A DNA stretch of 64,000 nucleotides from Paludibacteraceae bacterium (GTDB lineage: Bacteria > Bacteroidota > Bacteroidia > Bacteroidales > Paludibacteraceae), in assembly GCA_017478725.1 (NCBI GenBank), contig JAFVDD010000004.1, positions 1 through 64,000 of the forward strand, read 5' to 3'. Within the stretch, counting starts at the first letter, position 1. The number at the start of each line of letters is the position of its first letter. Position numbers and translations under genes: made by a program. Below are positions 1-64,000 of the stretch, one piece after another. A model generated the notes under the pieces. That model did not search any database, was not told the origin of the DNA, and was given only the letters and a program-made list of their open reading frames with translations.

Positions 1-39
1 GAATTTAACTTGTGCCATTTTGTTATTCCGATTTGGCTA

Positions 40-70
40 CAAAGTTACAAAAAATATCCGTTGACTCCAA
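40..70 (-). promoter_or_regulatory. Bacteroidetes-type promoter for a gene left of the window
   Basis: On the minus strand a TAACTTTG box (40-47) is followed by TAGCC, and a TTGG-like -33 box lies at 67-70, about 19 bp away. The AT-rich spacer matches the other promoters of this window. It points leftwards, so its gene starts outside the window. Confidence 0.55.
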
Positions 71-142
71 GTTTTCTCGTAACTGACTAATTTACAATGA
101 TTTCAAAGAACACTATTTGATTTTAATGGGACAGCAATGATA

Positions 143-173
143 TTTGCTATAAAAATAGTAATTTTGCAGCGAA
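143..173 (+). promoter_or_regulatory. Putative promoter of the AraC-family gene
   Basis: A TAATTTTG -7 box lies at 159-166 followed by CAG. A TTTG is at 143-146, which is closer than the 19-20 bp seen elsewhere in the window, so the -33 box is weak or absent, as expected for an activator-dependent promoter. Transcription would begin near 173, about 37 nt before the start codon. Confidence 0.45.
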
Positions 174-209
174 TTCTACAAACCACTTACTCTATTACTC
201 TTAACAGTT

Positions 210-1076
210 ATGACGCTATCTACTCCAACCATCTTGTTGTCGAATGATTTGCAAGGTATCCATGAGTACGCCAAAACTCGCACAAAAAACACAATGACAG
301 TGCTCTTTTGTATCCAGGGAGCCATTGACGTTGAAGTTAATCACCACATGATTCACGTTGGTGCAAACGATTTGTATGTGCGTTTGCCATCACTTGAAGT
401 GGAATTCGGCACGTACACCAATTCGCGTGATTTCCTGTTCTACCAACTGACCATTCATGAGTCCTTGTTCGAGCAGATGATGCTCCATCATTTCCACAGC
501 GAGCCCCGATGGTGGGAGAAACAGGAATTTCTAAGAAATAACCCTGTAATCCACCTGAGTGAGTCAGGCGTGAGATTGTGCTACTCTTACTTTGAGATCT
601 TATCCATCCAACTCAATGCCATGCAATCCAATTACCGTCGCGAGATAGAGCAGTCGATTTGTATTGCAGCCTCAATGGAAATACTCAACTATCTGGATCA
701 AGTGATGATAATATCCTCCGAAGGAGAGCATTTGTCGATCACTCAAAGCGATTATATTTTCCATGAATTCATGCGTCTGATGCAATTGAATTCCAACCAG
801 CGCGAGGTACAATGGTTTGCCGCGCAACTCAATATTACTCCCAAGTATCTCTCCGAGGTTTCCAAAGCTCGTTCCGGCAAATCCGCCAGCGAATGGATAG
901 CATTTATAACCATCTCGGAAATCAAGAAGCAACTACGCCATACTACGCTTCCAGTCAATGAAATTGCCAGAAAGATGCAGTTCCCCAATGCCTCGTTCTT
1001 CTGCCAATACACCAAGAAACACACCGGTTTGACTCCGAATCAAATCCGCAAGCAGAGATATGACCAACAGGATTAG
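210..1076 (+). CDS. AraC-family transcriptional regulator
   Basis: A 288-residue protein with the layout of AraC/XylS regulators: an N-terminal sensing region of about 170 residues and a C-terminal double helix-turn-helix (about 190-285). The segment WFAAQLNITPKYLSEV fits the first HTH and the ending FPNASFFCQYTKKHTGLTPNQ fits the second HTH and the family signature. It should be a cytoplasmic DNA-binding activator or repressor; the ligand and targets cannot be read. It stands alone on the plus strand and converges on glyA with only 2 bp between the stop codons, so any terminator would lie inside glyA. Confidence 0.88.
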   Translation: MTLSTPTILLSNDLQGIHEYAKTRTKNTMTVLFCIQGAIDVEVNHHMIHVGANDLYVRLPSLEVEFGTYTNSRDFLFYQLTIHESLFEQMMLHHFHSEPRWWEKQEFLRNNPVIHLSESGVRLCYSYFEILSIQLNAMQSNYRREIEQSICIAASMEILNYLDQVMIISSEGEHLSITQSDYIFHEFMRLMQLNSNQREVQWFAAQLNITPKYLSEVSKARSGKSASEWIAFITISEIKKQLRHTTLPVNEIARKMQFPNASFFCQYTKKHTGLTPNQIRKQRYDQQD

Positions 1077-1078
1077 TC

Positions 1079-2383
1079 CTACCACGCAAAGAGCGGGTAG
1101 CGATTCATCTCACGATTGACTTCCTCGCGTACTGCAGTAATAACCTTCTCAGCGCTATGAATATCTGAATTCTTAGCGTTGACCTCTGTCAGTACCCTGT
1201 CAATCAGTTCGACAATCCATCCCATTTTGTCTTCCTTCAGTCCGCGTGTGGTGATAGCCGGCGTACCGAACCGCATACCAGATGTCTGGAAAGCGGAACG
1301 TGTGTCAAAGGGCACCATGTTTTTGTTGGTAGTAATATCTGCCGCTACGAGCGCTTGCTCTGCTACTTTGCCAGTCAGTTCCGGGAATTTTGTACGGAGA
1401 TCGATAAGCATAGAGTGGTTGTCCGTTCCGCCCGAAATCACTTTGTAGCCTTTGTCCATAAAAGCCTGCGCCATCACAGCCGCGTTCGCCTTCACCTGCT
1501 TCTGATACGCTTTGAAATCCTCTGTAAGCGCTTCACCAAAAGCAACAGCTTTAGCGGCTATCACATGCTCCAGCGGTCCACCTTGTGTGCCTGGGAAGAC
1601 TGCGGAATTGAGCAAGGCGCTCATTTTCTTGATTTCTCCTTTAGGCGTCGTCTTGCCCCATGGGTTGTCAAAATCTTTTCCAAGCAGAATAACACCGCCT
1701 CTCGGTCCTCGCAATGTCTTATGGGTTGTTGATGTCACGATGTGAGCATATTTGAGCGGATTCTCCAATAATCCTGCAGCGATTAATCCGGCAGGGTGAG
1801 CCATATCCACCATGAAGATAGCACCGATTTCATCCGCAACGCGACGGATCCGTGCGTAGTCCCAGTCGCGGCTGTAAGCAGAGGCACCTGCAATAATCAG
1901 TTTCGGGCGGTGAGTACGTGCCATCAATTCGAGATTGTCGTAGTCAACCAGACCTGTTTCTTCGTTCAGGTTATAGGCGATAGCATTGAATACCAGTCCG
2001 CTGAAATTGACAGCCGATCCATGGCTGAGGTGTCCTCCGTGGCTTAGGTTGAGTCCCATGAACGTGTCACCGGGTTTCAAACATGCCATGAAGACGGCCA
2101 TATTGGCCTGCGCACCAGAGTGTGGCTGTACATTGACATATTCGGCGTTGTAGAGCTTTTTGAGTCTGTCACGGGCAATGTTTTCCGCAATATCCACTAC
2201 CTCGCATCCTCCATAATAACGATGACCGGGATAACCTTCCGCGTATTTGTTGGTGAGCACACTACCCATGGCTTCGAGAACCTGGTCGCTCACATAATTC
2301 TCGCTGGCGATTAACTCAATTCCTTTGGTTTGACGCTCCCGCTCCATGCGAATGACGTCGAAAATCTCAGTGTCTCTGTTCAT
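1079..2383 (-). CDS. glyA: Serine hydroxymethyltransferase
   Basis: A 434-residue PLP enzyme that converts serine and tetrahydrofolate to glycine and 5,10-methylene-tetrahydrofolate. The length fits the family. Diagnostic segments are [16 protein letters not shown] near the N-terminus, [15 protein letters not shown], and [13 protein letters not shown], whose Lys (about residue 222) holds the PLP. The GTPAITTRG motif is present near the C-terminus. The start codon lies about 21 nt downstream of the predicted transcription start of the promoter at 2411-2441. It forms a single-gene unit. Together with gcvT in this window it serves one-carbon metabolism, although the two are not linked. Confidence 0.97.
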
Positions 2384-2410
2384 GACGTTATACTATTTGA
2401 AATTATGGCG

Positions 2411-2441
2411 CAAAGGTACTAAAAAAAAATGATATACACAA
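2411..2441 (-). promoter_or_regulatory. Promoter of glyA
   Basis: The minus strand shows TTG(TGTATATC) at 2441-2431, a T-rich spacer of 20 bp and a TACCTTTG -7 box (2418-2411) followed by CGCC. This is the recurring promoter pattern of the window. The transcription start should be near 2404. Confidence 0.75.
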
Positions 2442-2473
2442 GCGTGTAGTCATTTTTCTTACGAAGAATATGA

Positions 2474-3727
2474 TTATTGGTCAATTTTGTGCGGTCGCAT
2501 AAATCCCGCCATCTGTTCGGAAACTGCGTCACCCTGGCCGGAGAAATGGAGCCGGTTGTTTCCATACTTGGTATTGATACGGTCGAAAGCCTGCATCAGT
2601 TTTTTTCTCCGCTCACTCTCTTCCGCATAATCAGTGGTGAACAAATCCAATTGCACTCCATCACTCTCCTGCAGGTTGGAGAGAATGACGCCGGCCTGCT
2701 TATACAGGTAGTTCGGGCGGAAGAGCCTGTCAATCAATAATTCGACTGCAGATGTGATTTGTATGGTGTCGTCTGTAGCTGTTCTGAGCCGTATGGTTTG
2801 CTCGTTGGTATATTGGGGAAGATCATCCCGATGGCGGTTGGTAGCCAGAAAAACAGTAACGGAAGAGCAAAGCGATTTCTGTGTCCTCAGCCGGCGACAG
2901 GCTGCTGCAGAGAAATTGCTGAGTTGTGCGCTCAACTCTTTCCGTGTGCCGATCATTGCAGCAAAAGTGCGGCTGTACATGATAGATTGCTGGCGGGCCG
3001 ATTTGCCGGTCAATTCCAACGCCGGAATGCCATTCAGTTCGTTCCACGTGCGAAGTCCCCGGACACCGAATAATTTCCTGACAGCCTGCTCCTGCAACAG
3101 GGTGAAATCCCAAGCTGTTTGTATCTGTAGTTTTTGCAAGGGTTTCACGCTGCGTCTTCCTAATCCCCATACATCTTTAACCGGCAAACTCTCCAAGGCT
3201 TTCCGGCGTTTGGAGGCAGGCATGATACAAATACCGCGATAACCGGGGTAGCGCTTCGCAAAATGCGTGGCGATTTTAGCCAAAGAGTATGTCATGCCTG
3301 CTCCGCACGAAACGGGAATATGCGTCTCCATCCAAATCAGATCCTTAACCTGTTTCAGAAAAGAGCGCAGCCTGACAGGGTCGTCGTCCGGCATAGTGCC
3401 GAAAAACTCATCTACGCTATATTGTACAAAATCCAAAACCAGTTCGCTGCCGCGTACGACATCCATTATATGCTTTGAGATCTCGTGGTAAAGATTATGG
3501 TGCACATCAATAACAGTGACTTGCCGGCTATGGATGATATCCATTACCTGAAACAGCGGATTGCCTCGTTTGAGTCCGAGAGCTTTAGCTTCCTGATTGA
3601 GCGCAAGAATAATACCGCCGTGGTTGTCATTATCGTTCGCCACGACCACCGGTTTGCCTTGCAAATCAGGACGAGATACCAACTCGCAACTGACAAAGAA
3701 ATTATTGCAATCAATATGGACAAACAT
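2474..3727 (-). CDS. umuC: Y-family DNA polymerase, UmuC type
   Basis: A 417-residue translesion DNA polymerase subunit. The N-terminus MFVHIDCNNFFVSCE carries the first catalytic Asp; YSVDEFF (about residues 104-110) carries the second Asp and Glu. A fingers/palm region, the segment VWGLGRRSVKPL typical of the HhH region, and a little-finger domain follow. The motif QLDLF near residue 365 is a classic beta-clamp binding peptide. No umuD lies next to it. It starts 2 bp after the tatC stop codon, so it is the last gene of the tat/redox run rather than an SOS unit of its own; no LexA-like box was seen. Confidence 0.9.
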   Translation of the reverse strand: MFVHIDCNNFFVSCELVSRPDLQGKPVVVANDNDNHGGIILALNQEAKALGLKRGNPLFQVMDIIHSRQVTVIDVHHNLYHEISKHIMDVVRGSELVLDFVQYSVDEFFGTMPDDDPVRLRSFLKQVKDLIWMETHIPVSCGAGMTYSLAKIATHFAKRYPGYRGICIMPASKRRKALESLPVKDVWGLGRRSVKPLQKLQIQTAWDFTLLQEQAVRKLFGVRGLRTWNELNGIPALELTGKSARQQSIMYSRTFAAMIGTRKELSAQLSNFSAAACRRLRTQKSLCSSVTVFLATNRHRDDLPQYTNEQTIRLRTATDDTIQITSAVELLIDRLFRPNYLYKQAGVILSNLQESDGVQLDLFTTDYAEESERRKKLMQAFDRINTKYGNNRLHFSGQGDAVSEQMAGFMRPHKIDQ

Positions 3728-3729
3728 AC

Positions 3730-4479
3730 CTATCTGATCATCCTGATACTTAGTTCGTAGAGCAGGTATAACGGAAGGGTGACGAGCATGAGCGTGAACG
3801 CATCGCCTGTAGGTGTAATGACGGCGGCGATAATCATGAGTGCCACCAAAGCATGTTTACGGTATTGTTTCAGCCACTCGGCTTCCAAGATTCCCGCCTT
3901 GCCAAGCGCCCATGCCACTATAGGCATCTCAAATAGCACACCCATGATAAGGGAGAGTATGAGCAGTGTGGATACATATGAATCCAAGGCGATCTGGTTG
4001 ACGACTTCCGGTTGTACCTGGTAGGAAGCCAGAAAACGGAAAGCGAAGGGGAATATGATGAGGTAATTGAGTGCCACGCCTGCTGCAAACAGCAGCGTGC
4101 CAAAGCCGATGATCCGTCTGGCGGCGCGTTTCTCGTTCGGATACAACGCCGGAGCGACAAATCCGTATAACTGCCAAAGCAAGAACGGGCAAGCGACAAT
4201 AAGTCCCGCCACTGCCGCCACCTCCATGTGGGTGGTGAACTGCGCGGCCAGCTGAGTGTTGATGAATTGAGAGTTGAAATTTGAAAGTTGAAAGTTGAAA
4301 GAAGGAAGCTGCTCTAGTAGCCGGTAGGTGATAAAGTCAGGACGAGACGGGGCGAAGATAATGGCAAAGAGCGGTTCGCGCAGGCAGAACATAGCCACCG
4401 CGCACACTAACCACGCTACTACGCAGCGAATCAACACACTGCGCAGTTCGTCCAAATGATCCCAAAAAGAATCAGCCAT
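3730..4479 (-). CDS. tatC: Twin-arginine translocase subunit TatC
   Basis: A 249-residue polytopic inner-membrane protein that recognises twin-arginine signal peptides. The N-terminal SFWDHLDELR matches the conserved cytoplasmic start of TatC; the segment CPFLLWQLYGFVAPALYPNEK is the family signature, and about six hydrophobic segments are present. The first periplasmic loop (about residues 58-76) is encoded by five tandem heptamers (4267-4301) and is rich in Phe, Asn, Ser and Gln; this looks like a repeat insertion into a tolerant loop. It forms an operon with tatA upstream (13 bp) and umuC downstream. Confidence 0.95.
   Translation of the reverse strand: MADSFWDHLDELRSVLIRCVVAWLVCAVAMFCLREPLFAIIFAPSRPDFITYRLLEQLPSFNFQLSNFNSQFINTQLAAQFTTHMEVAAVAGLIVACPFLLWQLYGFVAPALYPNEKRAARRIIGFGTLLFAAGVALNYLIIFPFAFRFLASYQVQPEVVNQIALDSYVSTLLILSLIMGVLFEMPIVAWALGKAGILEAEWLKQYRKHALVALMIIAAVITPTGDAFTLMLVTLPLYLLYELSIRMIR
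4267..4301. repeat. Five in-frame heptamers inside tatC
   Basis: On the plus strand the units read TTGAGAG, TTGAAAT, TTGAAAG, TTGAAAG, TTGAAAG (35 bp). On the coding strand the unit is CTTTCAA, the same word that makes the 35-bp array in the ABC ATPase gene at 31321-31355. Confidence 0.9.
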
Positions 4480-4498
4480 CAGCTATCAGCTATCAGTT
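4471..4498. repeat. Four heptamers across the tatA-tatC junction
   Basis: Units ATCAGCC, ATCAGCT, ATCAGCT, ATCAGTT run without gap. They contain the start codon of tatC (complement of 4477-4479) and the stop codon of tatA (complement of 4493-4495), so the whole intergenic gap is made of repeat. Confidence 0.9.
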
Positions 4499-4672
4499 TT
4501 CCGTTTTTGATTCGTTTTTCTCGTCTTCGTCGGAGTCGATTTCTTTCATGCCGTCCTTGAATGACTTGACGCCTTTGCCCAATCCCTTCATGAGTTCAGG
4601 AATTTTCTTGCCGCCGAAGAGCAGCAGAATAATCAGCGCGATAATAACGATTTCTGTAATACCAATGTGCAT
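4493..4672 (-). CDS. tatA: Sec-independent translocase subunit TatA/E
   Basis: A 59-residue protein. Residues 3-19 form one hydrophobic helix, followed by the FGGKKIPELMKGLGKG hinge and amphipathic helix that define TatA/E, then an acidic and lysine-rich tail. It is the pore-forming partner of TatC for folded proteins. It lies directly upstream of tatC and 12 bp downstream of a gene whose product has a twin-arginine signal, which is the likely reason for the linkage. No tatB is seen; many Bacteroidota use TatA and TatC only. Confidence 0.93.
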   Translation of the reverse strand: MHIGITEIVIIALIILLLFGGKKIPELMKGLGKGVKSFKDGMKEIDSDEDEKNESKTEN

Positions 4673-4684
4673 AATGATTATGAT

Positions 4685-6118
4685 TTATAGTGTTTGTTTT
4701 AGTTTTTCCACAAGACGGTTGATGCGCACCATCTCATGCGGAATGTCTATGTGTTGCGGGCAAAGCCGGATGCAGCGGTCGCACCCGATACAATGGTCAG
4801 CCTGCCGGATGCTTGGCACAGCGCGGTCATATCCTACAAGGAAAGCCCGACGATTGCGTTGGAATTCACTGCCCTTGTCAGCCGAGGAGATTGTTCCAGC
4901 CGCGACAGACTTGTTGTAATGCGCAAAAATAGCCGGAATGTTCAATCCGTACGGGCAGGGCATGCAATAATTGCAGGTAGTGCAAGGAATAGCTTTGAGT
5001 TCAAAGATGTCTTTGGCCAGCCCGAGTATCCATTCTTCCTCGTCCGACGTAAGCGGGACAAGGGGAGAGTATGTGCGGATATTCTCCCGGAGATGTTCCA
5101 TATATGACATCCCACTGAGGACTGAGAGCACTCCGCTTGGCGAACCGGCAAAACGGAAAGCCCATGCCGCAGGTGAGAAACGGCTGTCTTTTTCGCGCAT
5201 GCGGTGTGCGATAGCGTCCGGTTGGTTGGCCAAACGTCCTCCCAACAAAGGCTCCATGACCAGCACCGGAATGCCGCGTTTCTCCAACTCGGCATACAGG
5301 AGTTCCGCATTGGAGTTGCGCTTGTTGATCTCCTTGGCGTGGCGCCAGTCCAGATAATTGAGCTGGATAAGCGCACAATCCCAATGGTAGCGTCCTACGT
5401 CATGCAAGGCGAGAATAGCATTCAGATCCTCGGGGCTGCCATGAAACGAGAAACCGAGATTGCGGATACGTCCTTGGGCTTTTTGCCCGACAAGCCAATC
5501 AAGCAATCCGTTCTCGATATACCGTTTATGAAAAGTCTCCATGACACTCATTCCGCCGCTTCTCATTCCCAAACCATGCATCAGCAGGTAGTCCACGTAA
5601 TCGGTCTGCAATTCTTGAAGCGAGTGTTCGAACATCGCCTTGGACTCGGCGAGAGACCATGTGTCGGACGAGAAATTGGAGAGCTTGGTGGAAATAAAAT
5701 AACTATTCCTCGGGTGGCGTGAAAGGGCTATTCCTGTAGATTGTTCGGACAAGCCCTGACAGTAAACCGGCGATGTGTCAAAGAGGTTAACGCCGTGCTC
5801 CAGCGCGTAGTCCACCATCTCATTGACAGCCTCCTGGTCAATAGGCGAGTCCTGATTGTCGCGTGCGGAGCCGCCTGCTTGTACAGGCAGACGCATCATC
5901 CCAAACCCCAAGAGTGACACTTTGTCACCAGTATTCGGGTTGGTGCGAAGGGTCATGCCATTTGCCGTTAGGTCATTTGCCATTTCTAATCTCCCTGCGG
6001 TCGAACGATCAGCTTCGCCGTATGGGTCATTGGGCTTTCCATTACGGCACGCACTCAGTATTACCGACGTGCCGGCTACGGCAGCTGCGCTATGTTTGAT
6101 AAAATCTCTTCTATCCAT
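4685..6118 (-). CDS. Tat-exported Fe-S aldo/keto reductase (lipoprotein)
   Basis: A 477-residue protein from the ATG at 6118. The start MDRRDFIKHSAAAVAG is a twin-arginine signal and is followed by a SAC lipobox-like site, so it is probably a lipid-anchored protein outside the inner membrane. Then comes an aldo/keto reductase barrel (LGFGMMRLP, about 65-370; FDTSPVYCQG and FHGS are typical) and a C-terminal segment with two cysteine clusters, CTTCNYCMPCP and CIGCDRCIRLCP, fit for two [4Fe-4S] centres. An upstream in-frame ATG at 6148 would add ten residues coded by heptamer repeats in front of the signal; I prefer 6118. It sits between the NapHG-like gene and tatA. Confidence 0.85.
   Translation of the reverse strand: MDRRDFIKHSAAAVAGTSVILSACRNGKPNDPYGEADRSTAGRLEMANDLTANGMTLRTNPNTGDKVSLLGFGMMRLPVQAGGSARDNQDSPIDQEAVNEMVDYALEHGVNLFDTSPVYCQGLSEQSTGIALSRHPRNSYFISTKLSNFSSDTWSLAESKAMFEHSLQELQTDYVDYLLMHGLGMRSGGMSVMETFHKRYIENGLLDWLVGQKAQGRIRNLGFSFHGSPEDLNAILALHDVGRYHWDCALIQLNYLDWRHAKEINKRNSNAELLYAELEKRGIPVLVMEPLLGGRLANQPDAIAHRMREKDSRFSPAAWAFRFAGSPSGVLSVLSGMSYMEHLRENIRTYSPLVPLTSDEEEWILGLAKDIFELKAIPCTTCNYCMPCPYGLNIPAIFAHYNKSVAAGTISSADKGSEFQRNRRAFLVGYDRAVPSIRQADHCIGCDRCIRLCPQHIDIPHEMVRINRLVEKLKQTL
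5959..5987. repeat. Heptamer repeat inside the aldo/keto reductase gene
   Basis: CATTTGC, CGTTAGGT (8), CATTTGC, CATTTCT. The 7-8-7-7 spacing is the same as in the array at 6124-6152. It encodes part of the linker between the lipobox and the barrel domain, a position where an insertion would be tolerated. Confidence 0.8.
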
Positions 6119-6123
6119 AAAGT

Positions 6124-6152
6124 CATTTACGATTTGGTCATTTACCATTTAC
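6124..6152. repeat. Heptamer repeat upstream of the aldo/keto reductase start
   Basis: CATTTAC, GATTTGGT (8), CATTTAC, CATTTAC. It fills the gap between the NapHG-like gene and the preferred start codon at 6118 and supplies the alternative upstream ATG at 6148. Confidence 0.8.
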
Positions 6153-6160
6153 CGTCTCGG

Positions 6161-7639
6161 TCAATTAAGATGGTGCATCTTGTTTCCCTCCACGTAGATA
6201 GCACTGAACGGGCGGGCAGGGCAGAGGTTCTCACATTTACCGCAGCCGACACATTTCTCTGAATCGACTACCGGAACTTCAACCAGCTTGCCGTTCACCT
6301 CTTTCTCAACCATCTGAATGGCCCATGCAGGGCAATGCCGCGCACATGCGCCGCAATGATCGCCGTTGGAGACAGGGATGCAGTTCTGCTCAATCCATAC
6401 GGCGTGACCAATATGGATGGCAGTTTTCTCCTCTTTGGTAATCGGGCGTATAGCGCCTGTGGGACAGACCTGACTGCAGCGCGTACACTCGGGGCGGCAG
6501 TAGCCTCGCTCGAACGACATCACCGGTTGCATCAGATGAAGCGGGTCGGCAGAGGGACGCAGCACATTGTTCGGGCACGCGCTGACACATAGCTGGCAGG
6601 CCGTGCAATGGCGGTTCAAGTTGTAGGCAGAGACAGATCCGGGAGGCGTAACGGGCGTCTCTCGGTGCGGTGCCTGTTTGTCCTCAATCACCGCCAGACC
6701 GCCATCCATTTTGATTCTCGTTTCCGCCATCACGGCAGCGCTTGTAGCCAAGACCGCGCCTGTCAGAAAGGCCCGTTTGTTAAGATCCGGTTCAGCGGGA
6801 TCTTGAGTTGATTTATGCAGATGCAGAACGGGCTTATAATGCAGCGCGTCGAATTTACACTTGTCCAAACAATCGCCGCAAGTGATGCAACGGGCGGCAT
6901 CCACTGTACCGGATTTGTAATCAATAGCAGCGGTCTTGCAGTTTTTCTCGCATAAGGAGCAGTTCTTGCATCGGGACTTATCCATCTGCACGCGCATCAG
7001 CGAGAAGCGGCTGAAGAATGAGAGTATCGTTCCGACAGGGCAGACGGTGTTGCAGTAAGTGCGGCCGTTGCGCCATGCCAGAAAACCAAGAATAATGAAT
7101 GTGAGCAGAGCTATCATGAACGTAGTAACACTACGCATCCACAACTGCACTTCGCTAAAGACATAACTATCGTACCGGCTCTCAAATGCAGCGAGCCCAT
7201 TGTTCAGTAAATCGTATAACGGCCGGAAGACCGAGTTGACGATGCGGCCGTAGGCGGAGTAGGGCGCCAAAAGAGTAGTAACGGGTGCAAAGCCGATGAT
7301 GAGGCAGAGGATAAACACTGCCAGTACAGAATAGCGCAGCCATTTCTTCTCCGGCGAATGGGAATAGCGGTTCTTCTTAGCTTTCTTACCTGCCCAGCCG
7401 AAGATATCCTGCATGATGCCGAGAGGACAGATGACAGAGCAATAAATGCGCCCGAAGAGAAGCGTCACGGCTATGAGAACCAGCAACATAGCGTAATCCA
7501 GCGCTAACAATGCAGGCAGAAACTGAATTTTCGCGACCCAGGCAATGTGCTGACTTATTCCCCAGCTGATGCCAAGGAACAGCATATTGATCAATACAAA
7601 GCAGACAGCAGCGAGCGTTATTCGGATTTTTCTTAACAT
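6161..7639 (-). CDS. NapH-NapG-like membrane polyferredoxin fusion
   Basis: About 492 residues from the ATG at 7639. The N-terminal half resembles NapH: several membrane helices and two cysteine motifs after helices, YCSVICPLG and YCNTVCPVG, then ferredoxin clusters CKNCSLCEKNC and CITCGDCLDKC. A hydrophobic stretch NKRAFLTGAVLATSAAV follows, like a degraded twin-arginine signal with KR for RR. The C-terminal half carries four clusters in NapG order: CTACQLCVSACP, CRPECTRCSQVCP, CGACARHCP and CVGCGKCENLCP. NapH and NapG pass quinol electrons to the periplasm, so this fusion should do the same. No nitrate reductase is in the window. An in-frame upstream ATG at 7672 would add residues coded by a GTACGAT repeat. 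Confidence 0.82.
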   Translation of the reverse strand: MLRKIRITLAAVCFVLINMLFLGISWGISQHIAWVAKIQFLPALLALDYAMLLVLIAVTLLFGRIYCSVICPLGIMQDIFGWAGKKAKKNRYSHSPEKKWLRYSVLAVFILCLIIGFAPVTTLLAPYSAYGRIVNSVFRPLYDLLNNGLAAFESRYDSYVFSEVQLWMRSVTTFMIALLTFIILGFLAWRNGRTYCNTVCPVGTILSFFSRFSLMRVQMDKSRCKNCSLCEKNCKTAAIDYKSGTVDAARCITCGDCLDKCKFDALHYKPVLHLHKSTQDPAEPDLNKRAFLTGAVLATSAAVMAETRIKMDGGLAVIEDKQAPHRETPVTPPGSVSAYNLNRHCTACQLCVSACPNNVLRPSADPLHLMQPVMSFERGYCRPECTRCSQVCPTGAIRPITKEEKTAIHIGHAVWIEQNCIPVSNGDHCGACARHCPAWAIQMVEKEVNGKLVEVPVVDSEKCVGCGKCENLCPARPFSAIYVEGNKMHHLN

Positions 7640-7661
7640 AAGAAGATGTACGATGTACGAT

Positions 7662-9050
7662 TTACAGGGCACGCAGGATAGCTACACATTCTTCAGCCGT
7701 TTGTGCCTCATTGAGCCGGCTGTCGATAGGGCATTGCCCCGATCGGTCGCGGTTGAGAATCTGCGGCACTTCCTCCTCTGCGTAAACAGGTATTCCCGCC
7801 TGCTCCAGCAGCAGGCGTGCAGGTGTGCAGATAAGGTTGGTATAGACGGCTTTGACACCTCCGCTGATTATGAGTGCAGCAGCGGCTTTTCCGATCATTT
7901 TGTCTGCCACCACGGCTCCTTTGAGGCGTTCGGGCTGATTTTCCAGTAAGTCAAGCAAATCGTTTACGCCGCGATTCTCATGCTGCGTAGTTAGTCCCTG
8001 ATTGCGCACCAGCAGGCTTAGACCGTTCGCATTGAGATGCGCCAGCATATCCTCACCGTCAATGCTGACGATTTTGTATGCACGGCTTCCCAAGCCTATT
8101 TGGGCTGCATGCTCAATCGTGTGTATGCCGTGACGCGAATTGATTCGCTCTATCAGTGCAGCTGCATCGTCCCCTTTCACGGACGGATAATTGAAAACCA
8201 AGTCCACACATGCCTGGTCCAACGCTACCGGATCCAGCGAGGCAAGAATACCGATGTCATTCATTTCCGGCGCAGCCGGATGGCTGTCGCAGTCGCAATC
8301 CACCGAGAGATTGTTCACCACGTTGATATAGAGAATCCGTTCACCGTGTCCGAAATAGTTGTGCACGGCTTGTGCAGCCGCCGCCATCGATTCGAGGAAA
8401 CCATCCTGGTTGCCGGTATGGAACCATGTTTTGACTACATCCTCGGTGATACCTGCCGAATGGATATACGCTTTGCCAGCCGCAGATGCTACGCCGATAC
8501 TCTGGTTCTTGAGCACTCCGCCAAATCCTCCCATCGCATGGCCTTTGAAATGGGCAAGGTTGATCATGAAATCGTAGTTCTTAAGATGCGTGCCCACACG
8601 GTCGTATTTAATCCACGTAGTATCCTCAACAGGGATGCTGAAATCGCCCTCTTCGTCCATGAGGTCAACGGGCGCTATATCCAGGAATCCGTGGTCACGG
8701 ATTGTTTGCCAGTGCGCCTCCGTGGTGTTGCGTTTTCCCCGATAAGCAGTGTTGCACTCTACAATCGTGCCGTTCACGTTGTTCACTAAAAGGCGGATCA
8801 GTTCGGGCTTGAGATAGTTGTGTCCGCCGGCTTCACCCGTGGAGATTTTCACCGCCACGCGTCCGGTAGCCGGTCTGCCGAGTGATTCGTAGATCCGAAC
8901 AAGGGCAGCAGGGGATATCTCCTGTGTCATGTAAACTATGGCGGTGTCGGATGAGATAACAGCTTGGCTGTCAGTCCGGCGGTTCGCTTGTCCGGCAGTG
9001 CAACTGACCAGCGCCATGAACGAGAAAAGAATCAAAGGTAGTTTTTTCAT
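7662..9050 (-). CDS. DUF362-DUF1893 fusion lipoprotein
   Basis: A 462-residue protein. The start has a lipoprotein signal with lipobox LVSC (Cys about residue 17). Residues about 35-325 match DUF362, with the conserved segment GHAMGGFGGVLKNQSIGVA and the later DPVALDQACVD. Residues about 325-460 match DUF1893: LLVRNQG, GAVVADKMIGKAAAALII, GGVKAVYTN and a NRD...CPID ending. Both families are uncharacterised, but DUF362 genes often occur beside ferredoxins. It lies directly upstream of the NapHG-like gene (22 bp) and should act on the outer face of a membrane. The fusion itself is unusual as far as I know. Confidence 0.82.
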   Translation of the reverse strand: MKKLPLILFSFMALVSCTAGQANRRTDSQAVISSDTAIVYMTQEISPAALVRIYESLGRPATGRVAVKISTGEAGGHNYLKPELIRLLVNNVNGTIVECNTAYRGKRNTTEAHWQTIRDHGFLDIAPVDLMDEEGDFSIPVEDTTWIKYDRVGTHLKNYDFMINLAHFKGHAMGGFGGVLKNQSIGVASAAGKAYIHSAGITEDVVKTWFHTGNQDGFLESMAAAAQAVHNYFGHGERILYINVVNNLSVDCDCDSHPAAPEMNDIGILASLDPVALDQACVDLVFNYPSVKGDDAAALIERINSRHGIHTIEHAAQIGLGSRAYKIVSIDGEDMLAHLNANGLSLLVRNQGLTTQHENRGVNDLLDLLENQPERLKGAVVADKMIGKAAAALIISGGVKAVYTNLICTPARLLLEQAGIPVYAEEEVPQILNRDRSGQCPIDSRLNEAQTAEECVAILRAL

Positions 9051-9093
9051 CAGTTATTATGTTGTGAAATTTAACTTTTTGTTGTTTTCGGGC

Positions 9094-9230
9094 ATACCAT
9101 CGTCATACTATCGTCATACTTGACCGTCGGCTGACCGTCGGCTGACCGTCGGGAATCACCCGACTCGGAACGGATTCGGAACGGATTCGGAACGGGGCCT
9201 GAATGGGTTCCGAATGGGTTCAGAATGTGA
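9094..9230. repeat. Undecamer array between TonB receptor and DUF362 genes
   Basis: Twelve successive 11-bp registers in changing unit families: ATACYATCGTC, TCGGCTGACCG, TCGGAACGGAT, TYCGAATGGGT. The register is kept except for a 5-bp shift at the hairpin GTCGGG-AATCA-CCCGAC (9148-9164). The last unit (9220-9230) contains the stop codon and final codons of the TonB receptor gene. No promoter-like sequence was seen in it. Confidence 0.88.
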
Positions 9231-11163
9231 ATTGGATGCCGGCCATGACGGTTGTTTTGGGCATCGGGAAGCCTGCGTTGATTTCATATTCCGTTCCCAG
9301 GAGGTTGTCGGCGGTCAGGGTGGCCCACAAGTTGCGCCAGATGCGTCCGGCGGCGTGTGCATTCCACAGAACGAAGTTCTGCTTTGTGCCGGGATCCGTG
9401 GTGACGGTATTGCCTGCGGAGGTGGTGACGGGAGAGCCCGTAGCGGTTGTTACGACGGAGGGCAATTGGGTATAGAGGCCGTGGATGTATTGGACGGAGG
9501 TGCCGATGCGGAAACGATCGTGGTGGTACGTAGCGGAGACATTCAGTTTGTGCTCAGGCGCTGCGAGGATGGGGTTAGCCATATAGAGGTAGCTGTAGTT
9601 GGCTGCCAGAACGAGGCCTTGCCAAACGCGAGCGGAGATCTCCGCTTCCACTCCGGCATTCCTGAGTTCGCCGGTGTTCACGTTGCGCGGTCTGCCGTCA
9701 ACCGGGCGTGTTTCAATCATGTTCTTCGCGTGCAGATAGAACACGTTCGCTCCCAGCCGCACTCTGCCGTCCCAGAGGTATTGCTTGTATGAGAGTTCGT
9801 AGTTCCAGAGATTGACCGCCTGCAGGCTGTCGTTTTGCGGCGGGTACATGTATAGTTCGCGAATCGTCGGATTGCGGAAACCGCGGCTGACGATGGCTTT
9901 GAGCTGTGCGTCATGCGGCAGGATAAACGAGAGTCCCGCCTGCGGCGCATAGTAGAATCCCGCCTGCGAGTGCCAGCCCAGCCGCACTCCTGCATCCAGC
10001 GAGAACCACTCCACCACCTGCTGGCGGAAATCAATATAGCCTGCCAGTTCGTAGAGCGTTTTGTTGACCACCTCATTGTTGGTGTTATTTGCCAGCACAC
10101 GGTTCCACACATGACCTCCAAAATGCTGGTAATCAAAGCCGAAAGTGGTGTGGTTGCCCCGGAACATGCGGACCGTCTGATAGGCACTCACGCCAAGCAT
10201 CAGATCGGTGTGGTTGTACTCGGTAGCAGGTGCTGGTTCGCCGGCTTTGTGGCCGTCGTTGATGCGGTGGCGGCCTCCGGAATAATAGGCCCGGACGGCA
10301 CCTTCGGTTCGTTCGTAGCGGTTTTCGGCGGAGAGTGTAGCCATTCCGCGCAGGACATGCTGACTGCTCTCCAAAACAGGCTCAGTCACCGTGCCCGGGT
10401 TAGCGGTATTGAAATAGGCGATGTTGCCCGAGGCATTGAGCGACCAGTGGTTGTCTATGTCGTAGCCCACACGCGCGAAACCGCTGTATTGGCTGAATGC
10501 GGTGTTGGGGCGGTGACCCGATGTGCGGACATAGTTGAATCCCACTGCCTCGGTCCATTTGCCGCGGCGGAGTTGATTCGTGATGCCTGCATCCACCGAG
10601 TAGTGCGAACCTCCCTGCGCATGAATACGCGTGAGGATAGTGTCCTTTTTAGGCTGGTGGGTGACGATGTTGATCACGCCTCCCAAGGCGTTGGAGCCGT
10701 AATAGAGCGACGCGGGTCCGCGGATAACCTCGACGCGTTCCGCCATCGAAGTCTGGTAGTTGTCGGCTATCGGGTGGCCGTAGAGACCGGCGTACTGCGG
10801 CAGTCCGTCAATCAGCACCAGCACGTCGGTGTTGGGCTGGCCGCCTATTCCGCGCACTTTGATACCTCCGGAGCCACCGGTACTCACGCCGTAACCGATA
10901 ACACCGCGCTGGGTGATAAACAATCCCGGCACTTGCTCCGTCAGGGTAGGGAGGATGTTCGGTTCGGAACGCTCTGTGAGCGTAGCCTGATCCACCACGT
11001 TAACAGTAACCGGCAGCAGGCGTGCATCTGCGGCAGCACGCGTGCCCGTTGCTACCACTTCCTGCAAATCGATGGTTCGCAAACTGTCCTGCGCCTCGGC
11101 TCCGGCACTCCACATACTCAGGCTGCATAACGCCGCCATGCTTGTTAAAAAGAACTTTCTCAT
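9220..11163 (-). CDS. TonB-dependent outer-membrane receptor
   Basis: A 647-residue receptor with a signal peptide ending near AEAQ, a TonB-box-like segment (DLQEVVATGTR), a plug domain (about 45-155, with IRGPASLYYGSNALGGVINIVT at its end) and a 22-strand type barrel ending in QFTF, the usual terminal aromatic residue. There is no N-terminal carboxypeptidase-like domain and no SusD partner, so it resembles siderophore, haem or vitamin receptors more than SusC. The substrate cannot be read. It is the first gene of the run that continues into DUF362, NapHG and the aldo/keto reductase. Its leader of about 100 nt contains an undecamer array. Confidence 0.92.
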   Translation of the reverse strand: MRKFFLTSMAALCSLSMWSAGAEAQDSLRTIDLQEVVATGTRAAADARLLPVTVNVVDQATLTERSEPNILPTLTEQVPGLFITQRGVIGYGVSTGGSGGIKVRGIGGQPNTDVLVLIDGLPQYAGLYGHPIADNYQTSMAERVEVIRGPASLYYGSNALGGVINIVTHQPKKDTILTRIHAQGGSHYSVDAGITNQLRRGKWTEAVGFNYVRTSGHRPNTAFSQYSGFARVGYDIDNHWSLNASGNIAYFNTANPGTVTEPVLESSQHVLRGMATLSAENRYERTEGAVRAYYSGGRHRINDGHKAGEPAPATEYNHTDLMLGVSAYQTVRMFRGNHTTFGFDYQHFGGHVWNRVLANNTNNEVVNKTLYELAGYIDFRQQVVEWFSLDAGVRLGWHSQAGFYYAPQAGLSFILPHDAQLKAIVSRGFRNPTIRELYMYPPQNDSLQAVNLWNYELSYKQYLWDGRVRLGANVFYLHAKNMIETRPVDGRPRNVNTGELRNAGVEAEISARVWQGLVLAANYSYLYMANPILAAPEHKLNVSATYHHDRFRIGTSVQYIHGLYTQLPSVVTTATGSPVTTSAGNTVTTDPGTKQNFVLWNAHAAGRIWRNLWATLTADNLLGTEYEINAGFPMPKTTVMAGIQFTF

Positions 11164-11181
11164 AATGTCGTATTTTTCGGG

Positions 11182-11235
11182 TCGGGGTTTTATCGGACTT
11201 GCATCGGAGGCAAATCGGGTTAAGTCGGGGGTGAC
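11182..11235. repeat. Undecamer array in the TonB receptor leader
   Basis: TCGG recurs at 11182, 11193, 11204, 11215 and 11225 (steps 11, 11, 11, 10). On the minus strand the units begin with CCGA, for example CCGATTTGCCT and CCGATGCAAGT. One unit is shared with the array at 53630-53684. It lies between the predicted transcription start (near 11267) and the start codon, so it would be transcribed. Confidence 0.85.
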
Positions 11236-11273
11236 AAAATGGCAAAATGTTCAATCTTCCCGAAATGCGCATA

Positions 11274-11304
11274 CAAAGATACAACTTTTTTTGCATATAT
11301 CAAA
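11274..11304 (-). promoter_or_regulatory. Promoter of the TonB receptor gene
   Basis: The minus strand has TTTG at 11304-11301, a 19-bp spacer and a TATCTTTG -7 box (11281-11274). Its -33 box is part of the near-palindrome TTGCATATATCAA (11291-11303), which it shares with the divergent promoter of the EFR1 gene. Confidence 0.8.
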
Positions 11305-11321
11305 ATTTATTTGTAATTTTG
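11290..11321 (+). promoter_or_regulatory. Promoter of the EFR1 ferredoxin gene
   Basis: TTTG at 11290-11293, a 20-bp spacer and TAATTTTG at 11314-11321. Transcription should start near 11328, leaving a leader of only about 14 nt. Confidence 0.8.
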
Positions 11322-11341
11322 TACCGCAAAACAGATGAATT

Positions 11342-12097
11342 ATGGTAATTTATTTCTCAGGAACCGGAAACAGTCTGGCTATCGCTCGTAGCATAGCCGC
11401 TGCCACCAACGAACAAGTACTACCACTCACGCAAGCCGTGCGCGAGGATCTGACTTCCGAAAAGCGCATAGGTCTGGTTTATCCTTCGTATGATTTCAAT
11501 GTGCCTCCGGCAGTGCGCACGCTGGTGCCGAAGTTGCAAATCAACGCGCGTGCGTATGTGTTCATTATTATTCCTTGCGGCGCGCAGGCGGGCAATTCGT
11601 CGTGGACGGTAAGAAAACTGCTGCAAGCAAAAGGAATCCGAGTGGCTTATACGCACAAGATCCGTGTGCCGGATAACAGTGCTATTGTGTTCGGCCGTAA
11701 TCCGAACGACCAGAAATGGAAGTTCCGCCGCTTTGCCAGCCGCCTCCAAACCATTATAGACGACGTCAAAGCCGAGCGCCATGCTTATCATTACAGCTGG
11801 TGGAGCCCGTTAGCCTGGGTAATGGGAACACGGCGAATGGAGGAATGGATGCTACGCACATTCCGTCCGGCAGTAAACGAGAGCAAGTGTATCGGGTGCG
11901 GTATCTGCGTGAAAATGTGCCCGATGCGTAACATCGCAATAGACGAGAAAGCCGGTATCGGTCCGCATTGCACAGCTTGTCTGGCGTGCCTGCATGCCTG
12001 CCCGCAACAAGCAATAGAAGCGGGCGGCAAACCAACGATTAAAGAACGCCAGTATTGCCACCCGGATATTAAGAGATCCGACTTGTCCGCCAAGTAG
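11342..12097 (+). CDS. EFR1-family flavodoxin-ferredoxin
   Basis: A 251-residue protein. The start MVIYFSGTGNSLAIARSIA is a flavodoxin-type FMN-binding loop; the C-terminal part (about 179-225) has two ferredoxin clusters, CIGCGICVKMCP and CTACLACLHACP. This two-part layout defines the EFR1 ferredoxin family, a cytoplasmic electron carrier of anaerobes without a known partner. It is transcribed alone, divergently from the TonB/NapHG run with a shared -33 palindrome, so it may be co-regulated with that redox module. It converges on the Na/Pi gene with 18 bp between stop codons. Confidence 0.88.
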   Translation: MVIYFSGTGNSLAIARSIAAATNEQVLPLTQAVREDLTSEKRIGLVYPSYDFNVPPAVRTLVPKLQINARAYVFIIIPCGAQAGNSSWTVRKLLQAKGIRVAYTHKIRVPDNSAIVFGRNPNDQKWKFRRFASRLQTIIDDVKAERHAYHYSWWSPLAWVMGTRRMEEWMLRTFRPAVNESKCIGCGICVKMCPMRNIAIDEKAGIGPHCTACLACLHACPQQAIEAGGKPTIKERQYCHPDIKRSDLSAK

Positions 12098-12115
12098 GAA
12101 CCGTCATGCGAAGAG

Positions 12116-13837
12116 CTATTTATCGTGCTTGTGCTCGTAGAGGGCTTCGTCCACATTGATGATATAATCCGCCATTTTCTCCAGTTCGACGATGATGTCC
12201 ATGTAGTTGACGCCGGTGGAGTAGTCGTACTCCTTGTCGGTGATATGCTGCATGTTCTGCGCCTTGAGTTCGTTGCGGAAATTGTTGATTTCGTTCTCCA
12301 TGTTGGTCATGTCGAGGAACTCATCCTCGGTGATGGAGAGGCGTTCCAGGGCTTCGACCATCTTCGTCTCCGCGCCGGAGACAAGGTACAACATCATCTC
12401 CACGTTCTTGTTCTGGTAGTCGGTGTAGGTGATGTGCGCCTCGTGCTTGTGGCGGATGTGCCGCGAAAGTTTGAAATTGGCGTCACCTACGGACTCCAGC
12501 TCGCCCACGATGCGCAGCATCTTGTGTACTTCGCGTTTGGAGGACTCGGACAGACGGCCGTTGGCTACCTCGTTGAGGTATTGCGCGATCTCATATTCCA
12601 TTCTATCGCAGATACCCTCGTATTTCTCCACGCGTTCGGCTATCTGGTTGAATGTCGCTTCGTCCTGCTCGTTAATCAGGTCATGAATCATACCCACCAT
12701 CCGTTGCGTACGCACGGCGAAGACGTGAATCTCTTTCCATGCCTGCAAAATGGAGAGTTCGGAGGTGGACATCAATCCGCCGGAGATAAAGACCAGTTGG
12801 TCATTGCGTTTCTTCTCTTCCGATTTGGCAGGAATAATGGTGGAAACGAGTTTCTCCAGCAGCGGCACAAAGCCGATGAGGATGCAGGTGTTGATGACAT
12901 TGAACGAGGTATGGAAGGTCGCCAGCACCGCATTCAGTTTGTCAGGCGAGACGTCAGAGGGCACACCCGGCACGAACTCCACACCCCATATACGGCACAC
13001 ACCGCCTACGAACCAACGGAACACACACAGCACCCATATCACGCCGAAGAGGTTGAACACCAAGTGCGCCATGGCGGCTCTACGAGCCTGCACCGAGGCA
13101 GAGAGGGCAACGACATTCGAGGTGATGGTCGTACCGATATTCTCGCCCAGCACCAATGCAATGCCCATGTCGATAGGCAAGACGTGCGTCGAGCAAAGCG
13201 TCATTGTGATCGCCATGATCGCCGCCGAACTCTGTACGGCAAACGTCAAAATGCCACCCACTAACAGATAGAGAAAATAGCTGCCGTAGCCCCAACTGGA
13301 CGTAGCCACGAAGAAATTACGCACAGCGCTAATCTGGTCAAGATGCATCTCCGTGGCGTTGATCTTGAGGGTTGTCAGACCAAGCAGCATCAGCGAAAGA
13401 CCCAGCATGAACTCGCCGAGGTTGGTGTTGCGGCGGTAGTGAATCAGTCCGACCGCCATGATGATGGTGGCGTAAACCACGAACCGCAAGTCGAACGAAC
13501 CGCCGCCCAGCACCATGATCCACGCCGTAAAGGTCGTACCGATGTTTGCGCCCATGATAACCGAGATAGCCTGCGCCAGCGAGAGAATACCTGCGGAAAC
13601 AAAGCTCACTGTCATCACCGTTGTAGCGGTGGATGACTGCACGGCGGCGGTGATGAACGCGCCGGTGAGCACGCCCGTGAAGCGGTTGGTGGTCATAGTG
13701 CCGAGCACATTACTCAGTTTGCTGCCCGCCATCTTCTGCAGGCCTTCGCTCATCACTTTCATTCCGTACATCAGCATCGCCACGGAGCCGATGAGCGTCA
13801 TAAGATTTACCATTGGAATATTTGTCATTTTTTTCAT
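12116..13837 (-). CDS. Na/Pi cotransporter, NptA-PhoU type (copy 1)
   Basis: A 573-residue protein: an N-terminal domain of about 330 residues with repeated Na/Pi-cotransport motifs (GAFITAAVQSSTATTVMTV and AVQSSAAIMAITMTL, the QSSA/T signature pair) and a C-terminal PhoU-like helical domain (about 360-570). It should move phosphate with sodium across the inner membrane. It is very similar to the copy at 14261-15967 and follows it in the same direction, with a small ORF and a hairpin between. ATG codons at 13837 and 13828 are both possible starts; no promoter could be found in the 23 bp between hairpin and start. Confidence 0.92.
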   Translation of the reverse strand: MKKMTNIPMVNLMTLIGSVAMLMYGMKVMSEGLQKMAGSKLSNVLGTMTTNRFTGVLTGAFITAAVQSSTATTVMTVSFVSAGILSLAQAISVIMGANIGTTFTAWIMVLGGGSFDLRFVVYATIIMAVGLIHYRRNTNLGEFMLGLSLMLLGLTTLKINATEMHLDQISAVRNFFVATSSWGYGSYFLYLLVGGILTFAVQSSAAIMAITMTLCSTHVLPIDMGIALVLGENIGTTITSNVVALSASVQARRAAMAHLVFNLFGVIWVLCVFRWFVGGVCRIWGVEFVPGVPSDVSPDKLNAVLATFHTSFNVINTCILIGFVPLLEKLVSTIIPAKSEEKKRNDQLVFISGGLMSTSELSILQAWKEIHVFAVRTQRMVGMIHDLINEQDEATFNQIAERVEKYEGICDRMEYEIAQYLNEVANGRLSESSKREVHKMLRIVGELESVGDANFKLSRHIRHKHEAHITYTDYQNKNVEMMLYLVSGAETKMVEALERLSITEDEFLDMTNMENEINNFRNELKAQNMQHITDKEYDYSTGVNYMDIIVELEKMADYIINVDEALYEHKHDK

Positions 13838-13859
13838 TTATTTATTTTACACTTGCAAT

Positions 13860-13899
13860 AAAAAATGGTATAAACCCTCGGTGGGTCTATACCATTTTC
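13860..13899 (-). terminator. Strong intrinsic hairpin before Na/Pi copy 1
   Basis: Arms AAAATGGTATA-A-ACCC and GGGT-C-TATACCATTTT pair over about 15 bp with one mismatch around the loop TCGGT. On the minus strand the hairpin is followed by a T-rich stretch (TTTTTTATTG). It starts right after the stop codon of the small ORF and ends about 20 bp before the Na/Pi copy 1 start, so it is either a terminator or an attenuator. Confidence 0.8.
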
Positions 13900-13900
13900 C

Positions 13901-14260
13901 TTATATAAGTATATAGTACGCGCTTAAAATACCTTTTCGCGGGGCATTGCGGCGCACTAATCCGCGCTTTTGGGCGTTGGAACTGAGCGAAACAGCATTC
14001 AAGTCGGTATTGGAAACCAACAGGCAAAGCACCTTTGTACAGCGCACATCGTTACTCTGCAGATGTACTTGTCCGTCGCTGTTATCACTACCATCTTCGT
14101 CCCATTCAAAGTCCTCCACTTCAATCTCCGCCATCGCTTCGATTTGCATGTCTTCCCAAGCATGCCGGATATCTCTCCACTCGTCAGCAACCAGGCAGAC
14201 GAAGAAGAGACTCATCATGGCGATGAGGAGCATCGGAGCATATTGGCGGCAGAAGGACAT
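13901..14260 (-). CDS. Small membrane protein between two Na/Pi transporters
   Basis: A 119-residue product that I do not recognise. Residues about 8-26 form one hydrophobic segment (LLIAMMSLFFVCLVA), followed by a very acidic region (about 27-65, with DFEWDEDGSDNSD) and a basic C-terminus. The start codon follows the stop codon of the upstream Na/Pi gene without a gap (TAAATG), so translation is probably coupled. The C-terminal half is of low quality as a protein and may be rapidly evolving. A role as a small partner of the transporter is only a guess from position. Confidence 0.55.
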   Translation of the reverse strand: MSFCRQYAPMLLIAMMSLFFVCLVADEWRDIRHAWEDMQIEAMAEIEVEDFEWDEDGSDNSDGQVHLQSNDVRCTKVLCLLVSNTDLNAVSLSSNAQKRGLVRRNAPRKGILSAYYILI

Positions 14261-15967
14261 TTATTTATCGTGTTTATGCTCGTAGAGAGCTTCGTCGACG
14301 TTGATGATGTAATCCGCCATTTTCTCGAGTTCGAGAATGACGTCCATGTAGTTGACGCCTACCGAATACTCGTATACATGGTCAGTGATAGCCTGCATGT
14401 TTTGGTTCTTGAGTTCGTCACGATAGTTATTGATTTCATTCTCCATGTTGGTCATCTCAAAGAACTCATCTTGATTGATGTTCACACGTTCGAGCGCCTC
14501 TACCATCATAGTCTGTGCACCGGAAACGAGATAAATCATCTGCTCGACATTCTTGTCCTGCACATCCGTGTATGCGATATTTCCTTCGTGCTTATGCTTG
14601 ATATAACGCGAGAGATTGTAGTTGGCATCACCGACAGACTCCAACTCGCTCACGATACGAAGCATCTTATGCACCTCGCGCTTGGAGGAGTCGGACAGAC
14701 GGCCGTCCGCCACTTGGTTCAAATACTGCGCAATCTCATACTCCATCCTATCGCAGATACCTTCGTATTTCTCGATACGGGAGAAGATTTTCGTAAACTG
14801 CTGATTGTCCTCTTCGTAGAAAAGGTCGTGAACCATGCCGATCATCCGTTGTGCGCGAACCGCAAAGAGGTGTACCTCTTTCCATGCTTGCAGGATAGAG
14901 AGCTCGGAAGTGGACATGAGGCCACCGGAGATGAACTGCAACTGGCTGTCTTTCTCTTTCTGCTCGGGCTTGGAGGGCAGCAACGCCGTTACCAGCTTCT
15001 CAATCAGCGGAATGAACCAAATCAGCAGGAATGTGTTCGTTACGTTGAAGCCTGTATGGAACGTAGCCAGAATAGCGTTCAGTTTGTCCGGCGATACGTC
15101 GCTCGGAATACCCGGTGTGAACTCTACGCCCCATACGCGGCAAATCAGGCCTACGAACGGACGCAGTACGCACAGCACCCAGATAACGCCGAAGAAATTG
15201 GACACAAAGTGCGCCAAGGCGGCACGGCGAGCCATGATGGATGCCGAGAGAGCTACTACGTTGGCGGTGATGGTGGTACCCAGGTTCTCGCCCAGAATCA
15301 GCGCAATACCCATATCAATCGGCAGCACGTGCGACGAACAGAGCGTCATCGTAATAGCCATGATAGCCGCCGAACTTTGCACCGAGAACGTCAGGATAGC
15401 GCCGATGACCAAATACAGGAAATAACTGCCGTAGCCCCAGCTGGACGTAGCCACGAAGAAATTGCGCACGGGTGCCATCTGGTCAAGGTGCATCTCCGTT
15501 GCGTTGATTTTCAGTGTCGTCAAGCCCAATAACAACAAAGACAGACCGATGAGAAAATCGCCGAGCGTCGCGTTCTTCTTTGTATAAATGAGCGCCACCG
15601 CCAGCACGATCATCGTATAGATAATCAGCCTAAGGTCAAACGAACCTCCGCCCAGCACCATGATCCATGCCGTGAACGTCGTACCGATATGCGCACCCAT
15701 AATAACGGAAATCGCTTGCGCGAGCGAGAGTATCCCCGCCGAAACGAAGCTCACCGTCATCACCGATGTCGCGGTGGACGACTGCACAGCCGCTGTGATG
15801 AACGCACCTGTAAGGACGCCCGTAAAGCGGTTGGTGGTCATCGTGCCAAGGACGTTGCTTAACTTGCTACCTGCCATTTTCTGCAGGCTCTCGCTCATCA
15901 CCTTCAGTCCGTACATCAACATTGCCACGGACCCAATGAGCGTAATAATCTGTAAAGCTAATTGCAT
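14261..15967 (-). CDS. Na/Pi cotransporter, NptA-PhoU type (copy 2)
   Basis: A 568-residue paralogue of copy 1 with the same QSSTATSVMTV and QSSAAIMAITMTL motifs and the same PhoU-like C-terminal domain ending in INVDEALYEHKHDK, identical to copy 1. The two are close enough over their full length to be a tandem duplication. This copy has a clear promoter (16013-16044), so it is the head of the unit. Divergence is concentrated in the PhoU half and in a few membrane loops. Confidence 0.93.
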   Translation of the reverse strand: MQLALQIITLIGSVAMLMYGLKVMSESLQKMAGSKLSNVLGTMTTNRFTGVLTGAFITAAVQSSTATSVMTVSFVSAGILSLAQAISVIMGAHIGTTFTAWIMVLGGGSFDLRLIIYTMIVLAVALIYTKKNATLGDFLIGLSLLLLGLTTLKINATEMHLDQMAPVRNFFVATSSWGYGSYFLYLVIGAILTFSVQSSAAIMAITMTLCSSHVLPIDMGIALILGENLGTTITANVVALSASIMARRAALAHFVSNFFGVIWVLCVLRPFVGLICRVWGVEFTPGIPSDVSPDKLNAILATFHTGFNVTNTFLLIWFIPLIEKLVTALLPSKPEQKEKDSQLQFISGGLMSTSELSILQAWKEVHLFAVRAQRMIGMVHDLFYEEDNQQFTKIFSRIEKYEGICDRMEYEIAQYLNQVADGRLSDSSKREVHKMLRIVSELESVGDANYNLSRYIKHKHEGNIAYTDVQDKNVEQMIYLVSGAQTMMVEALERVNINQDEFFEMTNMENEINNYRDELKNQNMQAITDHVYEYSVGVNYMDVILELEKMADYIINVDEALYEHKHDK

Positions 15968-16012
15968 ATAGATTGTTTGTTATTTACAAGAATCGGTTGT
16001 AAAAATATGGCG

Positions 16013-16044
16013 CAAAGTTACTATTTTTTTGCGACATATACAAA
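16013..16044 (-). promoter_or_regulatory. Promoter of Na/Pi copy 2
   Basis: TTTG (complement of 16041-16044), then TATATGTCGC, an A/T-rich spacer of 20 bp in all and a TAACTTTG -7 box (16020-16013). Leader about 39 nt. Confidence 0.82.
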
Positions 16045-16079
16045 TATAAACGCAATTTTGTCGGTATAAAATATATTTA

Positions 16080-16111
16080 TTTGCACAATTCAAAAAAAAG
16101 CAGTAAATTTG
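16080..16111 (+). promoter_or_regulatory. Promoter of the 638-residue acyl-CoA ligase gene
   Basis: TTTG at 16080-16083, an A-rich 20-bp spacer ending in GCAG, and TAAATTTG at 16104-16111. Because these elements occupy 16080-16111, the in-frame TTG at 16109 cannot be the start codon; ATG 16139 is preferred. Confidence 0.85.
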
Positions 16112-16138
16112 CACCCGAAAAACAATGCATATATTAAT

Positions 16139-18055
16139 ATGAATACAATGAAAGATACACCAACCATTATTGATTTTGTAGAACACCACACCCGCAAATA
16201 CAGCGATCATGTGTTCTTGAGAGAAAAAAGAGGCGAAGTGTGGACCGAGACCACCTTTCGTGCCACTCGCGAAGAAGCCCACCGTATAGGTGCCGGACTG
16301 ATGGCGCTCGGATTACAGAAAGGCGAGCGCGTAGCATTGCTAAGCCAGGGACGAAATCTCTGGGTAACAGGTGAACTGGGAATCCTGTATGCCGGCGGCG
16401 TGAACGTGCCACTGAGTATCAAACTGGAGGATGCCGGCGATTTGCTGTTCCGCATCAAACACTCTGATGCACGGTATATTATGGCTTCCGAGCAACAGTT
16501 GGCCAAGATACGCAAGATCATGCCGGAATGCCCGAATGTGGAGAAAGTGATTGTTTTTGATCCGTTGGAGCAATACGGTGACAAGGAAATCGGCATCGAT
16601 GAGGTAATGTTGATGGGCGACAAACTGCTGGCTGAAGACGCTGCCTCATTCCAAGCACGGTATGAGTCGGTAGGTCCCAACGACTACGCCAATATCAGTT
16701 ATACCTCCGGAACCACTGCCGATCCCAAAGGTATTCTGCTGACGCATCGCAACTATACTGCGAATGTAGAGCAAGGCAGTTCCGTAATACATTGCGATCT
16801 GGACGATGTGATGCTGATTATCCTGCCTCTTGATCACTGCTTTGCACACGTAGCCGGTTTCTACACGATGATGTCGTACGGAGGCAGCATTGCTACTGTG
16901 CCGGTAGGGAAAACAGCGATGGCAACTCTCAGGAATATTCCATTAGCCATCAAAGAAGTGCGTCCGCATGTGATGCTTTCGGTGCCGGCGCTGGCGCGTA
17001 ATTTCCGCAAAAGTATAGAGACAGCCATCTATGCCAAGGGTCCCAAAGTGGAGAAATTGTATCAATTCGCGCTGAACAACGCCATCGCCTATAACCGAGA
17101 GTATTGGAATCGCGGCGGGTGGCGTAACGCATGGAGATATCCGTTGGTGAAAGTGTTTGACCGTCTGATATTCAAAGCAGTAAGAGAGAATTTCGGCGGA
17201 AGAATGAAATTCTTTGTAGGCGGCGGCGCATTGCTGGACATAGCCTTGCAGCGATACTTCTGCGCGGTAGGTATGCCTATGTTCCAGGGCTATGGACTGA
17301 GCGAAGCAACGCCGATTATCTGCTCCAACTCATTGGATGGCGCAATCTTCGGTTCCTCCGGCCGAATCGTGAAACCGATGGAACTGAAGATATGCGACGC
17401 AGAAGGAAACATAGTGCCTGACGGCGAGCGCGGTGAGATTGTAATAAAGGGTGAAAATGTAATGGCCGGTTATTGGAAGAACCCTGAGAGCACGGCAGCA
17501 ACAATAGTGGACGGATGGCTTCATACGGGTGATATGGGCTATGTAACCAAAGAGCATCCCGGTTACCTGTGGGTAGTAGGCCGATTCAAATCTCTGCTAA
17601 TCCGTGCGGACGGAGAAAAATATAGCCCGGAGGGATTCGAGGACTCGCTGACTGACGGAAGTATATATGTTGACCAATGTATATTGCACAACAACCAAGA
17701 TCCGTACACTATTCTGTTGATGGTACCCAACAAAGATGCGTTGCAGGCCTGGGCTCAGCAGCAAGGCAAGAATCCGGCTACCCGCGAAGGCAAGGAGTGT
17801 ATGCTCAACAAAATCCAAAGCGAAATAGACAGTTATCGTCCGGGAGGCAAGAACGAAGGAGTATTCCCGGAAGCTTGGCTGCCGACAGCGGTAGCCGTGC
17901 TTGGAGAAGCATGGACAGAACAAAACCATCTGGTAAATTCCACCATGAAAGTGGTGCGCGGCAAGGTAGAGACCTATTTCCAGGATCGCATAGATTATGC
18001 TTATACTCCTGAGGGCAAGGAACTCATCAACGAGAAAAACCTGGCAGCGTTATAA
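16139..18055 (+). CDS. Long-chain acyl-CoA ligase (AMP-forming)
   Basis: A 638-residue ANL-superfamily enzyme that activates a carboxylic acid with ATP and joins it to CoA. The P-loop SYTSGTTADPKGILLTH (about residue 185-201), the GYGLSEATP motif, the DGWLHTGDMG motif and the hinge VVGRFKSLLIRADGEKYSPE are all present. The length fits bacterial long-chain (FadD-type) ligases. ATG 16139 was chosen because it lies 21 nt after the predicted transcription start; ATG 16148 is also possible. It converges on the DMT transporter with 13 bp between stops. It is longer than the two ligases at 19045 and 20848 and belongs to a different subgroup. Confidence 0.9.
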   Translation: MNTMKDTPTIIDFVEHHTRKYSDHVFLREKRGEVWTETTFRATREEAHRIGAGLMALGLQKGERVALLSQGRNLWVTGELGILYAGGVNVPLSIKLEDAGDLLFRIKHSDARYIMASEQQLAKIRKIMPECPNVEKVIVFDPLEQYGDKEIGIDEVMLMGDKLLAEDAASFQARYESVGPNDYANISYTSGTTADPKGILLTHRNYTANVEQGSSVIHCDLDDVMLIILPLDHCFAHVAGFYTMMSYGGSIATVPVGKTAMATLRNIPLAIKEVRPHVMLSVPALARNFRKSIETAIYAKGPKVEKLYQFALNNAIAYNREYWNRGGWRNAWRYPLVKVFDRLIFKAVRENFGGRMKFFVGGGALLDIALQRYFCAVGMPMFQGYGLSEATPIICSNSLDGAIFGSSGRIVKPMELKICDAEGNIVPDGERGEIVIKGENVMAGYWKNPESTAATIVDGWLHTGDMGYVTKEHPGYLWVVGRFKSLLIRADGEKYSPEGFEDSLTDGSIYVDQCILHNNQDPYTILLMVPNKDALQAWAQQQGKNPATREGKECMLNKIQSEIDSYRPGGKNEGVFPEAWLPTAVAVLGEAWTEQNHLVNSTMKVVRGKVETYFQDRIDYAYTPEGKELINEKNLAAL

Positions 18056-18068
18056 TGCAAACTACGCA

Positions 18069-19013
18069 TCAAAGCGATCCCATAGCCAGGCAAATCAAAC
18101 CGGTGAGAATACCAACCATGCAAAGGACCTTTTTCCAAGGGTCCTTTTCTTTTAGAAACAGCAGTCCATAGGCAAAGCCGATAACTGTTCCGCCACGGCG
18201 GATAGTGCTTACGACCGCAATCATCGAATTAGGATCCTGGAGCGCCAGCATATACACATTATCGCTGATAACCAGAAAAACCGAAATCAGCGGAATAGCC
18301 ATAAGTGCCCAGCCGTCAGCGCCGGCATGCAGCATGGGGCGAGTAGCGTGGCGCTTATGATGCAAATAGCAGAAGACGGTCATCATAACTGCCTGATAGA
18401 GCGTGTAATAGACCTGCACGGCATTGTGGTCAAACTGCCGCATCATATACTTGTCGTACAATCCCGAGCATGCGCCGATAAGGATAGCCAGCGCCAGACA
18501 CACATAGTATTTCGCATCCGGCTCTTGACGGAGTCTGGATAGGTGGGAGATTCCGGATTTTCCTGATTCTCCGTTAGAAAACGAGAACAGGAATATGCTG
18601 CCTACAGCCAGTACAACACCTGCCCACTGCCAAAGATTGAGTCGTTCGCCGAAGATCAGCAACGCACCGATGAGTGTCCACATCGGGCGGGTGGCTTGCC
18701 ATGGGCTGACAACCGAGATAGGCAGATGCTTGATTGCTACGTATGCGAAAATCCAACTGCTCAATACGATAGCCGATTTGACGATTGTCAGCAGATGTCC
18801 GCGCAAATCCATTTGCGGTACGTACCACAGTGTATCCGCCATCTCTGCCGGCATTATCCGCGATAATAGCAGGGGCACAACCAATATACTCGATGAGATT
18901 ACGACACTCGCCGTCAGCACATCCACCACGCTGTTTTCGCGTAGCGCAATCTTCTTGCTGACATCATAGAAGCCTAAGCACAGGGCTGACAAAAAGGCTA
19001 ATATTACCCACAA
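18069..19013 (-). CDS. DMT-family transporter (EamA)
   Basis: A 314-residue membrane protein with about ten hydrophobic helices in two repeated halves, as in EamA drug/metabolite exporters. The motif SVVSPWQATRPMWTLIGALL fits the end of the first EamA repeat, and FLKEKDPWKKVLCMVGI the end of the second. The substrate cannot be read. It is directly downstream of the 549-residue acyl-CoA ligase at 19045-20694 (31 bp), so it may be cotranscribed with it. Confidence 0.85.
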   Translation of the reverse strand: MWVILAFLSALCLGFYDVSKKIALRENSVVDVLTASVVISSSILVVPLLLSRIMPAEMADTLWYVPQMDLRGHLLTIVKSAIVLSSWIFAYVAIKHLPISVVSPWQATRPMWTLIGALLIFGERLNLWQWAGVVLAVGSIFLFSFSNGESGKSGISHLSRLRQEPDAKYYVCLALAILIGACSGLYDKYMMRQFDHNAVQVYYTLYQAVMMTVFCYLHHKRHATRPMLHAGADGWALMAIPLISVFLVISDNVYMLALQDPNSMIAVVSTIRRGGTVIGFAYGLLFLKEKDPWKKVLCMVGILTGLICLAMGSL

Positions 19014-19044
19014 GGTGATTACGATTTAAAGAGTTATGAATTAA

Positions 19045-20694
19045 TCATTTATAGAGGAAGCGTTTGATTGATTTCTTCGGCGTTTTCTCAAACGGTTTCT
19101 CTTGTACCTCGATATTCGATACCTTGCTGTACGAAGGGATGAGGTTGTTGAGTTTCTCCAGATTAGCCCGCATGATAGCTTGTATCTCCTCAAGCGTCAT
19201 GCGCTTGGTGAGTGTCTCGTCGGGGAAAACAAGCGCCACCAGTTTGCCTTCACGTTCTACAATCAGCGATTCGCCCACAGCTTCCTGGTTGTTGAGCTTG
19301 TCCTCAATCTCTTCGGGGTAGATATTCTGCCCGCTGGCACCGAGGAACATTGTTTTGCAGCGGCCTTTGATATAGATATTGTTCTTTTTGTCAAGCCTTC
19401 CAAGGTCACCTGTGCGCATCCATCCGTCTTCGGTGAAGGCGGCTTTGGTAGCCTCGGGATTCTTGTAGTAACCCAGCATCACATTCTCGCCGCGGACAAG
19501 AATCTCTCCTATGCCGGCCTGGTTAGGTTGGTCGATCTTGACCTCCATATTCATTACCGGCACGCCGCCCGAGCGGGCTTTGAAGTACTTAGGCGGATTG
19601 CCGCCGATAAGCGGTCCGCACTCGGTCATGCCATAGCCGATAGAGAGCGGGAAATGAATGTCCATAAGACATTTCTCCACCACAGGGTTCATTGCAGCTC
19701 CGCCGCAAATGAAATAGCGCAGTTTGCCGCCGAAGGCGTTGCGCAAGCCACTCTTGACACGCGATTTGATGATTTCGCCGATGCCGGGCACATGCCAGAA
19801 AGTGCGAATGGCCCATTTGCTGATAGTGGGGTCGATCTTATTCTTGTAGATTTTCTCAATAACGAGCGGCACCGTGACCACCAAATAGGGTTGTACATCC
19901 TTGAGCGCCTTGAGCAAAATACTGGGTGTCGGGCTTTTGGTCAGGAAATAGATGTGCGTACCGGAACAAAGAGGGTAGAGCAATTCGCAAATCTGACCGA
20001 ACATATGCGCCAGCGGAAGCATGGAAACAAGCCGTTGACCCGGATCCACCGGTAGTATTTTCATGCCTACTTCCACGTTGTTGCTCAGTGAGCGGCCGTT
20101 GAGCATTACCCCTTTTGGCGAGCCGGTAGAACCACTGGTGTAGTTGATCAGCGCGAGGGCGTCCGGGTCGGCAGAGAAGCATACATCCTCCGGCTCTATG
20201 CCATGCGGGAACTTGGTATTGAACAGGGCATTGATCTCTTTCTCGGCAGGCATCGTCACTCCGTCGGCTATGTATAAAGGACGAAAGTCCTCTAAGGACA
20301 GTGCAACTTTGATGTTCTTCGGTAATACTAATCCTTCCGTGTTCTCTATCTCATGCCACACGTACGGGCCAACGAATAGCATCTCAGAATCCGAGTGCTC
20401 CAGCAGGTGGGAGATATCCTCCGGACGGAAGTCCTGAAGAATACTTACGCAAACGCCTCCAAAGGAAGCAATGGAGAGGTAACTCACTGCCCAGTTGGCG
20501 CAGTTGCGCCCGGCGAGAGCTATTTTGCTGCCTTTCTTTAATCCCAGTTTCTCAAACAAGATATGCATCCGAAGCATTTCGGTTGCCAATTCGGCAAAAG
20601 TGTACTCATGGTTCTCTCCGTAGTCGGTTAGTGCCGCGTCATTCCACTGATGAGCCATGACGTCGGTCAGATAATTCAGAAAATGTTTCTGCAT
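19045..20694 (-). CDS. Acyl-CoA ligase (AMP-forming), paralogue A
   Basis: A 549-residue ANL enzyme. The P-loop is INYTSGSTGSPKGVMLNG (about 179-196), followed by YGMTECGPLIGG, DGWMRTGDLG and a hinge with IKGRCKTMFLGASGQNIYPE. It ends in KTPKKSIKRFLYK, nearly the same as the neighbour at 20848 (KTPKRSIKRYLYK). The start was set at the ATG at 20694 because the -7 box of its promoter lies at 20734-20741; a longer in-frame reading up to 20775 would run through the promoter. It should activate a fatty acid; the chain length is not known. Confidence 0.9.
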   Translation of the reverse strand: MQKHFLNYLTDVMAHQWNDAALTDYGENHEYTFAELATEMLRMHILFEKLGLKKGSKIALAGRNCANWAVSYLSIASFGGVCVSILQDFRPEDISHLLEHSDSEMLFVGPYVWHEIENTEGLVLPKNIKVALSLEDFRPLYIADGVTMPAEKEINALFNTKFPHGIEPEDVCFSADPDALALINYTSGSTGSPKGVMLNGRSLSNNVEVGMKILPVDPGQRLVSMLPLAHMFGQICELLYPLCSGTHIYFLTKSPTPSILLKALKDVQPYLVVTVPLVIEKIYKNKIDPTISKWAIRTFWHVPGIGEIIKSRVKSGLRNAFGGKLRYFICGGAAMNPVVEKCLMDIHFPLSIGYGMTECGPLIGGNPPKYFKARSGGVPVMNMEVKIDQPNQAGIGEILVRGENVMLGYYKNPEATKAAFTEDGWMRTGDLGRLDKKNNIYIKGRCKTMFLGASGQNIYPEEIEDKLNNQEAVGESLIVEREGKLVALVFPDETLTKRMTLEEIQAIMRANLEKLNNLIPSYSKVSNIEVQEKPFEKTPKKSIKRFLYK

Positions 20695-20733
20695 AATTGT
20701 GAATGTTTCGTCCCTATTATTCCAATTTCGCTG

Positions 20734-20764
20734 CAAAGGTACTATTTTTTTTCGACATATGCAA
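20734..20764 (-). promoter_or_regulatory. Promoter of acyl-CoA ligase A
   Basis: TTGCATATGTCG (complement, ending at 20753) with a 20-bp spacer to TACCTTTG (20741-20734). It settles the start codon at 20694. Confidence 0.85.
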
Positions 20765-20775
20765 GTAAAAAGCAT

Positions 20776-20811
20776 AAAAAAACAAAGGCCGGCCTCACGG
20801 TCGCACCTTTG
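20776..20811 (-). terminator. Putative terminator after acyl-CoA ligase B
   Basis: On the minus strand CAAAGG ... CCTTTG arms (811-806 and 788-783 of the 20,000 block) enclose a GC-rich interior with CC/GG pairs and are followed by seven T. It lies 37 bp after the stop codon of the gene at 20848-22497. Confidence 0.6.
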
Positions 20812-20847
20812 CTTTGGTCCCAGAAGGGGCCCAATCTACTTACTCAC

Positions 20848-22497
20848 TTATTTATATAAATAGCGCTTTATAGAGCGCTTTGGCGTTTTCTCAAATTCCT
20901 GTACTACCAATTCTACTGCGCTGATCTGGCTGTATTGCGGCAATTCTTTGTTTACGGCAACGCGGTTTTCTTCCATTTGCGCCGTGATTGTTTTGCTGCC
21001 CAGCAGTTTCTTGCCATCCGCGGAGGTATCCGGGTAAACCAGTGCCACCAGTTTGTGGTCGCGATCCACCACGATGGACTCCGCTACGCAGGGCATGGAA
21101 TTTAATTTGTCCTCCAACTCCTCAGGATAGATATTCTGTCCGGAAGGTCCGAGAATCATATTCTTGCTTCTGCCGTGGATGAAGATATTGCCGTCTTTGT
21201 CCAGCACACCCAGATCGCCTGTACGCATCCAACCATCCTCGGTGAAAGCCGCCTTGGTGGCTTCTTCGTTCTTGTAATAACCCTTCATGACATTGATACC
21301 CTTTACCTGGATTTCGCCGTCCTTGCTATAAGGATCCTCTGAGTCAATACGCACGCGGCATTGCTCAAGGTCTTTGCCGCAACTGTGGAACTTGTATGCC
21401 CACCAGTCTTCGTAGCTAATCAGCGGAGCACACTCGGTCATGCCGTAGCCCACACAGTATTGGTATTTGATGTCATGCAGCACTTGCTCCACTTCGCCGT
21501 TGAGGGCTGCGCCGCCAATGATAAGGAAACGTAAACGGCCTCCGAAAGTCTTGTCCAGACCCTCTTTGACTTTGCCGCGAATGATGCGGTTGATGCCCGG
21601 AGTCTTCCATAGCACTTTCATCAGCGGGCTGCTGATTTTGGGCAGTACACCTTTCTTGATAATCTTCTCCACTACCAGAGGTACTGTCAGGATCATGAAC
21701 GGCTTGACCTGGGCGAACGCCTTCATCAGCACTGTCGGGGTGGGAGCCTGGGTGAGGAAATAAGTCTCTGCGCCCTCGCAAACCTGATACAGGAACTCGA
21801 ACATCAGTCCGAACATGTGTGCTATAGGCAGCATTGAGAGTACAGTATCTCCCGGCTTATGAGGAATACGGTGAGAGGCGAAATCCACGTTTCCGCTCAG
21901 GTTGAGATGCGTCAGCATCACTCCCTTCGGGTTGCCGGTAGAACCGCTGGTGTAGTTGAGCACAGCCAGATCGTCCATGTTGTCCACAGGGAAATTCATA
22001 TCCTCCAATTTGACGCCGCCGGGGAATGCTTTTGCAAAAGCGGCATCCGCTCCGGCATAGGCTTTCTGAGTAGCGGCATCGGCTGCTACCAACGTGAAAT
22101 CGTCCATGAAGATGGTAGCCTTGAGGCCTTTCATCTCGTTGGGATCAATCTTCTTTTTGACGTTCGGCCCCACGTACAACAATACAGCTTCGGAGTGGTT
22201 AACCAGACTGTGAATACCTTCGCCTGTAAAATCCGGCAGGATACTTACCACTACTGCTTTGTAACTCTCAACGGCAAGAAACAGCAGTCCCCAGTTGGCG
22301 CAGTTGCGACCGCAGAGCGCAATCTTGTCGCCCTCCTTAATACCCAACTCCTGCCATGTTACATGCAGGCGCTTGATAGCCGCTGCCAACTCAGCATAAG
22401 TATATCTGTTCTCTCCGTCCAGGTCAGCCAAAGCGAGGTTGTCCCAACGGCGAGACATGGTTTCCTGTAAATACGATAAATAGTGTTTTGTTGCCAT
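20848..22497 (-). CDS. Acyl-CoA ligase (AMP-forming), paralogue B
   Basis: A 549-residue paralogue of the ligase at 19045, of equal length and same layout: LNYTSGSTGNPKGVMLTH, YGMTECAPLIS, DGWMRTGDLG and IHGRSKNMILGPSGQNIYPE. The two are a tandem duplication, each with its own promoter. Upstream lie a promoter with an inverted repeat in it (22583-22594) and a tetR gene, so this copy is probably under control of that repressor. It should load fatty acids onto CoA at the inner face of the membrane. Confidence 0.9.
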   Translation of the reverse strand: MATKHYLSYLQETMSRRWDNLALADLDGENRYTYAELAAAIKRLHVTWQELGIKEGDKIALCGRNCANWGLLFLAVESYKAVVVSILPDFTGEGIHSLVNHSEAVLLYVGPNVKKKIDPNEMKGLKATIFMDDFTLVAADAATQKAYAGADAAFAKAFPGGVKLEDMNFPVDNMDDLAVLNYTSGSTGNPKGVMLTHLNLSGNVDFASHRIPHKPGDTVLSMLPIAHMFGLMFEFLYQVCEGAETYFLTQAPTPTVLMKAFAQVKPFMILTVPLVVEKIIKKGVLPKISSPLMKVLWKTPGINRIIRGKVKEGLDKTFGGRLRFLIIGGAALNGEVEQVLHDIKYQYCVGYGMTECAPLISYEDWWAYKFHSCGKDLEQCRVRIDSEDPYSKDGEIQVKGINVMKGYYKNEEATKAAFTEDGWMRTGDLGVLDKDGNIFIHGRSKNMILGPSGQNIYPEELEDKLNSMPCVAESIVVDRDHKLVALVYPDTSADGKKLLGSKTITAQMEENRVAVNKELPQYSQISAVELVVQEFEKTPKRSIKRYLYK

Positions 22498-22561
22498 GAA
22501 AAATGATGTGCGTTTTTAGATTTACGATGCTTGAAATAATGGTTGTGACCGAAATCCAATG

Positions 22562-22597
22562 CAAAGGTACTATTTTATTTTCGAACTATCGTTCAAA
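22562..22597 (-). promoter_or_regulatory. Promoter with TetR-type operator for ligase B
   Basis: A TACCTTTG -7 box (complement of 22562-22569) is preceded by an inverted repeat GAAC-GATA-GTTC (22583-22594) that occupies the place of the usual -33 region; a TTTG lies further off at 22594-22597 (24-bp spacer). The deviation from the standard 20-bp spacer and the palindrome suit a repressed promoter. The tetR gene ends 14 bp away from the operator. Confidence 0.65.
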
Positions 22598-22607
22598 ATA
22601 TACACAA

Positions 22608-23201
22608 TTATTCATTTTTAAGCAAATTGTAAAAGGAAAGGTATGATTTCTCCAGCAAAGTGAAATCCATTTGTGTTTGTCCGAGTCCGCTGTCGTAGCT
22701 GTTTTTGATGTGTGCGCACATGAGTGCAATCATATCCACGTCTATTCCGAAACGGATAATTCCTGCCCGCTGGTCGTTGTGGATGGCTTTGCGCCACAGT
22801 TCCACTTCCTTGAGCGCCAGACGTTGGGCTTTGCGGTGCAGGGCGGGAAAACGGCTATAGGCGGTAAACATCAGGTTATTCACATTGCTGGTGTTGATAC
22901 GTTTGTCTTCAAAGGTCATGAGCGCTTCTTCCAGGCTGTGGAGGTAACTCATCATTGCTTCTATCATTTGTTCGAATGTCACATTGTCTTTGACGGAACA
23001 GAGTGCACGCTGTTTAGGCTCAAGAAAATAGGTCTCCATACAGTTCAGGAATAGCTCGTCCTGATCCTTGAAATAATAATAGAGCGTGCCGCGTCCCATG
23101 TCAAGTGCATTCTGCAGGTCGGTGATACTGACGTTCTGATAGCCTTCCAAAGCATAGAGCTCCATCGCCTTCTGGATAATATATTGTCTTCTATCTTTCA
23201 T
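22608..23201 (-). CDS. TetR-family transcriptional regulator
   Basis: A 197-residue protein with an N-terminal helix-turn-helix (about 10-50): the segment SITDLQNALDMGRGTLYYYFKD is the TetR signature. The C-terminal ligand domain is not recognisable. It is the last gene of the pepT-gcvT-patatin-tetR run and sits directly upstream of acyl-CoA ligase B, whose promoter holds a palindrome. By analogy with FadR-type TetR proteins an acyl-CoA ligand is plausible, but this is inference from context. Confidence 0.9.
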   Translation of the reverse strand: MKDRRQYIIQKAMELYALEGYQNVSITDLQNALDMGRGTLYYYFKDQDELFLNCMETYFLEPKQRALCSVKDNVTFEQMIEAMMSYLHSLEEALMTFEDKRINTSNVNNLMFTAYSRFPALHRKAQRLALKEVELWRKAIHNDQRAGIIRFGIDVDMIALMCAHIKNSYDSGLGQTQMDFTLLEKSYLSFYNLLKNE

Positions 23202-23233
23202 TTAGCACTCCTTGCGCTGACGTTGCGCACCCT

Positions 23234-24169
23234 TTACGCGTGCGCACGCTCGTAATCTATTAAGGCGTTCGTCATTATTCGTTTGCCGTCGGCAATGATT
23301 TCTTCCGCTTTGTCGAAATCAAACGTGTTATATGCGTATTGCCGCATAACGGCGTGTATGTCCGGCGGTGTCAGACGGCATCCCATGATGGTGTTTTGCT
23401 GGATCTGGATATCATTCATGCGGTCCAGCATGGATGCGAAACTCACCTTACGCGTCAGGTCAGAAGCCCGTTCGATACGCACTTTGTCGATTCGTCTGCT
23501 GAGTTGGCGTAATTGGGTCTCCACACTCTTGGGAACAGGCCATCCTTTGTCGCGCCATTCGCCCAAACGGCTTTCCACGTCAATTGATTCGGGCATGGGG
23601 TCAGTAGGCATACTGTCCTTGCCGCTGATGTCCATAGCGACTAACAGGTCTCCCGGGCGGCGTTGTACCAGATTGAGCGGCAGGGGATTGATGATACCTC
23701 CGTCCACCAGCAGGCGTTCGCCATGCTGGACAGGCTGGAAGAACAGGGGGATACTGATAGAAGCCCGTACGGCCTCAAACAGACTGCCGCGTTCGAAAAC
23801 CACTTCCTCGGTGTTGATAAGGTCGGTAGCAACAATCGTACATGGTATATTGAGTTGCTCGATAGGGCGGTCGGGGACTACTTTCTCCAGTTCCTGAATG
23901 ATACGTTCGCCTTTGACAAGCGAGTTGCCGCTGAATAAGTTGATATCCATCATCCTGAGTATCAATTGTTTGTCCACCTGCAGAAACCACTCTTTGGCTT
24001 CTTTCAGTTGGCCGGCAGCGTACATTCCGGCGATGATACTTCCCATCGAGCAGCCGGCTATACCCGTGATGGTATAGCCGCGTTCTTCCAGCGCTTCGAT
24101 GGCACCAATATGCGCCAAGCCTCTCGCTCCGCCGGAACCGAGGACTAATGCTACCCGTTTATTGGTCAT
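23234..24169 (-). CDS. Patatin-like phospholipase
   Basis: A 311-residue protein of the bacterial patatin/RssA type. The N-terminus has the oxyanion loop GSGGARGLAHIG and the nucleophile elbow GCSMGS (Ser about residue 41); the second catalytic residue is in the DGGIINPLP motif (about 154). No signal peptide is seen, so it should act on membrane lipids from the cytoplasm and release fatty acids. The neighbouring tetR and acyl-CoA ligases fit a lipid-recycling role. Its start codon lies in a heptamer array, 13 bp after the gcvT stop. Confidence 0.9.
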   Translation of the reverse strand: MTNKRVALVLGSGGARGLAHIGAIEALEERGYTITGIAGCSMGSIIAGMYAAGQLKEAKEWFLQVDKQLILRMMDINLFSGNSLVKGERIIQELEKVVPDRPIEQLNIPCTIVATDLINTEEVVFERGSLFEAVRASISIPLFFQPVQHGERLLVDGGIINPLPLNLVQRRPGDLLVAMDISGKDSMPTDPMPESIDVESRLGEWRDKGWPVPKSVETQLRQLSRRIDKVRIERASDLTRKVSFASMLDRMNDIQIQQNTIMGCRLTPPDIHAVMRQYAYNTFDFDKAEEIIADGKRIMTNALIDYERAHA

Positions 24170-24188
24170 TGGTTATTGGTTATTAGAC
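24161..24188. repeat. Four heptamers across the gcvT-patatin junction
   Basis: ATTGGTC, ATTGGTT, ATTGGTT, ATTAGAC, 28 bp without gaps. The array contains the start codon of the patatin gene (complement of 24167-24169) and the stop codon of gcvT (complement of 24183-24185), the same layout as at tatA-tatC and tcdA-murF. Confidence 0.88.
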
Positions 24189-25268
24189 AATCTTGGCAGG
24201 AACGAGTTTTTCGCGGATGCGGATGTAGATAAGGTCTCCTTTCTTGGCAAACCCGGTCTTCACATAGCCCATGCCGATGCCCACCTTGGTGTTCGGCAGC
24301 ATGATACCTGAAGTCACGTTGCCGATGGTGTTGCCGGCCTCGTCGCAAATCTCATATCCGTTACGCGGAATGGCGCGTTCCTGGCATTCGAAATGTACGA
24401 GTTTGCGCTTTACGCCTTCGGCTTTCTGTTGCTTGAGGAAATCGCGGTCGATGAAATCCTTGGCGTCGAGTTTGGTAATCCAGCCCAGTCCGGCCTCCAG
24501 CGGCGAAGTAGTGTCATCAATGTCATGACCGTAGAGACAGTACCATTTTTCCAGACGCAGGCTGTCGCGTGCGCCGAGACCGATAGGTGCCAGTCCGAAC
24601 GGTTTGCCTACCTCAAAGAGTGCATCCCATATCTGTTTGCCCTTCTCGGCAGGGAAATAGAGTTCGAAGCCGCCTGCTCCGGTATAACCTGTGTTGCTCA
24701 ATATAACTCCCGGTACGCCTGCAAAACTCCACTCGCGGAAAGCGTAGTAGTCAATGGACTTGAGGTCTGCATCGGTCAGCAGTTGTAGCAATTCGGTTGC
24801 TTTAGGACCCTGTACAGCCAACTGACCGTAACGCTCGCTGGCATTCTCAAGAGACACTTCGGCAAACTCGGGTTTGGTTGCCTTGACCTCATTGACCCAT
24901 GCCCAGTCTTTGTCAATATTACCGGCATTGACTACCATGAGATACTTTGTGGTGGAATACTTGTAGATAATCAAGTCATCCACAATACCTCCGCGGCCAT
25001 TGGGCATACAGGTGTACTGTGCCTTGCCGGCGGCGATAGTGGAGAGGTCGTTGGTAGTGATGTACTGCAAGAAATCCAGCGCCTTTTCACCTTTAACCCA
25101 GAACTCGCCCATGTGGCTTACATCGAATACGCCTACGCCCTCGCGTACAATCATATGTTCCTGATTGATGCCGGTAGGATACTGGATAGGCATATTAAAT
25201 CCGGCAAACTCTGCCATCTTTGCACCCAACGCAATGTGGATGTCTGTAAACGGTGTTGTCTTTAACAT
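24183..25268 (-). CDS. gcvT: Glycine cleavage system T protein (aminomethyltransferase)
   Basis: A 361-residue enzyme that releases ammonia from the aminomethyl-lipoyl group on GcvH and transfers the methylene to tetrahydrofolate. The N-terminus ([20 protein letters not shown]), the [11 protein letters not shown] motif with the key Asp, and [17 protein letters not shown] are typical, and the length is normal. The gcvH and gcvP genes are not in the window. It lies 12 bp after pepT and 13 bp before the patatin gene, so it belongs to a mixed operon. Confidence 0.96.
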
Positions 25269-25280
25269 AGTATGAAGAAA

Positions 25281-26495
25281 TTATTTTGCTCTTTTGATGA
25301 TTTCAAGTATTACCTCGCAGGCTTTTTTGAGAGAGGGGATGGGGAGGTACTCATAGCGGCTGTGGAAGTTCTCGCCGCCGGCGAAGATGTTAGGGCAGGG
25401 GAGCCCTTCGAAAGAAAGCCGTGCGCCGTCTGTGCCACCACGGATGGGTTTGACTTTAGGCGTGACGCCTACAGCCGCTATTGCCTCTTTGGCAAGATCG
25501 ATGATGTGCATTACCGGCTCGATCTTCTCGCGCATGTTATAGTATTGGTCGCGGATTTCAATCTCTGCCGTCCCTTCGCCGTATTCGGTATTGATCTTAC
25601 GTACCAGATGCTCCAACTCGCGTTTGCGGTACTCGAACAGGGTGCGGTCGTGATCGCGGATGATATAACTGAGCGTGGTTTCTTCCACCGTTCCGTTCAT
25701 GCCGATGAGGTGGTAGAATCCCTCATAATCCTGTGTGTGCTCAGGTGTCTGGAAGCGCGGCAGCATGACGGCTATCTGATAGGCAATCCGCATTGAGTTG
25801 CGCATCTTGTGGTATGCCGTTCCCGGATGGACGTTTATGCCGTGGACGTGTATCTTCGCCGCGGCGGCATTGAAGTTCTCAAACTCCAACTCGCCTATTG
25901 TACCGCCATCCATGGTGTAGGCCCAGTCGCAGCCAAACGCCTTGACGTCAAAATGGTCGGCTCCCTGGCCTATCTCCTCGTCGGGCGTGAAGCCTACGCG
26001 CACTTTGCCATGCTTGATCTCGGGGTGTTGAACCATATACTCCATGGCCGTCACTATCTCGGCGATGCCGGCTTTGTCGTCTGCGCCAAGCAGTGTCTTG
26101 CCGTTCGTTACGATGATATCTTGGCCTGTATAGTTGAGTATCTCCGGATACTTGGCGGTTTCAAGTACGATATTCTCCGCCTCGTTGAGCACGATATCAT
26201 TGCCGTCGTAGGCTTTGACGATACGTGGACGTACATTCTTTCCACTGGCGTCAGGGGCAGTGTCCATATGGGCGATAAAGCCAACAACAGGTTTGCCTTC
26301 GCAATTCGCCTCCAGCGTTGCCATGATATAGCCGTTGGAATCGAGGGAGACATCGGTCAATCCGACTTGTTTCAACTCGTTCGCCAGATATTCGGCAAAC
26401 TCCATCTGGCCCGGTGTAGAGGGCGTCATGTTGGTCTCTTCGTCACTGGTCGTACAGAACGACACATATTTTAAAAAGCGATCTACGATATTCAT
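25281..26495 (-). CDS. pepT: Peptidase T (tripeptide aminopeptidase)
   Basis: A 404-residue M20-family zinc peptidase that removes the N-terminal residue of tripeptides in the cytoplasm. Visible are [14 protein letters not shown] with the first metal His/Asp, [11 protein letters not shown] with the bridging Asp, [15 protein letters not shown] with the catalytic Glu, and [12 protein letters not shown] near the C-terminus. Its length equals that of the Escherichia coli enzyme within a few residues. It starts the pepT-gcvT-patatin-tetR run. Confidence 0.96.
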
Positions 26496-26527
26496 AATTC
26501 AGACTTTATTATAATACCAATACGTGC

Positions 26528-27073
26528 TTATTTGCCTCCGAAAGCACCCAATAATGCGCTCAGTGCTCCTGCATATTGCGCAGCGGTGCCGGCGTATCCA
26601 GAGGCGGTGGTAGCGGTGTTTTGTACTTGTGTAGCAGCGTTTTGTACGGTCTCGCTATTCTTCACCATATCCACCAGACTGGAGGTTACGGTCTCCACAT
26701 TGTCCTGAGTAACGAGGCCCAATGATGAAACTATCATACCTTTTCCAAATTCTTTCAGGTATGTTTTGTCTTTGTAATTGTCTTTCAAACCCTCGCAATT
26801 GGCAATCAGCGTAACGGTATTCAGCGCGTTTTGCATGTTTTTGTAGTCGTATTTGTTTCCGTCCGCTTTGTACTGGTTGTATAGCGCAAGCAACGCATTA
26901 CCTGCTCCCTGTCCGGCACTCATGGCGGCATTGCTGCTCTGTGTCGTGGTGGTCGTTGTTGCTGCCGGCTGGCTGCCGGCTGTTGACTGTTGGGTGTTGC
27001 TTGTACTGTTTTTCATCAATCCGCAACCTGCTATAATCATAGCGGTTGCTGTTAAGAGTATTGTTTTTTTCAT
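26528..27073 (-). CDS. Lipoprotein of unknown function
   Basis: A 181-residue product. A lipoprotein signal with lipobox IAGC (Cys about residue 17) is followed by a Ser/Thr/Gln-rich linker (about 20-55) that includes a run of six Thr, then a helical domain (about 60-150) and a low-complexity Ala/Gly tail. I do not recognise the family. It starts 12 bp after the stop of the hydroxyacid dehydrogenase and ends 32 bp before pepT, so it may be part of one long transcript. Confidence 0.75.
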   Translation of the reverse strand: MKKTILLTATAMIIAGCGLMKNSTSNTQQSTAGSQPAATTTTTTQSSNAAMSAGQGAGNALLALYNQYKADGNKYDYKNMQNALNTVTLIANCEGLKDNYKDKTYLKEFGKGMIVSSLGLVTQDNVETVTSSLVDMVKNSETVQNAATQVQNTATTASGYAGTAAQYAGALSALLGAFGGK

Positions 27074-27085
27074 TGGGTTATATGT

Positions 27086-28018
27086 TTAAATTACTATATT
27101 CATTTTGTCAGTTTCGTTTTGTGCAAAGGCGAGTATGTTGTCCGTCACATTCTCGCACATGGTGATACGTCCTTCCCATGTGCCGGTTCCGGTATGGGGC
27201 GAGAGCACTACATTCTCCAGCGCAAGCAGTTCCGGGGACACCGCAGGCTCATGCTCATAGACATCCAGCGCCGCTCCTGCGATGATGCCGTTTCTTAGTG
27301 CTTCCACCAGTGCAGCCTCGTCCACGTGCGCGCCTCGCGCGGTATTGATAAGGAATGCACTGCGTTTCATCATTCCCAGTTCCGGTTTGCCAATCAGGTG
27401 GTGCACGTCGGGCGTGTAAGGCAGGTTGAGTGATACATAATCGCTATCCTGCAGCAAGGTCTGGAAATCGGTATAGACAGCCTGATACCTCTCTTCTGTC
27501 TCAACGGGCAGGCGGTGCCTGTTGTAATAGATGATACGCATCCCGCAGGCCACAGCCCGTCGTGCAAGTGATTGCCCGATACGTCCCATGCCGATAATAC
27601 CCAGTGTTTTGCCATAGAGCGAATGGCTGAGGTTGCGCATGACGCCGAAAACGGCTTGTCCTGCCCGGATAGTTCTGTCGAATTCGGATACGCGCCGTGC
27701 TATGTCTATCATGAGCGCGAACGCCAATTCGGCAGTCGGTTCGATCACCGGCTGCGGGGTATTGGTGACGCGTATGCCGCGCTCGCGGCAGGTATCCAAG
27801 TCAATGTTATTGAACCCCGCTCCGAAATTGGCTATCAATCTCAGCCCCGGCATCGACTCAATCATCTCACGCGGCACGCGGTAGTCAAACGTACTAACCA
27901 ATATCTCCGCTTCGGGACAATCCACAATTTGACCCTCTGCGGGCATCACCATCGTGTAGTTCCCGCCTAACCGGCGAAAGCCCTCTATCGGTAGCGGAGT
28001 AGTGAAAGCAATAACCAT
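27086..28018 (-). CDS. D-isomer specific 2-hydroxyacid dehydrogenase
   Basis: A 310-residue NAD-dependent enzyme from the ATG at 28018. The Rossmann motif GIIGMGRIGQSLARRA lies at about 150-165; the catalytic Arg is in NTARGAHVDEAAL and the His in LSPHTGTGTWEGR. It reduces a 2-keto acid or works in reverse; candidates are glyoxylate, hydroxypyruvate or phenylpyruvate. A longer in-frame reading exists up to 28147 but would run through the promoter at 28060-28091, so it was shortened. It heads a minus-strand run that may include the lipoprotein and pepT. Confidence 0.9.
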   Translation of the reverse strand: MVIAFTTPLPIEGFRRLGGNYTMVMPAEGQIVDCPEAEILVSTFDYRVPREMIESMPGLRLIANFGAGFNNIDLDTCRERGIRVTNTPQPVIEPTAELAFALMIDIARRVSEFDRTIRAGQAVFGVMRNLSHSLYGKTLGIIGMGRIGQSLARRAVACGMRIIYYNRHRLPVETEERYQAVYTDFQTLLQDSDYVSLNLPYTPDVHHLIGKPELGMMKRSAFLINTARGAHVDEAALVEALRNGIIAGAALDVYEHEPAVSPELLALENVVLSPHTGTGTWEGRITMCENVTDNILAFAQNETDKMNIVI

Positions 28019-28059
28019 ATATCTGTTCGAATGGTAGTTCAAAAAAACCTTTGCGAGGG

Positions 28060-28091
28060 CAAAGGTACTGCTTTTTTTTGACATATGCAAA
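28060..28091 (-). promoter_or_regulatory. Promoter of the 2-hydroxyacid dehydrogenase gene
   Basis: TTTGCATATGTC followed by an A-tract, GCAG and TACCTTTG (complement of 28060-28067), spacer 20 bp. Leader about 35 nt. Confidence 0.88.
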
Positions 28092-28138
28092 TTTTCCGCA
28101 AAAATCAGGAGATAAAAAATCAAAAAAAGCATTTTATG

Positions 28139-28170
28139 CTTGCACATGTCGAAAAAAAGCAGTACTTTTG
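28139..28170 (+). promoter_or_regulatory. Promoter of tcdA
   Basis: TTGCACATGTCG (from 28140), an A-tract, GCAG and TACTTTTG at 28163-28170, spacer 20 bp. The transcription start should fall at about 28175-28178, within a few bases of the tcdA ATG at 28180. Confidence 0.85.
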
Positions 28171-28179
28171 TACCCGATT

Positions 28180-28974
28180 ATGGCAAATGGATTTTTTCAG
28201 CGGACAGAACTGCTTGTAGGCGATGAGGCGATGAGGCGGCTGGCGGACACGCGCGTCATCATTTTTGGTGTAGGCGGTGTAGGGAGTTGGTGTGCGGAGA
28301 GCCTTGTCCGCTCAGGCATCGGCCATCTGACGATTGTGGACAGTGATCGTGTGTGCGTGACTAATGTCAACCGCCAATTGATGGCCACCAGTCGTACAGT
28401 AGGAATGGTGAAAGTGGATGCCTTGTGTACACGGCTGAAGGAGATCAACCCGCACGCAGATATCGAAGTAAGGCAGGAAATCTATTCTGCCGAGACCGCC
28501 GAGAGTTTTCATATAGAGAGTTACGATTACGTGATAGATGCTATCGACAGCCTGCAGAACAAAGCCGACCTGATTTTGCAGGCCACGAGCATGAAAGTGA
28601 AGTTCTTCAGTTCGATGGGCGCAGCGCTGAAGATGGATCCTACGCGCATTCACGTAGCGGAGTTCTGGAAAGTGACTGGCTGTCCGCTGGCGGCCGCACT
28701 GCGCAACAAATTCAAGCGTAACAAACTGTTCCCCAAACGCAAGTTCAAATGTGTCTATAGCGACGAGTTGTTGAAAAATCAGGGTGTCAATCGCTCATGT
28801 GGCACGGAGAGATGCCTGTGTCCCAAGGCACAAAACGGTCCCGGCAAAGCCGAACTGGTCACCCACGAGTGGTGTTCGTCAAAAGCGCAGATCAACGGCA
28901 CTATGGCGCATATCACCGCCATTTTTGGATTCACATTGGCCGGATTAGTGATTAAAGATATAATTGACAATTGA
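28180..28974 (+). CDS. tcdA: tRNA threonylcarbamoyladenosine dehydratase
   Basis: A 264-residue E1-like (ThiF family) enzyme that uses ATP to cyclise t6A37 in tRNA to ct6A. The nucleotide loop GVGGVGSWCAESLVRSG (about 28-44), NRQLMAT, the DAIDSL motif and the C-terminal CPKAQNGPGK segment fit TcdA. The start MANGFFQRTELLVGDEAM aligns with the family; a longer reading to 28051 would pass through the promoter. The predicted transcript is almost leaderless. The stop codon lies in a heptamer array that runs up to the next gene. Confidence 0.93.
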   Translation: MANGFFQRTELLVGDEAMRRLADTRVIIFGVGGVGSWCAESLVRSGIGHLTIVDSDRVCVTNVNRQLMATSRTVGMVKVDALCTRLKEINPHADIEVRQEIYSAETAESFHIESYDYVIDAIDSLQNKADLILQATSMKVKFFSSMGAALKMDPTRIHVAEFWKVTGCPLAAALRNKFKRNKLFPKRKFKCVYSDELLKNQGVNRSCGTERCLCPKAQNGPGKAELVTHEWCSSKAQINGTMAHITAIFGFTLAGLVIKDIIDN

Positions 28975-28989
28975 TAATTGATAATTGAC
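28962..28989. repeat. Four heptamers across the tcdA-murF/alr junction
   Basis: AATTGAC, AATTGAT, AATTGAT, AATTGAC. The second unit contains the tcdA stop codon (28972-28974) and the array ends 2 bp before the ATG of the next gene at 28992. Confidence 0.9.
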
Positions 28990-28991
28990 AA

Positions 28992-30887
28992 ATGTATATT
29001 TCTAACATCATCAATGCGATTCGCCCGCTTCGTGTGGTGGGAGGATTGAATGGCAATCTGGACATTAGGAATCTGCTGACCGACAGCCGCCAGTTGATCG
29101 CCCAGCAGGCAGAGAGCACGCTATTCTTCGCACTGAGAACAGCAACCAACGATGGGGCAAACTATATTCCCGAGTTGTATGAAAAAGGCGTCCGGGTGTT
29201 TGTGGTAAACATCGATTCAAAGATAGACAACAGCTTGTCAGAGCAGGCGGTTTTTCTGGTGACGGACAACTCGCTGACGGCATTGCAGGATCTGGCGGCG
29301 TACGTGCGCTCGCAGTTCTCCGGAACGGTAATAGGTATCACTGGCTCCAACGGCAAAACAACTGTCAAGGAATGGCTATTCCAGTTGCTCAAGGAGGATT
29401 ACTGGGTGATCCGCTCGCCTAAGTCCTACAACTCGCAGATAGGCGTCCCGTTGAGCGTTTGGCAGCTGGCCAACATCAATCATTTTGACGGCGACCACCT
29501 GACCGCCAAACCTACGATTGCTATCTTCGAGGCGGGCATCTCCCAGCCCGGAGAGATGGAGCGGCTGGAGCGTATCATACAGCCTACGATAGGCGTGATC
29601 ACATATATCGGTCATGAGCATGACGAGAATTTCCGCTCTCTGGAGCAGAAACGCGCCGAGAAGATGAAACTCTTCGCGCATGCCGAAACCGTTATCGAGG
29701 ACCCGACCCACCAGAATGCGCGCACCTGCGCTGCGGTGATGCGTGCGTTGGGATACGACGAGGACACCATAGCCGAGCGTATCCTCCACCAGACACACGA
29801 GACGGTGCTGACAGTCAACCTCTCTGCCATGATTGACAACGTGCGCTATTTCCGCTCCAAACTGAAACACGATACCAAACTGACCTGTATGGTCAAGGCC
29901 TTTGCCTATGGCGCCGGAAGTCTGGAGGTGAGCAAGGCGCTGCAGAAGAACGGAATGGTCAATTATCTGGCGGTAGCGGTTGCCGACGAAGGTGTGGAAC
30001 TCCGCCGGGCTGGGATCACACTGCCGGTTATTATCATGGACCCCGAGGTCGCGGCTTTGGATATAATCCTGGAGAACAACCTGGAGCCAAACGTCTATTC
30101 GTTCGCTTCGCTGGAGAATATTATTGCTGCTGCTGAGGCGAAGGGACTCGAGAATTATCCCGTCCATGTCAAGATTGACAGCGGTATGCACCGTTTGGGT
30201 TTTTACAAGGAAGAGATGCCGCGGCTGATCAAGCGTCTTAAATCTCAGAAAGCTGTCTATGTGGCATCTGTCTTCTCGCATCTGGCGGGCAGCGACGAGG
30301 CGCAGTTTGACGATTTTACGCTCGCCCAGATCCGCTATTTCGACCGCTGCGCCGAGCAGCTCAAAGCCGGACTCGACTACCGGATCATCAAACATATATG
30401 CAACAGTGCCGGTATCGAGCGTTTCAGCGAATACCAGTTCGATATGTGCCGCTTGGGTATAGGTCTGTACGGATTCTCGTTCGCTGGTGCCAAACTGCGC
30501 AATGTCTGTACGCTACGCACCACCATCCTTTCTGTCAAGACCGTCAAAGCCGGCGAAACTATCGGCTACGGACGCCATACCAAACTCGAATCAGACCGCA
30601 CGATTGCTGTAATCCCGATCGGATATGCCGACGGTTTCGACCGACGTTTCTCCAACTACGGAGGCGAAGTGCTCATCCGCGGCCAACGCTGCCCGGTCGT
30701 GGGTAATGTGTGTATGGATCAGGCTATGGTGGATGTCACCGGTACTGACGCACAGCCGGGCGATGCGGTGGAGGTCTTCGGCGACAAACTGCCACTGGAG
30801 GAACTGGCTGCCAAACTCAATACAATCACATACGAAATCCTAACATCTGTTTCCCGCCGTGTCCAGCGTATCTATTTCTACGAATAA
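28992..30887 (+). CDS. MurF-Alr fusion with a shortened MurF part
   Basis: A 631-residue protein; the Bacteroides fusion is, from memory, about 830. Residues about 1-225 are MurF-like, with GITGSNGKTTVKEWL (P-loop, about 112-126) and EAGISQPGEMERLE. After KMKLFAHAETVIEDPT the protein jumps to HQNARTCAAVMRALGY and then directly to HETVLTVNLSAMIDN, the start of a complete alanine racemase (MVKAFAYGAGSLEVSK with the PLP Lys; the Tyr-bearing MCRLGIGLYGF region). Much of the MurF central domain and the whole C-terminal ligase domain are missing. Alanine racemase activity (L- to D-Ala) is likely; UDP-MurNAc-tripeptide ligase activity is doubtful. Confidence 0.9.
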   Translation: MYISNIINAIRPLRVVGGLNGNLDIRNLLTDSRQLIAQQAESTLFFALRTATNDGANYIPELYEKGVRVFVVNIDSKIDNSLSEQAVFLVTDNSLTALQDLAAYVRSQFSGTVIGITGSNGKTTVKEWLFQLLKEDYWVIRSPKSYNSQIGVPLSVWQLANINHFDGDHLTAKPTIAIFEAGISQPGEMERLERIIQPTIGVITYIGHEHDENFRSLEQKRAEKMKLFAHAETVIEDPTHQNARTCAAVMRALGYDEDTIAERILHQTHETVLTVNLSAMIDNVRYFRSKLKHDTKLTCMVKAFAYGAGSLEVSKALQKNGMVNYLAVAVADEGVELRRAGITLPVIIMDPEVAALDIILENNLEPNVYSFASLENIIAAAEAKGLENYPVHVKIDSGMHRLGFYKEEMPRLIKRLKSQKAVYVASVFSHLAGSDEAQFDDFTLAQIRYFDRCAEQLKAGLDYRIIKHICNSAGIERFSEYQFDMCRLGIGLYGFSFAGAKLRNVCTLRTTILSVKTVKAGETIGYGRHTKLESDRTIAVIPIGYADGFDRRFSNYGGEVLIRGQRCPVVGNVCMDQAMVDVTGTDAQPGDAVEVFGDKLPLEELAAKLNTITYEILTSVSRRVQRIYFYE

Positions 30888-31686
30888 TCTGACTATCGGC
30901 TATCGGCGAACCGCCTCAGGCGGCAATGCTGCCGGTAATGTCATCATACAGCGTGACCTCACTTTCGCTTTGCGCGAAGGCGAGATGGTCTGTATGCTGG
31001 GACCCAACGGCTGTGGCAAATCCACCTTGCTCCGCACCCTGGCTGGATTGCAACCGGCATTAGGCGGAGAGTTTGTCATAAATCAACCCTCCAACCTCCA
31101 ACCCTTTAAACAAGGCGCAGCCGCTCAAACCCCCAAACCCTCAAACAGCGGCTCTGCCGCTCATACCGTCGCTTTGGTCCTTACCGAGCGCTTGTCGATG
31201 GACAACACTACGGTCCACGACGTGGTGGCTTTGGGCAGGTATCCCTATTCGTCTTTTCTGGATGGACTCAAGCCGGAGGACGAACAAATAATTGCCGAAT
31301 CCCTGCAACAAGTGGGCTTCCTTTCACCTTTCACCTTTCACCTTTCAACTTTCTTCAACGCTCATTCTGACGGTGAGAAGCAGCGTATCCTGATAGCCAA
31401 GGCGCTGGCGCAGCAAACACCTGTTATCCTGCTGGACGAGCCTACGGCGCATCTCGATCTGCCGCATCGTATTCTGGTGCTGAGGCTGCTCAGACGCCTG
31501 GCGCATGAGCAAGGCAAAACGATTCTCATCTCTACCCACGAACTGGATCTCGCCCTGGCTCTCAGCGACCGCATCCTGCTGATGACTCCCGGACGTGGTG
31601 TCCAACTCGACACAGCAGAAAACCTCAAGAAATCCGATGCCTTCACTGCCGCCTTCGGCATGGATATCTTCAATCCTCTGGGATAA
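30859..31686 (+). CDS. ABC transporter ATP-binding protein, iron/haem type
   Basis: A 275-residue ATPase starting at GTG 30859, overlapping murF-alr by 29 bp. Walker A is GPNGCGKST, Walker B VILLDEPTAHLD, and the H-loop STHELD follows; the signature is altered to HSDGEKQR instead of LSGGQ. TTVHDVVALGRYPYSSFL is typical of FecE/BtuD-like siderophore or vitamin importers. It carries extra segments: a palindrome-coded stretch near residue 18-25, an insertion of about 30 residues after the first beta region (31085-31165) and a heptamer-coded stretch before the signature (31321-31355). No permease lies beside it; the partner may be elsewhere. Confidence 0.88.
   Translation: MSSVSISTNNLTIGYRRTASGGNAAGNVIIQRDLTFALREGEMVCMLGPNGCGKSTLLRTLAGLQPALGGEFVINQPSNLQPFKQGAAAQTPKPSNSGSAAHTVALVLTERLSMDNTTVHDVVALGRYPYSSFLDGLKPEDEQIIAESLQQVGFLSPFTFHLSTFFNAHSDGEKQRILIAKALAQQTPVILLDEPTAHLDLPHRILVLRLLRRLAHEQGKTILISTHELDLALALSDRILLMTPGRGVQLDTAENLKKSDAFTAAFGMDIFNPLG
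31321..31355 (+). repeat. Five in-frame heptamers inside the ABC ATPase gene
   Basis: CTTTCAC, CTTTCAC, CTTTCAC, CTTTCAA, CTTTCTT. Same unit word and same total length (35 bp) as the array in tatC. It codes for a Ser/Phe/Thr-rich stretch just before the ABC signature. Confidence 0.9.
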
Positions 31687-31714
31687 AAAGACGCGTGAAG
31701 CGTCTTTTTTGTTT
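31686..31714 (+). terminator. Intrinsic terminator after the ABC ATPase gene
   Basis: AAAGACGC-GTGAA-GCGTCTTT stem followed by TTTTGTTT, starting at the stop codon. Confidence 0.9.
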
Positions 31715-32012
31715 ATACCTTTCCCCTTTCCCCTTTCCCCTTTCACCTTTCGCGACCATCTCGCGACCATTACGGACATCTACGTCCCCTTTCTCTTTCA
31801 CTTCTCCCCTCTCTGCGGGAGAGAGGTCGGGGGTGAGGCTTTTTCCCGTTCAACTCCCGGCATATATGCCGGTTACTTCGCCTCACTGCATCGTGCATTA
31901 ATGCACGATTTGTTCTCCTCTTCGTCTTGCACTTCTCGCGCATCTTTGCGCGAGGATCCGCCCTTTCTCTCTATATTTCTATTTGCCTCTGGTCATCTGG
32001 TCTATTTTGTGT
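31715..32012. repeat. Gene-free region with heptamers, undecamers and four palindromes
   Basis: Between two convergent genes. It begins with five heptamers (31719-31753: CTTTCCC three times, CTTTCAC, CTTTCGC) and three undecamers (TCGCGACCATC, TCGCGACCATT, ACGGACATCTA; 31750-31782). Then come four hairpin-forming palindromes: 31808-31826 (CCTCTCT/AGAGAGG), 31857-31872 (CCGGCATATATGCCGG), 31890-31909 (20-bp perfect, ATCGTGCAT/ATGCACGAT around TA) and 31935-31954 (CTCGCGCA-TCTT-TGCGCGAG). No gene was seen. Confidence 0.85.
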
Positions 32013-33188
32013 TCAGACGCGTTCGGCGAGGAGAAGGGTGGGGTGCCCGGCTATGCGGCAGCCGATGACATATGATGTGCCGCCGTCGCGGAGGTGCAGT
32101 TTCTTCTTTAATTGGTCGGGAGTGAGAGGGTAGTTGCGACATATGATATTAGCTTGCTCCATTCCTGCGGGCAAGTCTTTTCTGTCTTTCAGTGTTTGCG
32201 TTATTTGCCAAATGCGACCCGGGAAATCGGGAATGAGGCGGTCAGAGGCATAGAGATGCGTGTTGGTATCGAGTTTCTTCAAGCCGAACCGCGTGGCAAT
32301 GAGTTTGTAGGCTCCCGCCTTGAGAATAGCGGCGTTGGGTTCAAAGAGGTAAGCCCCCTCCAACTCCCCCTGAAAGGGGAGAGAAGAAGCCTCTAGTTCT
32401 TCTTCGCGGGTGAAGGTAAAGGCTTGTTCAGGGTGACTCAAGTCTGTAGCGGCAATGATTCCGCTTCCGCCACTTAGGAGCAGCACCTCCTTCACCTCGT
32501 TTTTGACTGCCACGATGTGGGTATCCCATTGTAAGGGCGAATGGCGAATGGACGATGGGTGGATGTAAACGGATGAGAGTTCTCTGACGGCTTGTGTGAT
32601 GTCCAGCATCGGGGAGAGCTTGAGCAGGATACGACCGTCGGGTGCAAGGTGCTGCAAGAGAGTGGGTAGCAGTTCGATCACATCCGGCGTGCAGTCCTGC
32701 AAACGGAAGACTTTGCCGCCATGGCTGTCACGGCGTGCCGGATCAAGGTATATGAGATGGTAAGTCCCTGCTGTCTGTAGGAACGCTTCTGCGGTGGCGT
32801 TATGAACGCAGATGGCTGAGTGCTGAAGACTCCAGTTATGCTCCGCAATGCGGCATAACTCCGCATTTTGCTCCACGTAATCCGTGTGCGCGAAACATGC
32901 ACTTAGGAAATACGTGTCAACGCCGTAGCCTGCTGTCAGATCAGCACATTTGCCGTCAGAGGGGCACTCCCTGTGTACAATCTGTGCTTTGTAGCGGGCG
33001 GTGAGTTCGGAAGAGCACTGCTCACAACTCATGCGTACGGGATACCACCAGTCGGGTATAGCGGCAAAAGCCGGCAGTTTGTCCGCCGTGCGCCATCGTC
33101 CTTCCTCCTGCTGGAGAAACCACCGCCACTCTTCGTCCGTGAGGTGCTTGTATTTACTGCGCTGCAACGCCAAGTCGGGTATTTGCAT
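32013..33188 (-). CDS. Class I SAM-dependent methyltransferase, THUMP-like
   Basis: A 391-residue protein. DLTAGYGVDTYFLSACF (about 84-100) is the SAM-binding motif I, and LIYLDPARRDSHGGKVF (about 155-171) the motif IV region; the C-terminal part with LKKKLHLRDGGTSYVIG is the THUMP-like domain found in this Bacteroidota family. It probably modifies an RNA, but the target is unknown. It overlaps the spoIID gene by 35 bp. Two short repeats are read in frame: a heptamer run at 32536-32556 (GGCGAAT twice, GGACGAT) and a CTCCCC/GGGGAG hairpin at 32364-32381 that codes for part of a linker. Confidence 0.85.
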   Translation of the reverse strand: MQIPDLALQRSKYKHLTDEEWRWFLQQEEGRWRTADKLPAFAAIPDWWYPVRMSCEQCSSELTARYKAQIVHRECPSDGKCADLTAGYGVDTYFLSACFAHTDYVEQNAELCRIAEHNWSLQHSAICVHNATAEAFLQTAGTYHLIYLDPARRDSHGGKVFRLQDCTPDVIELLPTLLQHLAPDGRILLKLSPMLDITQAVRELSSVYIHPSSIRHSPLQWDTHIVAVKNEVKEVLLLSGGSGIIAATDLSHPEQAFTFTREEELEASSLPFQGELEGAYLFEPNAAILKAGAYKLIATRFGLKKLDTNTHLYASDRLIPDFPGRIWQITQTLKDRKDLPAGMEQANIICRNYPLTPDQLKKKLHLRDGGTSYVIGCRIAGHPTLLLAERV

Positions 33189-34245
33189 AGTAGTAGTGCA
33201 AAATTTCTTCGTAGCTATGCCCCTCGGCAGCCATGACAGCTGCGCCTATCTGACACAAACCTGCGCCGTGCCCCCAGCCGTGACCGTTAAAAGTAAAGGT
33301 GAGCGGGCGAATGGACGAAGGGGCGAATGTCTTTTTGACATCAAACCAAGAGCTGTATAGGCATGTAGGCGAGAGCCAAAGGCGTATCTTCAGCTCTTTG
33401 CCGATAGTCTCGGTATGCCTGGTACCTACGATACGCAGGCTGTCGATGCGGCCTGATGGACCGCGGTGAAGAGGAACCAAGTCGATGATTTCGCCAAAGT
33501 CAATGCCCGATTTGGCGCGGATGATTTGTGCCAGCTCATCGGCTGTATATGTGACCTGCCAGTCGTGGAAATCCTCTGTCTCGCGGTCGTAATCATTGAG
33601 GCATGTACGAAGGAGCGATGTACCATCTACGAGGGATTTGTTTATGTACGAAGGGTTGCAATAAGGACATTCGACCGACCGGATATACGGCACATCAATA
33701 TCTTCCCAGCAGGTGCTCCATATTTCCGTCCGTCCGCCACAACACTTATGGTACCGGGTGTCACAAATGAGATTTACCATTTTACCATTTACCATTTGTT
33801 CATTTGTGAGCACTTGTCCCGCAGTAGCCCGGACGGCTTCTACGGCCCGTTCGTTCATGCGCCGGATACCTTCGTATCGCTGGCAGTGGTCATCCGCACA
33901 TACATCGTAGCCCTCGTGGTTGGGATGTTGCATTGCCAGCATTGCCCAACTGCGGCTGATAACAGCGTGTGCTTTGAGCAGTTCCATCGGGCTGTCGGCA
34001 TTCATCTCTGAAGAGATGACAGAGCACAGATAATCCTCCAGATCAATGGTGTTGATGGCTGTTTGTGTGCCGTCGGCGTTATTGCGAATAGAGAGTGCGC
34101 CTTGAAACTCCTGGTCTTCGCGCCTGTCCCAGTGAAAACCAATACCAATGCGCACACGCTTGAGGACAAACGTGCGCGCACGCAATTCGTATTCAATATG
34201 CGGAGCAGTAAGAATACCTATTTTAATCTGGCGAGGAGCTCCCAT
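33154..34245 (-). CDS. SpoIID/LytB domain protein
   Basis: A 363-residue protein of the SpoIID amidase-enhancer/peptidoglycan transglycosylase family. The central part has [20 protein letters not shown] and [14 protein letters not shown], the signature of the domain, and the ending [19 protein letters not shown] is typical. No signal peptide is visible from this start. It overlaps the glycosyltransferase gene by 28 bp. A 7-8-7-8-7 heptamer run (33771-33807, CATTTAC-like) is read in frame as part of a loop after residue 150. Its target would be the glycan strands of peptidoglycan, though the enzymatic role outside Firmicutes is unproved. Confidence 0.88.
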
Positions 34246-35606
34246 GTGCGGAGACGGTCTTTGTACCAGTTGTTGCGGTTCATGGCTGGAATATCACAAT
34301 TGGCGTCGGAGTTGTCGCTCCAGCGGCGGCAGTTATAAACGACGTCATAGATACGTCCGATGGGCCAATCGCGGCTTATACGCAGTCCTACGGCGTAGTC
34401 TTCGCCATACTTGGTGGTCGGGAAATTGATTTGGCGGAGCAGCGGTACATAGAATCCGCGCGGTGCGCCCAGACCGTTGATACGCAGTGCGTTGTTGCGT
34501 CCGTTGTCAGCCGTCCATTCGCGGTGGTCAATCACTCCGGGAGGCAGTATATTGCCATTAATATCCGTCATTTGGTACGTACCGATGACCATGCCATATT
34601 TTGGGCTGTCAGCATTCAGCCTTGAGCATTCAGTTTTCTGATTGCCTTCGAAGGCGTCGATGAAACGCTGGACGGTGGTTTCGTCATGATAGGTGTCGTC
34701 GCTGTCCAGCTGGATAGCATACTTGCCGCAACGAGGATCGTGGATAGCCACGTTCCAGTTGCCTCCGATAGCGTGCCATGTAGTGTCCTGAGCAATGTAA
34801 ATAAGGGCTTTAGGGTCTTTAAGGTCATTAAGGATGCCTTGAATGATTTCGGCTGTGCCATCGGTAGAATTATCATCCACAACGATGACATTAAAGGTAT
34901 AAGGTGCGCGTACACGCTGCGCGAGCGCGCTATGTATTGCATCGGCAATTGTGCGTGCGCGATTCTTGCAAGGGATGATGACACTTGCCGTAACGGGAAA
35001 CTCATCCGCATGGGGCAGGGTCTTATAGTTGCCCGGAGCCAGGTATGCGCCGATACGTTTGAGGTAGGCTGTGACGCATGCCTCCATCTCAATTTGTACG
35101 GCGCGGTTGCGCGGATCGACGTAGTCGAAGAGTTTCTCGCCGGACTTGCGGGTATCAGTCTCTACTTCGTAATAGAGATATTCGGGGATGTGGGCGAGAG
35201 GCTCGCCACCTGTTTTAGCCATTCGGTCCGTTGCTCTCAAGCGGAGGTCATACAGGCCGGCGAACTCATAGTCGGTATCCATCTGCGCGACAAGGGCTTT
35301 CAGTTTGGCTGTGTCCCAGAGAAGTACGGCACCAAAATCAAAATCGTCACGGAGTGCGCCGAGTTGGTAATCAATAACCGGAGCCTCGGTAATCACTTCG
35401 CCTATTCGGGCAAAATGGTCGGCATAGGCCATGGCGGCACCGGTTTGTTCGAGCACTTGAACCATCCGCTCCAGGCCGAGATAGACCCATTCGATATCAG
35501 GTTTGAGACAAATGAGCGTGTAGGGCGCAGATGCTTGTGAAGCAATGTCACGCACAGCTTGGGTTGGGCAGACACGGCCGGGGAGATAGAAAGTAGAAAC
35601 AGTCAT
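34218..35606 (-). CDS. Family 2 glycosyltransferase with N-terminal extension
   Basis: A 462-residue protein. The GT-A domain starts at about residue 205 with [19 protein letters not shown] and has [14 protein letters not shown] and a QLDSDD metal-binding site. The first 200 residues look like a second, divergent GT-like domain ([26 protein letters not shown]). It transfers a sugar to an envelope glycan; donor and acceptor are unknown. A nine-mer repeat (34802-34837) is read in frame as the LKD-type turns between the donor site halves. Downstream genes spoIID and the methyltransferase overlap it in series, so the three form one operon. Confidence 0.88.
34802..34837. repeat. Four nine-mers inside the glycosyltransferase gene
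   Basis: TAAGGGCTT, TAGGGTCTT, TAAGGTCAT, TAAGGATGC. A period of 9 keeps the reading frame and gives a three-residue protein repeat. The unit resembles that of the nine-mer run in mutS2. Confidence 0.8.
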
Positions 35607-35625
35607 ATTTTACAGGTATTTGGTG

Positions 35626-35657
35626 CAAAATGTATATATATACTATGTATATATATA
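35626..35657 (-). promoter_or_regulatory. Probable promoter with TA-rich inverted repeat
   Basis: On the minus strand TACATTTTG (complement of 35626-35634) acts as -7 box, with transcription near 35619, 13 nt before the glycosyltransferase ATG. The -33 region is occupied by an inverted repeat with 11-bp arms (35633-35643 and 35647-35657, TATATATATAC and its complement). No TTTG is found at the usual distance, so the repeat may be a protein-binding site. Confidence 0.5.
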
Positions 35658-35689
35658 GTAAAAGCGGCAAAAATGCAGTTTTTGGTGGT

Positions 35690-35799
35690 TTATCCTACGG
35701 TTATCCTATGGTTATGTTACGGTTATCCTACGGTAATGAACCGATATTCAATCGATATTTAATTGATATTATATCGATATTCAATTGATTATATCGTAG
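35690..35799. repeat. Ten-unit undecamer array after the kinase gene
   Basis: Ten exact 11-bp registers: TTATCCTACGG, TTATCCTATGG, TTATGTTACGG, TTATCCTACGG, TAATGAACCGA, TATTCAATCGA, TATTTAATTGA, TATTATATCGA, TATTCAATTGA, TTATATCGTAG. The unit changes gradually from one end to the other. The last unit contains the stop codon of the kinase gene (complement of 35789-35791). Confidence 0.93.
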
Positions 35800-36649
35800 T
35801 GGGGATAATTGCGTCTTTGTGGTATTCTTTGAGTCCTTCGATGGGATCCTGCATGACTTGGCTGACAGCAAGTCCTTCGGCAGCCATAGCTTTCTCCAGC
35901 ACCGGACGATAGTAATAGGCTATAGAGCCGGTAAAACCTGCGCTTTGCGTGTTGTATTGCTTCAGGTTGCGGCGGATGAACCTCAGGAAATGGTCATAAA
36001 CCAGATTGTATATCCGTTCATCGTCCAGATGACCGGCGCAGAACTTGGACAGGTTAGCCAGATAACGGTTTGGGAAGGGCTGGCGATAGACATGCTCAAT
36101 GATTTCAGCCATCGAGGTGTTGTATTCCGCCATGAAGGCTTCTTTCAAATCATCGCCTAACTGGTTCTTCAGCAAATCGCTTACTAACAGTTTGCCCAGT
36201 ACGGCCGCCGAACCTTCGTCGCCAAGTATATATCCTAGCGAAGGAACCGCCCATTCGATCTTCTCGCCGTTGTAGTAGCACGACCCCGAACCGGTGCCTA
36301 AGATACACGCCACTCCGGCGCTGCGACCGAGCAGCCCTCGCGCAGCTCCCAGCATGTCAGATTCGACGGTGATCTCCGCCTTCTTGAAAACCATAGAGAG
36401 GGCTTTTTCGACATACGCTTTTTTCTCCGGCGTACAGCCTGCTCCGTAGAAGAAAATGTGGGTGAGAGTGCCCGCCCAAAGCAAGGGAGCTATCTGCGGC
36501 AAGAGTTGGTTGCTGATACTGTTGCGCATTGCGTCGCTTGTTTGGAAAAACGGGTTGATACCGTCGGTTTGAACGTCGGTCGTTTGACCGCTGGCAGTGA
36601 CGAGCGCCCAATGGACCTTCGTGCTGCCTCCATCTGCTATTAAAATCAT
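35789..36649 (-). CDS. BadF/BadG/BcrA-type N-acetylglucosamine kinase
   Basis: A 286-residue ASKHA-fold kinase. MILIADGGSTKVHWALV is the phosphate-1 loop, ACILGTGSGSCYYNGEK the phosphate-2 region, and LGYILGDEGSAAVLGKLLV is typical of GlcNAc kinase-like members of the BadF family. It likely phosphorylates N-acetylglucosamine from cell wall or host glycans. The ATG at 36649 was chosen because it follows the promoter (36671-36701) with a leader of about 15 nt; a longer reading to 36721 includes promoter sequence. Confidence 0.87.
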   Translation of the reverse strand: MILIADGGSTKVHWALVTASGQTTDVQTDGINPFFQTSDAMRNSISNQLLPQIAPLLWAGTLTHIFFYGAGCTPEKKAYVEKALSMVFKKAEITVESDMLGAARGLLGRSAGVACILGTGSGSCYYNGEKIEWAVPSLGYILGDEGSAAVLGKLLVSDLLKNQLGDDLKEAFMAEYNTSMAEIIEHVYRQPFPNRYLANLSKFCAGHLDDERIYNLVYDHFLRFIRRNLKQYNTQSAGFTGSIAYYYRPVLEKAMAAEGLAVSQVMQDPIEGLKEYHKDAIIPTTI

Positions 36650-36670
36650 GATTGTTTGTGTTTGCGAGTG

Positions 36671-36701
36671 CAAAGATACAAAAAAATTTGCATATATCAA
36701 A
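36671..36701 (-). promoter_or_regulatory. Promoter of the GlcNAc kinase gene
   Basis: TTTG (complement of 36698-36701), 19-bp spacer and TATCTTTG (complement of 36671-36678). Overlaps the divergent promoter through TTGCATATATCAA (36688-36700). Confidence 0.82.
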
Positions 36702-36718
36702 AAAAAGTTGTAAATTTG
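36687..36718 (+). promoter_or_regulatory. Promoter of the glycolipid operon
   Basis: TTTG at 36687-36690, then CATATATC, an A-tract and TAAATTTG at 36711-36718 (20-bp spacer). Leader about 45 nt. Confidence 0.85.
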
Positions 36719-36769
36719 CACACTTTTATCACACGGGTATAATCTATCTTATCCTAAAAACACAAATAT

Positions 36770-37927
36770 ATGACTGCGCAACACGCCAAAAAACGCGTAT
36801 TAGTAACGTATGTGGAAGCCGGATTCGGTCACATCACAACCGCCAATTCCATCGCAGATGCCATAGAAGCCCTGAATGACCCCGATATAGAGGTTGTCAG
36901 AAAATACACTTTCAAAGCTCATCCGACCCTGCAGAAAATAGAAGCAAGGTTTGTGAAGGACGTCAAATGGGCGAACACTTTCCCGTGGCACAACTATATC
37001 CAAATGGCCGCCACGCATATAGGCGGCATACACAACTCGCTGCCGTTTGTCGTATCAACCATATACAAGCGTGCGGCGAGGATTTATCTGAGTGTGCTGG
37101 AGGAGGTGCATCCCGACATTATCATCGATACACACTATCTGACCTCGTTCCTCTCGACGCAGTACCGCGACCTGATAGACCCGCATGTGAAGGTGGTGAC
37201 CTACGACCCGGACAACAGTGTACACAACTGGTGGAATATCCGTGTGGACAAGTTTGTGGTGAACTGCCGGATAGCCTTCCATGATGCGCTGAAGCATGAT
37301 TTCACTCGCAAGCAGCTGATGATAGTGCCCTTTGTGACCCGCAAAGAGATCATGGAGGTGACCGAGGACAAGGCTTTCTACCGCAATAAATACGGTTTGC
37401 CTCAAGACCGTTTGACCGTCATGGTGGCCGCCGGAGGTTATGGCCGGTCGGGGATGAGCAGGGTAGTAGCAGCACTGATGACCGCCAAGCATCCTGTCAC
37501 GTTGATAGCCATCTGCGGAACGAACAACAGGCTCTACAAGCGGCTTGAACGGCTGAAAACGGTAGCTCCCAAGAATATCGATTTGCGTCCGTACAAGTTT
37601 GTCGATAAAGTGTATGAACTGAACCGCGCCGCCGATGTGTTCCTGACCAAAGGCGGTCCGAACGCGATGCTCGACAGCGCATTAATGGGAGTGCCTGTCG
37701 GTGTGTTCTACTGCGCCTCCGAGATCGAGTATATCTCCGCGCATCTGTTTACCGACGTGCTGAACTGCGGCCGTTTCTTTGCCCGGGCGCACAAGATTGT
37801 AAAATGGGTTAACGAGTGTGCCGCAGACCCGCATATTCTGGATATTTATATCAACTCGGCTAACGCCGTACGCGCGGAAGGCAACGGCGCAGACCATATA
37901 GCCCGATTTATTCAAACCTACGAATGA
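36770..37927 (+). CDS. MGDG-synthase-like glycosyltransferase
   Basis: A 385-residue GT28-type enzyme. The N-terminus VLVTYVEAGFGHITTANSIADAI matches the acceptor-binding loop of monogalactosyldiacylglycerol synthase and processive diacylglycerol glucosyltransferases; VAAGGYGRSGMSRV and KGGPNAMLDSALMGVPV are the donor-binding segments of the C-terminal half. It should add a sugar to a diacylglycerol-like lipid at the inner membrane. It overlaps the following gene by 4 bp (ATGA), so the two are translationally coupled. Confidence 0.87.
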   Translation: MTAQHAKKRVLVTYVEAGFGHITTANSIADAIEALNDPDIEVVRKYTFKAHPTLQKIEARFVKDVKWANTFPWHNYIQMAATHIGGIHNSLPFVVSTIYKRAARIYLSVLEEVHPDIIIDTHYLTSFLSTQYRDLIDPHVKVVTYDPDNSVHNWWNIRVDKFVVNCRIAFHDALKHDFTRKQLMIVPFVTRKEIMEVTEDKAFYRNKYGLPQDRLTVMVAAGGYGRSGMSRVVAALMTAKHPVTLIAICGTNNRLYKRLERLKTVAPKNIDLRPYKFVDKVYELNRAADVFLTKGGPNAMLDSALMGVPVGVFYCASEIEYISAHLFTDVLNCGRFFARAHKIVKWVNECAADPHILDIYINSANAVRAEGNGADHIARFIQTYE

Positions 37928-39009
37928 GCAGCGACAGCAAAATAAGCAAGCAGAACCACTCTGTTGCATCGCGGTTCAAGCCGTCGATGGTGGTATGGCC
38001 GATATTGTTCGGTTTGATAGGCGTGGGGTACATGTTATGGCGTGAGATGCACGACGATATTCCACGCGGACCGCTTGTGCTGACGGATTACTGGTGGGTG
38101 TTTGCCATACTGGTAGTGGTGTTCACGTTCCTCAAGGATTTTTCGGGTATGTACCGTCTTCGTGTGATGTCCGGCGCACCATTGAAATTTAGACAGTTGT
38201 TCCGTATCAGGATGCTCTATGAGTTCACCTCGGCTGTTACGCCTTCCGCTGCCGGAGGATCATCGCTGGAGGTGCTGTTTATCCACCGCGAGGGCATCAA
38301 AATCAGCAGGGCGACGTCGATGACCATCCTGGCGCTATTTCTGGACGAGGCGTTGATGATTGTGATGTTTCCCGTGCTGCTGGCAGTTGTTCCCTACAGC
38401 GAATTATTCACCGCAGAAGGATATTTCCAGTACGGCTATCTATGGGCGTTCATCATCGGTTATGCCATGAAGTTCGTATGGGTGACAATGCTGTGCATAG
38501 GGTTGTTTTTCAAGCCGTCGGTGTTTATCAATATTATCGGGTTTGTGTTCCGGCTGAAAATACTGCTCCGCTACCGCAACCGTGCCCTCCGTACGGCAGT
38601 GGAGATCCGCCAGTGCGCCAATGAGATCAAGCATGAGTCTTGGGGCTACTGGGTGCGTCTTTCGCTGGCAACGATAGGCATTTGGGGCTTCCGGTTCCTG
38701 ATTGCCAATATGGCCATTATGATTTTCAACCCGCTAACCGGCGCTGACAACTTGATGTGCTTTGCGCGCCAATATATATTAGGTATCGTCTGTATGATTG
38801 TACCCACGCCCGGCGGAAGCGGCTTTGCCGAAGTGATGTTTGACGGGTTCCTGGGCGAATATATCAAGCAGAAGATGTCCACGGTGGTTATCACCTCCAT
38901 CTGGCGTCTGTGTACCTATTATTACTACCTGTTTGCAGGAGTAATCATCCTGCCCCAATGGCTCGGAAAGAGCAAACTGATCAAAAAACGCAGCCATGAA
39001 AGCGAGTGA
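37924..39009 (+). CDS. LPG-synthase-like membrane protein (UPF0104)
   Basis: A 361-residue polytopic membrane protein of the lysylphosphatidylglycerol synthase transmembrane family. Signature residues are visible in FTSAVTPSAAGGSSLEVLFI (about 99-118) and VPTPGGSGFAEVMF. It lacks the soluble aminoacyl-transferase domain of MprF, leaving the flippase-like part. In this operon it may flip or present the glycolipid made by the upstream enzyme. It overlaps the next gene by 14 bp. Confidence 0.88.
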   Translation: MSSDSKISKQNHSVASRFKPSMVVWPILFGLIGVGYMLWREMHDDIPRGPLVLTDYWWVFAILVVVFTFLKDFSGMYRLRVMSGAPLKFRQLFRIRMLYEFTSAVTPSAAGGSSLEVLFIHREGIKISRATSMTILALFLDEALMIVMFPVLLAVVPYSELFTAEGYFQYGYLWAFIIGYAMKFVWVTMLCIGLFFKPSVFINIIGFVFRLKILLRYRNRALRTAVEIRQCANEIKHESWGYWVRLSLATIGIWGFRFLIANMAIMIFNPLTGADNLMCFARQYILGIVCMIVPTPGGSGFAEVMFDGFLGEYIKQKMSTVVITSIWRLCTYYYYLFAGVIILPQWLGKSKLIKKRSHESE

Positions 39010-39772
39010 GATATTATTCTGTATTTTCAACTATCACGAAGCCTCCAACGCCGAGTTTCTGTACCGCGAGTTGCGTCCGTCGTTTGCGTGTCACATCATA
39101 GATGCCGACAGCGGCGAACGGCCTGAGGCGTTCGGAGGAGATACCGTTTATTTGCCGAACGTGTATTACAGCGGCATGATGCATCATGCCATCACTATGG
39201 CAGAGCAGGGGAATTATCCGTATCTGTTCTTCATCTGTTCGGACGTGCAGATTTCGCATGAGGCATTGGAACGGCTCCGGCAAATACTGCTGACAGAGGA
39301 GTTTGACGGAGTAGGGGTGTATTGTCCGTCTCATGCGGACGATTCCTACACCTGGGTAGCCTGGTCGTACACACGCCAAAGCGGCAACCGCCGCAGTGTG
39401 GCGTTTGCCGAAGGGATGTTAGGCATGTATTCGCGGGAGGTGTATAAGCAATTGGAGCCGTTGGATATCAACCCTCATGGCTGGGGCTTGGATCTGGTGG
39501 CCTGTTTCTATGCCCGGCATTGGGGTCTCAGATGCGAGATAGACGACAGGCTGAGTATCACTCATCCCAAGGGAGATGTGCATAAAAACACCCTTGCGCG
39601 TAATGAAGCAAGGGCGTATCTCATGCGTTACCCGGAGGGTTGGGCGATAAGGTGGTATTGGGTGGTGAACTCGATCAGAAACGCAGGAATACAACTGTTT
39701 ATTCTGCCTAAGTCGTACCGCCGGTGGCTGCGGATTTATCTGCCGTTTTACCGGTTCTTCCACTGGCGCTGA
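38996..39772 (+). CDS. Glycosyltransferase-like protein of the glycolipid operon
   Basis: A 258-residue protein with a GT-A-like layout: IDADSGERPEAFGG near the N-terminus, YLFFICSDVQISHEALERL in place of the metal site, and HGWGLDLVACF as the acceptor-side motif. It has no signal peptide; the C-terminus is rich in Arg, Trp and Tyr and may sit on the membrane. It is the last gene of the operon and ends without a spacer against the convergent barrel gene (stop codons at 39772 and 39773). Confidence 0.75.
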   Translation: MKASEILFCIFNYHEASNAEFLYRELRPSFACHIIDADSGERPEAFGGDTVYLPNVYYSGMMHHAITMAEQGNYPYLFFICSDVQISHEALERLRQILLTEEFDGVGVYCPSHADDSYTWVAWSYTRQSGNRRSVAFAEGMLGMYSREVYKQLEPLDINPHGWGLDLVACFYARHWGLRCEIDDRLSITHPKGDVHKNTLARNEARAYLMRYPEGWAIRWYWVVNSIRNAGIQLFILPKSYRRWLRIYLPFYRFFHWR

Positions 39773-40561
39773 TCACTTCCATCGATAGGCTAATCCTAAT
39801 GATACGGATTGCGGATAAATGAGCGCGTCTGCAATCTCCTTACCTTTGTTTTCCGAATAGAATCCGGCTATGTCGGACAGGCTGACTTTATAATGGGCGT
39901 TGATCTGAATACCTATCGGGAACTCGTATCCGACGGTGACGGCAACGCCGAAATGGTTGTCGTGCAGGCTGTATAGGCGGCTGTAGTCATGTGTGTCCAC
40001 CGGCTTGGTGGTAGGGGTGGCGGGATCGGTGGCCGTGGACTCCTCTACGTTCTTGAATTTGTTGGCGATATTAGAGGCAAAGGTGAAATGGGTGAATATG
40101 CCTCCTCCGAACTGGATATAGCCTTTCTGCATGTTGCCGAAGCGCCCTAAGAAATAGATCGGAATATCTGCTCCGAACGACCATAAATGGTTGGCTGTGT
40201 CCGTAGCGGCAAAATAGTTCTGGTGCGCCGTGAAAACAACTTGCGGCTGAACGGAAAAGTGCTTGGTAATCCTGAAATCCATAAATCCGCCCAGCTCGGC
40301 TCCGATGCGCATGTAGGAACTCATCGCATGGTGGTTGCGTGTGATAATGAAATTGCTGAGGTTGGCTCCGGCCATTATTCCTCCGGAAACTAATCTGGGC
40401 AGTTTTTCCTGATCCAACGAATCCAACATCCGCTCCGTGTTAAACTCTACCAGACGAGCCTTGGCATCGTCCAGTGACTGTCGCAATCGGGTGTCAGATG
40501 TTTGTGCTGCTGCGGTCAACGCCATGACAGCCGTGCACAAGATAAAGAGTACTCGTTTCAT
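39773..40561 (-). CDS. Outer-membrane beta-barrel protein
   Basis: A 262-residue protein with a signal peptide (MKRVLFILCTAVMALTAAAQ) and alternating strands such as GAELGGFMDFRITKHFSVQP and GVAVTVGYEFPIGIQINAHYKV, ending in AYRWK. The layout fits the PorT-like OMP_b-brl family of Bacteroidota. A polar helical region (about 20-55) comes between signal and barrel. The function is unknown. It follows the DUF5686 gene by 4 bp and is the last gene of the aroG run. Confidence 0.8.
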   Translation of the reverse strand: MKRVLFILCTAVMALTAAAQTSDTRLRQSLDDAKARLVEFNTERMLDSLDQEKLPRLVSGGIMAGANLSNFIITRNHHAMSSYMRIGAELGGFMDFRITKHFSVQPQVVFTAHQNYFAATDTANHLWSFGADIPIYFLGRFGNMQKGYIQFGGGIFTHFTFASNIANKFKNVEESTATDPATPTTKPVDTHDYSRLYSLHDNHFGVAVTVGYEFPIGIQINAHYKVSLSDIAGFYSENKGKEIADALIYPQSVSLGLAYRWK

Positions 40562-40565
40562 AGTA

Positions 40566-43427
40566 TTACAAGGAAATTCTGACAGTTACTTTTACTCCGT
40601 TTCTTCCCCAACCGCCGATACGCCGGCGTCCGTGAACCATCTGTGGCGAGCCATCCTCGTTGAGGACGGGTATATATTGGGTGGGGTGCTCCGGATCCGG
40701 AGCCATTTTCTGTATCATGTAGGGCAATTCGTAGTCGTTGTAGGTGAGGCGCCGGATATAATCTATGCGGATGAATTTGAGGATGTTCTCAAATCCGGCG
40801 GTAAGTTCCATATACGGCAGTTTGCCGATAGGCGAGGAGGTTCGGTAAGTGTCTTTAATATAGCCGTAGTTGTCGAAAGCGTTGTTTACGTCGCCATTCT
40901 CCCACGCCGTGTGCGGGAGGTCGTAGAGCCCGCTGCCGGTCTCCAGATACGGGTTGTTCTGCTTGGTCAAACCGCCGTAGATACCCTCGAAGCTGACTAC
41001 TCCGCGGAGTTTGAGTTTGTTGATACCCGGAATACGGTTCAATATCCATCCCTTGAAATAATAGGTGGCGAAAAGTGATACGTAGGCATCCATCATGAAC
41101 TCCATCGGTTTCATGAGGTTGAAGGAGCGTTGCGCCAGCAGGATGGAGGTGGATGACTGGGGAATATGGAGTTTGGTGAAAGGCACTTTCTGCCAAACCA
41201 TACCGGTGTTGACACGCATATCCAGGTGTCCGAACGCCGAGAACCAGAAACGCTTGTCAAACATCATTTCCGTTTTGTTGTAGAAGAAGCCGTCTCCTCC
41301 GTTGTGTCGGTCGTCCAGATAGCCGATAGTGTGAGTCAGACTGACGGTGGGGGCATCTTTCTCAATGCCCCACGGGCTCTTGATGCCGTTGCGGTCGATG
41401 CCGATAGTGGAGCCCGGCGAATATTCCAGTTCAAATACACCCTCGTAGTTGCGGTAGGAGCCTATATTGGTGAGGGTTTGTGTGTAGGTGGTGTCCGTGC
41501 CGGCGATGTTCCGGGTGTAGTCCACACGTTGGTACTGGAGCGAGCCCGCCGCGCGGTTGTTGGTGAAATCGAACGAGGCTTTGAGCATCAGATTGTTCCG
41601 CCACTCCTTCATATATTCCGCTTTGGCATGGAAGACGTACTGGGCAAACGGCATAGTAGGTTTGCTGGTAGGAATAGACATGAGGATATTGTCTCGTCGT
41701 ACTACGTCCGTCACCTGGCCTGGTTCCTCTATGTCGTATTGCGCCATCAGCTGTATATGGTGGCGCACGCCGTCATACGGCTGGTCTTTGTGTTTACCGA
41801 AGGTATAGACAAACGTGGCATTGTATTTCGGCAGCAGGTCTTTGGTGCCGAAGGCTACATACCCGCGGAAGAAGAACTGGTCATGCAGACGTGCCGTGGA
41901 ACCGCCGCCTACGCGAAGACGGACGCCCTCCAGCATGTTCCAGCTTACAAAATTGTAAATAGGGCCGAAGTCAAACTTGCTGAGGTACATAAACTCCGCT
42001 TTGCGGGTAGGGATATACTCGGTGGTGACAGCATTGACGAAGAGCGCCAGACTGTTGAACTTGGGAGTGTTGGTAAATTCGCGCACCAGGTCAACCACGG
42101 AGCTCTCATATTTCGTCAGGGGCTCGGGACGCATTTCATCGGTCCATTGCCCTTCCCAAACCAGTTCCGCGGTTGAGTCGTTGGTTTCCACTTCGCTGGC
42201 AGCCAGGGATGAAAATGTCTCTTTGGCTATAGGAGTATCCAGATCCCAGTCGGTATAAATCTTGGTCTGACGCGCCAGCATTCCCCGTTTCTCGTTCAGG
42301 ATAAAGAACTTGGCATAAGTGCTCGTCCTGTCCGGCGCCCAAATACCGTTCTCCAACTGCTTGTAACTGTGCTCGATAGAGAAATTGCTGACGAAATTGA
42401 GGTTGATGTCCGGCGGCACGTTGATAGCGTATTTCTTGAGCCTGTAGGTGCTGTCATTCACTATATACAGGTGACCCGTGAAACCGTAGCTCTCCGAGTT
42501 GACCGGCACGAACGCCAAGTCGATACACGGATAGCCGTCCACCATGATCGTGTCCATGATGTAGTATTGGTAGAATGTCACGGCTAATGTGGAGCTCAGC
42601 GGCGATACGAAACGGTTGAACAGGAGGTTCATGCTGTTGTCGTTGATATCTACGTCCTTGAAGATGGCGTTGATGTTTTTCTGGAAGGACTCGGAAGCGA
42701 TGACACTCTCCACGCCGAAAATGCGTTTCTTGTCCAGCACTTTTTTCTCGCGGTGGGGCTTGCGCTGGTAATATTCCGTGTTCAGGTGTTCGCGGATACT
42801 GACCGTCACGTTCGGATAGACGCCCGTGGTGTCGATGTATTTCTCTACAAACCTGAAATCACGCCAGAAGGGTTTGTCCCAATTCACTTTGATGTTATCC
42901 AGCGCAAACGACATGCGTGCATAACTCTTGGCGGTGTATTGGTCTTGGGCGGTGACGCAGAACGAGTCCTTATGGGCAATGACGTTCTTGATCAGCTCGA
43001 CAGCCGGGTTGCCTTTGCGCTTATAGTCGCGCTTGCGGTGCTTGGGAGTCACCACCAAATCTTGCAATCCATAAACGTCAGGCGTCAGTTTCACTTTTAC
43101 ATCCTTGCGGTTTTGGCCTTTGCGGAGTGTCAGCATCTCTGTCTTGTAGCCCATCATCACAAAATGGAGGGTCGTGTAGCCTTCGGTATTGCTGATACTG
43201 AACCGGCCGTCCATGTCCGAGGTCGTTCCTATCGTGGAAGGAATCATACCTTTGTTGGTGGTGGATTTCAGAAAGTATATCTGTACGAACGGCAGCGTCT
43301 CGCCGGTGTCGCCGTCAACAACCGTACCGCTGATACTTGTCCGTTGCGGTGCGTCCTGACCGCTCACGGCTACCGGCATCCACAGCCAGCACAATAGTAT
43401 GACTAATATGTTTTGTTTCCAGTTCAT
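40566..43427 (-). CDS. DUF5686 / carboxypeptidase-like outer-membrane protein
   Basis: About 953 residues from the ATG at 43427. A signal peptide ends near AVSGQ; a carboxypeptidase-like regulatory (CarboxypepD_reg) domain follows (about 30-115: ISGTVVDGDTGETLPFVQIY) and then the long DUF5686 region with a C-terminal barrel (repeated aromatic strands up to VKVTVRISL). The family is restricted to Bacteroidota and is thought to sit in the outer membrane; its role is unknown. An upstream ATG at 43472 would add residues coded by TCGTCCT heptamers, so the internal start was preferred. Confidence 0.88.
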   Translation of the reverse strand: MNWKQNILVILLCWLWMPVAVSGQDAPQRTSISGTVVDGDTGETLPFVQIYFLKSTTNKGMIPSTIGTTSDMDGRFSISNTEGYTTLHFVMMGYKTEMLTLRKGQNRKDVKVKLTPDVYGLQDLVVTPKHRKRDYKRKGNPAVELIKNVIAHKDSFCVTAQDQYTAKSYARMSFALDNIKVNWDKPFWRDFRFVEKYIDTTGVYPNVTVSIREHLNTEYYQRKPHREKKVLDKKRIFGVESVIASESFQKNINAIFKDVDINDNSMNLLFNRFVSPLSSTLAVTFYQYYIMDTIMVDGYPCIDLAFVPVNSESYGFTGHLYIVNDSTYRLKKYAINVPPDINLNFVSNFSIEHSYKQLENGIWAPDRTSTYAKFFILNEKRGMLARQTKIYTDWDLDTPIAKETFSSLAASEVETNDSTAELVWEGQWTDEMRPEPLTKYESSVVDLVREFTNTPKFNSLALFVNAVTTEYIPTRKAEFMYLSKFDFGPIYNFVSWNMLEGVRLRVGGGSTARLHDQFFFRGYVAFGTKDLLPKYNATFVYTFGKHKDQPYDGVRHHIQLMAQYDIEEPGQVTDVVRRDNILMSIPTSKPTMPFAQYVFHAKAEYMKEWRNNLMLKASFDFTNNRAAGSLQYQRVDYTRNIAGTDTTYTQTLTNIGSYRNYEGVFELEYSPGSTIGIDRNGIKSPWGIEKDAPTVSLTHTIGYLDDRHNGGDGFFYNKTEMMFDKRFWFSAFGHLDMRVNTGMVWQKVPFTKLHIPQSSTSILLAQRSFNLMKPMEFMMDAYVSLFATYYFKGWILNRIPGINKLKLRGVVSFEGIYGGLTKQNNPYLETGSGLYDLPHTAWENGDVNNAFDNYGYIKDTYRTSSPIGKLPYMELTAGFENILKFIRIDYIRRLTYNDYELPYMIQKMAPDPEHPTQYIPVLNEDGSPQMVHGRRRIGGWGRNGVKVTVRISL

Positions 43428-43436
43428 TCTGTTCTT

Positions 43437-43478
43437 TCGTACATCGTCCTTCGTCCTTCGTCCTTCGTACATCGTACA
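43437..43478. repeat. Six heptamers between aroG and the DUF5686 gene
   Basis: TCGTACA, TCGTCCT, TCGTCCT, TCGTCCT, TCGTACA, TCGTACA. The run fills almost the whole gap between the aroG stop and the preferred start of the DUF5686 gene. Confidence 0.9.
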
Positions 43479-43481
43479 TTT

Positions 43482-44513
43482 TTATTTCTGTTTCTTCACG
43501 CTTTCGGCATGAATGATATCGAATAGTTTTTGGGCAAACTCTTCCGGCAATCCGTGCTGAGCGGCCCACTGACGCCGTTCGCGGACAATCTGTTCGTACC
43601 GTTCCGGCTGCAGCGGTGCCACGCCGTTCGCTTTTTTCCATTCGCCTATCCGGCGGCTTACATCCATCCGCGCGGCAATAGTATCCCACAGGCGGTCGTC
43701 CAACTCGTCAATCTCAGCCCGCAGCCAGATGAGCTCTTTCTCTCCTTTGATAGGCGAAATCAGACTGGCGAGAGATGGAGAAGCCAATTGACTTTTGGCT
43801 TCGAAAAGGGAAGGCGTGCGGGGAGCACAAGCCGACCGAGAACGAGAGAGAATCGGACCGAGAGAGTCTCGCAACAGAATCGGGGTCAACTGCTGCTTAT
43901 TGTCTGACAAAGCCTTCTCAGGACAGCAATGCACCTCTATCATCGAGCCGTTGTAATCCAGTTCCGCAGCCTTGTTCATCAGTCCTTGTATGCGGTTGGC
44001 ATCGCCGCTCATGTGGCTGGGGTCGATCAGCAGCGGCAACTCCGGCTTGGCTATGCGTACCGCGTGAGCCATCGCCCAGCAGGGACGGTGGTTGCAGCCG
44101 CGGTGAACAGCTATCACGGGCACGCCAGTTTGTTCTATCCGTTCGATGTTGCCGAGCCACAACGCCGCATCTTCGCTCACGGGGTTCTTGACCAGCACGC
44201 CTTGCGGTTTATGCTTCATCTGATGGATCGTGTCGGCTATCGCCTGCACGGCAATAGGGTTGGCACTTGTGCGGGCGCCGATCCATAAGTAATCCACGCC
44301 GGCAAAAAGAGCCGTCCTGACATGCTCGGGGGTGGCTGCTTCGGTAGCAACAGGCAAACCCAGCCGCTCTTTCACTTCATTGAGCCAACTCAACGCCTCT
44401 TCGCCTACGCCTTGAAAAGTGTCAGGACTCGTGCGCGGTTTCCACACGCCCGCGCGAAATATAAAAGGAGCAGAGCCGCATACCTCTTTCAATTGGTGCG
44501 CGGTCTCTAACAC
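43482..44513 (-). CDS. DAHP synthase-chorismate mutase fusion
   Basis: At least 343 residues. The N-terminal part is a KDO8P/DAHP synthase barrel (IFRAGVWKPRTSPDTFQGVG; VATEAATPEHV; LWIGARTSAN; VLVKNPVSEDAALWLG; DPSHMSGDANRI). A linker of about 45 residues, rich in Ser, Arg and Pro, leads to an AroQ chorismate mutase (LRAEIDELDDRLWDTIAAR, about 257-343). It joins PEP and erythrose-4-phosphate and then converts chorismate to prephenate. GTG 44513 is the first standard start, but homology continues upstream in frame to 44591 (ILGPCSAETREQ, which holds the metal-binding Cys), with no ATG, GTG or TTG there. Confidence 0.88.
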   Translation of the reverse strand: MLETAHQLKEVCGSAPFIFRAGVWKPRTSPDTFQGVGEEALSWLNEVKERLGLPVATEAATPEHVRTALFAGVDYLWIGARTSANPIAVQAIADTIHQMKHKPQGVLVKNPVSEDAALWLGNIERIEQTGVPVIAVHRGCNHRPCWAMAHAVRIAKPELPLLIDPSHMSGDANRIQGLMNKAAELDYNGSMIEVHCCPEKALSDNKQQLTPILLRDSLGPILSRSRSACAPRTPSLFEAKSQLASPSLASLISPIKGEKELIWLRAEIDELDDRLWDTIAARMDVSRRIGEWKKANGVAPLQPERYEQIVRERRQWAAQHGLPEEFAQKLFDIIHAESVKKQK

Positions 44514-44591
44514 TTGTTCGCGTGTTTCAGCGGAACAAGGCCCTAAGATATGGAGCGGTGATCGGAGAATAACGGCAAGGGTACGCTTGGG

Positions 44592-45041
44592 TTAATAAAT
44601 CAGTTTCAGACGGAAAAACATGTCTTCCGGATTGATAAGATTGCCTTTCTCGTCCTTGCTATAAGCGTAATCGGAATTACGCAGCTGCACCTCCACAAAA
44701 CCTACGCCGTACAGATAATCGATGTGCTGCGTGTAATAAACGGTTGCAGCCCCGTTGTCCTCCGAGCGGTACAAACTTTCCGGCAGCAGGGTCTGGCACG
44801 CATCTTTTGTGCCGTAGTTGTATTCGCGGTAAACTGCCACCTCGCCGAAATCATAGACATAAGCGGTGATCTCAGGAACCGAAAAATGATAGTAGAACTG
44901 TTGTGCTGCATCGTCCCACTGCCAGTCTTTTTGCAGGACTGTCAGGTTGTAGGTCTCTGAGTGCTTGGGAGCTTCTTTGTTGCATCCCGTCAGAGCCATT
45001 ACAAGGCACACAAGCAGACTGATAAAAGAGATTTTTTTCAT
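44592..45041 (-). CDS. Small lipoprotein of unknown function
   Basis: A 149-residue product from the ATG at 45041. Lipobox LTGC (Cys about residue 20) follows a clear signal peptide; the mature part is aromatic and charged (LTVLQKDWQWDDAAQQFYYHF), as in several small Bacteroidota lipoproteins. I do not recognise the family. Its stop codon (44592-44594) is in the same reading frame as the aroG gene and directly touches the beginning of the aroG homology. It is the first gene after the promoter at 45062-45093. Confidence 0.8.
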   Translation of the reverse strand: MKKISFISLLVCLVMALTGCNKEAPKHSETYNLTVLQKDWQWDDAAQQFYYHFSVPEITAYVYDFGEVAVYREYNYGTKDACQTLLPESLYRSEDNGAATVYYTQHIDYLYGVGFVEVQLRNSDYAYSKDEKGNLINPEDMFFRLKLIY

Positions 45042-45061
45042 AAAAAGTACAAATTCGGCTA

Positions 45062-45093
45062 CAAAATTACTGCTTTTTTTGCATATATGCAAA
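45062..45093 (-). promoter_or_regulatory. Promoter of the lipoprotein-aroG run
   Basis: TTTG (complement of 45090-45093), 20-bp spacer ending in GCAG, and TAATTTTG (complement of 45062-45069). Leader about 14 nt. Confidence 0.82.
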
Positions 45094-45109
45094 TAATTTA
45101 GTACTTTTG
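45078..45109 (+). promoter_or_regulatory. Promoter of the glucosaminidase gene
   Basis: TTTG at 45078-45081, 20-bp spacer and TACTTTTG at 45102-45109. The perfect palindrome TTGCATATATGCAA (45079-45092) serves as -33 region for both directions. Confidence 0.85.
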
Positions 45110-45132
45110 CACGATAATTTCAACAAACGAGT

Positions 45133-46212
45133 ATGAAAAAGACCTTTTTTGCGATGATTGTAACGGCTTGTGCGCTTGGGTTGCAGGCGCAGAATCTGAA
45201 TCCCAAGTATTTGGCATATATCGAGGAATGGAAAGACGTCGCTGTTCAGAATCAGGCTGATTTCGGTATCCCGGCTCCGATAATTATGGCGCAGGCGCTG
45301 CTGGAGTCGGGAGCAGGGCAGAGCGAGTTGGCGCTGAACGCCAACAACCATTTCGGTATCAAGTGTACCGGCGAATGGATGGGTGCGGTCTATTATCATG
45401 ACGACGACAAAAAGGATGACTGCTTCCGCAGTTACGGCGATGCGGCGGAGTCGTTCAAGGACCACGCGCTCTTTCTGCAACGTCCGCGCTACGCCACCTG
45501 TTTTGAGATTGCCGTCGAGGATTACGAGGGATGGGCGTACAGGTTGCGTGAGTGCGGTTATGCCACGGACAGAAATTATGCACCCAAGCTGATCAAACTG
45601 ATAGAAGATTACCGTCTGGACACGCTGGGACGCAACACTCCTGCCGGCAAGTATGACCCGAACAAGGTATATACCGCCCCGCGCCAAAGCACGCGTCCGG
45701 AGCAGAACAAAACCCTTGTGTCCGAAGCTACGGAAAAGAAAGCCGCTGTGGTCAAGGTGGCTGCTCCTATAGTTGTAGTGAACAGCGATCCCGAACCGCC
45801 ATACACGCCGGCGCTCTCTGCGCGTGAAGAGAAAGAGCACTTCTTTTTGATGCACGCGAAGAAAAAATGCAACGGGGTGGCTTATGTGGAAGCGCGTGAA
45901 GGGGACACCTACGCAAATGTGGCTTTCCGTTTGAACGTACGCGAGCGCGATCTGCGTGAGAACAACGATGCGCTGGGGCGTGACCTGAAGCAGGGCGACC
46001 GCATCTATTTGTCCGCCAAAAAACAGTTTGCACCGCAGGAGAAAGCCCTTTTGTGGGTACATCCCGGCGAGTCGCTCTGGGAGATTTGTCAGCGAGAGGG
46101 CGTACAGATGCAGTCGGTGCAGAAACTGAACGAACTGGATCCGGCTGTGCGTGTGTTCCATACAAGGCAGCAGATTTATCTGCGCAAAGTAAAAGAAGAG
46201 AATGGCAAATAG
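45133..46212 (+). CDS. Glucosaminidase with two LysM domains
   Basis: A 359-residue secreted enzyme. After the signal peptide (ending LQAQ) comes a FlgJ/LytB-type glucosaminidase domain (about 30-165: SGAGQSELALNANNHFGIKC holds the catalytic Glu region; FRSYGDAAESFKDHALFL is typical). A linker of about 80 residues leads to two LysM repeats (about 255-300 and 310-355) for peptidoglycan binding. It should cut N-acetylglucosaminyl bonds of peptidoglycan. It overlaps the DUF721 gene by 11 bp. Confidence 0.92.
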   Translation: MKKTFFAMIVTACALGLQAQNLNPKYLAYIEEWKDVAVQNQADFGIPAPIIMAQALLESGAGQSELALNANNHFGIKCTGEWMGAVYYHDDDKKDDCFRSYGDAAESFKDHALFLQRPRYATCFEIAVEDYEGWAYRLRECGYATDRNYAPKLIKLIEDYRLDTLGRNTPAGKYDPNKVYTAPRQSTRPEQNKTLVSEATEKKAAVVKVAAPIVVVNSDPEPPYTPALSAREEKEHFFLMHAKKKCNGVAYVEAREGDTYANVAFRLNVRERDLRENNDALGRDLKQGDRIYLSAKKQFAPQEKALLWVHPGESLWEICQREGVQMQSVQKLNELDPAVRVFHTRQQIYLRKVKEENGK

Positions 46213-46492
46213 TGCTGTTTCGATTAGCGAAGCGCTGGTGGACTACCTGCGCGACAGCGGTTTGGAGAAACCCGTACTGGAAGTGCAAGTGGAGGAAGCA
46301 TGGCCACGGGTAATGGGAGACATCGTCACCCGCATGACAAGGAGTGTGGAAGTCAAGAACGGCACACTCTTTGTCCGCGTGTCAAGCGCTGCGCTCAAAG
46401 CCCAGTTGTTCGAGAACCGCTTTGAACTGGTGCGCCGCCTCAACGACACGGTCGGTGCGCCCGTTCTCAAAGACTGCAGAATCTTAGGCTGA
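46202..46492 (+). CDS. DUF721 protein
   Basis: A 96-residue protein of the DUF721 (DciA-like) family: VEEAWPRVMGDIVTRMTRSVEVKNGTLFV and VSSAALKAQLFENR are the two conserved blocks. In other bacteria DciA loads the replicative helicase; in Bacteroidota the short form is uncharacterised. It overlaps the glucosaminidase gene upstream and shares one base with the mutS2 start (TGATG). Confidence 0.9.
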   Translation: MANSAVSISEALVDYLRDSGLEKPVLEVQVEEAWPRVMGDIVTRMTRSVEVKNGTLFVRVSSAALKAQLFENRFELVRRLNDTVGAPVLKDCRILG

Positions 46493-48822
46493 TGAATTAT
46501 CCTGTCAATATAGAGCAAAAGATAGATTTTACGGTGTTGCGCGAAGAACTGCGACGCCGTTGCTCGTCCACGCTGGGACAAGAACTGGTGGATGAAATGC
46601 AGATGCTGACCGATTACGAGTCAGTCAGTCGGCTGCTCTCCCTCTCCGACCAGATGCGGCAAGCCAGATCAGATGCGTCGCTCACCTTCCCGAGGGGCGA
46701 TATACACGATATACGCAAAGCCGTGGCGCGGATTCGCATTGAGGGATTGTTTCTGGATGAAGCCGAACTGGACGCACTCCGCAAATCGCTCTCTTTTGCT
46801 GCCGAACTGGAGAAATTCTTCCTTGCGCTGGACGAGACACGCTATCCGCTGTTACGCGGGCTGGCAAATCCTTCTGACAACTCCGGTGCGCTGGCGCGGA
46901 TTGTTGGGGCAATCGACAAGATTCTTGACCGCTACGGGCGGCTTGCTGACAGTGCTTCGCCAGAACTGGCGCATATCCGTCGTGAGATTTCCAACCTGCA
47001 AGGCAGTGTCGGTCGCACTCTGGCGTCTATTCTTCGTCAGGCCAAGACGGATGGGTTGGTGGACGGCGACGCTGCGCCTACATTGCGCGAAGGACGTCTG
47101 GTCATTCCCGTGCCGCCTGCCTACAAACGCAAAATAGGCGGTATTGTTCACGACGAATCGGCTACCGGCAAAACCGTTTATATAGAGCCGCAACAGGTAG
47201 TAGATGCCAACAACCATATACGCGAACTGGAAGGCGCAGAACGGCGTGAACGGATCAGGATTTTGCAGGAGATTACCAACTACCTGCGTCCGCAGACCGA
47301 ACTGATCATGCTGAGCCAGCAGATGCTGGCGGAGGTGGATTTTCTCACTGCCAAGGTGTCGCTTGCCGAAACGCTTCATGCTATTCGTCCCGAGGTGGTC
47401 AAAGAACCTCTGCTGGAATGGCGCGAGGCGCGGCATCCTGTCCTTTTGCTTCATTATATGCCGCAAGGCAAAACCGTTGTGCCTTTGGATATACGGCTGA
47501 AGGAAAACGAGAACCGCGTGCTCGTCATCTCCGGCCCCAACGCCGGTGGCAAATCCGTCTGCCTGAAGACGGTAGCGCTGCTGCAATACATGACCCAGTG
47601 CGGTTTGCTGGTGCCGGTAGGCGAAGCCAGCAGAGTGGGGATGTTCAGCCAACTGATGATAGACATAGGCGACGAGCAGTCTATCCGGGACGAACTGTCC
47701 ACCTATTCCTCCCACCTGCGCAACATGAAGACTTTTCTGCGCCAGGCGGATAGCGAGACACTCTTTATGATTGACGAGATGGGCACAGGCACGGAGCCGC
47801 TCATAGGCGGCGCGATTGCCGAGGCGGTGCTGCGTGAGTTGGTCAACAAAGGCGCTTTCGGCATTGTTACAACCCACTATACCAACCTCAAGCATTTTGC
47901 CGAGCAGACATCGGGCGTAGTGAATGGCGCAATGCTGTACGACCGCGGAGCGATGAGACCCCTCTTCCAACTCTCCATCGGTCAGGCGGGAAGTAGTTTC
48001 GCCATAGAGATTGCACGCCAGATAGGACTGAGTGAACCCTTGATCAAGTATGCCACGAATCTTGTCGGGGAAGAGCATATTGATTACGACAAACAGTTGC
48101 AGGACATAGCGCGTGACAAACGGTATTGGGAGAACAAGCGTCAGCAGATCCGCCAGAAAGAGAAAACATTAGAGGAGAAGATTGCCCAGTATGACGAGCA
48201 GATGAGCGGAATCAAACAGAAGAAACGCGAGATGCTGGACGAAGCACGTCAGCAGGCTGCGGATCTGTTGCAACAAAGCAATGCCACGATTGAACGAACC
48301 ATCCGCGAAATCAAAGAGGCGAAGGCGGACAAGGAACGCACCAAAGCCGCCCGCCGGAAAGTGGAGGCGATGAAAGAGAAAGTGCAACAACCGGCTCCCA
48401 AGAATACGAAAACGCCGGGTACGCCTGCTGCAACGAAAACCCCTAAGGTCCTTAAGGACTTTAGAGACCTTAAACTCCTCAAAGGCTCCGTGGAGCCTGT
48501 TTCTTCCGCCCAAAGCAATACTGCCGTCCGTTCCACCGTCCGCCAGAGGACGCTGGCGTTTGAACGCACGCTGGATATCCGCGGTATGCGTGTGGATGAG
48601 GCTACGGAGAAACTGATTGCCTATATGGATGACGCGCAGATGGTAGGCGCAGGCGAAGTGACGATACTCCATGGCACAGGCACTGGCGCGCTGAAACAAC
48701 TGACACGCGATTATTTGAACGACCTCAACCGCCAGCGCCGCAAACGAGGAATCATACCTTTGGATTTCGGCGACGGCGATGTCAATCACGGCGGCGCAGG
48801 ACTGACGATCGTACGATTATAG
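46492..48822 (+). CDS. mutS2: Endonuclease MutS2
   Basis: A 776-residue protein. An N-terminal core and clamp region leads to the ABC-type ATPase (GPNAGGKSVCLKT, about 343-355; DEMGTGTEP), a coiled coil (about 525-640) and a C-terminal Smr nuclease domain (about 695-776: LDIRGMRVDEAT, LHGTGTGALK). MutS2 suppresses recombination and rescues collided ribosomes in other bacteria. The linker before Smr (about residues 640-690) is low-complexity and contains a nine-mer run (48442-48486) and a palindrome. The last five codons and the stop are the first unit of a 21-bp array. Confidence 0.94.
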   Translation: MNYPVNIEQKIDFTVLREELRRRCSSTLGQELVDEMQMLTDYESVSRLLSLSDQMRQARSDASLTFPRGDIHDIRKAVARIRIEGLFLDEAELDALRKSLSFAAELEKFFLALDETRYPLLRGLANPSDNSGALARIVGAIDKILDRYGRLADSASPELAHIRREISNLQGSVGRTLASILRQAKTDGLVDGDAAPTLREGRLVIPVPPAYKRKIGGIVHDESATGKTVYIEPQQVVDANNHIRELEGAERRERIRILQEITNYLRPQTELIMLSQQMLAEVDFLTAKVSLAETLHAIRPEVVKEPLLEWREARHPVLLLHYMPQGKTVVPLDIRLKENENRVLVISGPNAGGKSVCLKTVALLQYMTQCGLLVPVGEASRVGMFSQLMIDIGDEQSIRDELSTYSSHLRNMKTFLRQADSETLFMIDEMGTGTEPLIGGAIAEAVLRELVNKGAFGIVTTHYTNLKHFAEQTSGVVNGAMLYDRGAMRPLFQLSIGQAGSSFAIEIARQIGLSEPLIKYATNLVGEEHIDYDKQLQDIARDKRYWENKRQQIRQKEKTLEEKIAQYDEQMSGIKQKKREMLDEARQQAADLLQQSNATIERTIREIKEAKADKERTKAARRKVEAMKEKVQQPAPKNTKTPGTPAATKTPKVLKDFRDLKLLKGSVEPVSSAQSNTAVRSTVRQRTLAFERTLDIRGMRVDEATEKLIAYMDDAQMVGAGEVTILHGTGTGALKQLTRDYLNDLNRQRRKRGIIPLDFGDGDVNHGGAGLTIVRL
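48442..48486 (+). repeat. Five in-frame nine-mers inside mutS2
   Basis: CCTAAGGTC, CTTAAGGAC, TTTAGAGAC, CTTAAACTC, CTCAAAGGC encode a three-residue repeat (PKV LKD FRD LKL LKG). The palindrome AGGCTCC-GT-GGAGCCT (48483-48498) follows directly. Confidence 0.82.
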
Positions 48823-48890
48823 AACCCGATCGCACGATTATAGAACTCGATCGTACGATTATAGAACTCGATCGCACGATTATATGACAA
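48807..48890 (+). repeat. Four 21-bp units starting inside mutS2
   Basis: Units start at 48807, 48828, 48849 and 48870, each beginning GATCGYACGATTATA followed by GAAC or GACA. The first unit encodes the MutS2 C-terminus with its TAG stop; the others are intergenic copies. Each unit includes ATCGTACGAT or ATCGCACGAT, the former a perfect palindrome. The length is three times seven. Confidence 0.93.
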
Positions 48891-48936
48891 ACTCGGGTCA
48901 ATCCCGACGGTCAGCCGACGGTCAGCCGACAGTCAG
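48891..48936 (+). repeat. Hairpin plus undecamers, related to 9121-9170
   Basis: ACTCGGGTCAATCCCGACGG is followed by TCAGCCGACGG, TCAGCCGACAG. Read on the opposite strand, 9121-9170 has almost the same sequence with GATT in place of CAAT in the loop. At both loci it lies a short distance downstream of a gene in the same relative orientation. Confidence 0.87.
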
Positions 48937-48993
48937 TGCTGAGGTAAAGGGGACGATAGAGGGAGAAACTAAAATAAATACACCAAATACATT

Positions 48994-49713
48994 ATGCTCA
49001 AAAAACAGTTATTTTTGTTCTTATTAACATGTCCGCTGACGCTTTTTGCGGCCACTCACCAACCCGGATTCGGCGAACGCCGCTATTCCGTTACGGGAAT
49101 GGCAGAGTACAGCTTTAACCAGACGTGGGGACACCACGCCAATTTTGACGTGCAGGCATTGATGCCCTTTAACCAACATTTTGAGATGGAAGCCAAGTTG
49201 CAGTTCTCCACCGCAAACGTACACACCGGAGCCGTACTGTTGAGACCGAAGTTTGAGTTGCCGGTAGGTGAGATGTTTGTGGAAACGGATGTGCTATACA
49301 AAGCCGTGGCACGCAACAGGATGAGTGACATGACTGCCGCTCTCGGCGTAGGCTACCGCATGGATTACGTCTCTGTTACTCTGGGGCTCTTCTCACGCGT
49401 ATTCATCAACTGGGACCGCAGTATTCATACCGATGAGACGTATGTAGTGGAACCGTTCAACTTGCTCTATAGGTTGGAGGTGTTCTGCCGTCCGCAGAAT
49501 AATCCTTGGAACCTCTCGTTTATGTTCAGCAACGTGGATGACTATCAGATGGAACGTATGTGGCAACCGCTGTTCATGGTAGGGGCTTGGTATGATGCTA
49601 CGGATCATTGGCGCATCAATCTTGGCGTGCAGTGCAAGCCGACAGGCATGTTTCATTTGGACGCATCGTTCTACGGCGCAACCGCCAGAGCAGGATTTAC
49701 GTATCGCTTTTAA
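48994..49713 (+). CDS. Outer-membrane beta-barrel protein
   Basis: A 239-residue protein with a signal peptide ending TLFAAT and an even series of strands (NFDVQALMPFNQHFEMEAKL; AALGVGYRMDYVSVTLGLF), ending GFTYRF, the usual terminal aromatic. I place it among small Bacteroidota barrels; function unknown. It stands 171 bp after mutS2 and 18 bp before the metallophosphoesterase, with which it is likely cotranscribed. Confidence 0.72.
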   Translation: MLKKQLFLFLLTCPLTLFAATHQPGFGERRYSVTGMAEYSFNQTWGHHANFDVQALMPFNQHFEMEAKLQFSTANVHTGAVLLRPKFELPVGEMFVETDVLYKAVARNRMSDMTAALGVGYRMDYVSVTLGLFSRVFINWDRSIHTDETYVVEPFNLLYRLEVFCRPQNNPWNLSFMFSNVDDYQMERMWQPLFMVGAWYDATDHWRINLGVQCKPTGMFHLDASFYGATARAGFTYRF

Positions 49714-49731
49714 CAGAATACCGGAACTATT

Positions 49732-50631
49732 ATGAAAAAGATATTTTACCTTTTACCCGCTTTGCTGTTGACAGCTTGCAGCAAAGAGTCCACATTAGAC
49801 ATAGCCGGAATGTTCTCGCCTCAGGGACCGACAGTCGGCACACGTTTTGAGCAATCCAAAGCCTACAACGACTCGGTAGGCGAGATACATCTGGATATGG
49901 GACAGGATGATTATTCCATATACGTATGTACCGACAGCCATATAACCAGAAAGACGCACAAGAACCTGGATTATTTCATGGCGCAATACAATGCCGCGGC
50001 GCAGCCCAAACTGGCACTCCATCTGGGCGATGTGATTGACGCGCAGGAGAATATACCGTGCGCGGACAGCATACTGCACTCAGGAGGCATTGCCGTCAAC
50101 TGCCAGCCGGCAGCCGGACAGCCGGCTTTGTTTATTACCGCCGGCAACCATGATATCTATTTCTATCAGTGGGATATATGGCGGTCGCATTTCAAAACTT
50201 CTTCCTACTGGTTTGACACCAACAACGGAGGAAAGAAACTGGATTTGTTTGTTTGCGTTGATTCGTCGGACGGCGAGGTAGGCACCAAACAAACGGCATG
50301 GCTGAAAGAACTGCTGGCTAAGAAATCAAAAGAAGGCTACAGGCACATCATCGTCTTCACGCACACGCACCTCTGGAAACTGGACGCCTCGCAAGGTATT
50401 ACCAGCAATATGGCGCTTGAGACGACATATGAGTTGACCTCTTTGCTGGGTCAATATGGCGTAGAGGGAGTATGGAGCGGACATCAGCACGCCCGTCAGT
50501 TAGTGAACTTCAAAGGCGTGGAATACCGCGTACTGAATGCCACAAAGGACAAAGAGAAAGGGCAATCCTATATGATTGCTGAAATGGGAGAAACGATTCG
50601 TTATACCTATTTCGATTACCCGAAAGAGTAA
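49732..50631 (+). CDS. Metallophosphoesterase lipoprotein
   Basis: A 299-residue protein with lipobox LTAC (Cys about residue 14). The calcineurin-type motifs are in order: CTDSHI (first metal site), LHLGDVID, TAGNHDIYF, IIVFTHTHLW and WSGHQHARQ. It should hydrolyse a phosphate ester outside the cytoplasmic membrane; the substrate is unknown. It ends 4 bp from the convergent PL9-like gene. Confidence 0.9.
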   Translation: MKKIFYLLPALLLTACSKESTLDIAGMFSPQGPTVGTRFEQSKAYNDSVGEIHLDMGQDDYSIYVCTDSHITRKTHKNLDYFMAQYNAAAQPKLALHLGDVIDAQENIPCADSILHSGGIAVNCQPAAGQPALFITAGNHDIYFYQWDIWRSHFKTSSYWFDTNNGGKKLDLFVCVDSSDGEVGTKQTAWLKELLAKKSKEGYRHIIVFTHTHLWKLDASQGITSNMALETTYELTSLLGQYGVEGVWSGHQHARQLVNFKGVEYRVLNATKDKEKGQSYMIAEMGETIRYTYFDYPKE

Positions 50632-50635
50632 GGAA

Positions 50636-52771
50636 TCATTGCATCCGTTTGCCGGTGCAATCGAACACTCTGTCTCCGCAAAGGATAAACAACTGTCCGT
50701 TGCGGAGATATTTTTTTGCTATCTGCTGCTGAACGGAGGCGGTATTCTCGATTGCTTCTGTGCCGTGAGTGTGCGTGTTCTTGATTCCCAAAAGATAGCA
50801 AATAGCATTCTCTATCAGGTGTTTGCCGTCGTCGGTAAGGAATGCCGTAGAGTATTCCGAGACACCGATCATGAGCATCGGTTGCGGCAGGGTAGTTCCG
50901 TTGCAGTCGGTGCCAGCGGGGAGTTCGGCTATCGCAGTGTAGTCCAGTTGTGAAACTGGCGATGCTATAAAGTTGAAATTCTTCGTGTTTGTCCACGTGC
51001 TGATGGCGGTTACAGCGTTGGTGTTGCAGTCTGAGAAGAGTTGCAGTGTGCCGTCTGTCATCGTGATGTCCTGGAAAATAGGGTGGGAGGCGTCTTTGAC
51101 GGAGACGCTGAGGTCCTGGGTGTTGGCGGCTGTGCCCCATTCCCATACTCCGGCTTTGAGAAGGAAGGGCTTGAGCAGAAGCATTGGTTTGTTGTAGCCT
51201 TTGAGAGGGGTGAATCCTGAAGCAGCACTGTTGGGCTTGCTACCCAGGACGATCATTTCGTAATCCGTATAATCCACTTCAGGATCATTGGCATCGGTCT
51301 CAACAATCCAAAGGCTGTCGTTCTGGCGAAGGTAGTGCAACAGGGCTTTGTCCTCTGTGCATTTTGGAATAGTGACAAAAGCTACCGAATGAGAGCCTTC
51401 GGGTTGAACAGCAGGGATGGTATCTTCCGGGGTGGGATCATGGCGTTCGCCTTCGGTTTCATAACAGCCGAGGTCAGGAGCTGAGCCGTTGTAGGAAAGG
51501 TTGACATCTATACCGGCGTTGATGAGTGGGGAGTTGTTGGCAAGACGCAGACATGTGCCTTCGGCGAATGTCCCGTCTGCGTTACGTGGGGCAAGGATTT
51601 GTGTGGTGTCCAGCGACAGGAAATCTGCCGCAGAACAGTTGAGACCGCTGTTCCATGTGTTGTGGTCATTGGTTACATTGGTTTGCGATTTGGGCTGGTC
51701 GGCTGCTTTCGTGCTGAGGCTGACGTTATTCTGGATGTAGTTGGTGCCAAAGGCTGTGGTGAAGCCGAAATTGACACCGTTAGCATAAGCAGTGTTGTTA
51801 TACACCCACATGGTACCGCCGTTGTTGTTCTGGTCAAACCCTCGGGCGTTGTTGGCTACTGCCAGGCAGTGATGAATGAGAATCTTGTGGTCGGTGTATT
51901 GTCCGCCCATCTTGAAGCCGTTGCCGTTGCCCTGGCAGGGATATTTCTCCAGCGTGACGGTGATGGTCTGACCGTAGCGGTCTGTCATCTGTGTGCCCAC
52001 CTTGGATTCAAACCACGCTTTGTCGGTCTGGTAGCGCGGGTGGTTCTTCATGTTGTAGTACGCCGGTCCGTTCTGATAGCAGATGCAGTTCTCGATGAGG
52101 GTGTTGCTGTTGCTCACGCGCTGGAAGAAATCCCATCCGTCATCGCTGTTGTTCCATGCGCGGCAGCCGATATAGTGGTTGCCTGCTCCGGTGAACTGCT
52201 TGTCGGCAAATCCGTCCGCATTGCCGCCGAAATTGGCGGTATTGCCGGACATGGTTTGATAATCAAAGTTATCGTGCGAATCTACGTTTTTGATGATGTT
52301 GTTGCCGCCTTTCTTCATCTGGCAGCCGGTATCGGCGGAGCCGTAGATATCAAGGTTCTCGAAAAGGCAATAACTGCCTTCGTTGTAGAGGTTGTTCTTG
52401 CCGGAATAGGCGATAGACAGGTCTTTGATATGCACATAGAGCGAGTTGGCATGTACGGTGATGCCGCGTGTGCCGTATGGCACTTTGCGGAAATCCAGAA
52501 TGACTTTGTCGCCCGGATAAGCGGAAATGACGATGTATTTAGAGGACGAACCCTGCTTGTTGATGCTGAACTTGTCGGTAAAGTAGTAGGTGCCCTCTTT
52601 GAGGTACAGCGTGTCGCCGGGTTTGCTCAGCTTGCTTATACCAGCGGAGAAGGAGGCAGGGGAACTATACGAGTTGCCGTTGCCTGAACCATCCGGCGAG
52701 GCAAAGTATGTGGTGGCAAACGAACAAAGGGACCAAGTACAAAGTACGAAAGCGATAGTAATCTTTTTCAT
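50636..52771 (-). CDS. Secreted PL9-like right-handed beta-helix protein
   Basis: A 711-residue protein. The signal peptide ends CSFAT; then YFASPDGSGNGNSYSSPASF and repeated helix turns (NIIKNVDSHDNFDY; WNNSDDGWDFFQRV; CQGNGNGFKMGG) fit polysaccharide lyase family 9, usually pectate lyases. Residues about 450-650 form an extra domain I do not recognise (HSVAFVTIPKC...). The C-terminus (KYLRNGQLFILCGDRVFD) resembles the type IX secretion C-terminal domain of Bacteroidota. It probably cleaves an acidic polysaccharide outside the cell. It overlaps the upstream glycosyltransferase gene by 4 bp. Confidence 0.83.
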   Translation of the reverse strand: MKKITIAFVLCTWSLCSFATTYFASPDGSGNGNSYSSPASFSAGISKLSKPGDTLYLKEGTYYFTDKFSINKQGSSSKYIVISAYPGDKVILDFRKVPYGTRGITVHANSLYVHIKDLSIAYSGKNNLYNEGSYCLFENLDIYGSADTGCQMKKGGNNIIKNVDSHDNFDYQTMSGNTANFGGNADGFADKQFTGAGNHYIGCRAWNNSDDGWDFFQRVSNSNTLIENCICYQNGPAYYNMKNHPRYQTDKAWFESKVGTQMTDRYGQTITVTLEKYPCQGNGNGFKMGGQYTDHKILIHHCLAVANNARGFDQNNNGGTMWVYNNTAYANGVNFGFTTAFGTNYIQNNVSLSTKAADQPKSQTNVTNDHNTWNSGLNCSAADFLSLDTTQILAPRNADGTFAEGTCLRLANNSPLINAGIDVNLSYNGSAPDLGCYETEGERHDPTPEDTIPAVQPEGSHSVAFVTIPKCTEDKALLHYLRQNDSLWIVETDANDPEVDYTDYEMIVLGSKPNSAASGFTPLKGYNKPMLLLKPFLLKAGVWEWGTAANTQDLSVSVKDASHPIFQDITMTDGTLQLFSDCNTNAVTAISTWTNTKNFNFIASPVSQLDYTAIAELPAGTDCNGTTLPQPMLMIGVSEYSTAFLTDDGKHLIENAICYLLGIKNTHTHGTEAIENTASVQQQIAKKYLRNGQLFILCGDRVFDCTGKRMQ

Positions 52772-53499
52772 GATCGGAGAAAGTAGAATTTAAGAGTGTT
52801 GATTAGATGTCTTATTATCAGTTTGTTGCGTAGCGTCTGGCCTGTGGTTTTGGCACGAAGCGCAGTGAATAGACGTTGCTCGTCTTCGGGATGGCGTTGA
52901 GCCGTCGTGCTGTATGGGGTGAGGGTGTAAAGGTAGCCTGTATAGGGTATGATACGGCATCGTGCGCCCGTGAGCCAGAGGTCGGCGGAGAAGAGTACAT
53001 CTTCATATATGTAACCCTCAGCAAAACGAAGGTCCTGTATTGCCGCCCGGCGGTAAAGACGTGCCCATGGAGCTGTGAACTGATGCTTGTAAACAGGCAG
53101 TTTGCCTTTTGCAGCCATTCCTTTCAACGGCTTTCCGTCCAGCGATACGCGTTTATAGCCGGACTGGACGTAGTCCACGCCCGTTATGGCGGCTAAGTGT
53201 ACCTCACACCATTCGGGTTCGAGTGCATCGTCGGCGTCCACGAAAGCGATAAATTCGCCTTCGGCGTGCAGCATAGCCAGGTTGCGTGCCACGGATTGCC
53301 CCGCGTGTTTCTGGGTAAGAACCGTGATCCGACTGTCGCGCCCGGCGTAAGATTTCATGATGGATAGACTTTGATCGGTGCTCTCATCGTCCACCAGCAG
53401 GATTTGCAAAGGCTCGGTGGTCGTTTGCGCAAGGAGCGAATCAATGCAGCGTGGCAGAAACGCTCCGGCGTTGTATATGGGGACGATGATACTGATCAT
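52768..53499 (-). CDS. Family 2 glycosyltransferase
   Basis: About 243 residues from the ATG at 53499 (MISIIVPIYNAGAFLPRC). LLVDDESTDQSLSIMKSY and FVDADDALEPEW are the nucleotide- and metal-binding sites of GT-A family 2 enzymes. It probably acts in surface polysaccharide synthesis. An ATG at 53514 is also possible and would lie only about 5 nt after the predicted transcription start. It is cotranscribed with the PL9-like gene (ATGA overlap). Confidence 0.9.
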   Translation of the reverse strand: MISIIVPIYNAGAFLPRCIDSLLAQTTTEPLQILLVDDESTDQSLSIMKSYAGRDSRITVLTQKHAGQSVARNLAMLHAEGEFIAFVDADDALEPEWCEVHLAAITGVDYVQSGYKRVSLDGKPLKGMAAKGKLPVYKHQFTAPWARLYRRAAIQDLRFAEGYIYEDVLFSADLWLTGARCRIIPYTGYLYTLTPYSTTAQRHPEDEQRLFTALRAKTTGQTLRNKLIIRHLINTLKFYFLRS

Positions 53500-53525
53500 A
53501 AGTGATAAATGCATAGAATGCGGTG

Positions 53526-53557
53526 CAAAGATACAACAAAAAAATGAGATATGCAAA
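53526..53557 (-). promoter_or_regulatory. Promoter of the glycosyltransferase-PL9 unit
   Basis: TTTG (complement of 53554-53557), 20-bp spacer, TATCTTTG (complement of 53526-53533). Predicted transcription start near 53519, giving a leader of 5 to 20 nt depending on the start codon. Confidence 0.82.
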
Positions 53558-53575
53558 AGATTTTTCAATTTTGAA

Positions 53576-53700
53576 CAAAATCTTAATAATCGTGTATGTT
53601 TCTGACTGGCGGATCGGGTATAATAAACCCCGATTTGCCCCCGATTCACATCCGATATTCCTCCGACTTGCCTCCGAGCACGCAAAATCTTAATAATCGT
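53576..53700. repeat. 18-bp direct repeats enclosing an undecamer array
   Basis: CAAAATCTTAATAATCGT occurs at 53576-53593 and again at 53683-53700, with further similarity after each copy. Between them lies a hairpin (ATCGGG/CCCGAT, 53613-53634) and five undecamers at 53630-53684: CCGATTTGCCC, CCGATTCACAT, CCGATATTCCT, CCGACTTGCCT, CCGAGCACGCA. This gene-free stretch separates divergent promoters. Confidence 0.88.
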
Positions 53701-53726
53701 ATATTTTTGACGAAAAATGAATGAAT

Positions 53727-53758
53727 ATTTGCACATGTCAAAAAAAAGCAGTAACTTT
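53727..53758 (+). promoter_or_regulatory. Promoter of the dxs operon
   Basis: TTTG at 53727-53730, CACATGTC, an A-tract, GCAG and TAACTTTG at 53751-53758, spacer 20 bp. The leader to dxs is about 135 nt. Confidence 0.88.
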
Positions 53759-53770
53759 GTGCGCTAAATT

Positions 53771-53820
53771 GGATTAGTGTGCGCCTATGTGCTGGATTAA
53801 TTAATGTGCGCCTATGTGCG
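53771..53820 (+). repeat. Tandem direct repeat in the dxs leader
   Basis: GGATTA followed by a TGTGCGCCTATGTGC core occurs twice (53771-53793 and 53794-53820). It lies in the transcribed leader. No stable regulatory fold was obvious. Confidence 0.75.
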
Positions 53821-53899
53821 TTCAGCAATATGGCAGCACGGAAAAAAACGAGCGCGGTAACGCATAGTAGAAAGAGCATAGTAGCACAGAGAACGTTTT

Positions 53900-55819
53900 A
53901 TGGAATACAACTATATCAGTCATATTGATTCGCCGGCGGATTTGAAGAAAGTGCCGATAGAGGAACTACCGGCAGTGTGCGCTGAGTTGAGGCAGTTTAT
54001 CATAGAGGCACTGAGCAAGAACCCCGGGCATCTGGCATCGTCGTTAGGTACGATCGAGTTGACCGTGGCGCTGCATTATGTGTTTGACACGCCGAACGAC
54101 AAACTGGTTTGGGATGTCGGGCATCAGGCTTATGCGCACAAGATCCTCACAGGCCGTCGCGACCGATTCCATACCAACAGGCAGTTCAAAGGCCTGAGTC
54201 CGTTTACCAACCCTGCGGAGAGTGAGTATGACGCGTTCATAGCCGGACACGCGAGCAACTCGATTTCCGCTGCGCTGGGAATGGATATCGCAATCAGTCT
54301 TCAGCCATCAGCCGTCAGTTGTCGGAACGTAGTGGCTATTATAGGCGACGGAGCCATGACCGGAGGTTTGGCGTTCGAAGGCCTGAACAATACCTCGATG
54401 GACAAGAACAATCTGCTGATTGTGCTGAATGACAATCACATGGCCATCGACCCGCTGAAAGGCGGCTTTACGCAGTATTTGGTGGACATCACTACCAGCG
54501 CCGGTTATAACAAACTGAGATGGAAACTATACCGTCTGGCGGTAAAACTGCACTTGGTAGATGAAGCGAAGAAACTGCGCATCCTCAGGCGGAACAACAA
54601 CCTGAAAGCAGTTCTGAGCAAGCAGAAAAGCAATATTTTCACCGGTTTGAACATCCGCTATTTCGGCCCGACCGACGGGCATGACGTAGTGAGTCTGGTG
54701 CGTATCCTGAGCGAAATAAAGAACCACCGGGGCCCCAAAGTGCTACACATCATCACCAAGAAAGGCAAGGGCTATGCTCCGGCGGAGAACGACCAGACGG
54801 TTTGGCACGCACCGGGAGAGTTTAATGTCTCTACCGGCGAGCGTTCGGCAGCCAGCCATCAGCCATCGGATGCCGGCATTCCGCCGCTGTGGCAGGAAGT
54901 GTTCGGCGAGACGTTGCTGAAAATGGCGAAAGAAAACAAACGGATAGTCGGAGTCACGCCGGCGATGCCGAGCGGCTGCTCGATGAGTATCATGCAGAAA
55001 GAGCTGCCGGACCGTGTGTTTGACGTCGGGATAGCCGAGGGACACGCGGTGACGTTCAGTGCCGGTTTGGCGAAAGAAGGTCTGTTGCCCTATTGCAATA
55101 TTTATTCCACGTTCATGCAACGCGCGTATGACAATATCGTGCATGATGTGGCGTTGCAGAACCTGCACGTGGTGTTCTGTATCGACCGTGCGGGAATAGT
55201 AGGCAACGACGGCGCGACACACCACGGATTGCTGGATCTGGCATACCTGAGACCGATTCCTAACATGCAGATATGCGCGCCGCGTACGGCAGAGGATCTG
55301 GAGGAAATGATGCGTCTGGCTGCCGAACTGGAAGGGCCTGTTGCCATCCGTTACCCGAGAGGGAGAGCCATTATGGAAGCCGTCAGCCATCAGTCGTCAG
55401 CCGTCAGATATGGCAAGGGCGTGAAACTGCGGGATGGAAAAGATGTGGCGGTGCTGACCATCGGAAGTATCGGAAACACGATGGAGGAAGCGATAGAGGA
55501 AGCAGTCAGAAGTCAGAAGTCAGCCGTCGGCTATGCGCATTATGACATGCGGTGGCTCAAGCCGTTAGATGAAGAAATGCTGCATGAAATAGGGAAGAAA
55601 TTCCAAACTATAGTGACAGCCGAGGACGGCATGACAGCAGGCGGTCTGGGCAGCGCAGTACTGGAATGGATGGCCGACCACGGCTATACGCCGCGTGTCA
55701 TCAGGCTGGGAGTGAACGACCGGTTTGTAGAACACGGCTCTACCAAAGAATTGTATCACATGTTGAAATTAGATAAAGAAGGACTATGCGAATCGTTATT
55801 GCAGGTGCCGGTGAAGTAG
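53900..55819 (+). CDS. dxs: 1-deoxy-D-xylulose-5-phosphate synthase
   Basis: A 639-residue thiamine-diphosphate enzyme that makes DXP from pyruvate and glyceraldehyde-3-phosphate, the first step of the MEP isoprenoid pathway. SSLGTIELTVALHYVFDTP, DVGHQAYAHKILTGR, IGDGAMTGG (ThDP and Mg site) and GIVGNDGATHHGLLDLAY are all present. Four heptamer runs of the CAGCCAT/GTCAGAA type are read in frame (54293-54327, 54853-54866, 55382-55409, 55504-55531), each giving a Ser/Gln/Ala/Val-rich loop. The gene overlaps trkA by 34 bp. Confidence 0.96.
   Translation: MEYNYISHIDSPADLKKVPIEELPAVCAELRQFIIEALSKNPGHLASSLGTIELTVALHYVFDTPNDKLVWDVGHQAYAHKILTGRRDRFHTNRQFKGLSPFTNPAESEYDAFIAGHASNSISAALGMDIAISLQPSAVSCRNVVAIIGDGAMTGGLAFEGLNNTSMDKNNLLIVLNDNHMAIDPLKGGFTQYLVDITTSAGYNKLRWKLYRLAVKLHLVDEAKKLRILRRNNNLKAVLSKQKSNIFTGLNIRYFGPTDGHDVVSLVRILSEIKNHRGPKVLHIITKKGKGYAPAENDQTVWHAPGEFNVSTGERSAASHQPSDAGIPPLWQEVFGETLLKMAKENKRIVGVTPAMPSGCSMSIMQKELPDRVFDVGIAEGHAVTFSAGLAKEGLLPYCNIYSTFMQRAYDNIVHDVALQNLHVVFCIDRAGIVGNDGATHHGLLDLAYLRPIPNMQICAPRTAEDLEEMMRLAAELEGPVAIRYPRGRAIMEAVSHQSSAVRYGKGVKLRDGKDVAVLTIGSIGNTMEEAIEEAVRSQKSAVGYAHYDMRWLKPLDEEMLHEIGKKFQTIVTAEDGMTAGGLGSAVLEWMADHGYTPRVIRLGVNDRFVEHGSTKELYHMLKLDKEGLCESLLQVPVK
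54293..54327 (+). repeat. In-frame heptamers in dxs, site 1
   Basis: ATCAGTC, TTCAGCC, ATCAGCC, GTCAGTT, GTCGGAA. Encodes the loop just before the IGDGAM motif. The words equal those at the tatA-tatC junction (ATCAGCC/ATCAGCT). Confidence 0.88.
54853..54866 (+). repeat. In-frame heptamers in dxs, site 2
   Basis: CAGCCAT twice, in the linker between the first and second domains. Short, but the same word as at sites 1 and 3. Confidence 0.7.
55382..55409 (+). repeat. In-frame heptamers in dxs, site 3
   Basis: GTCAGCC, ATCAGTC, GTCAGCC, GTCAGAT, immediately after the segment YPRGRAIMEA. Confidence 0.88.
55504..55531 (+). repeat. In-frame heptamers in dxs, site 4
   Basis: AGTCAGA, AGTCAGA, AGTCAGC, CGTCGGC, in the third domain before YAHYDMRWLKPLD. 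Confidence 0.88.
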
Positions 55820-57120
55820 GCACGCACTTGGCCAAACTGCTGAGCCGTGAGGATATGGAAATCAGTCTGCTGGATGAGAGTGCAGACCGTTTGGGCGACC
55901 TCAGCGCCAACTTTGACCTGCTCACCAAAGTGGGCAATCCTACCTCGATACATGATCTACGCGAAATAGGCGTGAAAGACTGCGACCTGTTTATCTCCGT
56001 TACTCCGTCCGAGACGGAGAACATGACCGCATGTCTGATAGCCAATTCACTGGGTGCCAAACGCACACTTGCGCGCATAGACAACTATGAATATCTGCTG
56101 CCCGAGAACAAACAGTTCTTCGAGAAAATGGGTCTCAACCATCTGATTTATCCAGAAGTGCTGGCTGCGAATGAGATTGAGGAGAGCCTGCGAACCAACT
56201 GGATGCGTTACCATCTGCATCTGTGCCAAGGTGCGCTGGAACTATGCGTCATCAAGGTGCGCGAGGGTGCCAAGATCATCGGTCAGACTTTTGCTTCCGG
56301 CGTCTATAGTCACGGCAAATACCGCATAGTAGCCATCAAACGTGACCAGGAAACGATTATCCCCCGCGGCGGCGACACCGTAGAAAAAGGCGATATGGTT
56401 TATTGCGTCTGCACGAAAGAAGATATGGAGTTTATGCGTGAGGAACTGGGCAAATCCAAACGGGAGATAAATAATGTGATTTTCTTCGGCGGCGGACGTA
56501 TTGCCCGCAAAGCGGCCACGGAGCTGCAGGGAGAGATGAGCATCAAGATCATCGAGCGTGACCGCGAACTCTGCTACACCTTGAGCGACAAAGTGCCCAA
56601 TGCGCTGGTTATTCATGCTGACGGAAGCGATATGGCGGTGCTCAAAGAGGAAGGCATTCAGGACGCAGATGCCTTTGTGGCGGTAACCGACAACAGCGAG
56701 GCGAACATTTTTGCCTGTATGGCCGCCAAACGGTTCGGAGTGAGAAAGACGATAGCCGAGGTGGAGAACCTTGATTATATCCCAATGGCAGAAGGTTTGG
56801 ATATCGGAGCCGTGCTGAACAAAAAGACCATCACCGCGAGCTATATCTACCAGATGCTTCTGGATGCCAGCGTTCGCGGCATTCATAATCTCACCAGCGC
56901 TGATGCGGAGATAGTGGAGTTTTATGCGAAAGAGGGTAGTTTGATCACTCGTCGCAAAGTGCGCGACATGAACCTGCCGGACGAAGCAAACATAGGCGGA
57001 ATCGTGCGAGCCGGAGAAGGAATATTGGTCAACGGCGAGACACAGATCATAGCCGGAGACTTGGTTGTGGTATTCTGCAAGAACCATGTAATCAGAAACT
57101 TAGAGCGATTCTTCAAATGA
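55786..57120 (+). CDS. trkA: Trk potassium uptake NAD-binding subunit TrkA
   Basis: A 444-residue cytoplasmic ring protein with two RCK units. The first (MRIVIAGAGEVGTHLAKLL) and second (VIFFGGGRIARKAATEL, about 226-242) Rossmann loops are visible, each followed by a TrkA_C region. It gates the TrkH channel in response to nucleotides. It overlaps dxs by 34 bp and trkH by 4 bp (ATGA). Confidence 0.95.
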   Translation: MRIVIAGAGEVGTHLAKLLSREDMEISLLDESADRLGDLSANFDLLTKVGNPTSIHDLREIGVKDCDLFISVTPSETENMTACLIANSLGAKRTLARIDNYEYLLPENKQFFEKMGLNHLIYPEVLAANEIEESLRTNWMRYHLHLCQGALELCVIKVREGAKIIGQTFASGVYSHGKYRIVAIKRDQETIIPRGGDTVEKGDMVYCVCTKEDMEFMREELGKSKREINNVIFFGGGRIARKAATELQGEMSIKIIERDRELCYTLSDKVPNALVIHADGSDMAVLKEEGIQDADAFVAVTDNSEANIFACMAAKRFGVRKTIAEVENLDYIPMAEGLDIGAVLNKKTITASYIYQMLLDASVRGIHNLTSADAEIVEFYAKEGSLITRRKVRDMNLPDEANIGGIVRAGEGILVNGETQIIAGDLVVVFCKNHVIRNLERFFK

Positions 57121-58565
57121 CACACACCTTCAATTGGCGAATAGTATTCAAGACGATGGGCGTGCTGACCACGCTCGAAGCGCTGTTTATGCTTGTGCCA
57201 ACAGTAGCAGCCTGGTGGTATCATGAGGCTGATCTTGGGGCGTGGGTTGTTTCCTCGCTCATCACATGGCTCAGCAGTTGGTGGATGTTGCTGGCCGGGC
57301 GCAACGCAGAGAAGCGCGTAGGAGAGCGTGAAGGCTACGTGATTGTGGCTACTGTATGGGTCGTTTACTCGCTTTTCGGTCTGCTGCCGTATTGGCTCAG
57401 TGGTGCATTGCCGTCGCTGACCGATGCGTGGTATGAGACTATGGCCGGCTTCACGACCACCGGCTCTACCGTCTTCACCGATGTGGCAGCCCAGACCCAT
57501 TCCGTGTTGTTATGGCGCGCACTCTCCCAATGGATAGGCGGTATGGGAATCATTGTGCTTTCCGTAGCTATCCTGCCTATGTTCGGCTTAGGAGGAATGC
57601 AGCTCTATAGCGCCGAAGTAACAGGCGTGAGCTATGAAAAACTCAGTCCGCGTATAGCAGACACAGCCAAACACATGTGGATTACCTATATCAGCCTGAC
57701 GATAGTCGAAGGACTGCTTCTCTGGCTTTTCGGCATGAGAGGATTTGACGCGCTATGCCACTCGATGGCTACTATTTCTACCGGAGGTTTTGCTACGCAT
57801 AATGACAGCGTTATTGCATTCAATCCCGCGATCCAATGGACGATACTCCTGTTTATGCTCATGTCGGGTATCAATTTCACACAACTCATCTATGCTTTCC
57901 GCGGCAAACCTCAACGGATGTGGCATGACGAAGAGACACGCTGGTATGTCAGTGCCTGTATCATAGCAGGCTCCGTACTCGCCTTGGGACTATCCGTCCA
58001 TACCCACGCATTGAGCAGTATCCGTATAGGTTTCTTTACGGCGATAGCCACCATCACCTCTACCGGTTTTGTGGCGTCCGACTATATGCTCTGGCCGCCC
58101 ATATTATGGATGCTGGTCTTCTTCCTGATGTTTACCGGCGGCGCTTCCGGCTCCACCTCCGGAGGTGTCAAATGGGTGCGTCTGGCAATCTTTGCCAAAT
58201 CGGCTCTGGCGGAAATCAAACGCCGTATTCACCCCAACGCTGTTATCCCCGTGAGGTTCAACGGCAATACTGTGCGCGAAGTGACCACCAGTAATATAAT
58301 GGCGTTCATGTTCTTCTATGTGCTGATTATTGTTGTCGCTTCCATATGTTTCTGTGCGTGCGGGATCGGTTTTGACGAAGCACTTGGCATTGCCGTTTCC
58401 ATGATCGGCAACGTAGGAGTGTCTATCGGCCAATGGGGCTCCAGCGGGTGTTATGCTGCGCTGCCGGCAGTAGCCAAATGGATAGCTACGTTTGTCATGC
58501 TGATCGGCCGTCTGGAGATTTTCACGGTGCTGTTGCTGTTCAGCCGGGCACTTTGGAAAAAATAA
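57117..58565 (+). CDS. trkH: Trk potassium transporter membrane subunit TrkH
   Basis: A 482-residue membrane protein of the TrkH/KtrB family. Selectivity-loop segments are visible as MAGFTTTGSTVF, MATISTGGFATHNDS, IATITSTGFVASDY and SMIGNVGVSIG, the fourfold TxG pattern of the pore. It conducts potassium into the cell with TrkA. It starts within the last codons of trkA. Confidence 0.95.
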   Translation: MTHTFNWRIVFKTMGVLTTLEALFMLVPTVAAWWYHEADLGAWVVSSLITWLSSWWMLLAGRNAEKRVGEREGYVIVATVWVVYSLFGLLPYWLSGALPSLTDAWYETMAGFTTTGSTVFTDVAAQTHSVLLWRALSQWIGGMGIIVLSVAILPMFGLGGMQLYSAEVTGVSYEKLSPRIADTAKHMWITYISLTIVEGLLLWLFGMRGFDALCHSMATISTGGFATHNDSVIAFNPAIQWTILLFMLMSGINFTQLIYAFRGKPQRMWHDEETRWYVSACIIAGSVLALGLSVHTHALSSIRIGFFTAIATITSTGFVASDYMLWPPILWMLVFFLMFTGGASGSTSGGVKWVRLAIFAKSALAEIKRRIHPNAVIPVRFNGNTVREVTTSNIMAFMFFYVLIIVVASICFCACGIGFDEALGIAVSMIGNVGVSIGQWGSSGCYAALPAVAKWIATFVMLIGRLEIFTVLLLFSRALWKK

Positions 58566-58586
58566 GGGTGAAAGGGAAGAGGAGCA

Positions 58587-59936
58587 GTGAAACCACGTCA
58601 AGTATTATTATTCATCGCTTTGGTCATGACCTGTCTGGCGGTCATGTGTATCGCGGTTCCCCGGCGGTTGCCGTGCGGAGAGTATATACTGCGCTGGCCC
58701 TCGATAGCCGAGGTGTTGGATCTGCCTTCCGCGCAAACCTCAGAAACGGAGCCGACGGATGATGAGTTAGCGGATGAAGAACCGGCGGAATCCTCCGCGT
58801 TCCTTGCTTTGGCGGATACGGTTGCGATAGATACAATCCCCGAACCGGTGAAACAGCCCAAGATACCCGCTTTGCAGGTGGATTCGACCACCGACAGCCG
58901 TCTTTTCCTTGCCCGATTCTATGTCTCGCTAAGCCAAACAGGTGAACACAAAGTGCGTGTCATGCATTACGGTGACAGCCAGATAGAGGAAGACCGTATG
59001 ACTGCTGAGATCCGTCGTGCACTCCAGTCGCGCTATGGCGGAGCCGGAGTAGGGCTGGTTCCTTTGGTGCAAACCATTCCCAGCCGGGCGGTTCATCAGG
59101 AGTTGCATATGAACGGCCGTCTGATTACACCCCAACAGGGTCCCAGACGCTACCTTGTTCACGGGCCGAAGCGCACGCAACGCAAGGACGGTCTGTACGG
59201 GCCCATGGGGCAGATGGCGGTCATGAATGACAGTCTGACGCCGGGCAGTGAGCAACTGGTAAGTATCGTCGAGCCATTGGACGGAGGTCCTCGCTATTCC
59301 AGTATGCGCGTTTGGGCGGACACAACCATTCACTATACATGCAGCAGTGACACATTTTGGCTTAGCGGAAAGGGAAATGTGTATGCACTCTCGCAGGAAA
59401 CAGACACTGGCGTTATTGTGGATAATATTCCTATGCGCGGATGTCTGGGCTTGGTATTCACCAAAATAGATTCCGCCCAGCTCGCCCGCTTTTATGCCCA
59501 AGAGAATGTGACGCTCATAATCATGCAGTTTGGAGGCAATGCTATCCCCTTCAATGAGACGCCATCCACTATCCGGGCGATTGTCAAAGGCTTGCGCCAG
59601 CAGGTAAGATACTTGCAGACATGTGCTCCGGAAGCCAGTTTCCTGTTTGTAGGACCGAGCGACATGATCACCACGATAGACGGCGTAGAACAAACCTATC
59701 CGATGGTACCGTATATGGATCGGTTGCTGCGCAAAATGGCGCTGGAAGAGAATATCGCCTATTTTAGTTTATACCGGTGGATGGGTGGCAGCGGAAGTAT
59801 GCAACACTGGCAGGAAACGGGATTAGCCGGAGCAGATGGCGTCCATTTCACGCGTGCCGGAGCACGCAAGGCCGGCAAAGCCCTTGTAGAATGGCTGATA
59901 GACGGGATACCCGCCAATACACCGTCCGATGATTAG
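58587..59936 (+). CDS. SGNH/GDSL-type hydrolase-like protein
   Basis: A 449-residue protein with one N-terminal membrane helix and an acidic linker (about 45-95), then an SGNH domain. Block I is YGDSQIEEDRMT (Ser in GDSQ), block III has FGGNAI, and block V is ADGVHFTRAGARKAG with the Asp-His pair. It should be an acyl-esterase or acyl-transferase on the outer face of the inner membrane. It lies 6 bp before the MBOAT gene, the arrangement of polysaccharide O-acetylation pairs (AlgI/AlgX-like). Confidence 0.85.
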   Translation: MKPRQVLLFIALVMTCLAVMCIAVPRRLPCGEYILRWPSIAEVLDLPSAQTSETEPTDDELADEEPAESSAFLALADTVAIDTIPEPVKQPKIPALQVDSTTDSRLFLARFYVSLSQTGEHKVRVMHYGDSQIEEDRMTAEIRRALQSRYGGAGVGLVPLVQTIPSRAVHQELHMNGRLITPQQGPRRYLVHGPKRTQRKDGLYGPMGQMAVMNDSLTPGSEQLVSIVEPLDGGPRYSSMRVWADTTIHYTCSSDTFWLSGKGNVYALSQETDTGVIVDNIPMRGCLGLVFTKIDSAQLARFYAQENVTLIIMQFGGNAIPFNETPSTIRAIVKGLRQQVRYLQTCAPEASFLFVGPSDMITTIDGVEQTYPMVPYMDRLLRKMALEENIAYFSLYRWMGGSGSMQHWQETGLAGADGVHFTRAGARKAGKALVEWLIDGIPANTPSDD

Positions 59937-59942
59937 CAACGA

Positions 59943-61835
59943 ATGTCCTTTCTTCATCACATATTAGCTTTTGATGCCAACTCTCCGTTGCTATTCACCC
60001 AGTTTTATTTCTGGGCGTTCTTTGCGTTGGTATATGCGCTTTTTGCACTCATAATGGCGAATGGCAAAGGGCGAATAGCAAATGGCAGATTGCACTTGCG
60101 GAATGTGTATCTCCTTTTTGTGAGTTGGTTCTTTTATTATAAAACGAGCGGGCTTTTCCTGTTGATATTGGTATTTGTGACATTAAGCGACTGGCTGATA
60201 GCCGGCAGAATCAAAGCCAACAGCCAACGGCCGGCAGCCAAAGTACTGTTAGCACTCTCAGTGGTCATCGACCTTGGTCTGCTCGCCTATTTCAAGTACG
60301 CCTATTTCTTTACCAATTTTGTCAACGACCTTTTCGGTACCGGCTTTCGGGTATTTGATGTCTTTGCCTATATAGGCAACGGTTTCAGTACGGCAGGACG
60401 TTTCTCGGTGGACACTATTGTGCTGCCGGTAGGCATATCGTTCTATATCTTCCAGGTTATTTCCTACACCTCGGATGTTTATCACGGGCGGATTCAACCG
60501 GTGCGCAATATATTGGATTTCGGTTTCTATGTGTCGTTCTTCCCGCAGCTGGTAGCCGGTCCGATTGTCAGGGCGGAGGAGTTTATTCCGCAACTCTACA
60601 AGCCGTTCAGGCTCAGCCGGAGGGCTTTTGGTATAGCCGTGTTCTGGATACTCAACGGCTTGGCGAAGAAAATCATTATGTCCGATTATCTGGCGGTGAA
60701 TATCATTGATCGCGTGTTTGACAATCCGTTGCTATTCTCCGGTTTCGAGAATCTGTTTGCTCTTTTTGCCTATTCGCTTCAGGTTTATGCGGATTTCTCG
60801 GGATATACGGATATAGCAATCGGCGTGGCAATGTTGTTAGGCTTTTATTTGCCCCAAAACTTTGATTCTCCCTATAAATCCAAGAATCCTCAGGAGTTCT
60901 GGCGTCGCTGGCATATGTCGTTAGGCCGATGGCTGAAGACGTATTTGTATATTCCTCTGGGAGGAAACCGTTCTATAGGTTTCGGCACCTATTTCTGGTG
61001 GACTCTGATAGCCGTTGTATCCGCTGCGCTTACCGACTGGTGGTGGATGCTGGTTCTTTTTGCGTTGTTTATGGCTGTGGTAGCTGTAATGAATTCTCCG
61101 CTTTTCAGGGAGAGAATGGGAGCAGAAAGACGCAAACTCCTTTATTCCAACCTCAATTCGTTTATAACGCAGGTATTAGGCGGATTGTGGCACGGGGCAA
61201 GCTGGAACTTTATTATATGGGGCGGTATCAACGGTATTGGAATGATAGTCAACAAGATATGGCGTGAACAGAACTGGCATGTGCGTTTTGCCTCCATAAC
61301 CATCCTGACTTTCGGACTTGTGGCACTTGACTACGCATATAATCTTCCGGTTTGGAGGCTTTTCAGTTTCTGGTCAGCCATTGTATGGGTGGGGACTGCT
61401 ATCCGCTATATTTATTGGCTCTGCGAGGGTAGGGATACACCCCTTACCAATTCTATCGCGCAGGCATGGGCGATTCTGCAAACCTTCACTTTCATCACAT
61501 TCACGCGCTTGTTTTTCCGCTCGTCAAGCAATCTGGATCCGGCTACGGCCAATGAAGTGGCGTGGGCAACGGCGAAGAATATGGTCAACCAGATCGGTGG
61601 AGCGTGGAATAACGCTATTATACCCGAGTTTGTTTACGAATACCGATGGGTAGTGGCGATGTTCATAGCGGGCATGGCAATCCACTGGCTACCGGCCAAT
61701 TGGAAACGCCGTTACCGTCTTTGGTTCTCAGCTATGCCTCTGTGGCTCATGGTTGCAGTTGTGTGCCTTGCCATCTTTGTGATCTACCAGTTTGTGACAG
61801 CTGACATGCAACCGTTCATTTATTTCCAGTTTTAA
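59943..61835 (+). CDS. MBOAT-family O-acyltransferase
   Basis: A 630-residue polytopic membrane protein. FWRRWHMSLGRWLKTYLYIPLGG and GLWHGASWNFIIWGGING, the latter with the conserved His, define the AlgI/DltB-type MBOAT family. It should move acyl groups across the membrane for the upstream SGNH protein to attach to a surface polymer. Residues about 38-52 are coded by an in-frame heptamer run (60054-60095). The length exceeds AlgI (about 480-520), with extra helices at the C-terminus. Confidence 0.92.
   Translation: MSFLHHILAFDANSPLLFTQFYFWAFFALVYALFALIMANGKGRIANGRLHLRNVYLLFVSWFFYYKTSGLFLLILVFVTLSDWLIAGRIKANSQRPAAKVLLALSVVIDLGLLAYFKYAYFFTNFVNDLFGTGFRVFDVFAYIGNGFSTAGRFSVDTIVLPVGISFYIFQVISYTSDVYHGRIQPVRNILDFGFYVSFFPQLVAGPIVRAEEFIPQLYKPFRLSRRAFGIAVFWILNGLAKKIIMSDYLAVNIIDRVFDNPLLFSGFENLFALFAYSLQVYADFSGYTDIAIGVAMLLGFYLPQNFDSPYKSKNPQEFWRRWHMSLGRWLKTYLYIPLGGNRSIGFGTYFWWTLIAVVSAALTDWWWMLVLFALFMAVVAVMNSPLFRERMGAERRKLLYSNLNSFITQVLGGLWHGASWNFIIWGGINGIGMIVNKIWREQNWHVRFASITILTFGLVALDYAYNLPVWRLFSFWSAIVWVGTAIRYIYWLCEGRDTPLTNSIAQAWAILQTFTFITFTRLFFRSSSNLDPATANEVAWATAKNMVNQIGGAWNNAIIPEFVYEYRWVVAMFIAGMAIHWLPANWKRRYRLWFSAMPLWLMVAVVCLAIFVIYQFVTADMQPFIYFQF
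60054..60095 (+). repeat. In-frame heptamers in the MBOAT gene
   Basis: ATGGCGA, ATGGCAA, AGGGCGA, ATAGCAA, ATGGCAG, ATTGCAC. The word GGCGAAT is shared with the run in the methyltransferase gene at 32536-32556. It encodes a polar loop between the first two membrane helices. Confidence 0.85.
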
Positions 61836-61865
61836 CAGGGCATTTGCATGAAATAGCAACAATAT

Positions 61866-62480
61866 ATGCGGATAATAGGTCTCACAGGAGGAATAGGCAG
61901 CGGGAAATCCACTATAGCCCGCGAATTGGTTCGCCGCGGTTATCCGGTGTATGATTGCGACCGGGAAGCGAAGCGTGTCATCACGGACAACCCGGATATC
62001 AGGGATGCCATCATTGCGCTGCTGGGCGAAAAGGCATTTGACGGCAACACCTATAATACCGCATATGTCAGCCGGCGTGTATTTGCAGACTCCGGTTTGC
62101 TGAAACAGCTGAACGCTATTGTGCATCCGGCTGTCATCCATGATCTTAAAGCCTTAAGCGAATCGGATAATCGCCATTCCGCCATATTGTTTGTAGAATC
62201 TGCCATTCTCCATGAAGCCGGCGTAGACCGGTTATGCGAGGCTGTCATAGTGGTAGAAGCTCCGGAAAAATTGCGGATAGAGCGGACGATAGCCCGTGAT
62301 TATAATGGCGCGAATACCGCGGAAAACAGAAACAAGGTATGCGCGCGTATTCAATCGCAATATGCAAAAATGCAGGATATCAAGCAAGAGGGCAAGCCGA
62401 CAGCGGTCATCCTGAACGACGGAACCCTGTCCATTACGGAAATAGCAGATGAAATACTTGGAATAATTGCCGAAATATAG
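61866..62480 (+). CDS. coaE: Dephospho-CoA kinase
   Basis: A 204-residue P-loop kinase that phosphorylates dephospho-CoA in the last step of CoA synthesis. MRIIGLTGGIGSGKSTIARE is the Walker A start, YPVYDCDREAKRVI the substrate region, and the length is normal. It follows the MBOAT gene by 30 bp. The three acyl-CoA ligases of this window would use its product, but there is no linkage. Confidence 0.95.
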   Translation: MRIIGLTGGIGSGKSTIARELVRRGYPVYDCDREAKRVITDNPDIRDAIIALLGEKAFDGNTYNTAYVSRRVFADSGLLKQLNAIVHPAVIHDLKALSESDNRHSAILFVESAILHEAGVDRLCEAVIVVEAPEKLRIERTIARDYNGANTAENRNKVCARIQSQYAKMQDIKQEGKPTAVILNDGTLSITEIADEILGIIAEI

Positions 62481-62516
62481 AAAAAACGATTATTTTCAAA
62501 AAAAAGCGCATAAATA

Positions 62517-62548
62517 TTTGGTCAATTCAAAAAAAAGTAGTAATTTTG
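62517..62548 (+). promoter_or_regulatory. Promoter of the rplM-rpsI-rpsB genes
   Basis: TTTG at 62517-62520, GTCAATTC, an A-tract, GTAG and TAATTTTG at 62541-62548, spacer 20 bp. The leader to rplM is about 149 nt. Confidence 0.88.
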
Positions 62549-62554
62549 CAGCCG

Positions 62555-62703
62555 TTTTGCGCGTGTGGTTCGCGCGTAGGTATAAAAACAATAGTATAAA
62601 TCGCCGTACTGGGCAGTGGATTAACGTGAAACGTACATCGTACATTTGTAAATCGTAAATCGTAAATGATGTCTGTCGGTTCGGCCTAAAACAAACAAAA
62701 TTA
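62555..62703 (+). promoter_or_regulatory. rplM leader with hairpin and heptamers
   Basis: The leader begins with a GCGCG/CGCGC hairpin (around 62560-62577) and contains the run ACATCGT, ACATTTGT, AAATCGT, AAATCGT, AAATGAT (62635-62670), in the 7-8-7-7 spacing also seen near 6124. Ribosomal operon leaders often bind one of their own products; nothing here proves that. Confidence 0.5.
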
Positions 62704-63159
62704 ATGGAATACAACAGTTACAAAACAGTGTCTGTTAACAAAGCAACGGCTCAGAAAGAGTTTGTTGTAGTGGACGCTGAAGGCCAGATTCTCGGCCGTA
62801 TGGCTACCAAGGTAGCCAAGTTGTTGCGCGGTAAGTACAAACCGTCGTACACACCGAATGTAGATTGCGGTGACAATGTGATTATTGTAAATGCTGCCAA
62901 AGTGCAACTCACCGGCAACAAATGGAACGATCGCGTGTATGTTCGCTATACCGGTTTCCCCGGTGGTCAGCGTGAGTTTACTCCTGCTGATTTGATGGCG
63001 AAAGGCGCAGACAAACTCGTTCGCCGCGTAATAAAAGGTATGCTGCCGAAGAACCGCCTTGGTGCTCGCCAGATTACCAATCTCTACATTTTTGATGGTC
63101 CCGAGCACAATATGCAGGCTCAGCAACCCAAACAAATTGATATTAACACTTTGAAATAA
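62704..63159 (+). CDS. rplM: 50S ribosomal protein L13
   Basis: A 151-residue protein. VVVDAEGQILGRMATKVAKLLRG and DNVIIVNAAKVQLTGNKW followed by HNMQAQQP fit bacterial L13. It binds 23S rRNA early in assembly. It is 9 bp upstream of rpsI, the conserved L13-S9 pair. Confidence 0.98.
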   Translation: MEYNSYKTVSVNKATAQKEFVVVDAEGQILGRMATKVAKLLRGKYKPSYTPNVDCGDNVIIVNAAKVQLTGNKWNDRVYVRYTGFPGGQREFTPADLMAKGADKLVRRVIKGMLPKNRLGARQITNLYIFDGPEHNMQAQQPKQIDINTLK

Positions 63160-63168
63160 TAGAAGCAC

Positions 63169-63555
63169 ATGGAAACAGTTAATGCATTAGGTCGTCGTAA
63201 AGAGGCAGTAGCTCGCGTTTACGTCAATGAGGGTGCCGGCAAGATTACTATCAATGGTCGCGACATCGAGACATATTTCCCGTCTTCTATTCTGCGTTAT
63301 ATCGTTCTGCAGCCGCTGAACAAACTGGAGGCAGCCGGCAAGTACGATATCAAGGCTAACTTGGACGGCGGAGGATTCAAAGGTCAGGCAGAGGCTCTGC
63401 GTCTCGCTATTGCCCGCGCACTCGTCAAAATCAATCCGGAAGACAAAGCTGCATTGAAGGCAGAAGGCTTCATGACCCGTGATGCCCGTGAGGTAGAGCG
63501 TAAGAAACCCGGTCAGCCGAAGGCTCGCAAGCACTTCCAGTTCAGCAAGCGTTAA
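63169..63555 (+). CDS. rpsI: 30S ribosomal protein S9
   Basis: A 128-residue protein with the start VNALGRRKEAVARVYV and the C-terminal GQPKARKHFQFSKR, whose last Lys-Arg reaches the P-site tRNA. The second gene of the L13-S9 pair. Confidence 0.98.
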   Translation: METVNALGRRKEAVARVYVNEGAGKITINGRDIETYFPSSILRYIVLQPLNKLEAAGKYDIKANLDGGGFKGQAEALRLAIARALVKINPEDKAALKAEGFMTRDAREVERKKPGQPKARKHFQFSKR

Positions 63556-63573
63556 TCGCAACAACAATCCAAA

Positions 63574-63616
63574 TCGTGGGGATTCCTTCGGGACTACCTC
63601 ACGATTGTTTTGGTTG
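63574..63616 (+). terminator. Putative terminator between rpsI and rpsB
   Basis: AATCGTG (63577-63583) pairs with CACGATT (63600-63606) around a loop that holds a smaller CC/GG stem, followed by GTTTTGG. It would separate rpsI from rpsB or partly attenuate. The remaining bases to rpsB hold a further hairpin AAGCGCG-CGTA-CGCGCTT (63621-63638). Confidence 0.65.
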
Positions 63617-63736
63617 TCCAAAGCGCGCGTACGCGCTTGTGCGTATATTTATAATGTATTATGCGCATGAAAGACAATACCAAAATCAAGGGATTTTAAT
63701 CAAATAACCAATCAACATTTAACATTACACATCAAA

Positions 63737-64000
63737 ATGAGAACTAATTTTGATCAACTTCTTGAGGCTGGCGCACATTTCGGTCACCTCAAACGCAAAT
63801 GGAATCCGGCTATGGCTCCCTACATCTATATGGAGCGCAACGGTATTCACATCATTGACCTCAACAAAACAGTAGTCAAGATTGACGAAGCAGCAGAGGC
63901 ACTGAAGAACCTCGCACGCAGCGGTCGCAAAGTACTCTTCGTAGGAACCAAGAAACAGGCTCAGGAGGTAGTTGCCGCTCATGCTCAGGAAGTAGGCATG
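63737..64000 (+). CDS. rpsB: 30S ribosomal protein S2 (partial, runs off the window)
   Basis: The first 88 codons of S2. [24 protein letters not shown] and [12 protein letters not shown] are diagnostic. The reading frame is open at the window edge. It lies 181 bp downstream of rpsI with a hairpin between, so it may be a separate or attenuated unit. Confidence 0.96.

Follow-up and report, generated by a model that had tools for sequence, protein, structure and literature searches.

Tandem heptamer arrays at operon junctions of a Paludibacteraceae genome and their turnover across an uncultured genus

Cyanobacteria carry short tandemly repeated repetitive (STRR) heptamers, and in 2007 Mrazek et al. 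reportedly surveyed prokaryotes for long simple sequence repeats (5-11 nt) and found heptanucleotides to be most abundant in most genomes; the survey is also said to have proposed a link between slippage and polymerase contact size and to have seen, in coding regions, a preference for multiples of three. Heptamer repeats are thus found in scattered bacteria, for which there is no agreed account of how the repeats start or spread. Among the described systems, the TAACTGA direct repeats occur in marine Beggiatoaceae, cyanobacteria and five Bacteroidetes. Some of them overlap the stop codon of the preceding gene and are oriented forward relative to the downstream gene, two Cyanothece strains differ slightly and mostly by indels in 7-nt increments, every frame meets a stop in forward units while reverse units are open in frame, and the repeats have no common function (MacGregor 2015, PMC4679880). 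Heptamer repeats over stops and strain differences of 7 nt are already known, and the preliminary description of the present DNA was mistaken in taking the placement to be undescribed. Further examples are the GGGAATC heptamers of Xanthomonas, the GGGGA(C/T)T heptamers of Nostoc and three tandem heptanucleotides of Calothrix (Rehm et al. 2015, PMC4692102).

The window analysed here (64,000 nt, the first part of contig JAFVDD010000004.1 of a Paludibacteraceae bacterium) contains three period-7 arrays of 28 bp, each including the upstream stop codon. At the tatA-tatC junction (minus strand), the array at 4471-4498 has the units ATCAGCC ATCAGCT ATCAGCT ATCAGTT and encloses both the stop of tatA (4493-4495; gene 4493-4672, NCBIfam TIGR01411 over cut-off, start as called by script) and the start of tatC (4477-4479; gene 3730-4479, TIGR00945 over cut-off); array detection suggested a weak extension to 4507. 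The array between gcvT (24183-25268, NF001567 and TIGR00528 over their cut-offs) and a patatin-like phospholipase gene (23234-24169, NF007623 at 153 bits, under the cut-off of 272), again on the minus strand, lies at 24161-24188 with the units ATTGGTC ATTGGTT ATTGGTT ATTAGAC, takes in the patatin start (24167-24169) and has the gcvT stop (24183-24185) in its degenerate fourth unit. On the plus strand, a tcdA-like gene (28180-28974, longest ORF from 28051; NF011696 at 162.5 bits, under the cut-off of 304) is followed by bifunctional murF/alr (28992-30887, NF008897 over cut-off), and the array AATTGAC AATTGAT AATTGAT AATTGAC at 28962-28989 (to 28991 in the feature list) begins 13 bases within tcdA, has the tcdA stop (28972-28974) in unit 2 and leaves the murF/alr start at 28992 outside, directly after its end. 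The coordinates hence bear out that the downstream start is also inside the array at the first two junctions. The arrays had, however, been equated with the whole gaps, which measure 13, 13 and 17 bp, respectively, because the 28 bp include coding bases; in addition, only 4/7 bases of the fourth gcvT-patatin unit match ATTGGTT. A similar-looking period-7 array at 43437-43479 (minus strand) lies between the stop of the gene at 43482-44513 and the start of that at 40566-43472, the start at 43472 (longest ORF) being uncertain because the gene-calling script placed it at 43379, and array detection gave a further one at 7645-7665 that overlaps the stop codon of an adjacent minus-strand gene. Within tatC itself, TTGAAAG (as read on the plus strand) is repeated at 4267-4301, where it encodes the in-frame loop peptide SFNFQLSNFNSQ; this word is dispersed across the genus.

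Tandem periods of 4 to 13 were then scanned in a sample of 1,107,768 bp from the same genome, with genes called by a simple codon-usage script rather than a standard caller, so that start codons are the least certain element. Arrays of period 7 (102), 11 (63) and 8 (37) stood out from all other periods, which gave 3 to 21 each. The period-7 arrays had about two units in 7 cases, three in 34, four in 39, five in 14 and more than five in 8; the identical copy number seen in the window thus reflects merely the commonest size (39/102), and a fixed number of four was rejected on this distribution. Their midpoints fell into called genes in 36/102 cases, as compared to 84.6 % of the sample called coding. 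Period-7 arrays accordingly prefer non-coding DNA, although junction placement, originally seen as their hallmark, does not define them, given the third or so inside called genes. Arrays are also not random relative to gene ends: 15/61 intergenic period-7 arrays overlap a stop codon, as compared to 3.6 by random intergenic placement (both ends in 3; of 61 records one was dropped, as it had fewer than two genes), so that the expected coincidence with gene ends holds in this genome for stops but not for starts, whose overlap was not enriched (5 vs. 3.8 expected, P 0.34). Within 3 bp of a start, 10 arrays were found vs. 4.7 expected (P 0.018).

There is also a bias towards short operon gaps. Among 246 co-directional gaps of 10-80 bp in the same genome, 34 had arrays of period 7, 22 of period 8 and 4 of period 11, and none of periods 4, 5, 6, 9, 10 or 12; 62 such gaps from 20 congener loci gave 20 of period 7, 4 of period 8 and 1 of period 12, while 0/33 in E. 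coli K-12 had an array at any period. Eight-bp arrays are thus enriched in short gaps as well, whereas 11-bp arrays lie elsewhere and avoid gene ends, and a single placement rule for all periods was rejected on that account. A complete stop-to-start span was seen in only 3/39 short co-directional period-7 gaps of this genome, two of them in the window (the gcvT-patatin array was scored as covering the start, not the whole stop). All residues modulo 7 were occupied by the lengths of these 39 gaps, and those of 32 congener gaps, which take in both members of a close pair, were likewise unrestricted; a genome-wide 7-bp grid of gap lengths was therefore rejected. The idea of a process that fills or resizes gaps in 7-bp steps is supported in several cases, yet neither as a general grid nor as one limited to 7 bp.

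The gcvT-patatin junction was compared in 48 species, 42/90 loci having been left out for want of the patatin anchor. In 10/48 species, stop and start overlap and there is no array. In the 37 species with longer gaps, 7 was the best self-match lag in 30/37 as compared to 5/37 after shuffling. Among the 37 loci with distances of 33-120, a clear period 7 was not found in 9/37. The 28 clear arrays covered the stop in 16, the start in 10 and both in 5 cases; 14/28 straddle the 3' boundary of the last sense codon, and units often include the local last codon plus stop. Stop-to-anchor distances of 43 and 50 bp accompany GGTGTAA arrays, vs. 29 bp without an array, but many other distances (46, 49, 53, 54, 56, 57, 58, 60 and more) fall off the 29+7n series. 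The words, with classes set by eye, showed no phylogenetic signal on a tree of 47 loci and species (the locus whose gap contains a tRNA gene was omitted): 33 changes were required vs. a shuffled mean of 31.8. For GGTGTAA, 11 changes, at least 9 of them forced, were needed for 11 species, and this word recurs independently at the junction. At tatA-tatC, three species (G098, G075 and G080) share the same word family with one extra unit, while G136, G090 and the second tatC of the own genome have a different word. A conserved element at these junctions was rejected, since the words differ among species.

Unit-number differences between close relatives, for which the preliminary description had proposed to look, are found in the closest pair, G075/G080, whose stop-to-anchor distances at gcvT-patatin are 43 and 50 bp, i.e., 7 bp apart; at two further junctions the gaps are 44 vs. 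37 and 29 vs. 45 bp. Array lengths are therefore not conserved without turnover. Non-coding indels in this pair numbered 1 of 6 bp, 7 of 7 bp, 0 of 8 bp, 0 of 9 bp, 1 of 10 bp and 5 of 11 bp, but short ones were similarly frequent (4 of 3 bp, 7 of 4 bp and 5 of 5 bp) and all numbers are small. In called genes, lengths 1 and 2 were commonest and 7 and 8 occurred four times each, so that the gene calls or the alignments must be faulty in places. Another pair, L187/L198 (gcvT 90.6 % identical), differs at gcvT-patatin by 4 bp, which likewise speaks against a general 7-bp grid.

We consider it fairly probable that the arrays arise by 7-bp slippage in place and are tolerated at operon junctions. 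An array would be born when a 7-bp segment is duplicated locally in tandem (8 and 11 bp being other favoured lengths), and units would subsequently be gained or lost via misaligned DNA copying; loops of this size would escape mismatch repair. As a change of 7 bp within a gene shifts the frame, selection on the frame would act as a filter and survival would be expected mostly outside genes. Closely spaced or overlapping stop and start codons, by comparison, would be a harmless site for tandem duplication, because the first copy retains the upstream stop and the last copy the downstream start, with the consequence that the new gap is the array itself; the direction of change would presumably run from the overlapping to the array-bearing state. 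Likewise, where a gene's 3' end holds the beginning of an array whose word contains a stop, the gene must end within at most three units, which alone is enough to place the stop inside the array.

The same words are placed at unlinked loci by a second component, for which slippage in place does not account. Pairs of period-7 arrays with the same word numbered 185 as compared to 5.1 for nearby random 7-mers, and by the same nearby-sequence null there were 40 vs. 0.15 for period 8 and 32 vs. 0.1 for period 11. Such an excess is what would be expected if a dispersal process copied ready-made tandem words between loci, with junction arrays as the surviving copies and slippage merely trimming them. 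The flanks of same-word arrays, mostly unrelated, fit this as well (they also led us to reject the idea that the arrays sit in a larger mobile element), as do the over-representation of same-word pairs within 3 kb for period 7 (19/70 vs. 9.4 expected, P 0.005) and period 8 (4/8 vs. 1.1, P 0.018), a perfect 8-bp pattern with 6 matches in the own genome and 1 each in 2/100 congeners, and arrays that, by eye, are present in one genome of a close pair and absent in the other. Dispersal as the main source is nevertheless unlikely: the gcvT-patatin units often hold the last codon and stop of their own locus, GGTGTAA recurs there independently, and the 11-bp pattern is not private (4/100 congeners, one of these with 4 matches) and shows no local clustering within 3 kb (0/14 pairs). 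One 11-bp word shares about ten flanking bases between copies. One repeat pattern was matched in 3/197 other genomes of the phylum, a raw count for which the reversed pattern gave no valid control, being the same word rotated. A combination, in which some process besides slippage carries copies of short tandem words (7, 8 and 11 bp) from locus to locus with scant or no flank, near neighbours being favoured for 7 and 8, may tentatively be entertained, though the odds are against it; it would entail a lineage vocabulary, survival at junctions and a drift of spacing in quanta of 7 or 8 bp.

That the arrays are putative functional sites (e.g., for a translation regulator or the ribosome) selected near starts and stops, as MacGregor suggested for Beggiatoaceae, is distinctly improbable. 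Their position near gene ends would suit such a role, as would orientation biases in co-directional gaps (sense/antisense, counted by eye: CTGACGG 0/6, AACATAAGCAT 4/0, ACCGTCGGCTG 0/4, TTGAAAG 11/5 and CATGACGA 6/3). However, a selected site would hardly be dispensable at gcvT-patatin in 10/48 species and variable in word and length in the rest, and the missing phylogenetic signal of these words, the 36/102 arrays inside called genes and the lack of enrichment over start codons all speak against it. Chance similarity or an assembly artefact, finally, can be given almost no weight. The own genome is admittedly a draft in 60 contigs with a completeness of 84 %, but the window contains 11 lag-7 runs of at least 10 matches vs. 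0 on average when it was shuffled five times under a first-order Markov model, in agreement with the earlier claim that chance is an insufficient explanation, many separately assembled congeners behave alike, and 200 kb of E. coli contain no array of period 7, 8 or 11.

With in-place slippage as the preferred reading, the genus is of interest as it offers many species at graded distances, from overlapping stop and start through to long arrays at one junction, and because the favoured unit lengths are sharply distinct from neighbouring ones. Two questions thereby become testable: does the copying machinery impose fixed quanta on the evolution of operon spacing, and by what route does one word reach several unlinked sites?

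With LSSR/STRR-type heptanucleotide repeats, the arrays share 7-bp units beyond chance, the preference for non-coding DNA and differences in unit number. Several tandem heptanucleotide words per genome are also typical of cyanobacterial STRR, which, however, belong to a different phylum. Unlike the 2007 survey of Mrazek et al., as judged from passages citing it, a single junction was tracked across species here. As in Xanthomonas and Nostoc, there are many intergenic arrays, those of four units being the majority there and the commonest here, and length and sequence differ between close relatives at the same intergenic places, whereas the single G-rich, quadruplex-capable word of those arrays (PMC4692102) contrasts with the words listed here, which by eye lack such G runs. 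TAACTGA is not the main unit, occurring twice in tandem once in the 1.1-Mb sample and not at all in the scanned loci of congeners and named Bacteroidales. The TAACTGA repeats are similarly tandem heptamers, mostly intergenic near starts and in part over the upstream stop, but one word dominates and related heptamers are rarely repeated (PMC4679880), whereas the own genome has many words, 8- and 11-bp companions and word replacement between species at one junction. Here, the birth and rapid turnover of such arrays can be traced at one junction across many species of an uncultured Bacteroidales genus.

Tandem arrays of a 7-base unit (word) are present at all three junctions for which the preliminary description had claimed them, namely tatA-tatC (window 4471-4498), gcvT-patatin (24161-24188), and tcdA-murF/alr (28962-28989). 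That a 28-bp array makes up the whole gap proved incorrect, as the gaps measure 13, 13, and 17 bp and part of the 28 bp is coding sequence. At tatA-tatC, the gene strand shows units of CTGATAG type, the first of which contains the tatA TGA and the last the tatC ATG; of the four heptamers proposed at gcvT-patatin, three are good units, but the fourth, containing the gcvT stop, is weak; and the tcdA array begins 13 bases within tcdA and stops just short of the next start. TatC, TatA, GcvT, and the MurF/Alr fusion score above the NCBIfam cut-off, the patatin-like and TcdA-like proteins below it. The MurF part of the fusion (window 28992-30887) looks short (631 aa versus 822 in the model), with MurF matched over positions 1-241 of 418 only. 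The tatA-tatC junction has the same word family plus one extra unit in three congeners (G098, G075, G080) and another word in two (G136, G090), as also in the own genome's second tatA-tatC locus (G000:C57:23500-24426, L047), whose DNA is about 75% identical. An array inside tatC, longer in congener G018, encodes part of a loop.

Runs of at least ten matches occur in the window 11 times at lag 7 and 7 times at lag 11 (mean 0 in five Markov shuffles). An own-genome sample of 1,107,768 bp (61 records; 834 genes called by a simple script, 84.6% coding) contained 3, 5, 13, 102, 37, 21, 5, 63, 15, and 5 arrays of periods 4 to 13, respectively, and longer periods (e.g., 14, 16, 21, 22) were also frequent, some of them multiples. 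Called genes held 9/13, 16/21, and 12/15 of the arrays of periods 6, 9, and 12, and 36/102, 9/37, and 4/63 of those of periods 7, 8, and 11; in 20 of these 36 period-7 arrays, the unit stop lies on the antisense strand only. Among 246 own co-directional gaps of 10-80 bp, period 7 was found in 34, period 8 in 22, period 11 in 4, and periods 4, 5, 6, 9, 10, and 12 in none, while 62 such gaps from 20 congener loci gave period 7 in 20, period 8 in 4, and period 12 in 1, and the 33 from four 50-kb stretches of E. coli K-12 lacked arrays. Period-7 density per 100 kb amounts to 9.2 in the own genome, 9.1 in congener loci, 3.8 in 80 named Bacteroidales loci around tcdA, and 0 in E. coli.

The expectation that period-7 arrays meet stops and starts more often than at random holds for stops but, as regards direct overlap, not for starts. 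Compared with 500 random intergenic placements, the 61 intergenic arrays (of 102, in 60 records) overlapped a stop 15 times versus 3.6 expected, which no random draw equalled, a start 5 times versus 3.8 (P 0.34), and both 3 times versus 0.56 (P 0.02). Within 3 bp, the counts were 20 versus 4.5 for stops, 10 versus 4.7 for starts (P 0.018), and 4 versus 0.7 for both ends (P 0.002), and co-directional gaps below 100 bp held 16 versus 5.1. When detection was relaxed, period-7 arrays were found in 39 own short gaps, where they covered the stop in 16 cases, the start in 9, and both in 3; the corresponding figures for 32 gaps in 39 congener loci were 19, 3, and 1. Arrays of period 8 likewise favor short gaps (12 versus 2.1) but, unlike period 7, show no excess of stop overlap (1 versus 1.3), and those of period 11 are scarce at gene ends (stop 1 versus 3.95, start 0 versus 4.2). 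Gap lengths modulo 7 take all residues in both the own and congener sets, which counts against a general 7-bp grid of gap lengths.

GcvT is present in 112 of 121 genus genomes; in 48 of the 90 loci fetched, the patatin anchor adjoins gcvT, and the other 42 were excluded from the comparison. Ten of the 48 species have an array-free stop/start overlap (distance from gcvT stop to patatin anchor, 29) and one a distance of 35; where it is at least 36 (n=37), the best self-match lag among 4-12 is 7 in 30, 8 in 3, and another in 4, versus lag 7 in 5/37 after shuffling the same gaps. Period 7 is clear in 28 of 37 gaps with distances of 33-120, the array covering the stop in 16, 14 of which also take in the last sense codon's end, the start in 10, and both stop and start in 5; a longer period of about 15 occurs in four species. 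The words include GGTGTAA, AGTTTAG, GTCGAAA, AACCAAT, CCAACGA, GGTTATG, AGTTGAT, ATTGATG, and AATTGAT. GGTGTAA arrays give distances of 35, 43, 49, 50, 60, and 72 (most frequently 43 and 50), and arrays of the remaining words lie at different distances. Of the first 30 loci, 15 (six array-free) have a distance of 1 modulo 7. On a quick tree from flanking coding DNA (47 species; 15/44 inner branches strongly supported), the words carry no phylogenetic signal (33 changes versus 31.8 under shuffled labels): GGTGTAA requires 11 changes for 11 species, at least 9 of them forced by strongly supported branches, and the no-array state 10, at least 4 forced; clustering is seen for AGTTTAG (one pair) and partly for GTCGAAA (one pair of three). 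The tree favors neither overlap nor array as the ancestral state; we infer that the overlap came first.

Unit-number differences, looked for between close relatives, were found in the closest pair, G075 and G080 (gcvT 96.5% identical), whose gcvT-patatin distances of 43 and 50 lie one 7-bp step apart; the next pair (91.9%) shows no length difference and the third (90.6%) one of 4 bp with differing words. At two further junctions, G075 and G080 differ by one ATTGAGA unit (gaps of 44 and 37) and by 16 bp within an 8-bp repeat (gaps of 29 and 45), respectively, and some arrays, judged by eye, are missing from one of the two. Their non-coding indels of at least 3 bp (121,997 aligned columns; small numbers) comprise four of 3 bp, seven of 4, five of 5, one of 6, seven of 7, one of 10, five of 11, two of 12, one each of 13 and 14, three of 16, two of 18, and eleven longer ones; 4/7 of the 7-bp indels are near copies of the adjoining unit.

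On balance, we favor, with some reserve, an origin in 7-bp duplications that slippage would generate and the reading frame would filter, junctions being tolerant because the first copy retains the stop and the last the start. The length of 7 nt may correspond to the polymerase contact stretch, a proposal of Mrazek 2007 as related in PMC4679880. At tcdA, the array could create its own stop: a copy of the codons ATT GAC that is shifted by one base relative to the reading frame would yield TGA. The tcdA of G065 (49% identical) terminates in a similar array, and 7-bp repeats, judged by eye, stand at this stop in four named Bacteroidales assemblies (L096, L118, L121, L156). In G108, which carries the nearest homologue, no such array is present. 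The gene itself (window 28051-28974) reaches 73% identity with Prevotellaceae homologues, with many congener homologues near 50%, and this greater proximity to Prevotellaceae than to most congeners suggests horizontal transfer. Upstream of tcdA, a motif resembling a promoter, some 45 bp long and of AAAAGCAGTACTTTTGC type, lies in both directions (window 28045-28100 and 28140-28180); it is repeated at many intergenic sites of the own genome and congeners, and we take it to resemble the Bacteroidales promoter consensus.

Slippage alone does not account for the recurrence of the same word across sites. For period 7, 185 pairs of arrays share a word (nearby-sequence null 5.1), as do 40 pairs for period 8 (null 0.15) and 32 for period 11 (null 0.1). 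The flanks of such arrays appear unrelated, except that some ten bases are shared next to one 11-bp word. Same-word arrays within 3 kb of each other are over-represented for periods 7 and 8, and not for period 11. A perfect 8-bp pattern had 6 matches in the own genome and one each in 2/100 congeners; a perfect 11-bp pattern, likewise with 6 own matches, was found in 4/100 congeners (four times in one), so that only the 8-bp pattern is nearly private. The 8-bp word CATGACGA, which contains the overlapping start/stop ATGA, recurs in 13 own arrays (L002, L060, L063, L067, and others), many of which lie in short gaps within operons; 100 congeners lack it almost entirely. Intergenic 11-bp arrays lie at window 9093-9227 (four distinct words almost back to back), 35690-35796, and 48904-48936, and some 11-bp words hold a single orientation relative to genes; a 21-bp array (3.8 copies, window 48806-48884) spans the stop of the gene at 46492-48822.

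The literature searched yielded neither a genus within the Bacteroidales that combines many words with 8- and 11-bp companions nor a single junction traced across species from overlap to array. The placement, previously thought undescribed, is in print: MacGregor 2015 on TAACTGA repeats (PMC4679880) reports heptamers across stops ahead of a downstream gene, as well as stop codons in each of the three frames, open peptides when the orientation is reversed, and 7-nt differences from strain to strain. Likewise, four-unit arrays already form the majority of the Xanthomonas heptamers described by Rehm et al. 2015 (PMC4692102).
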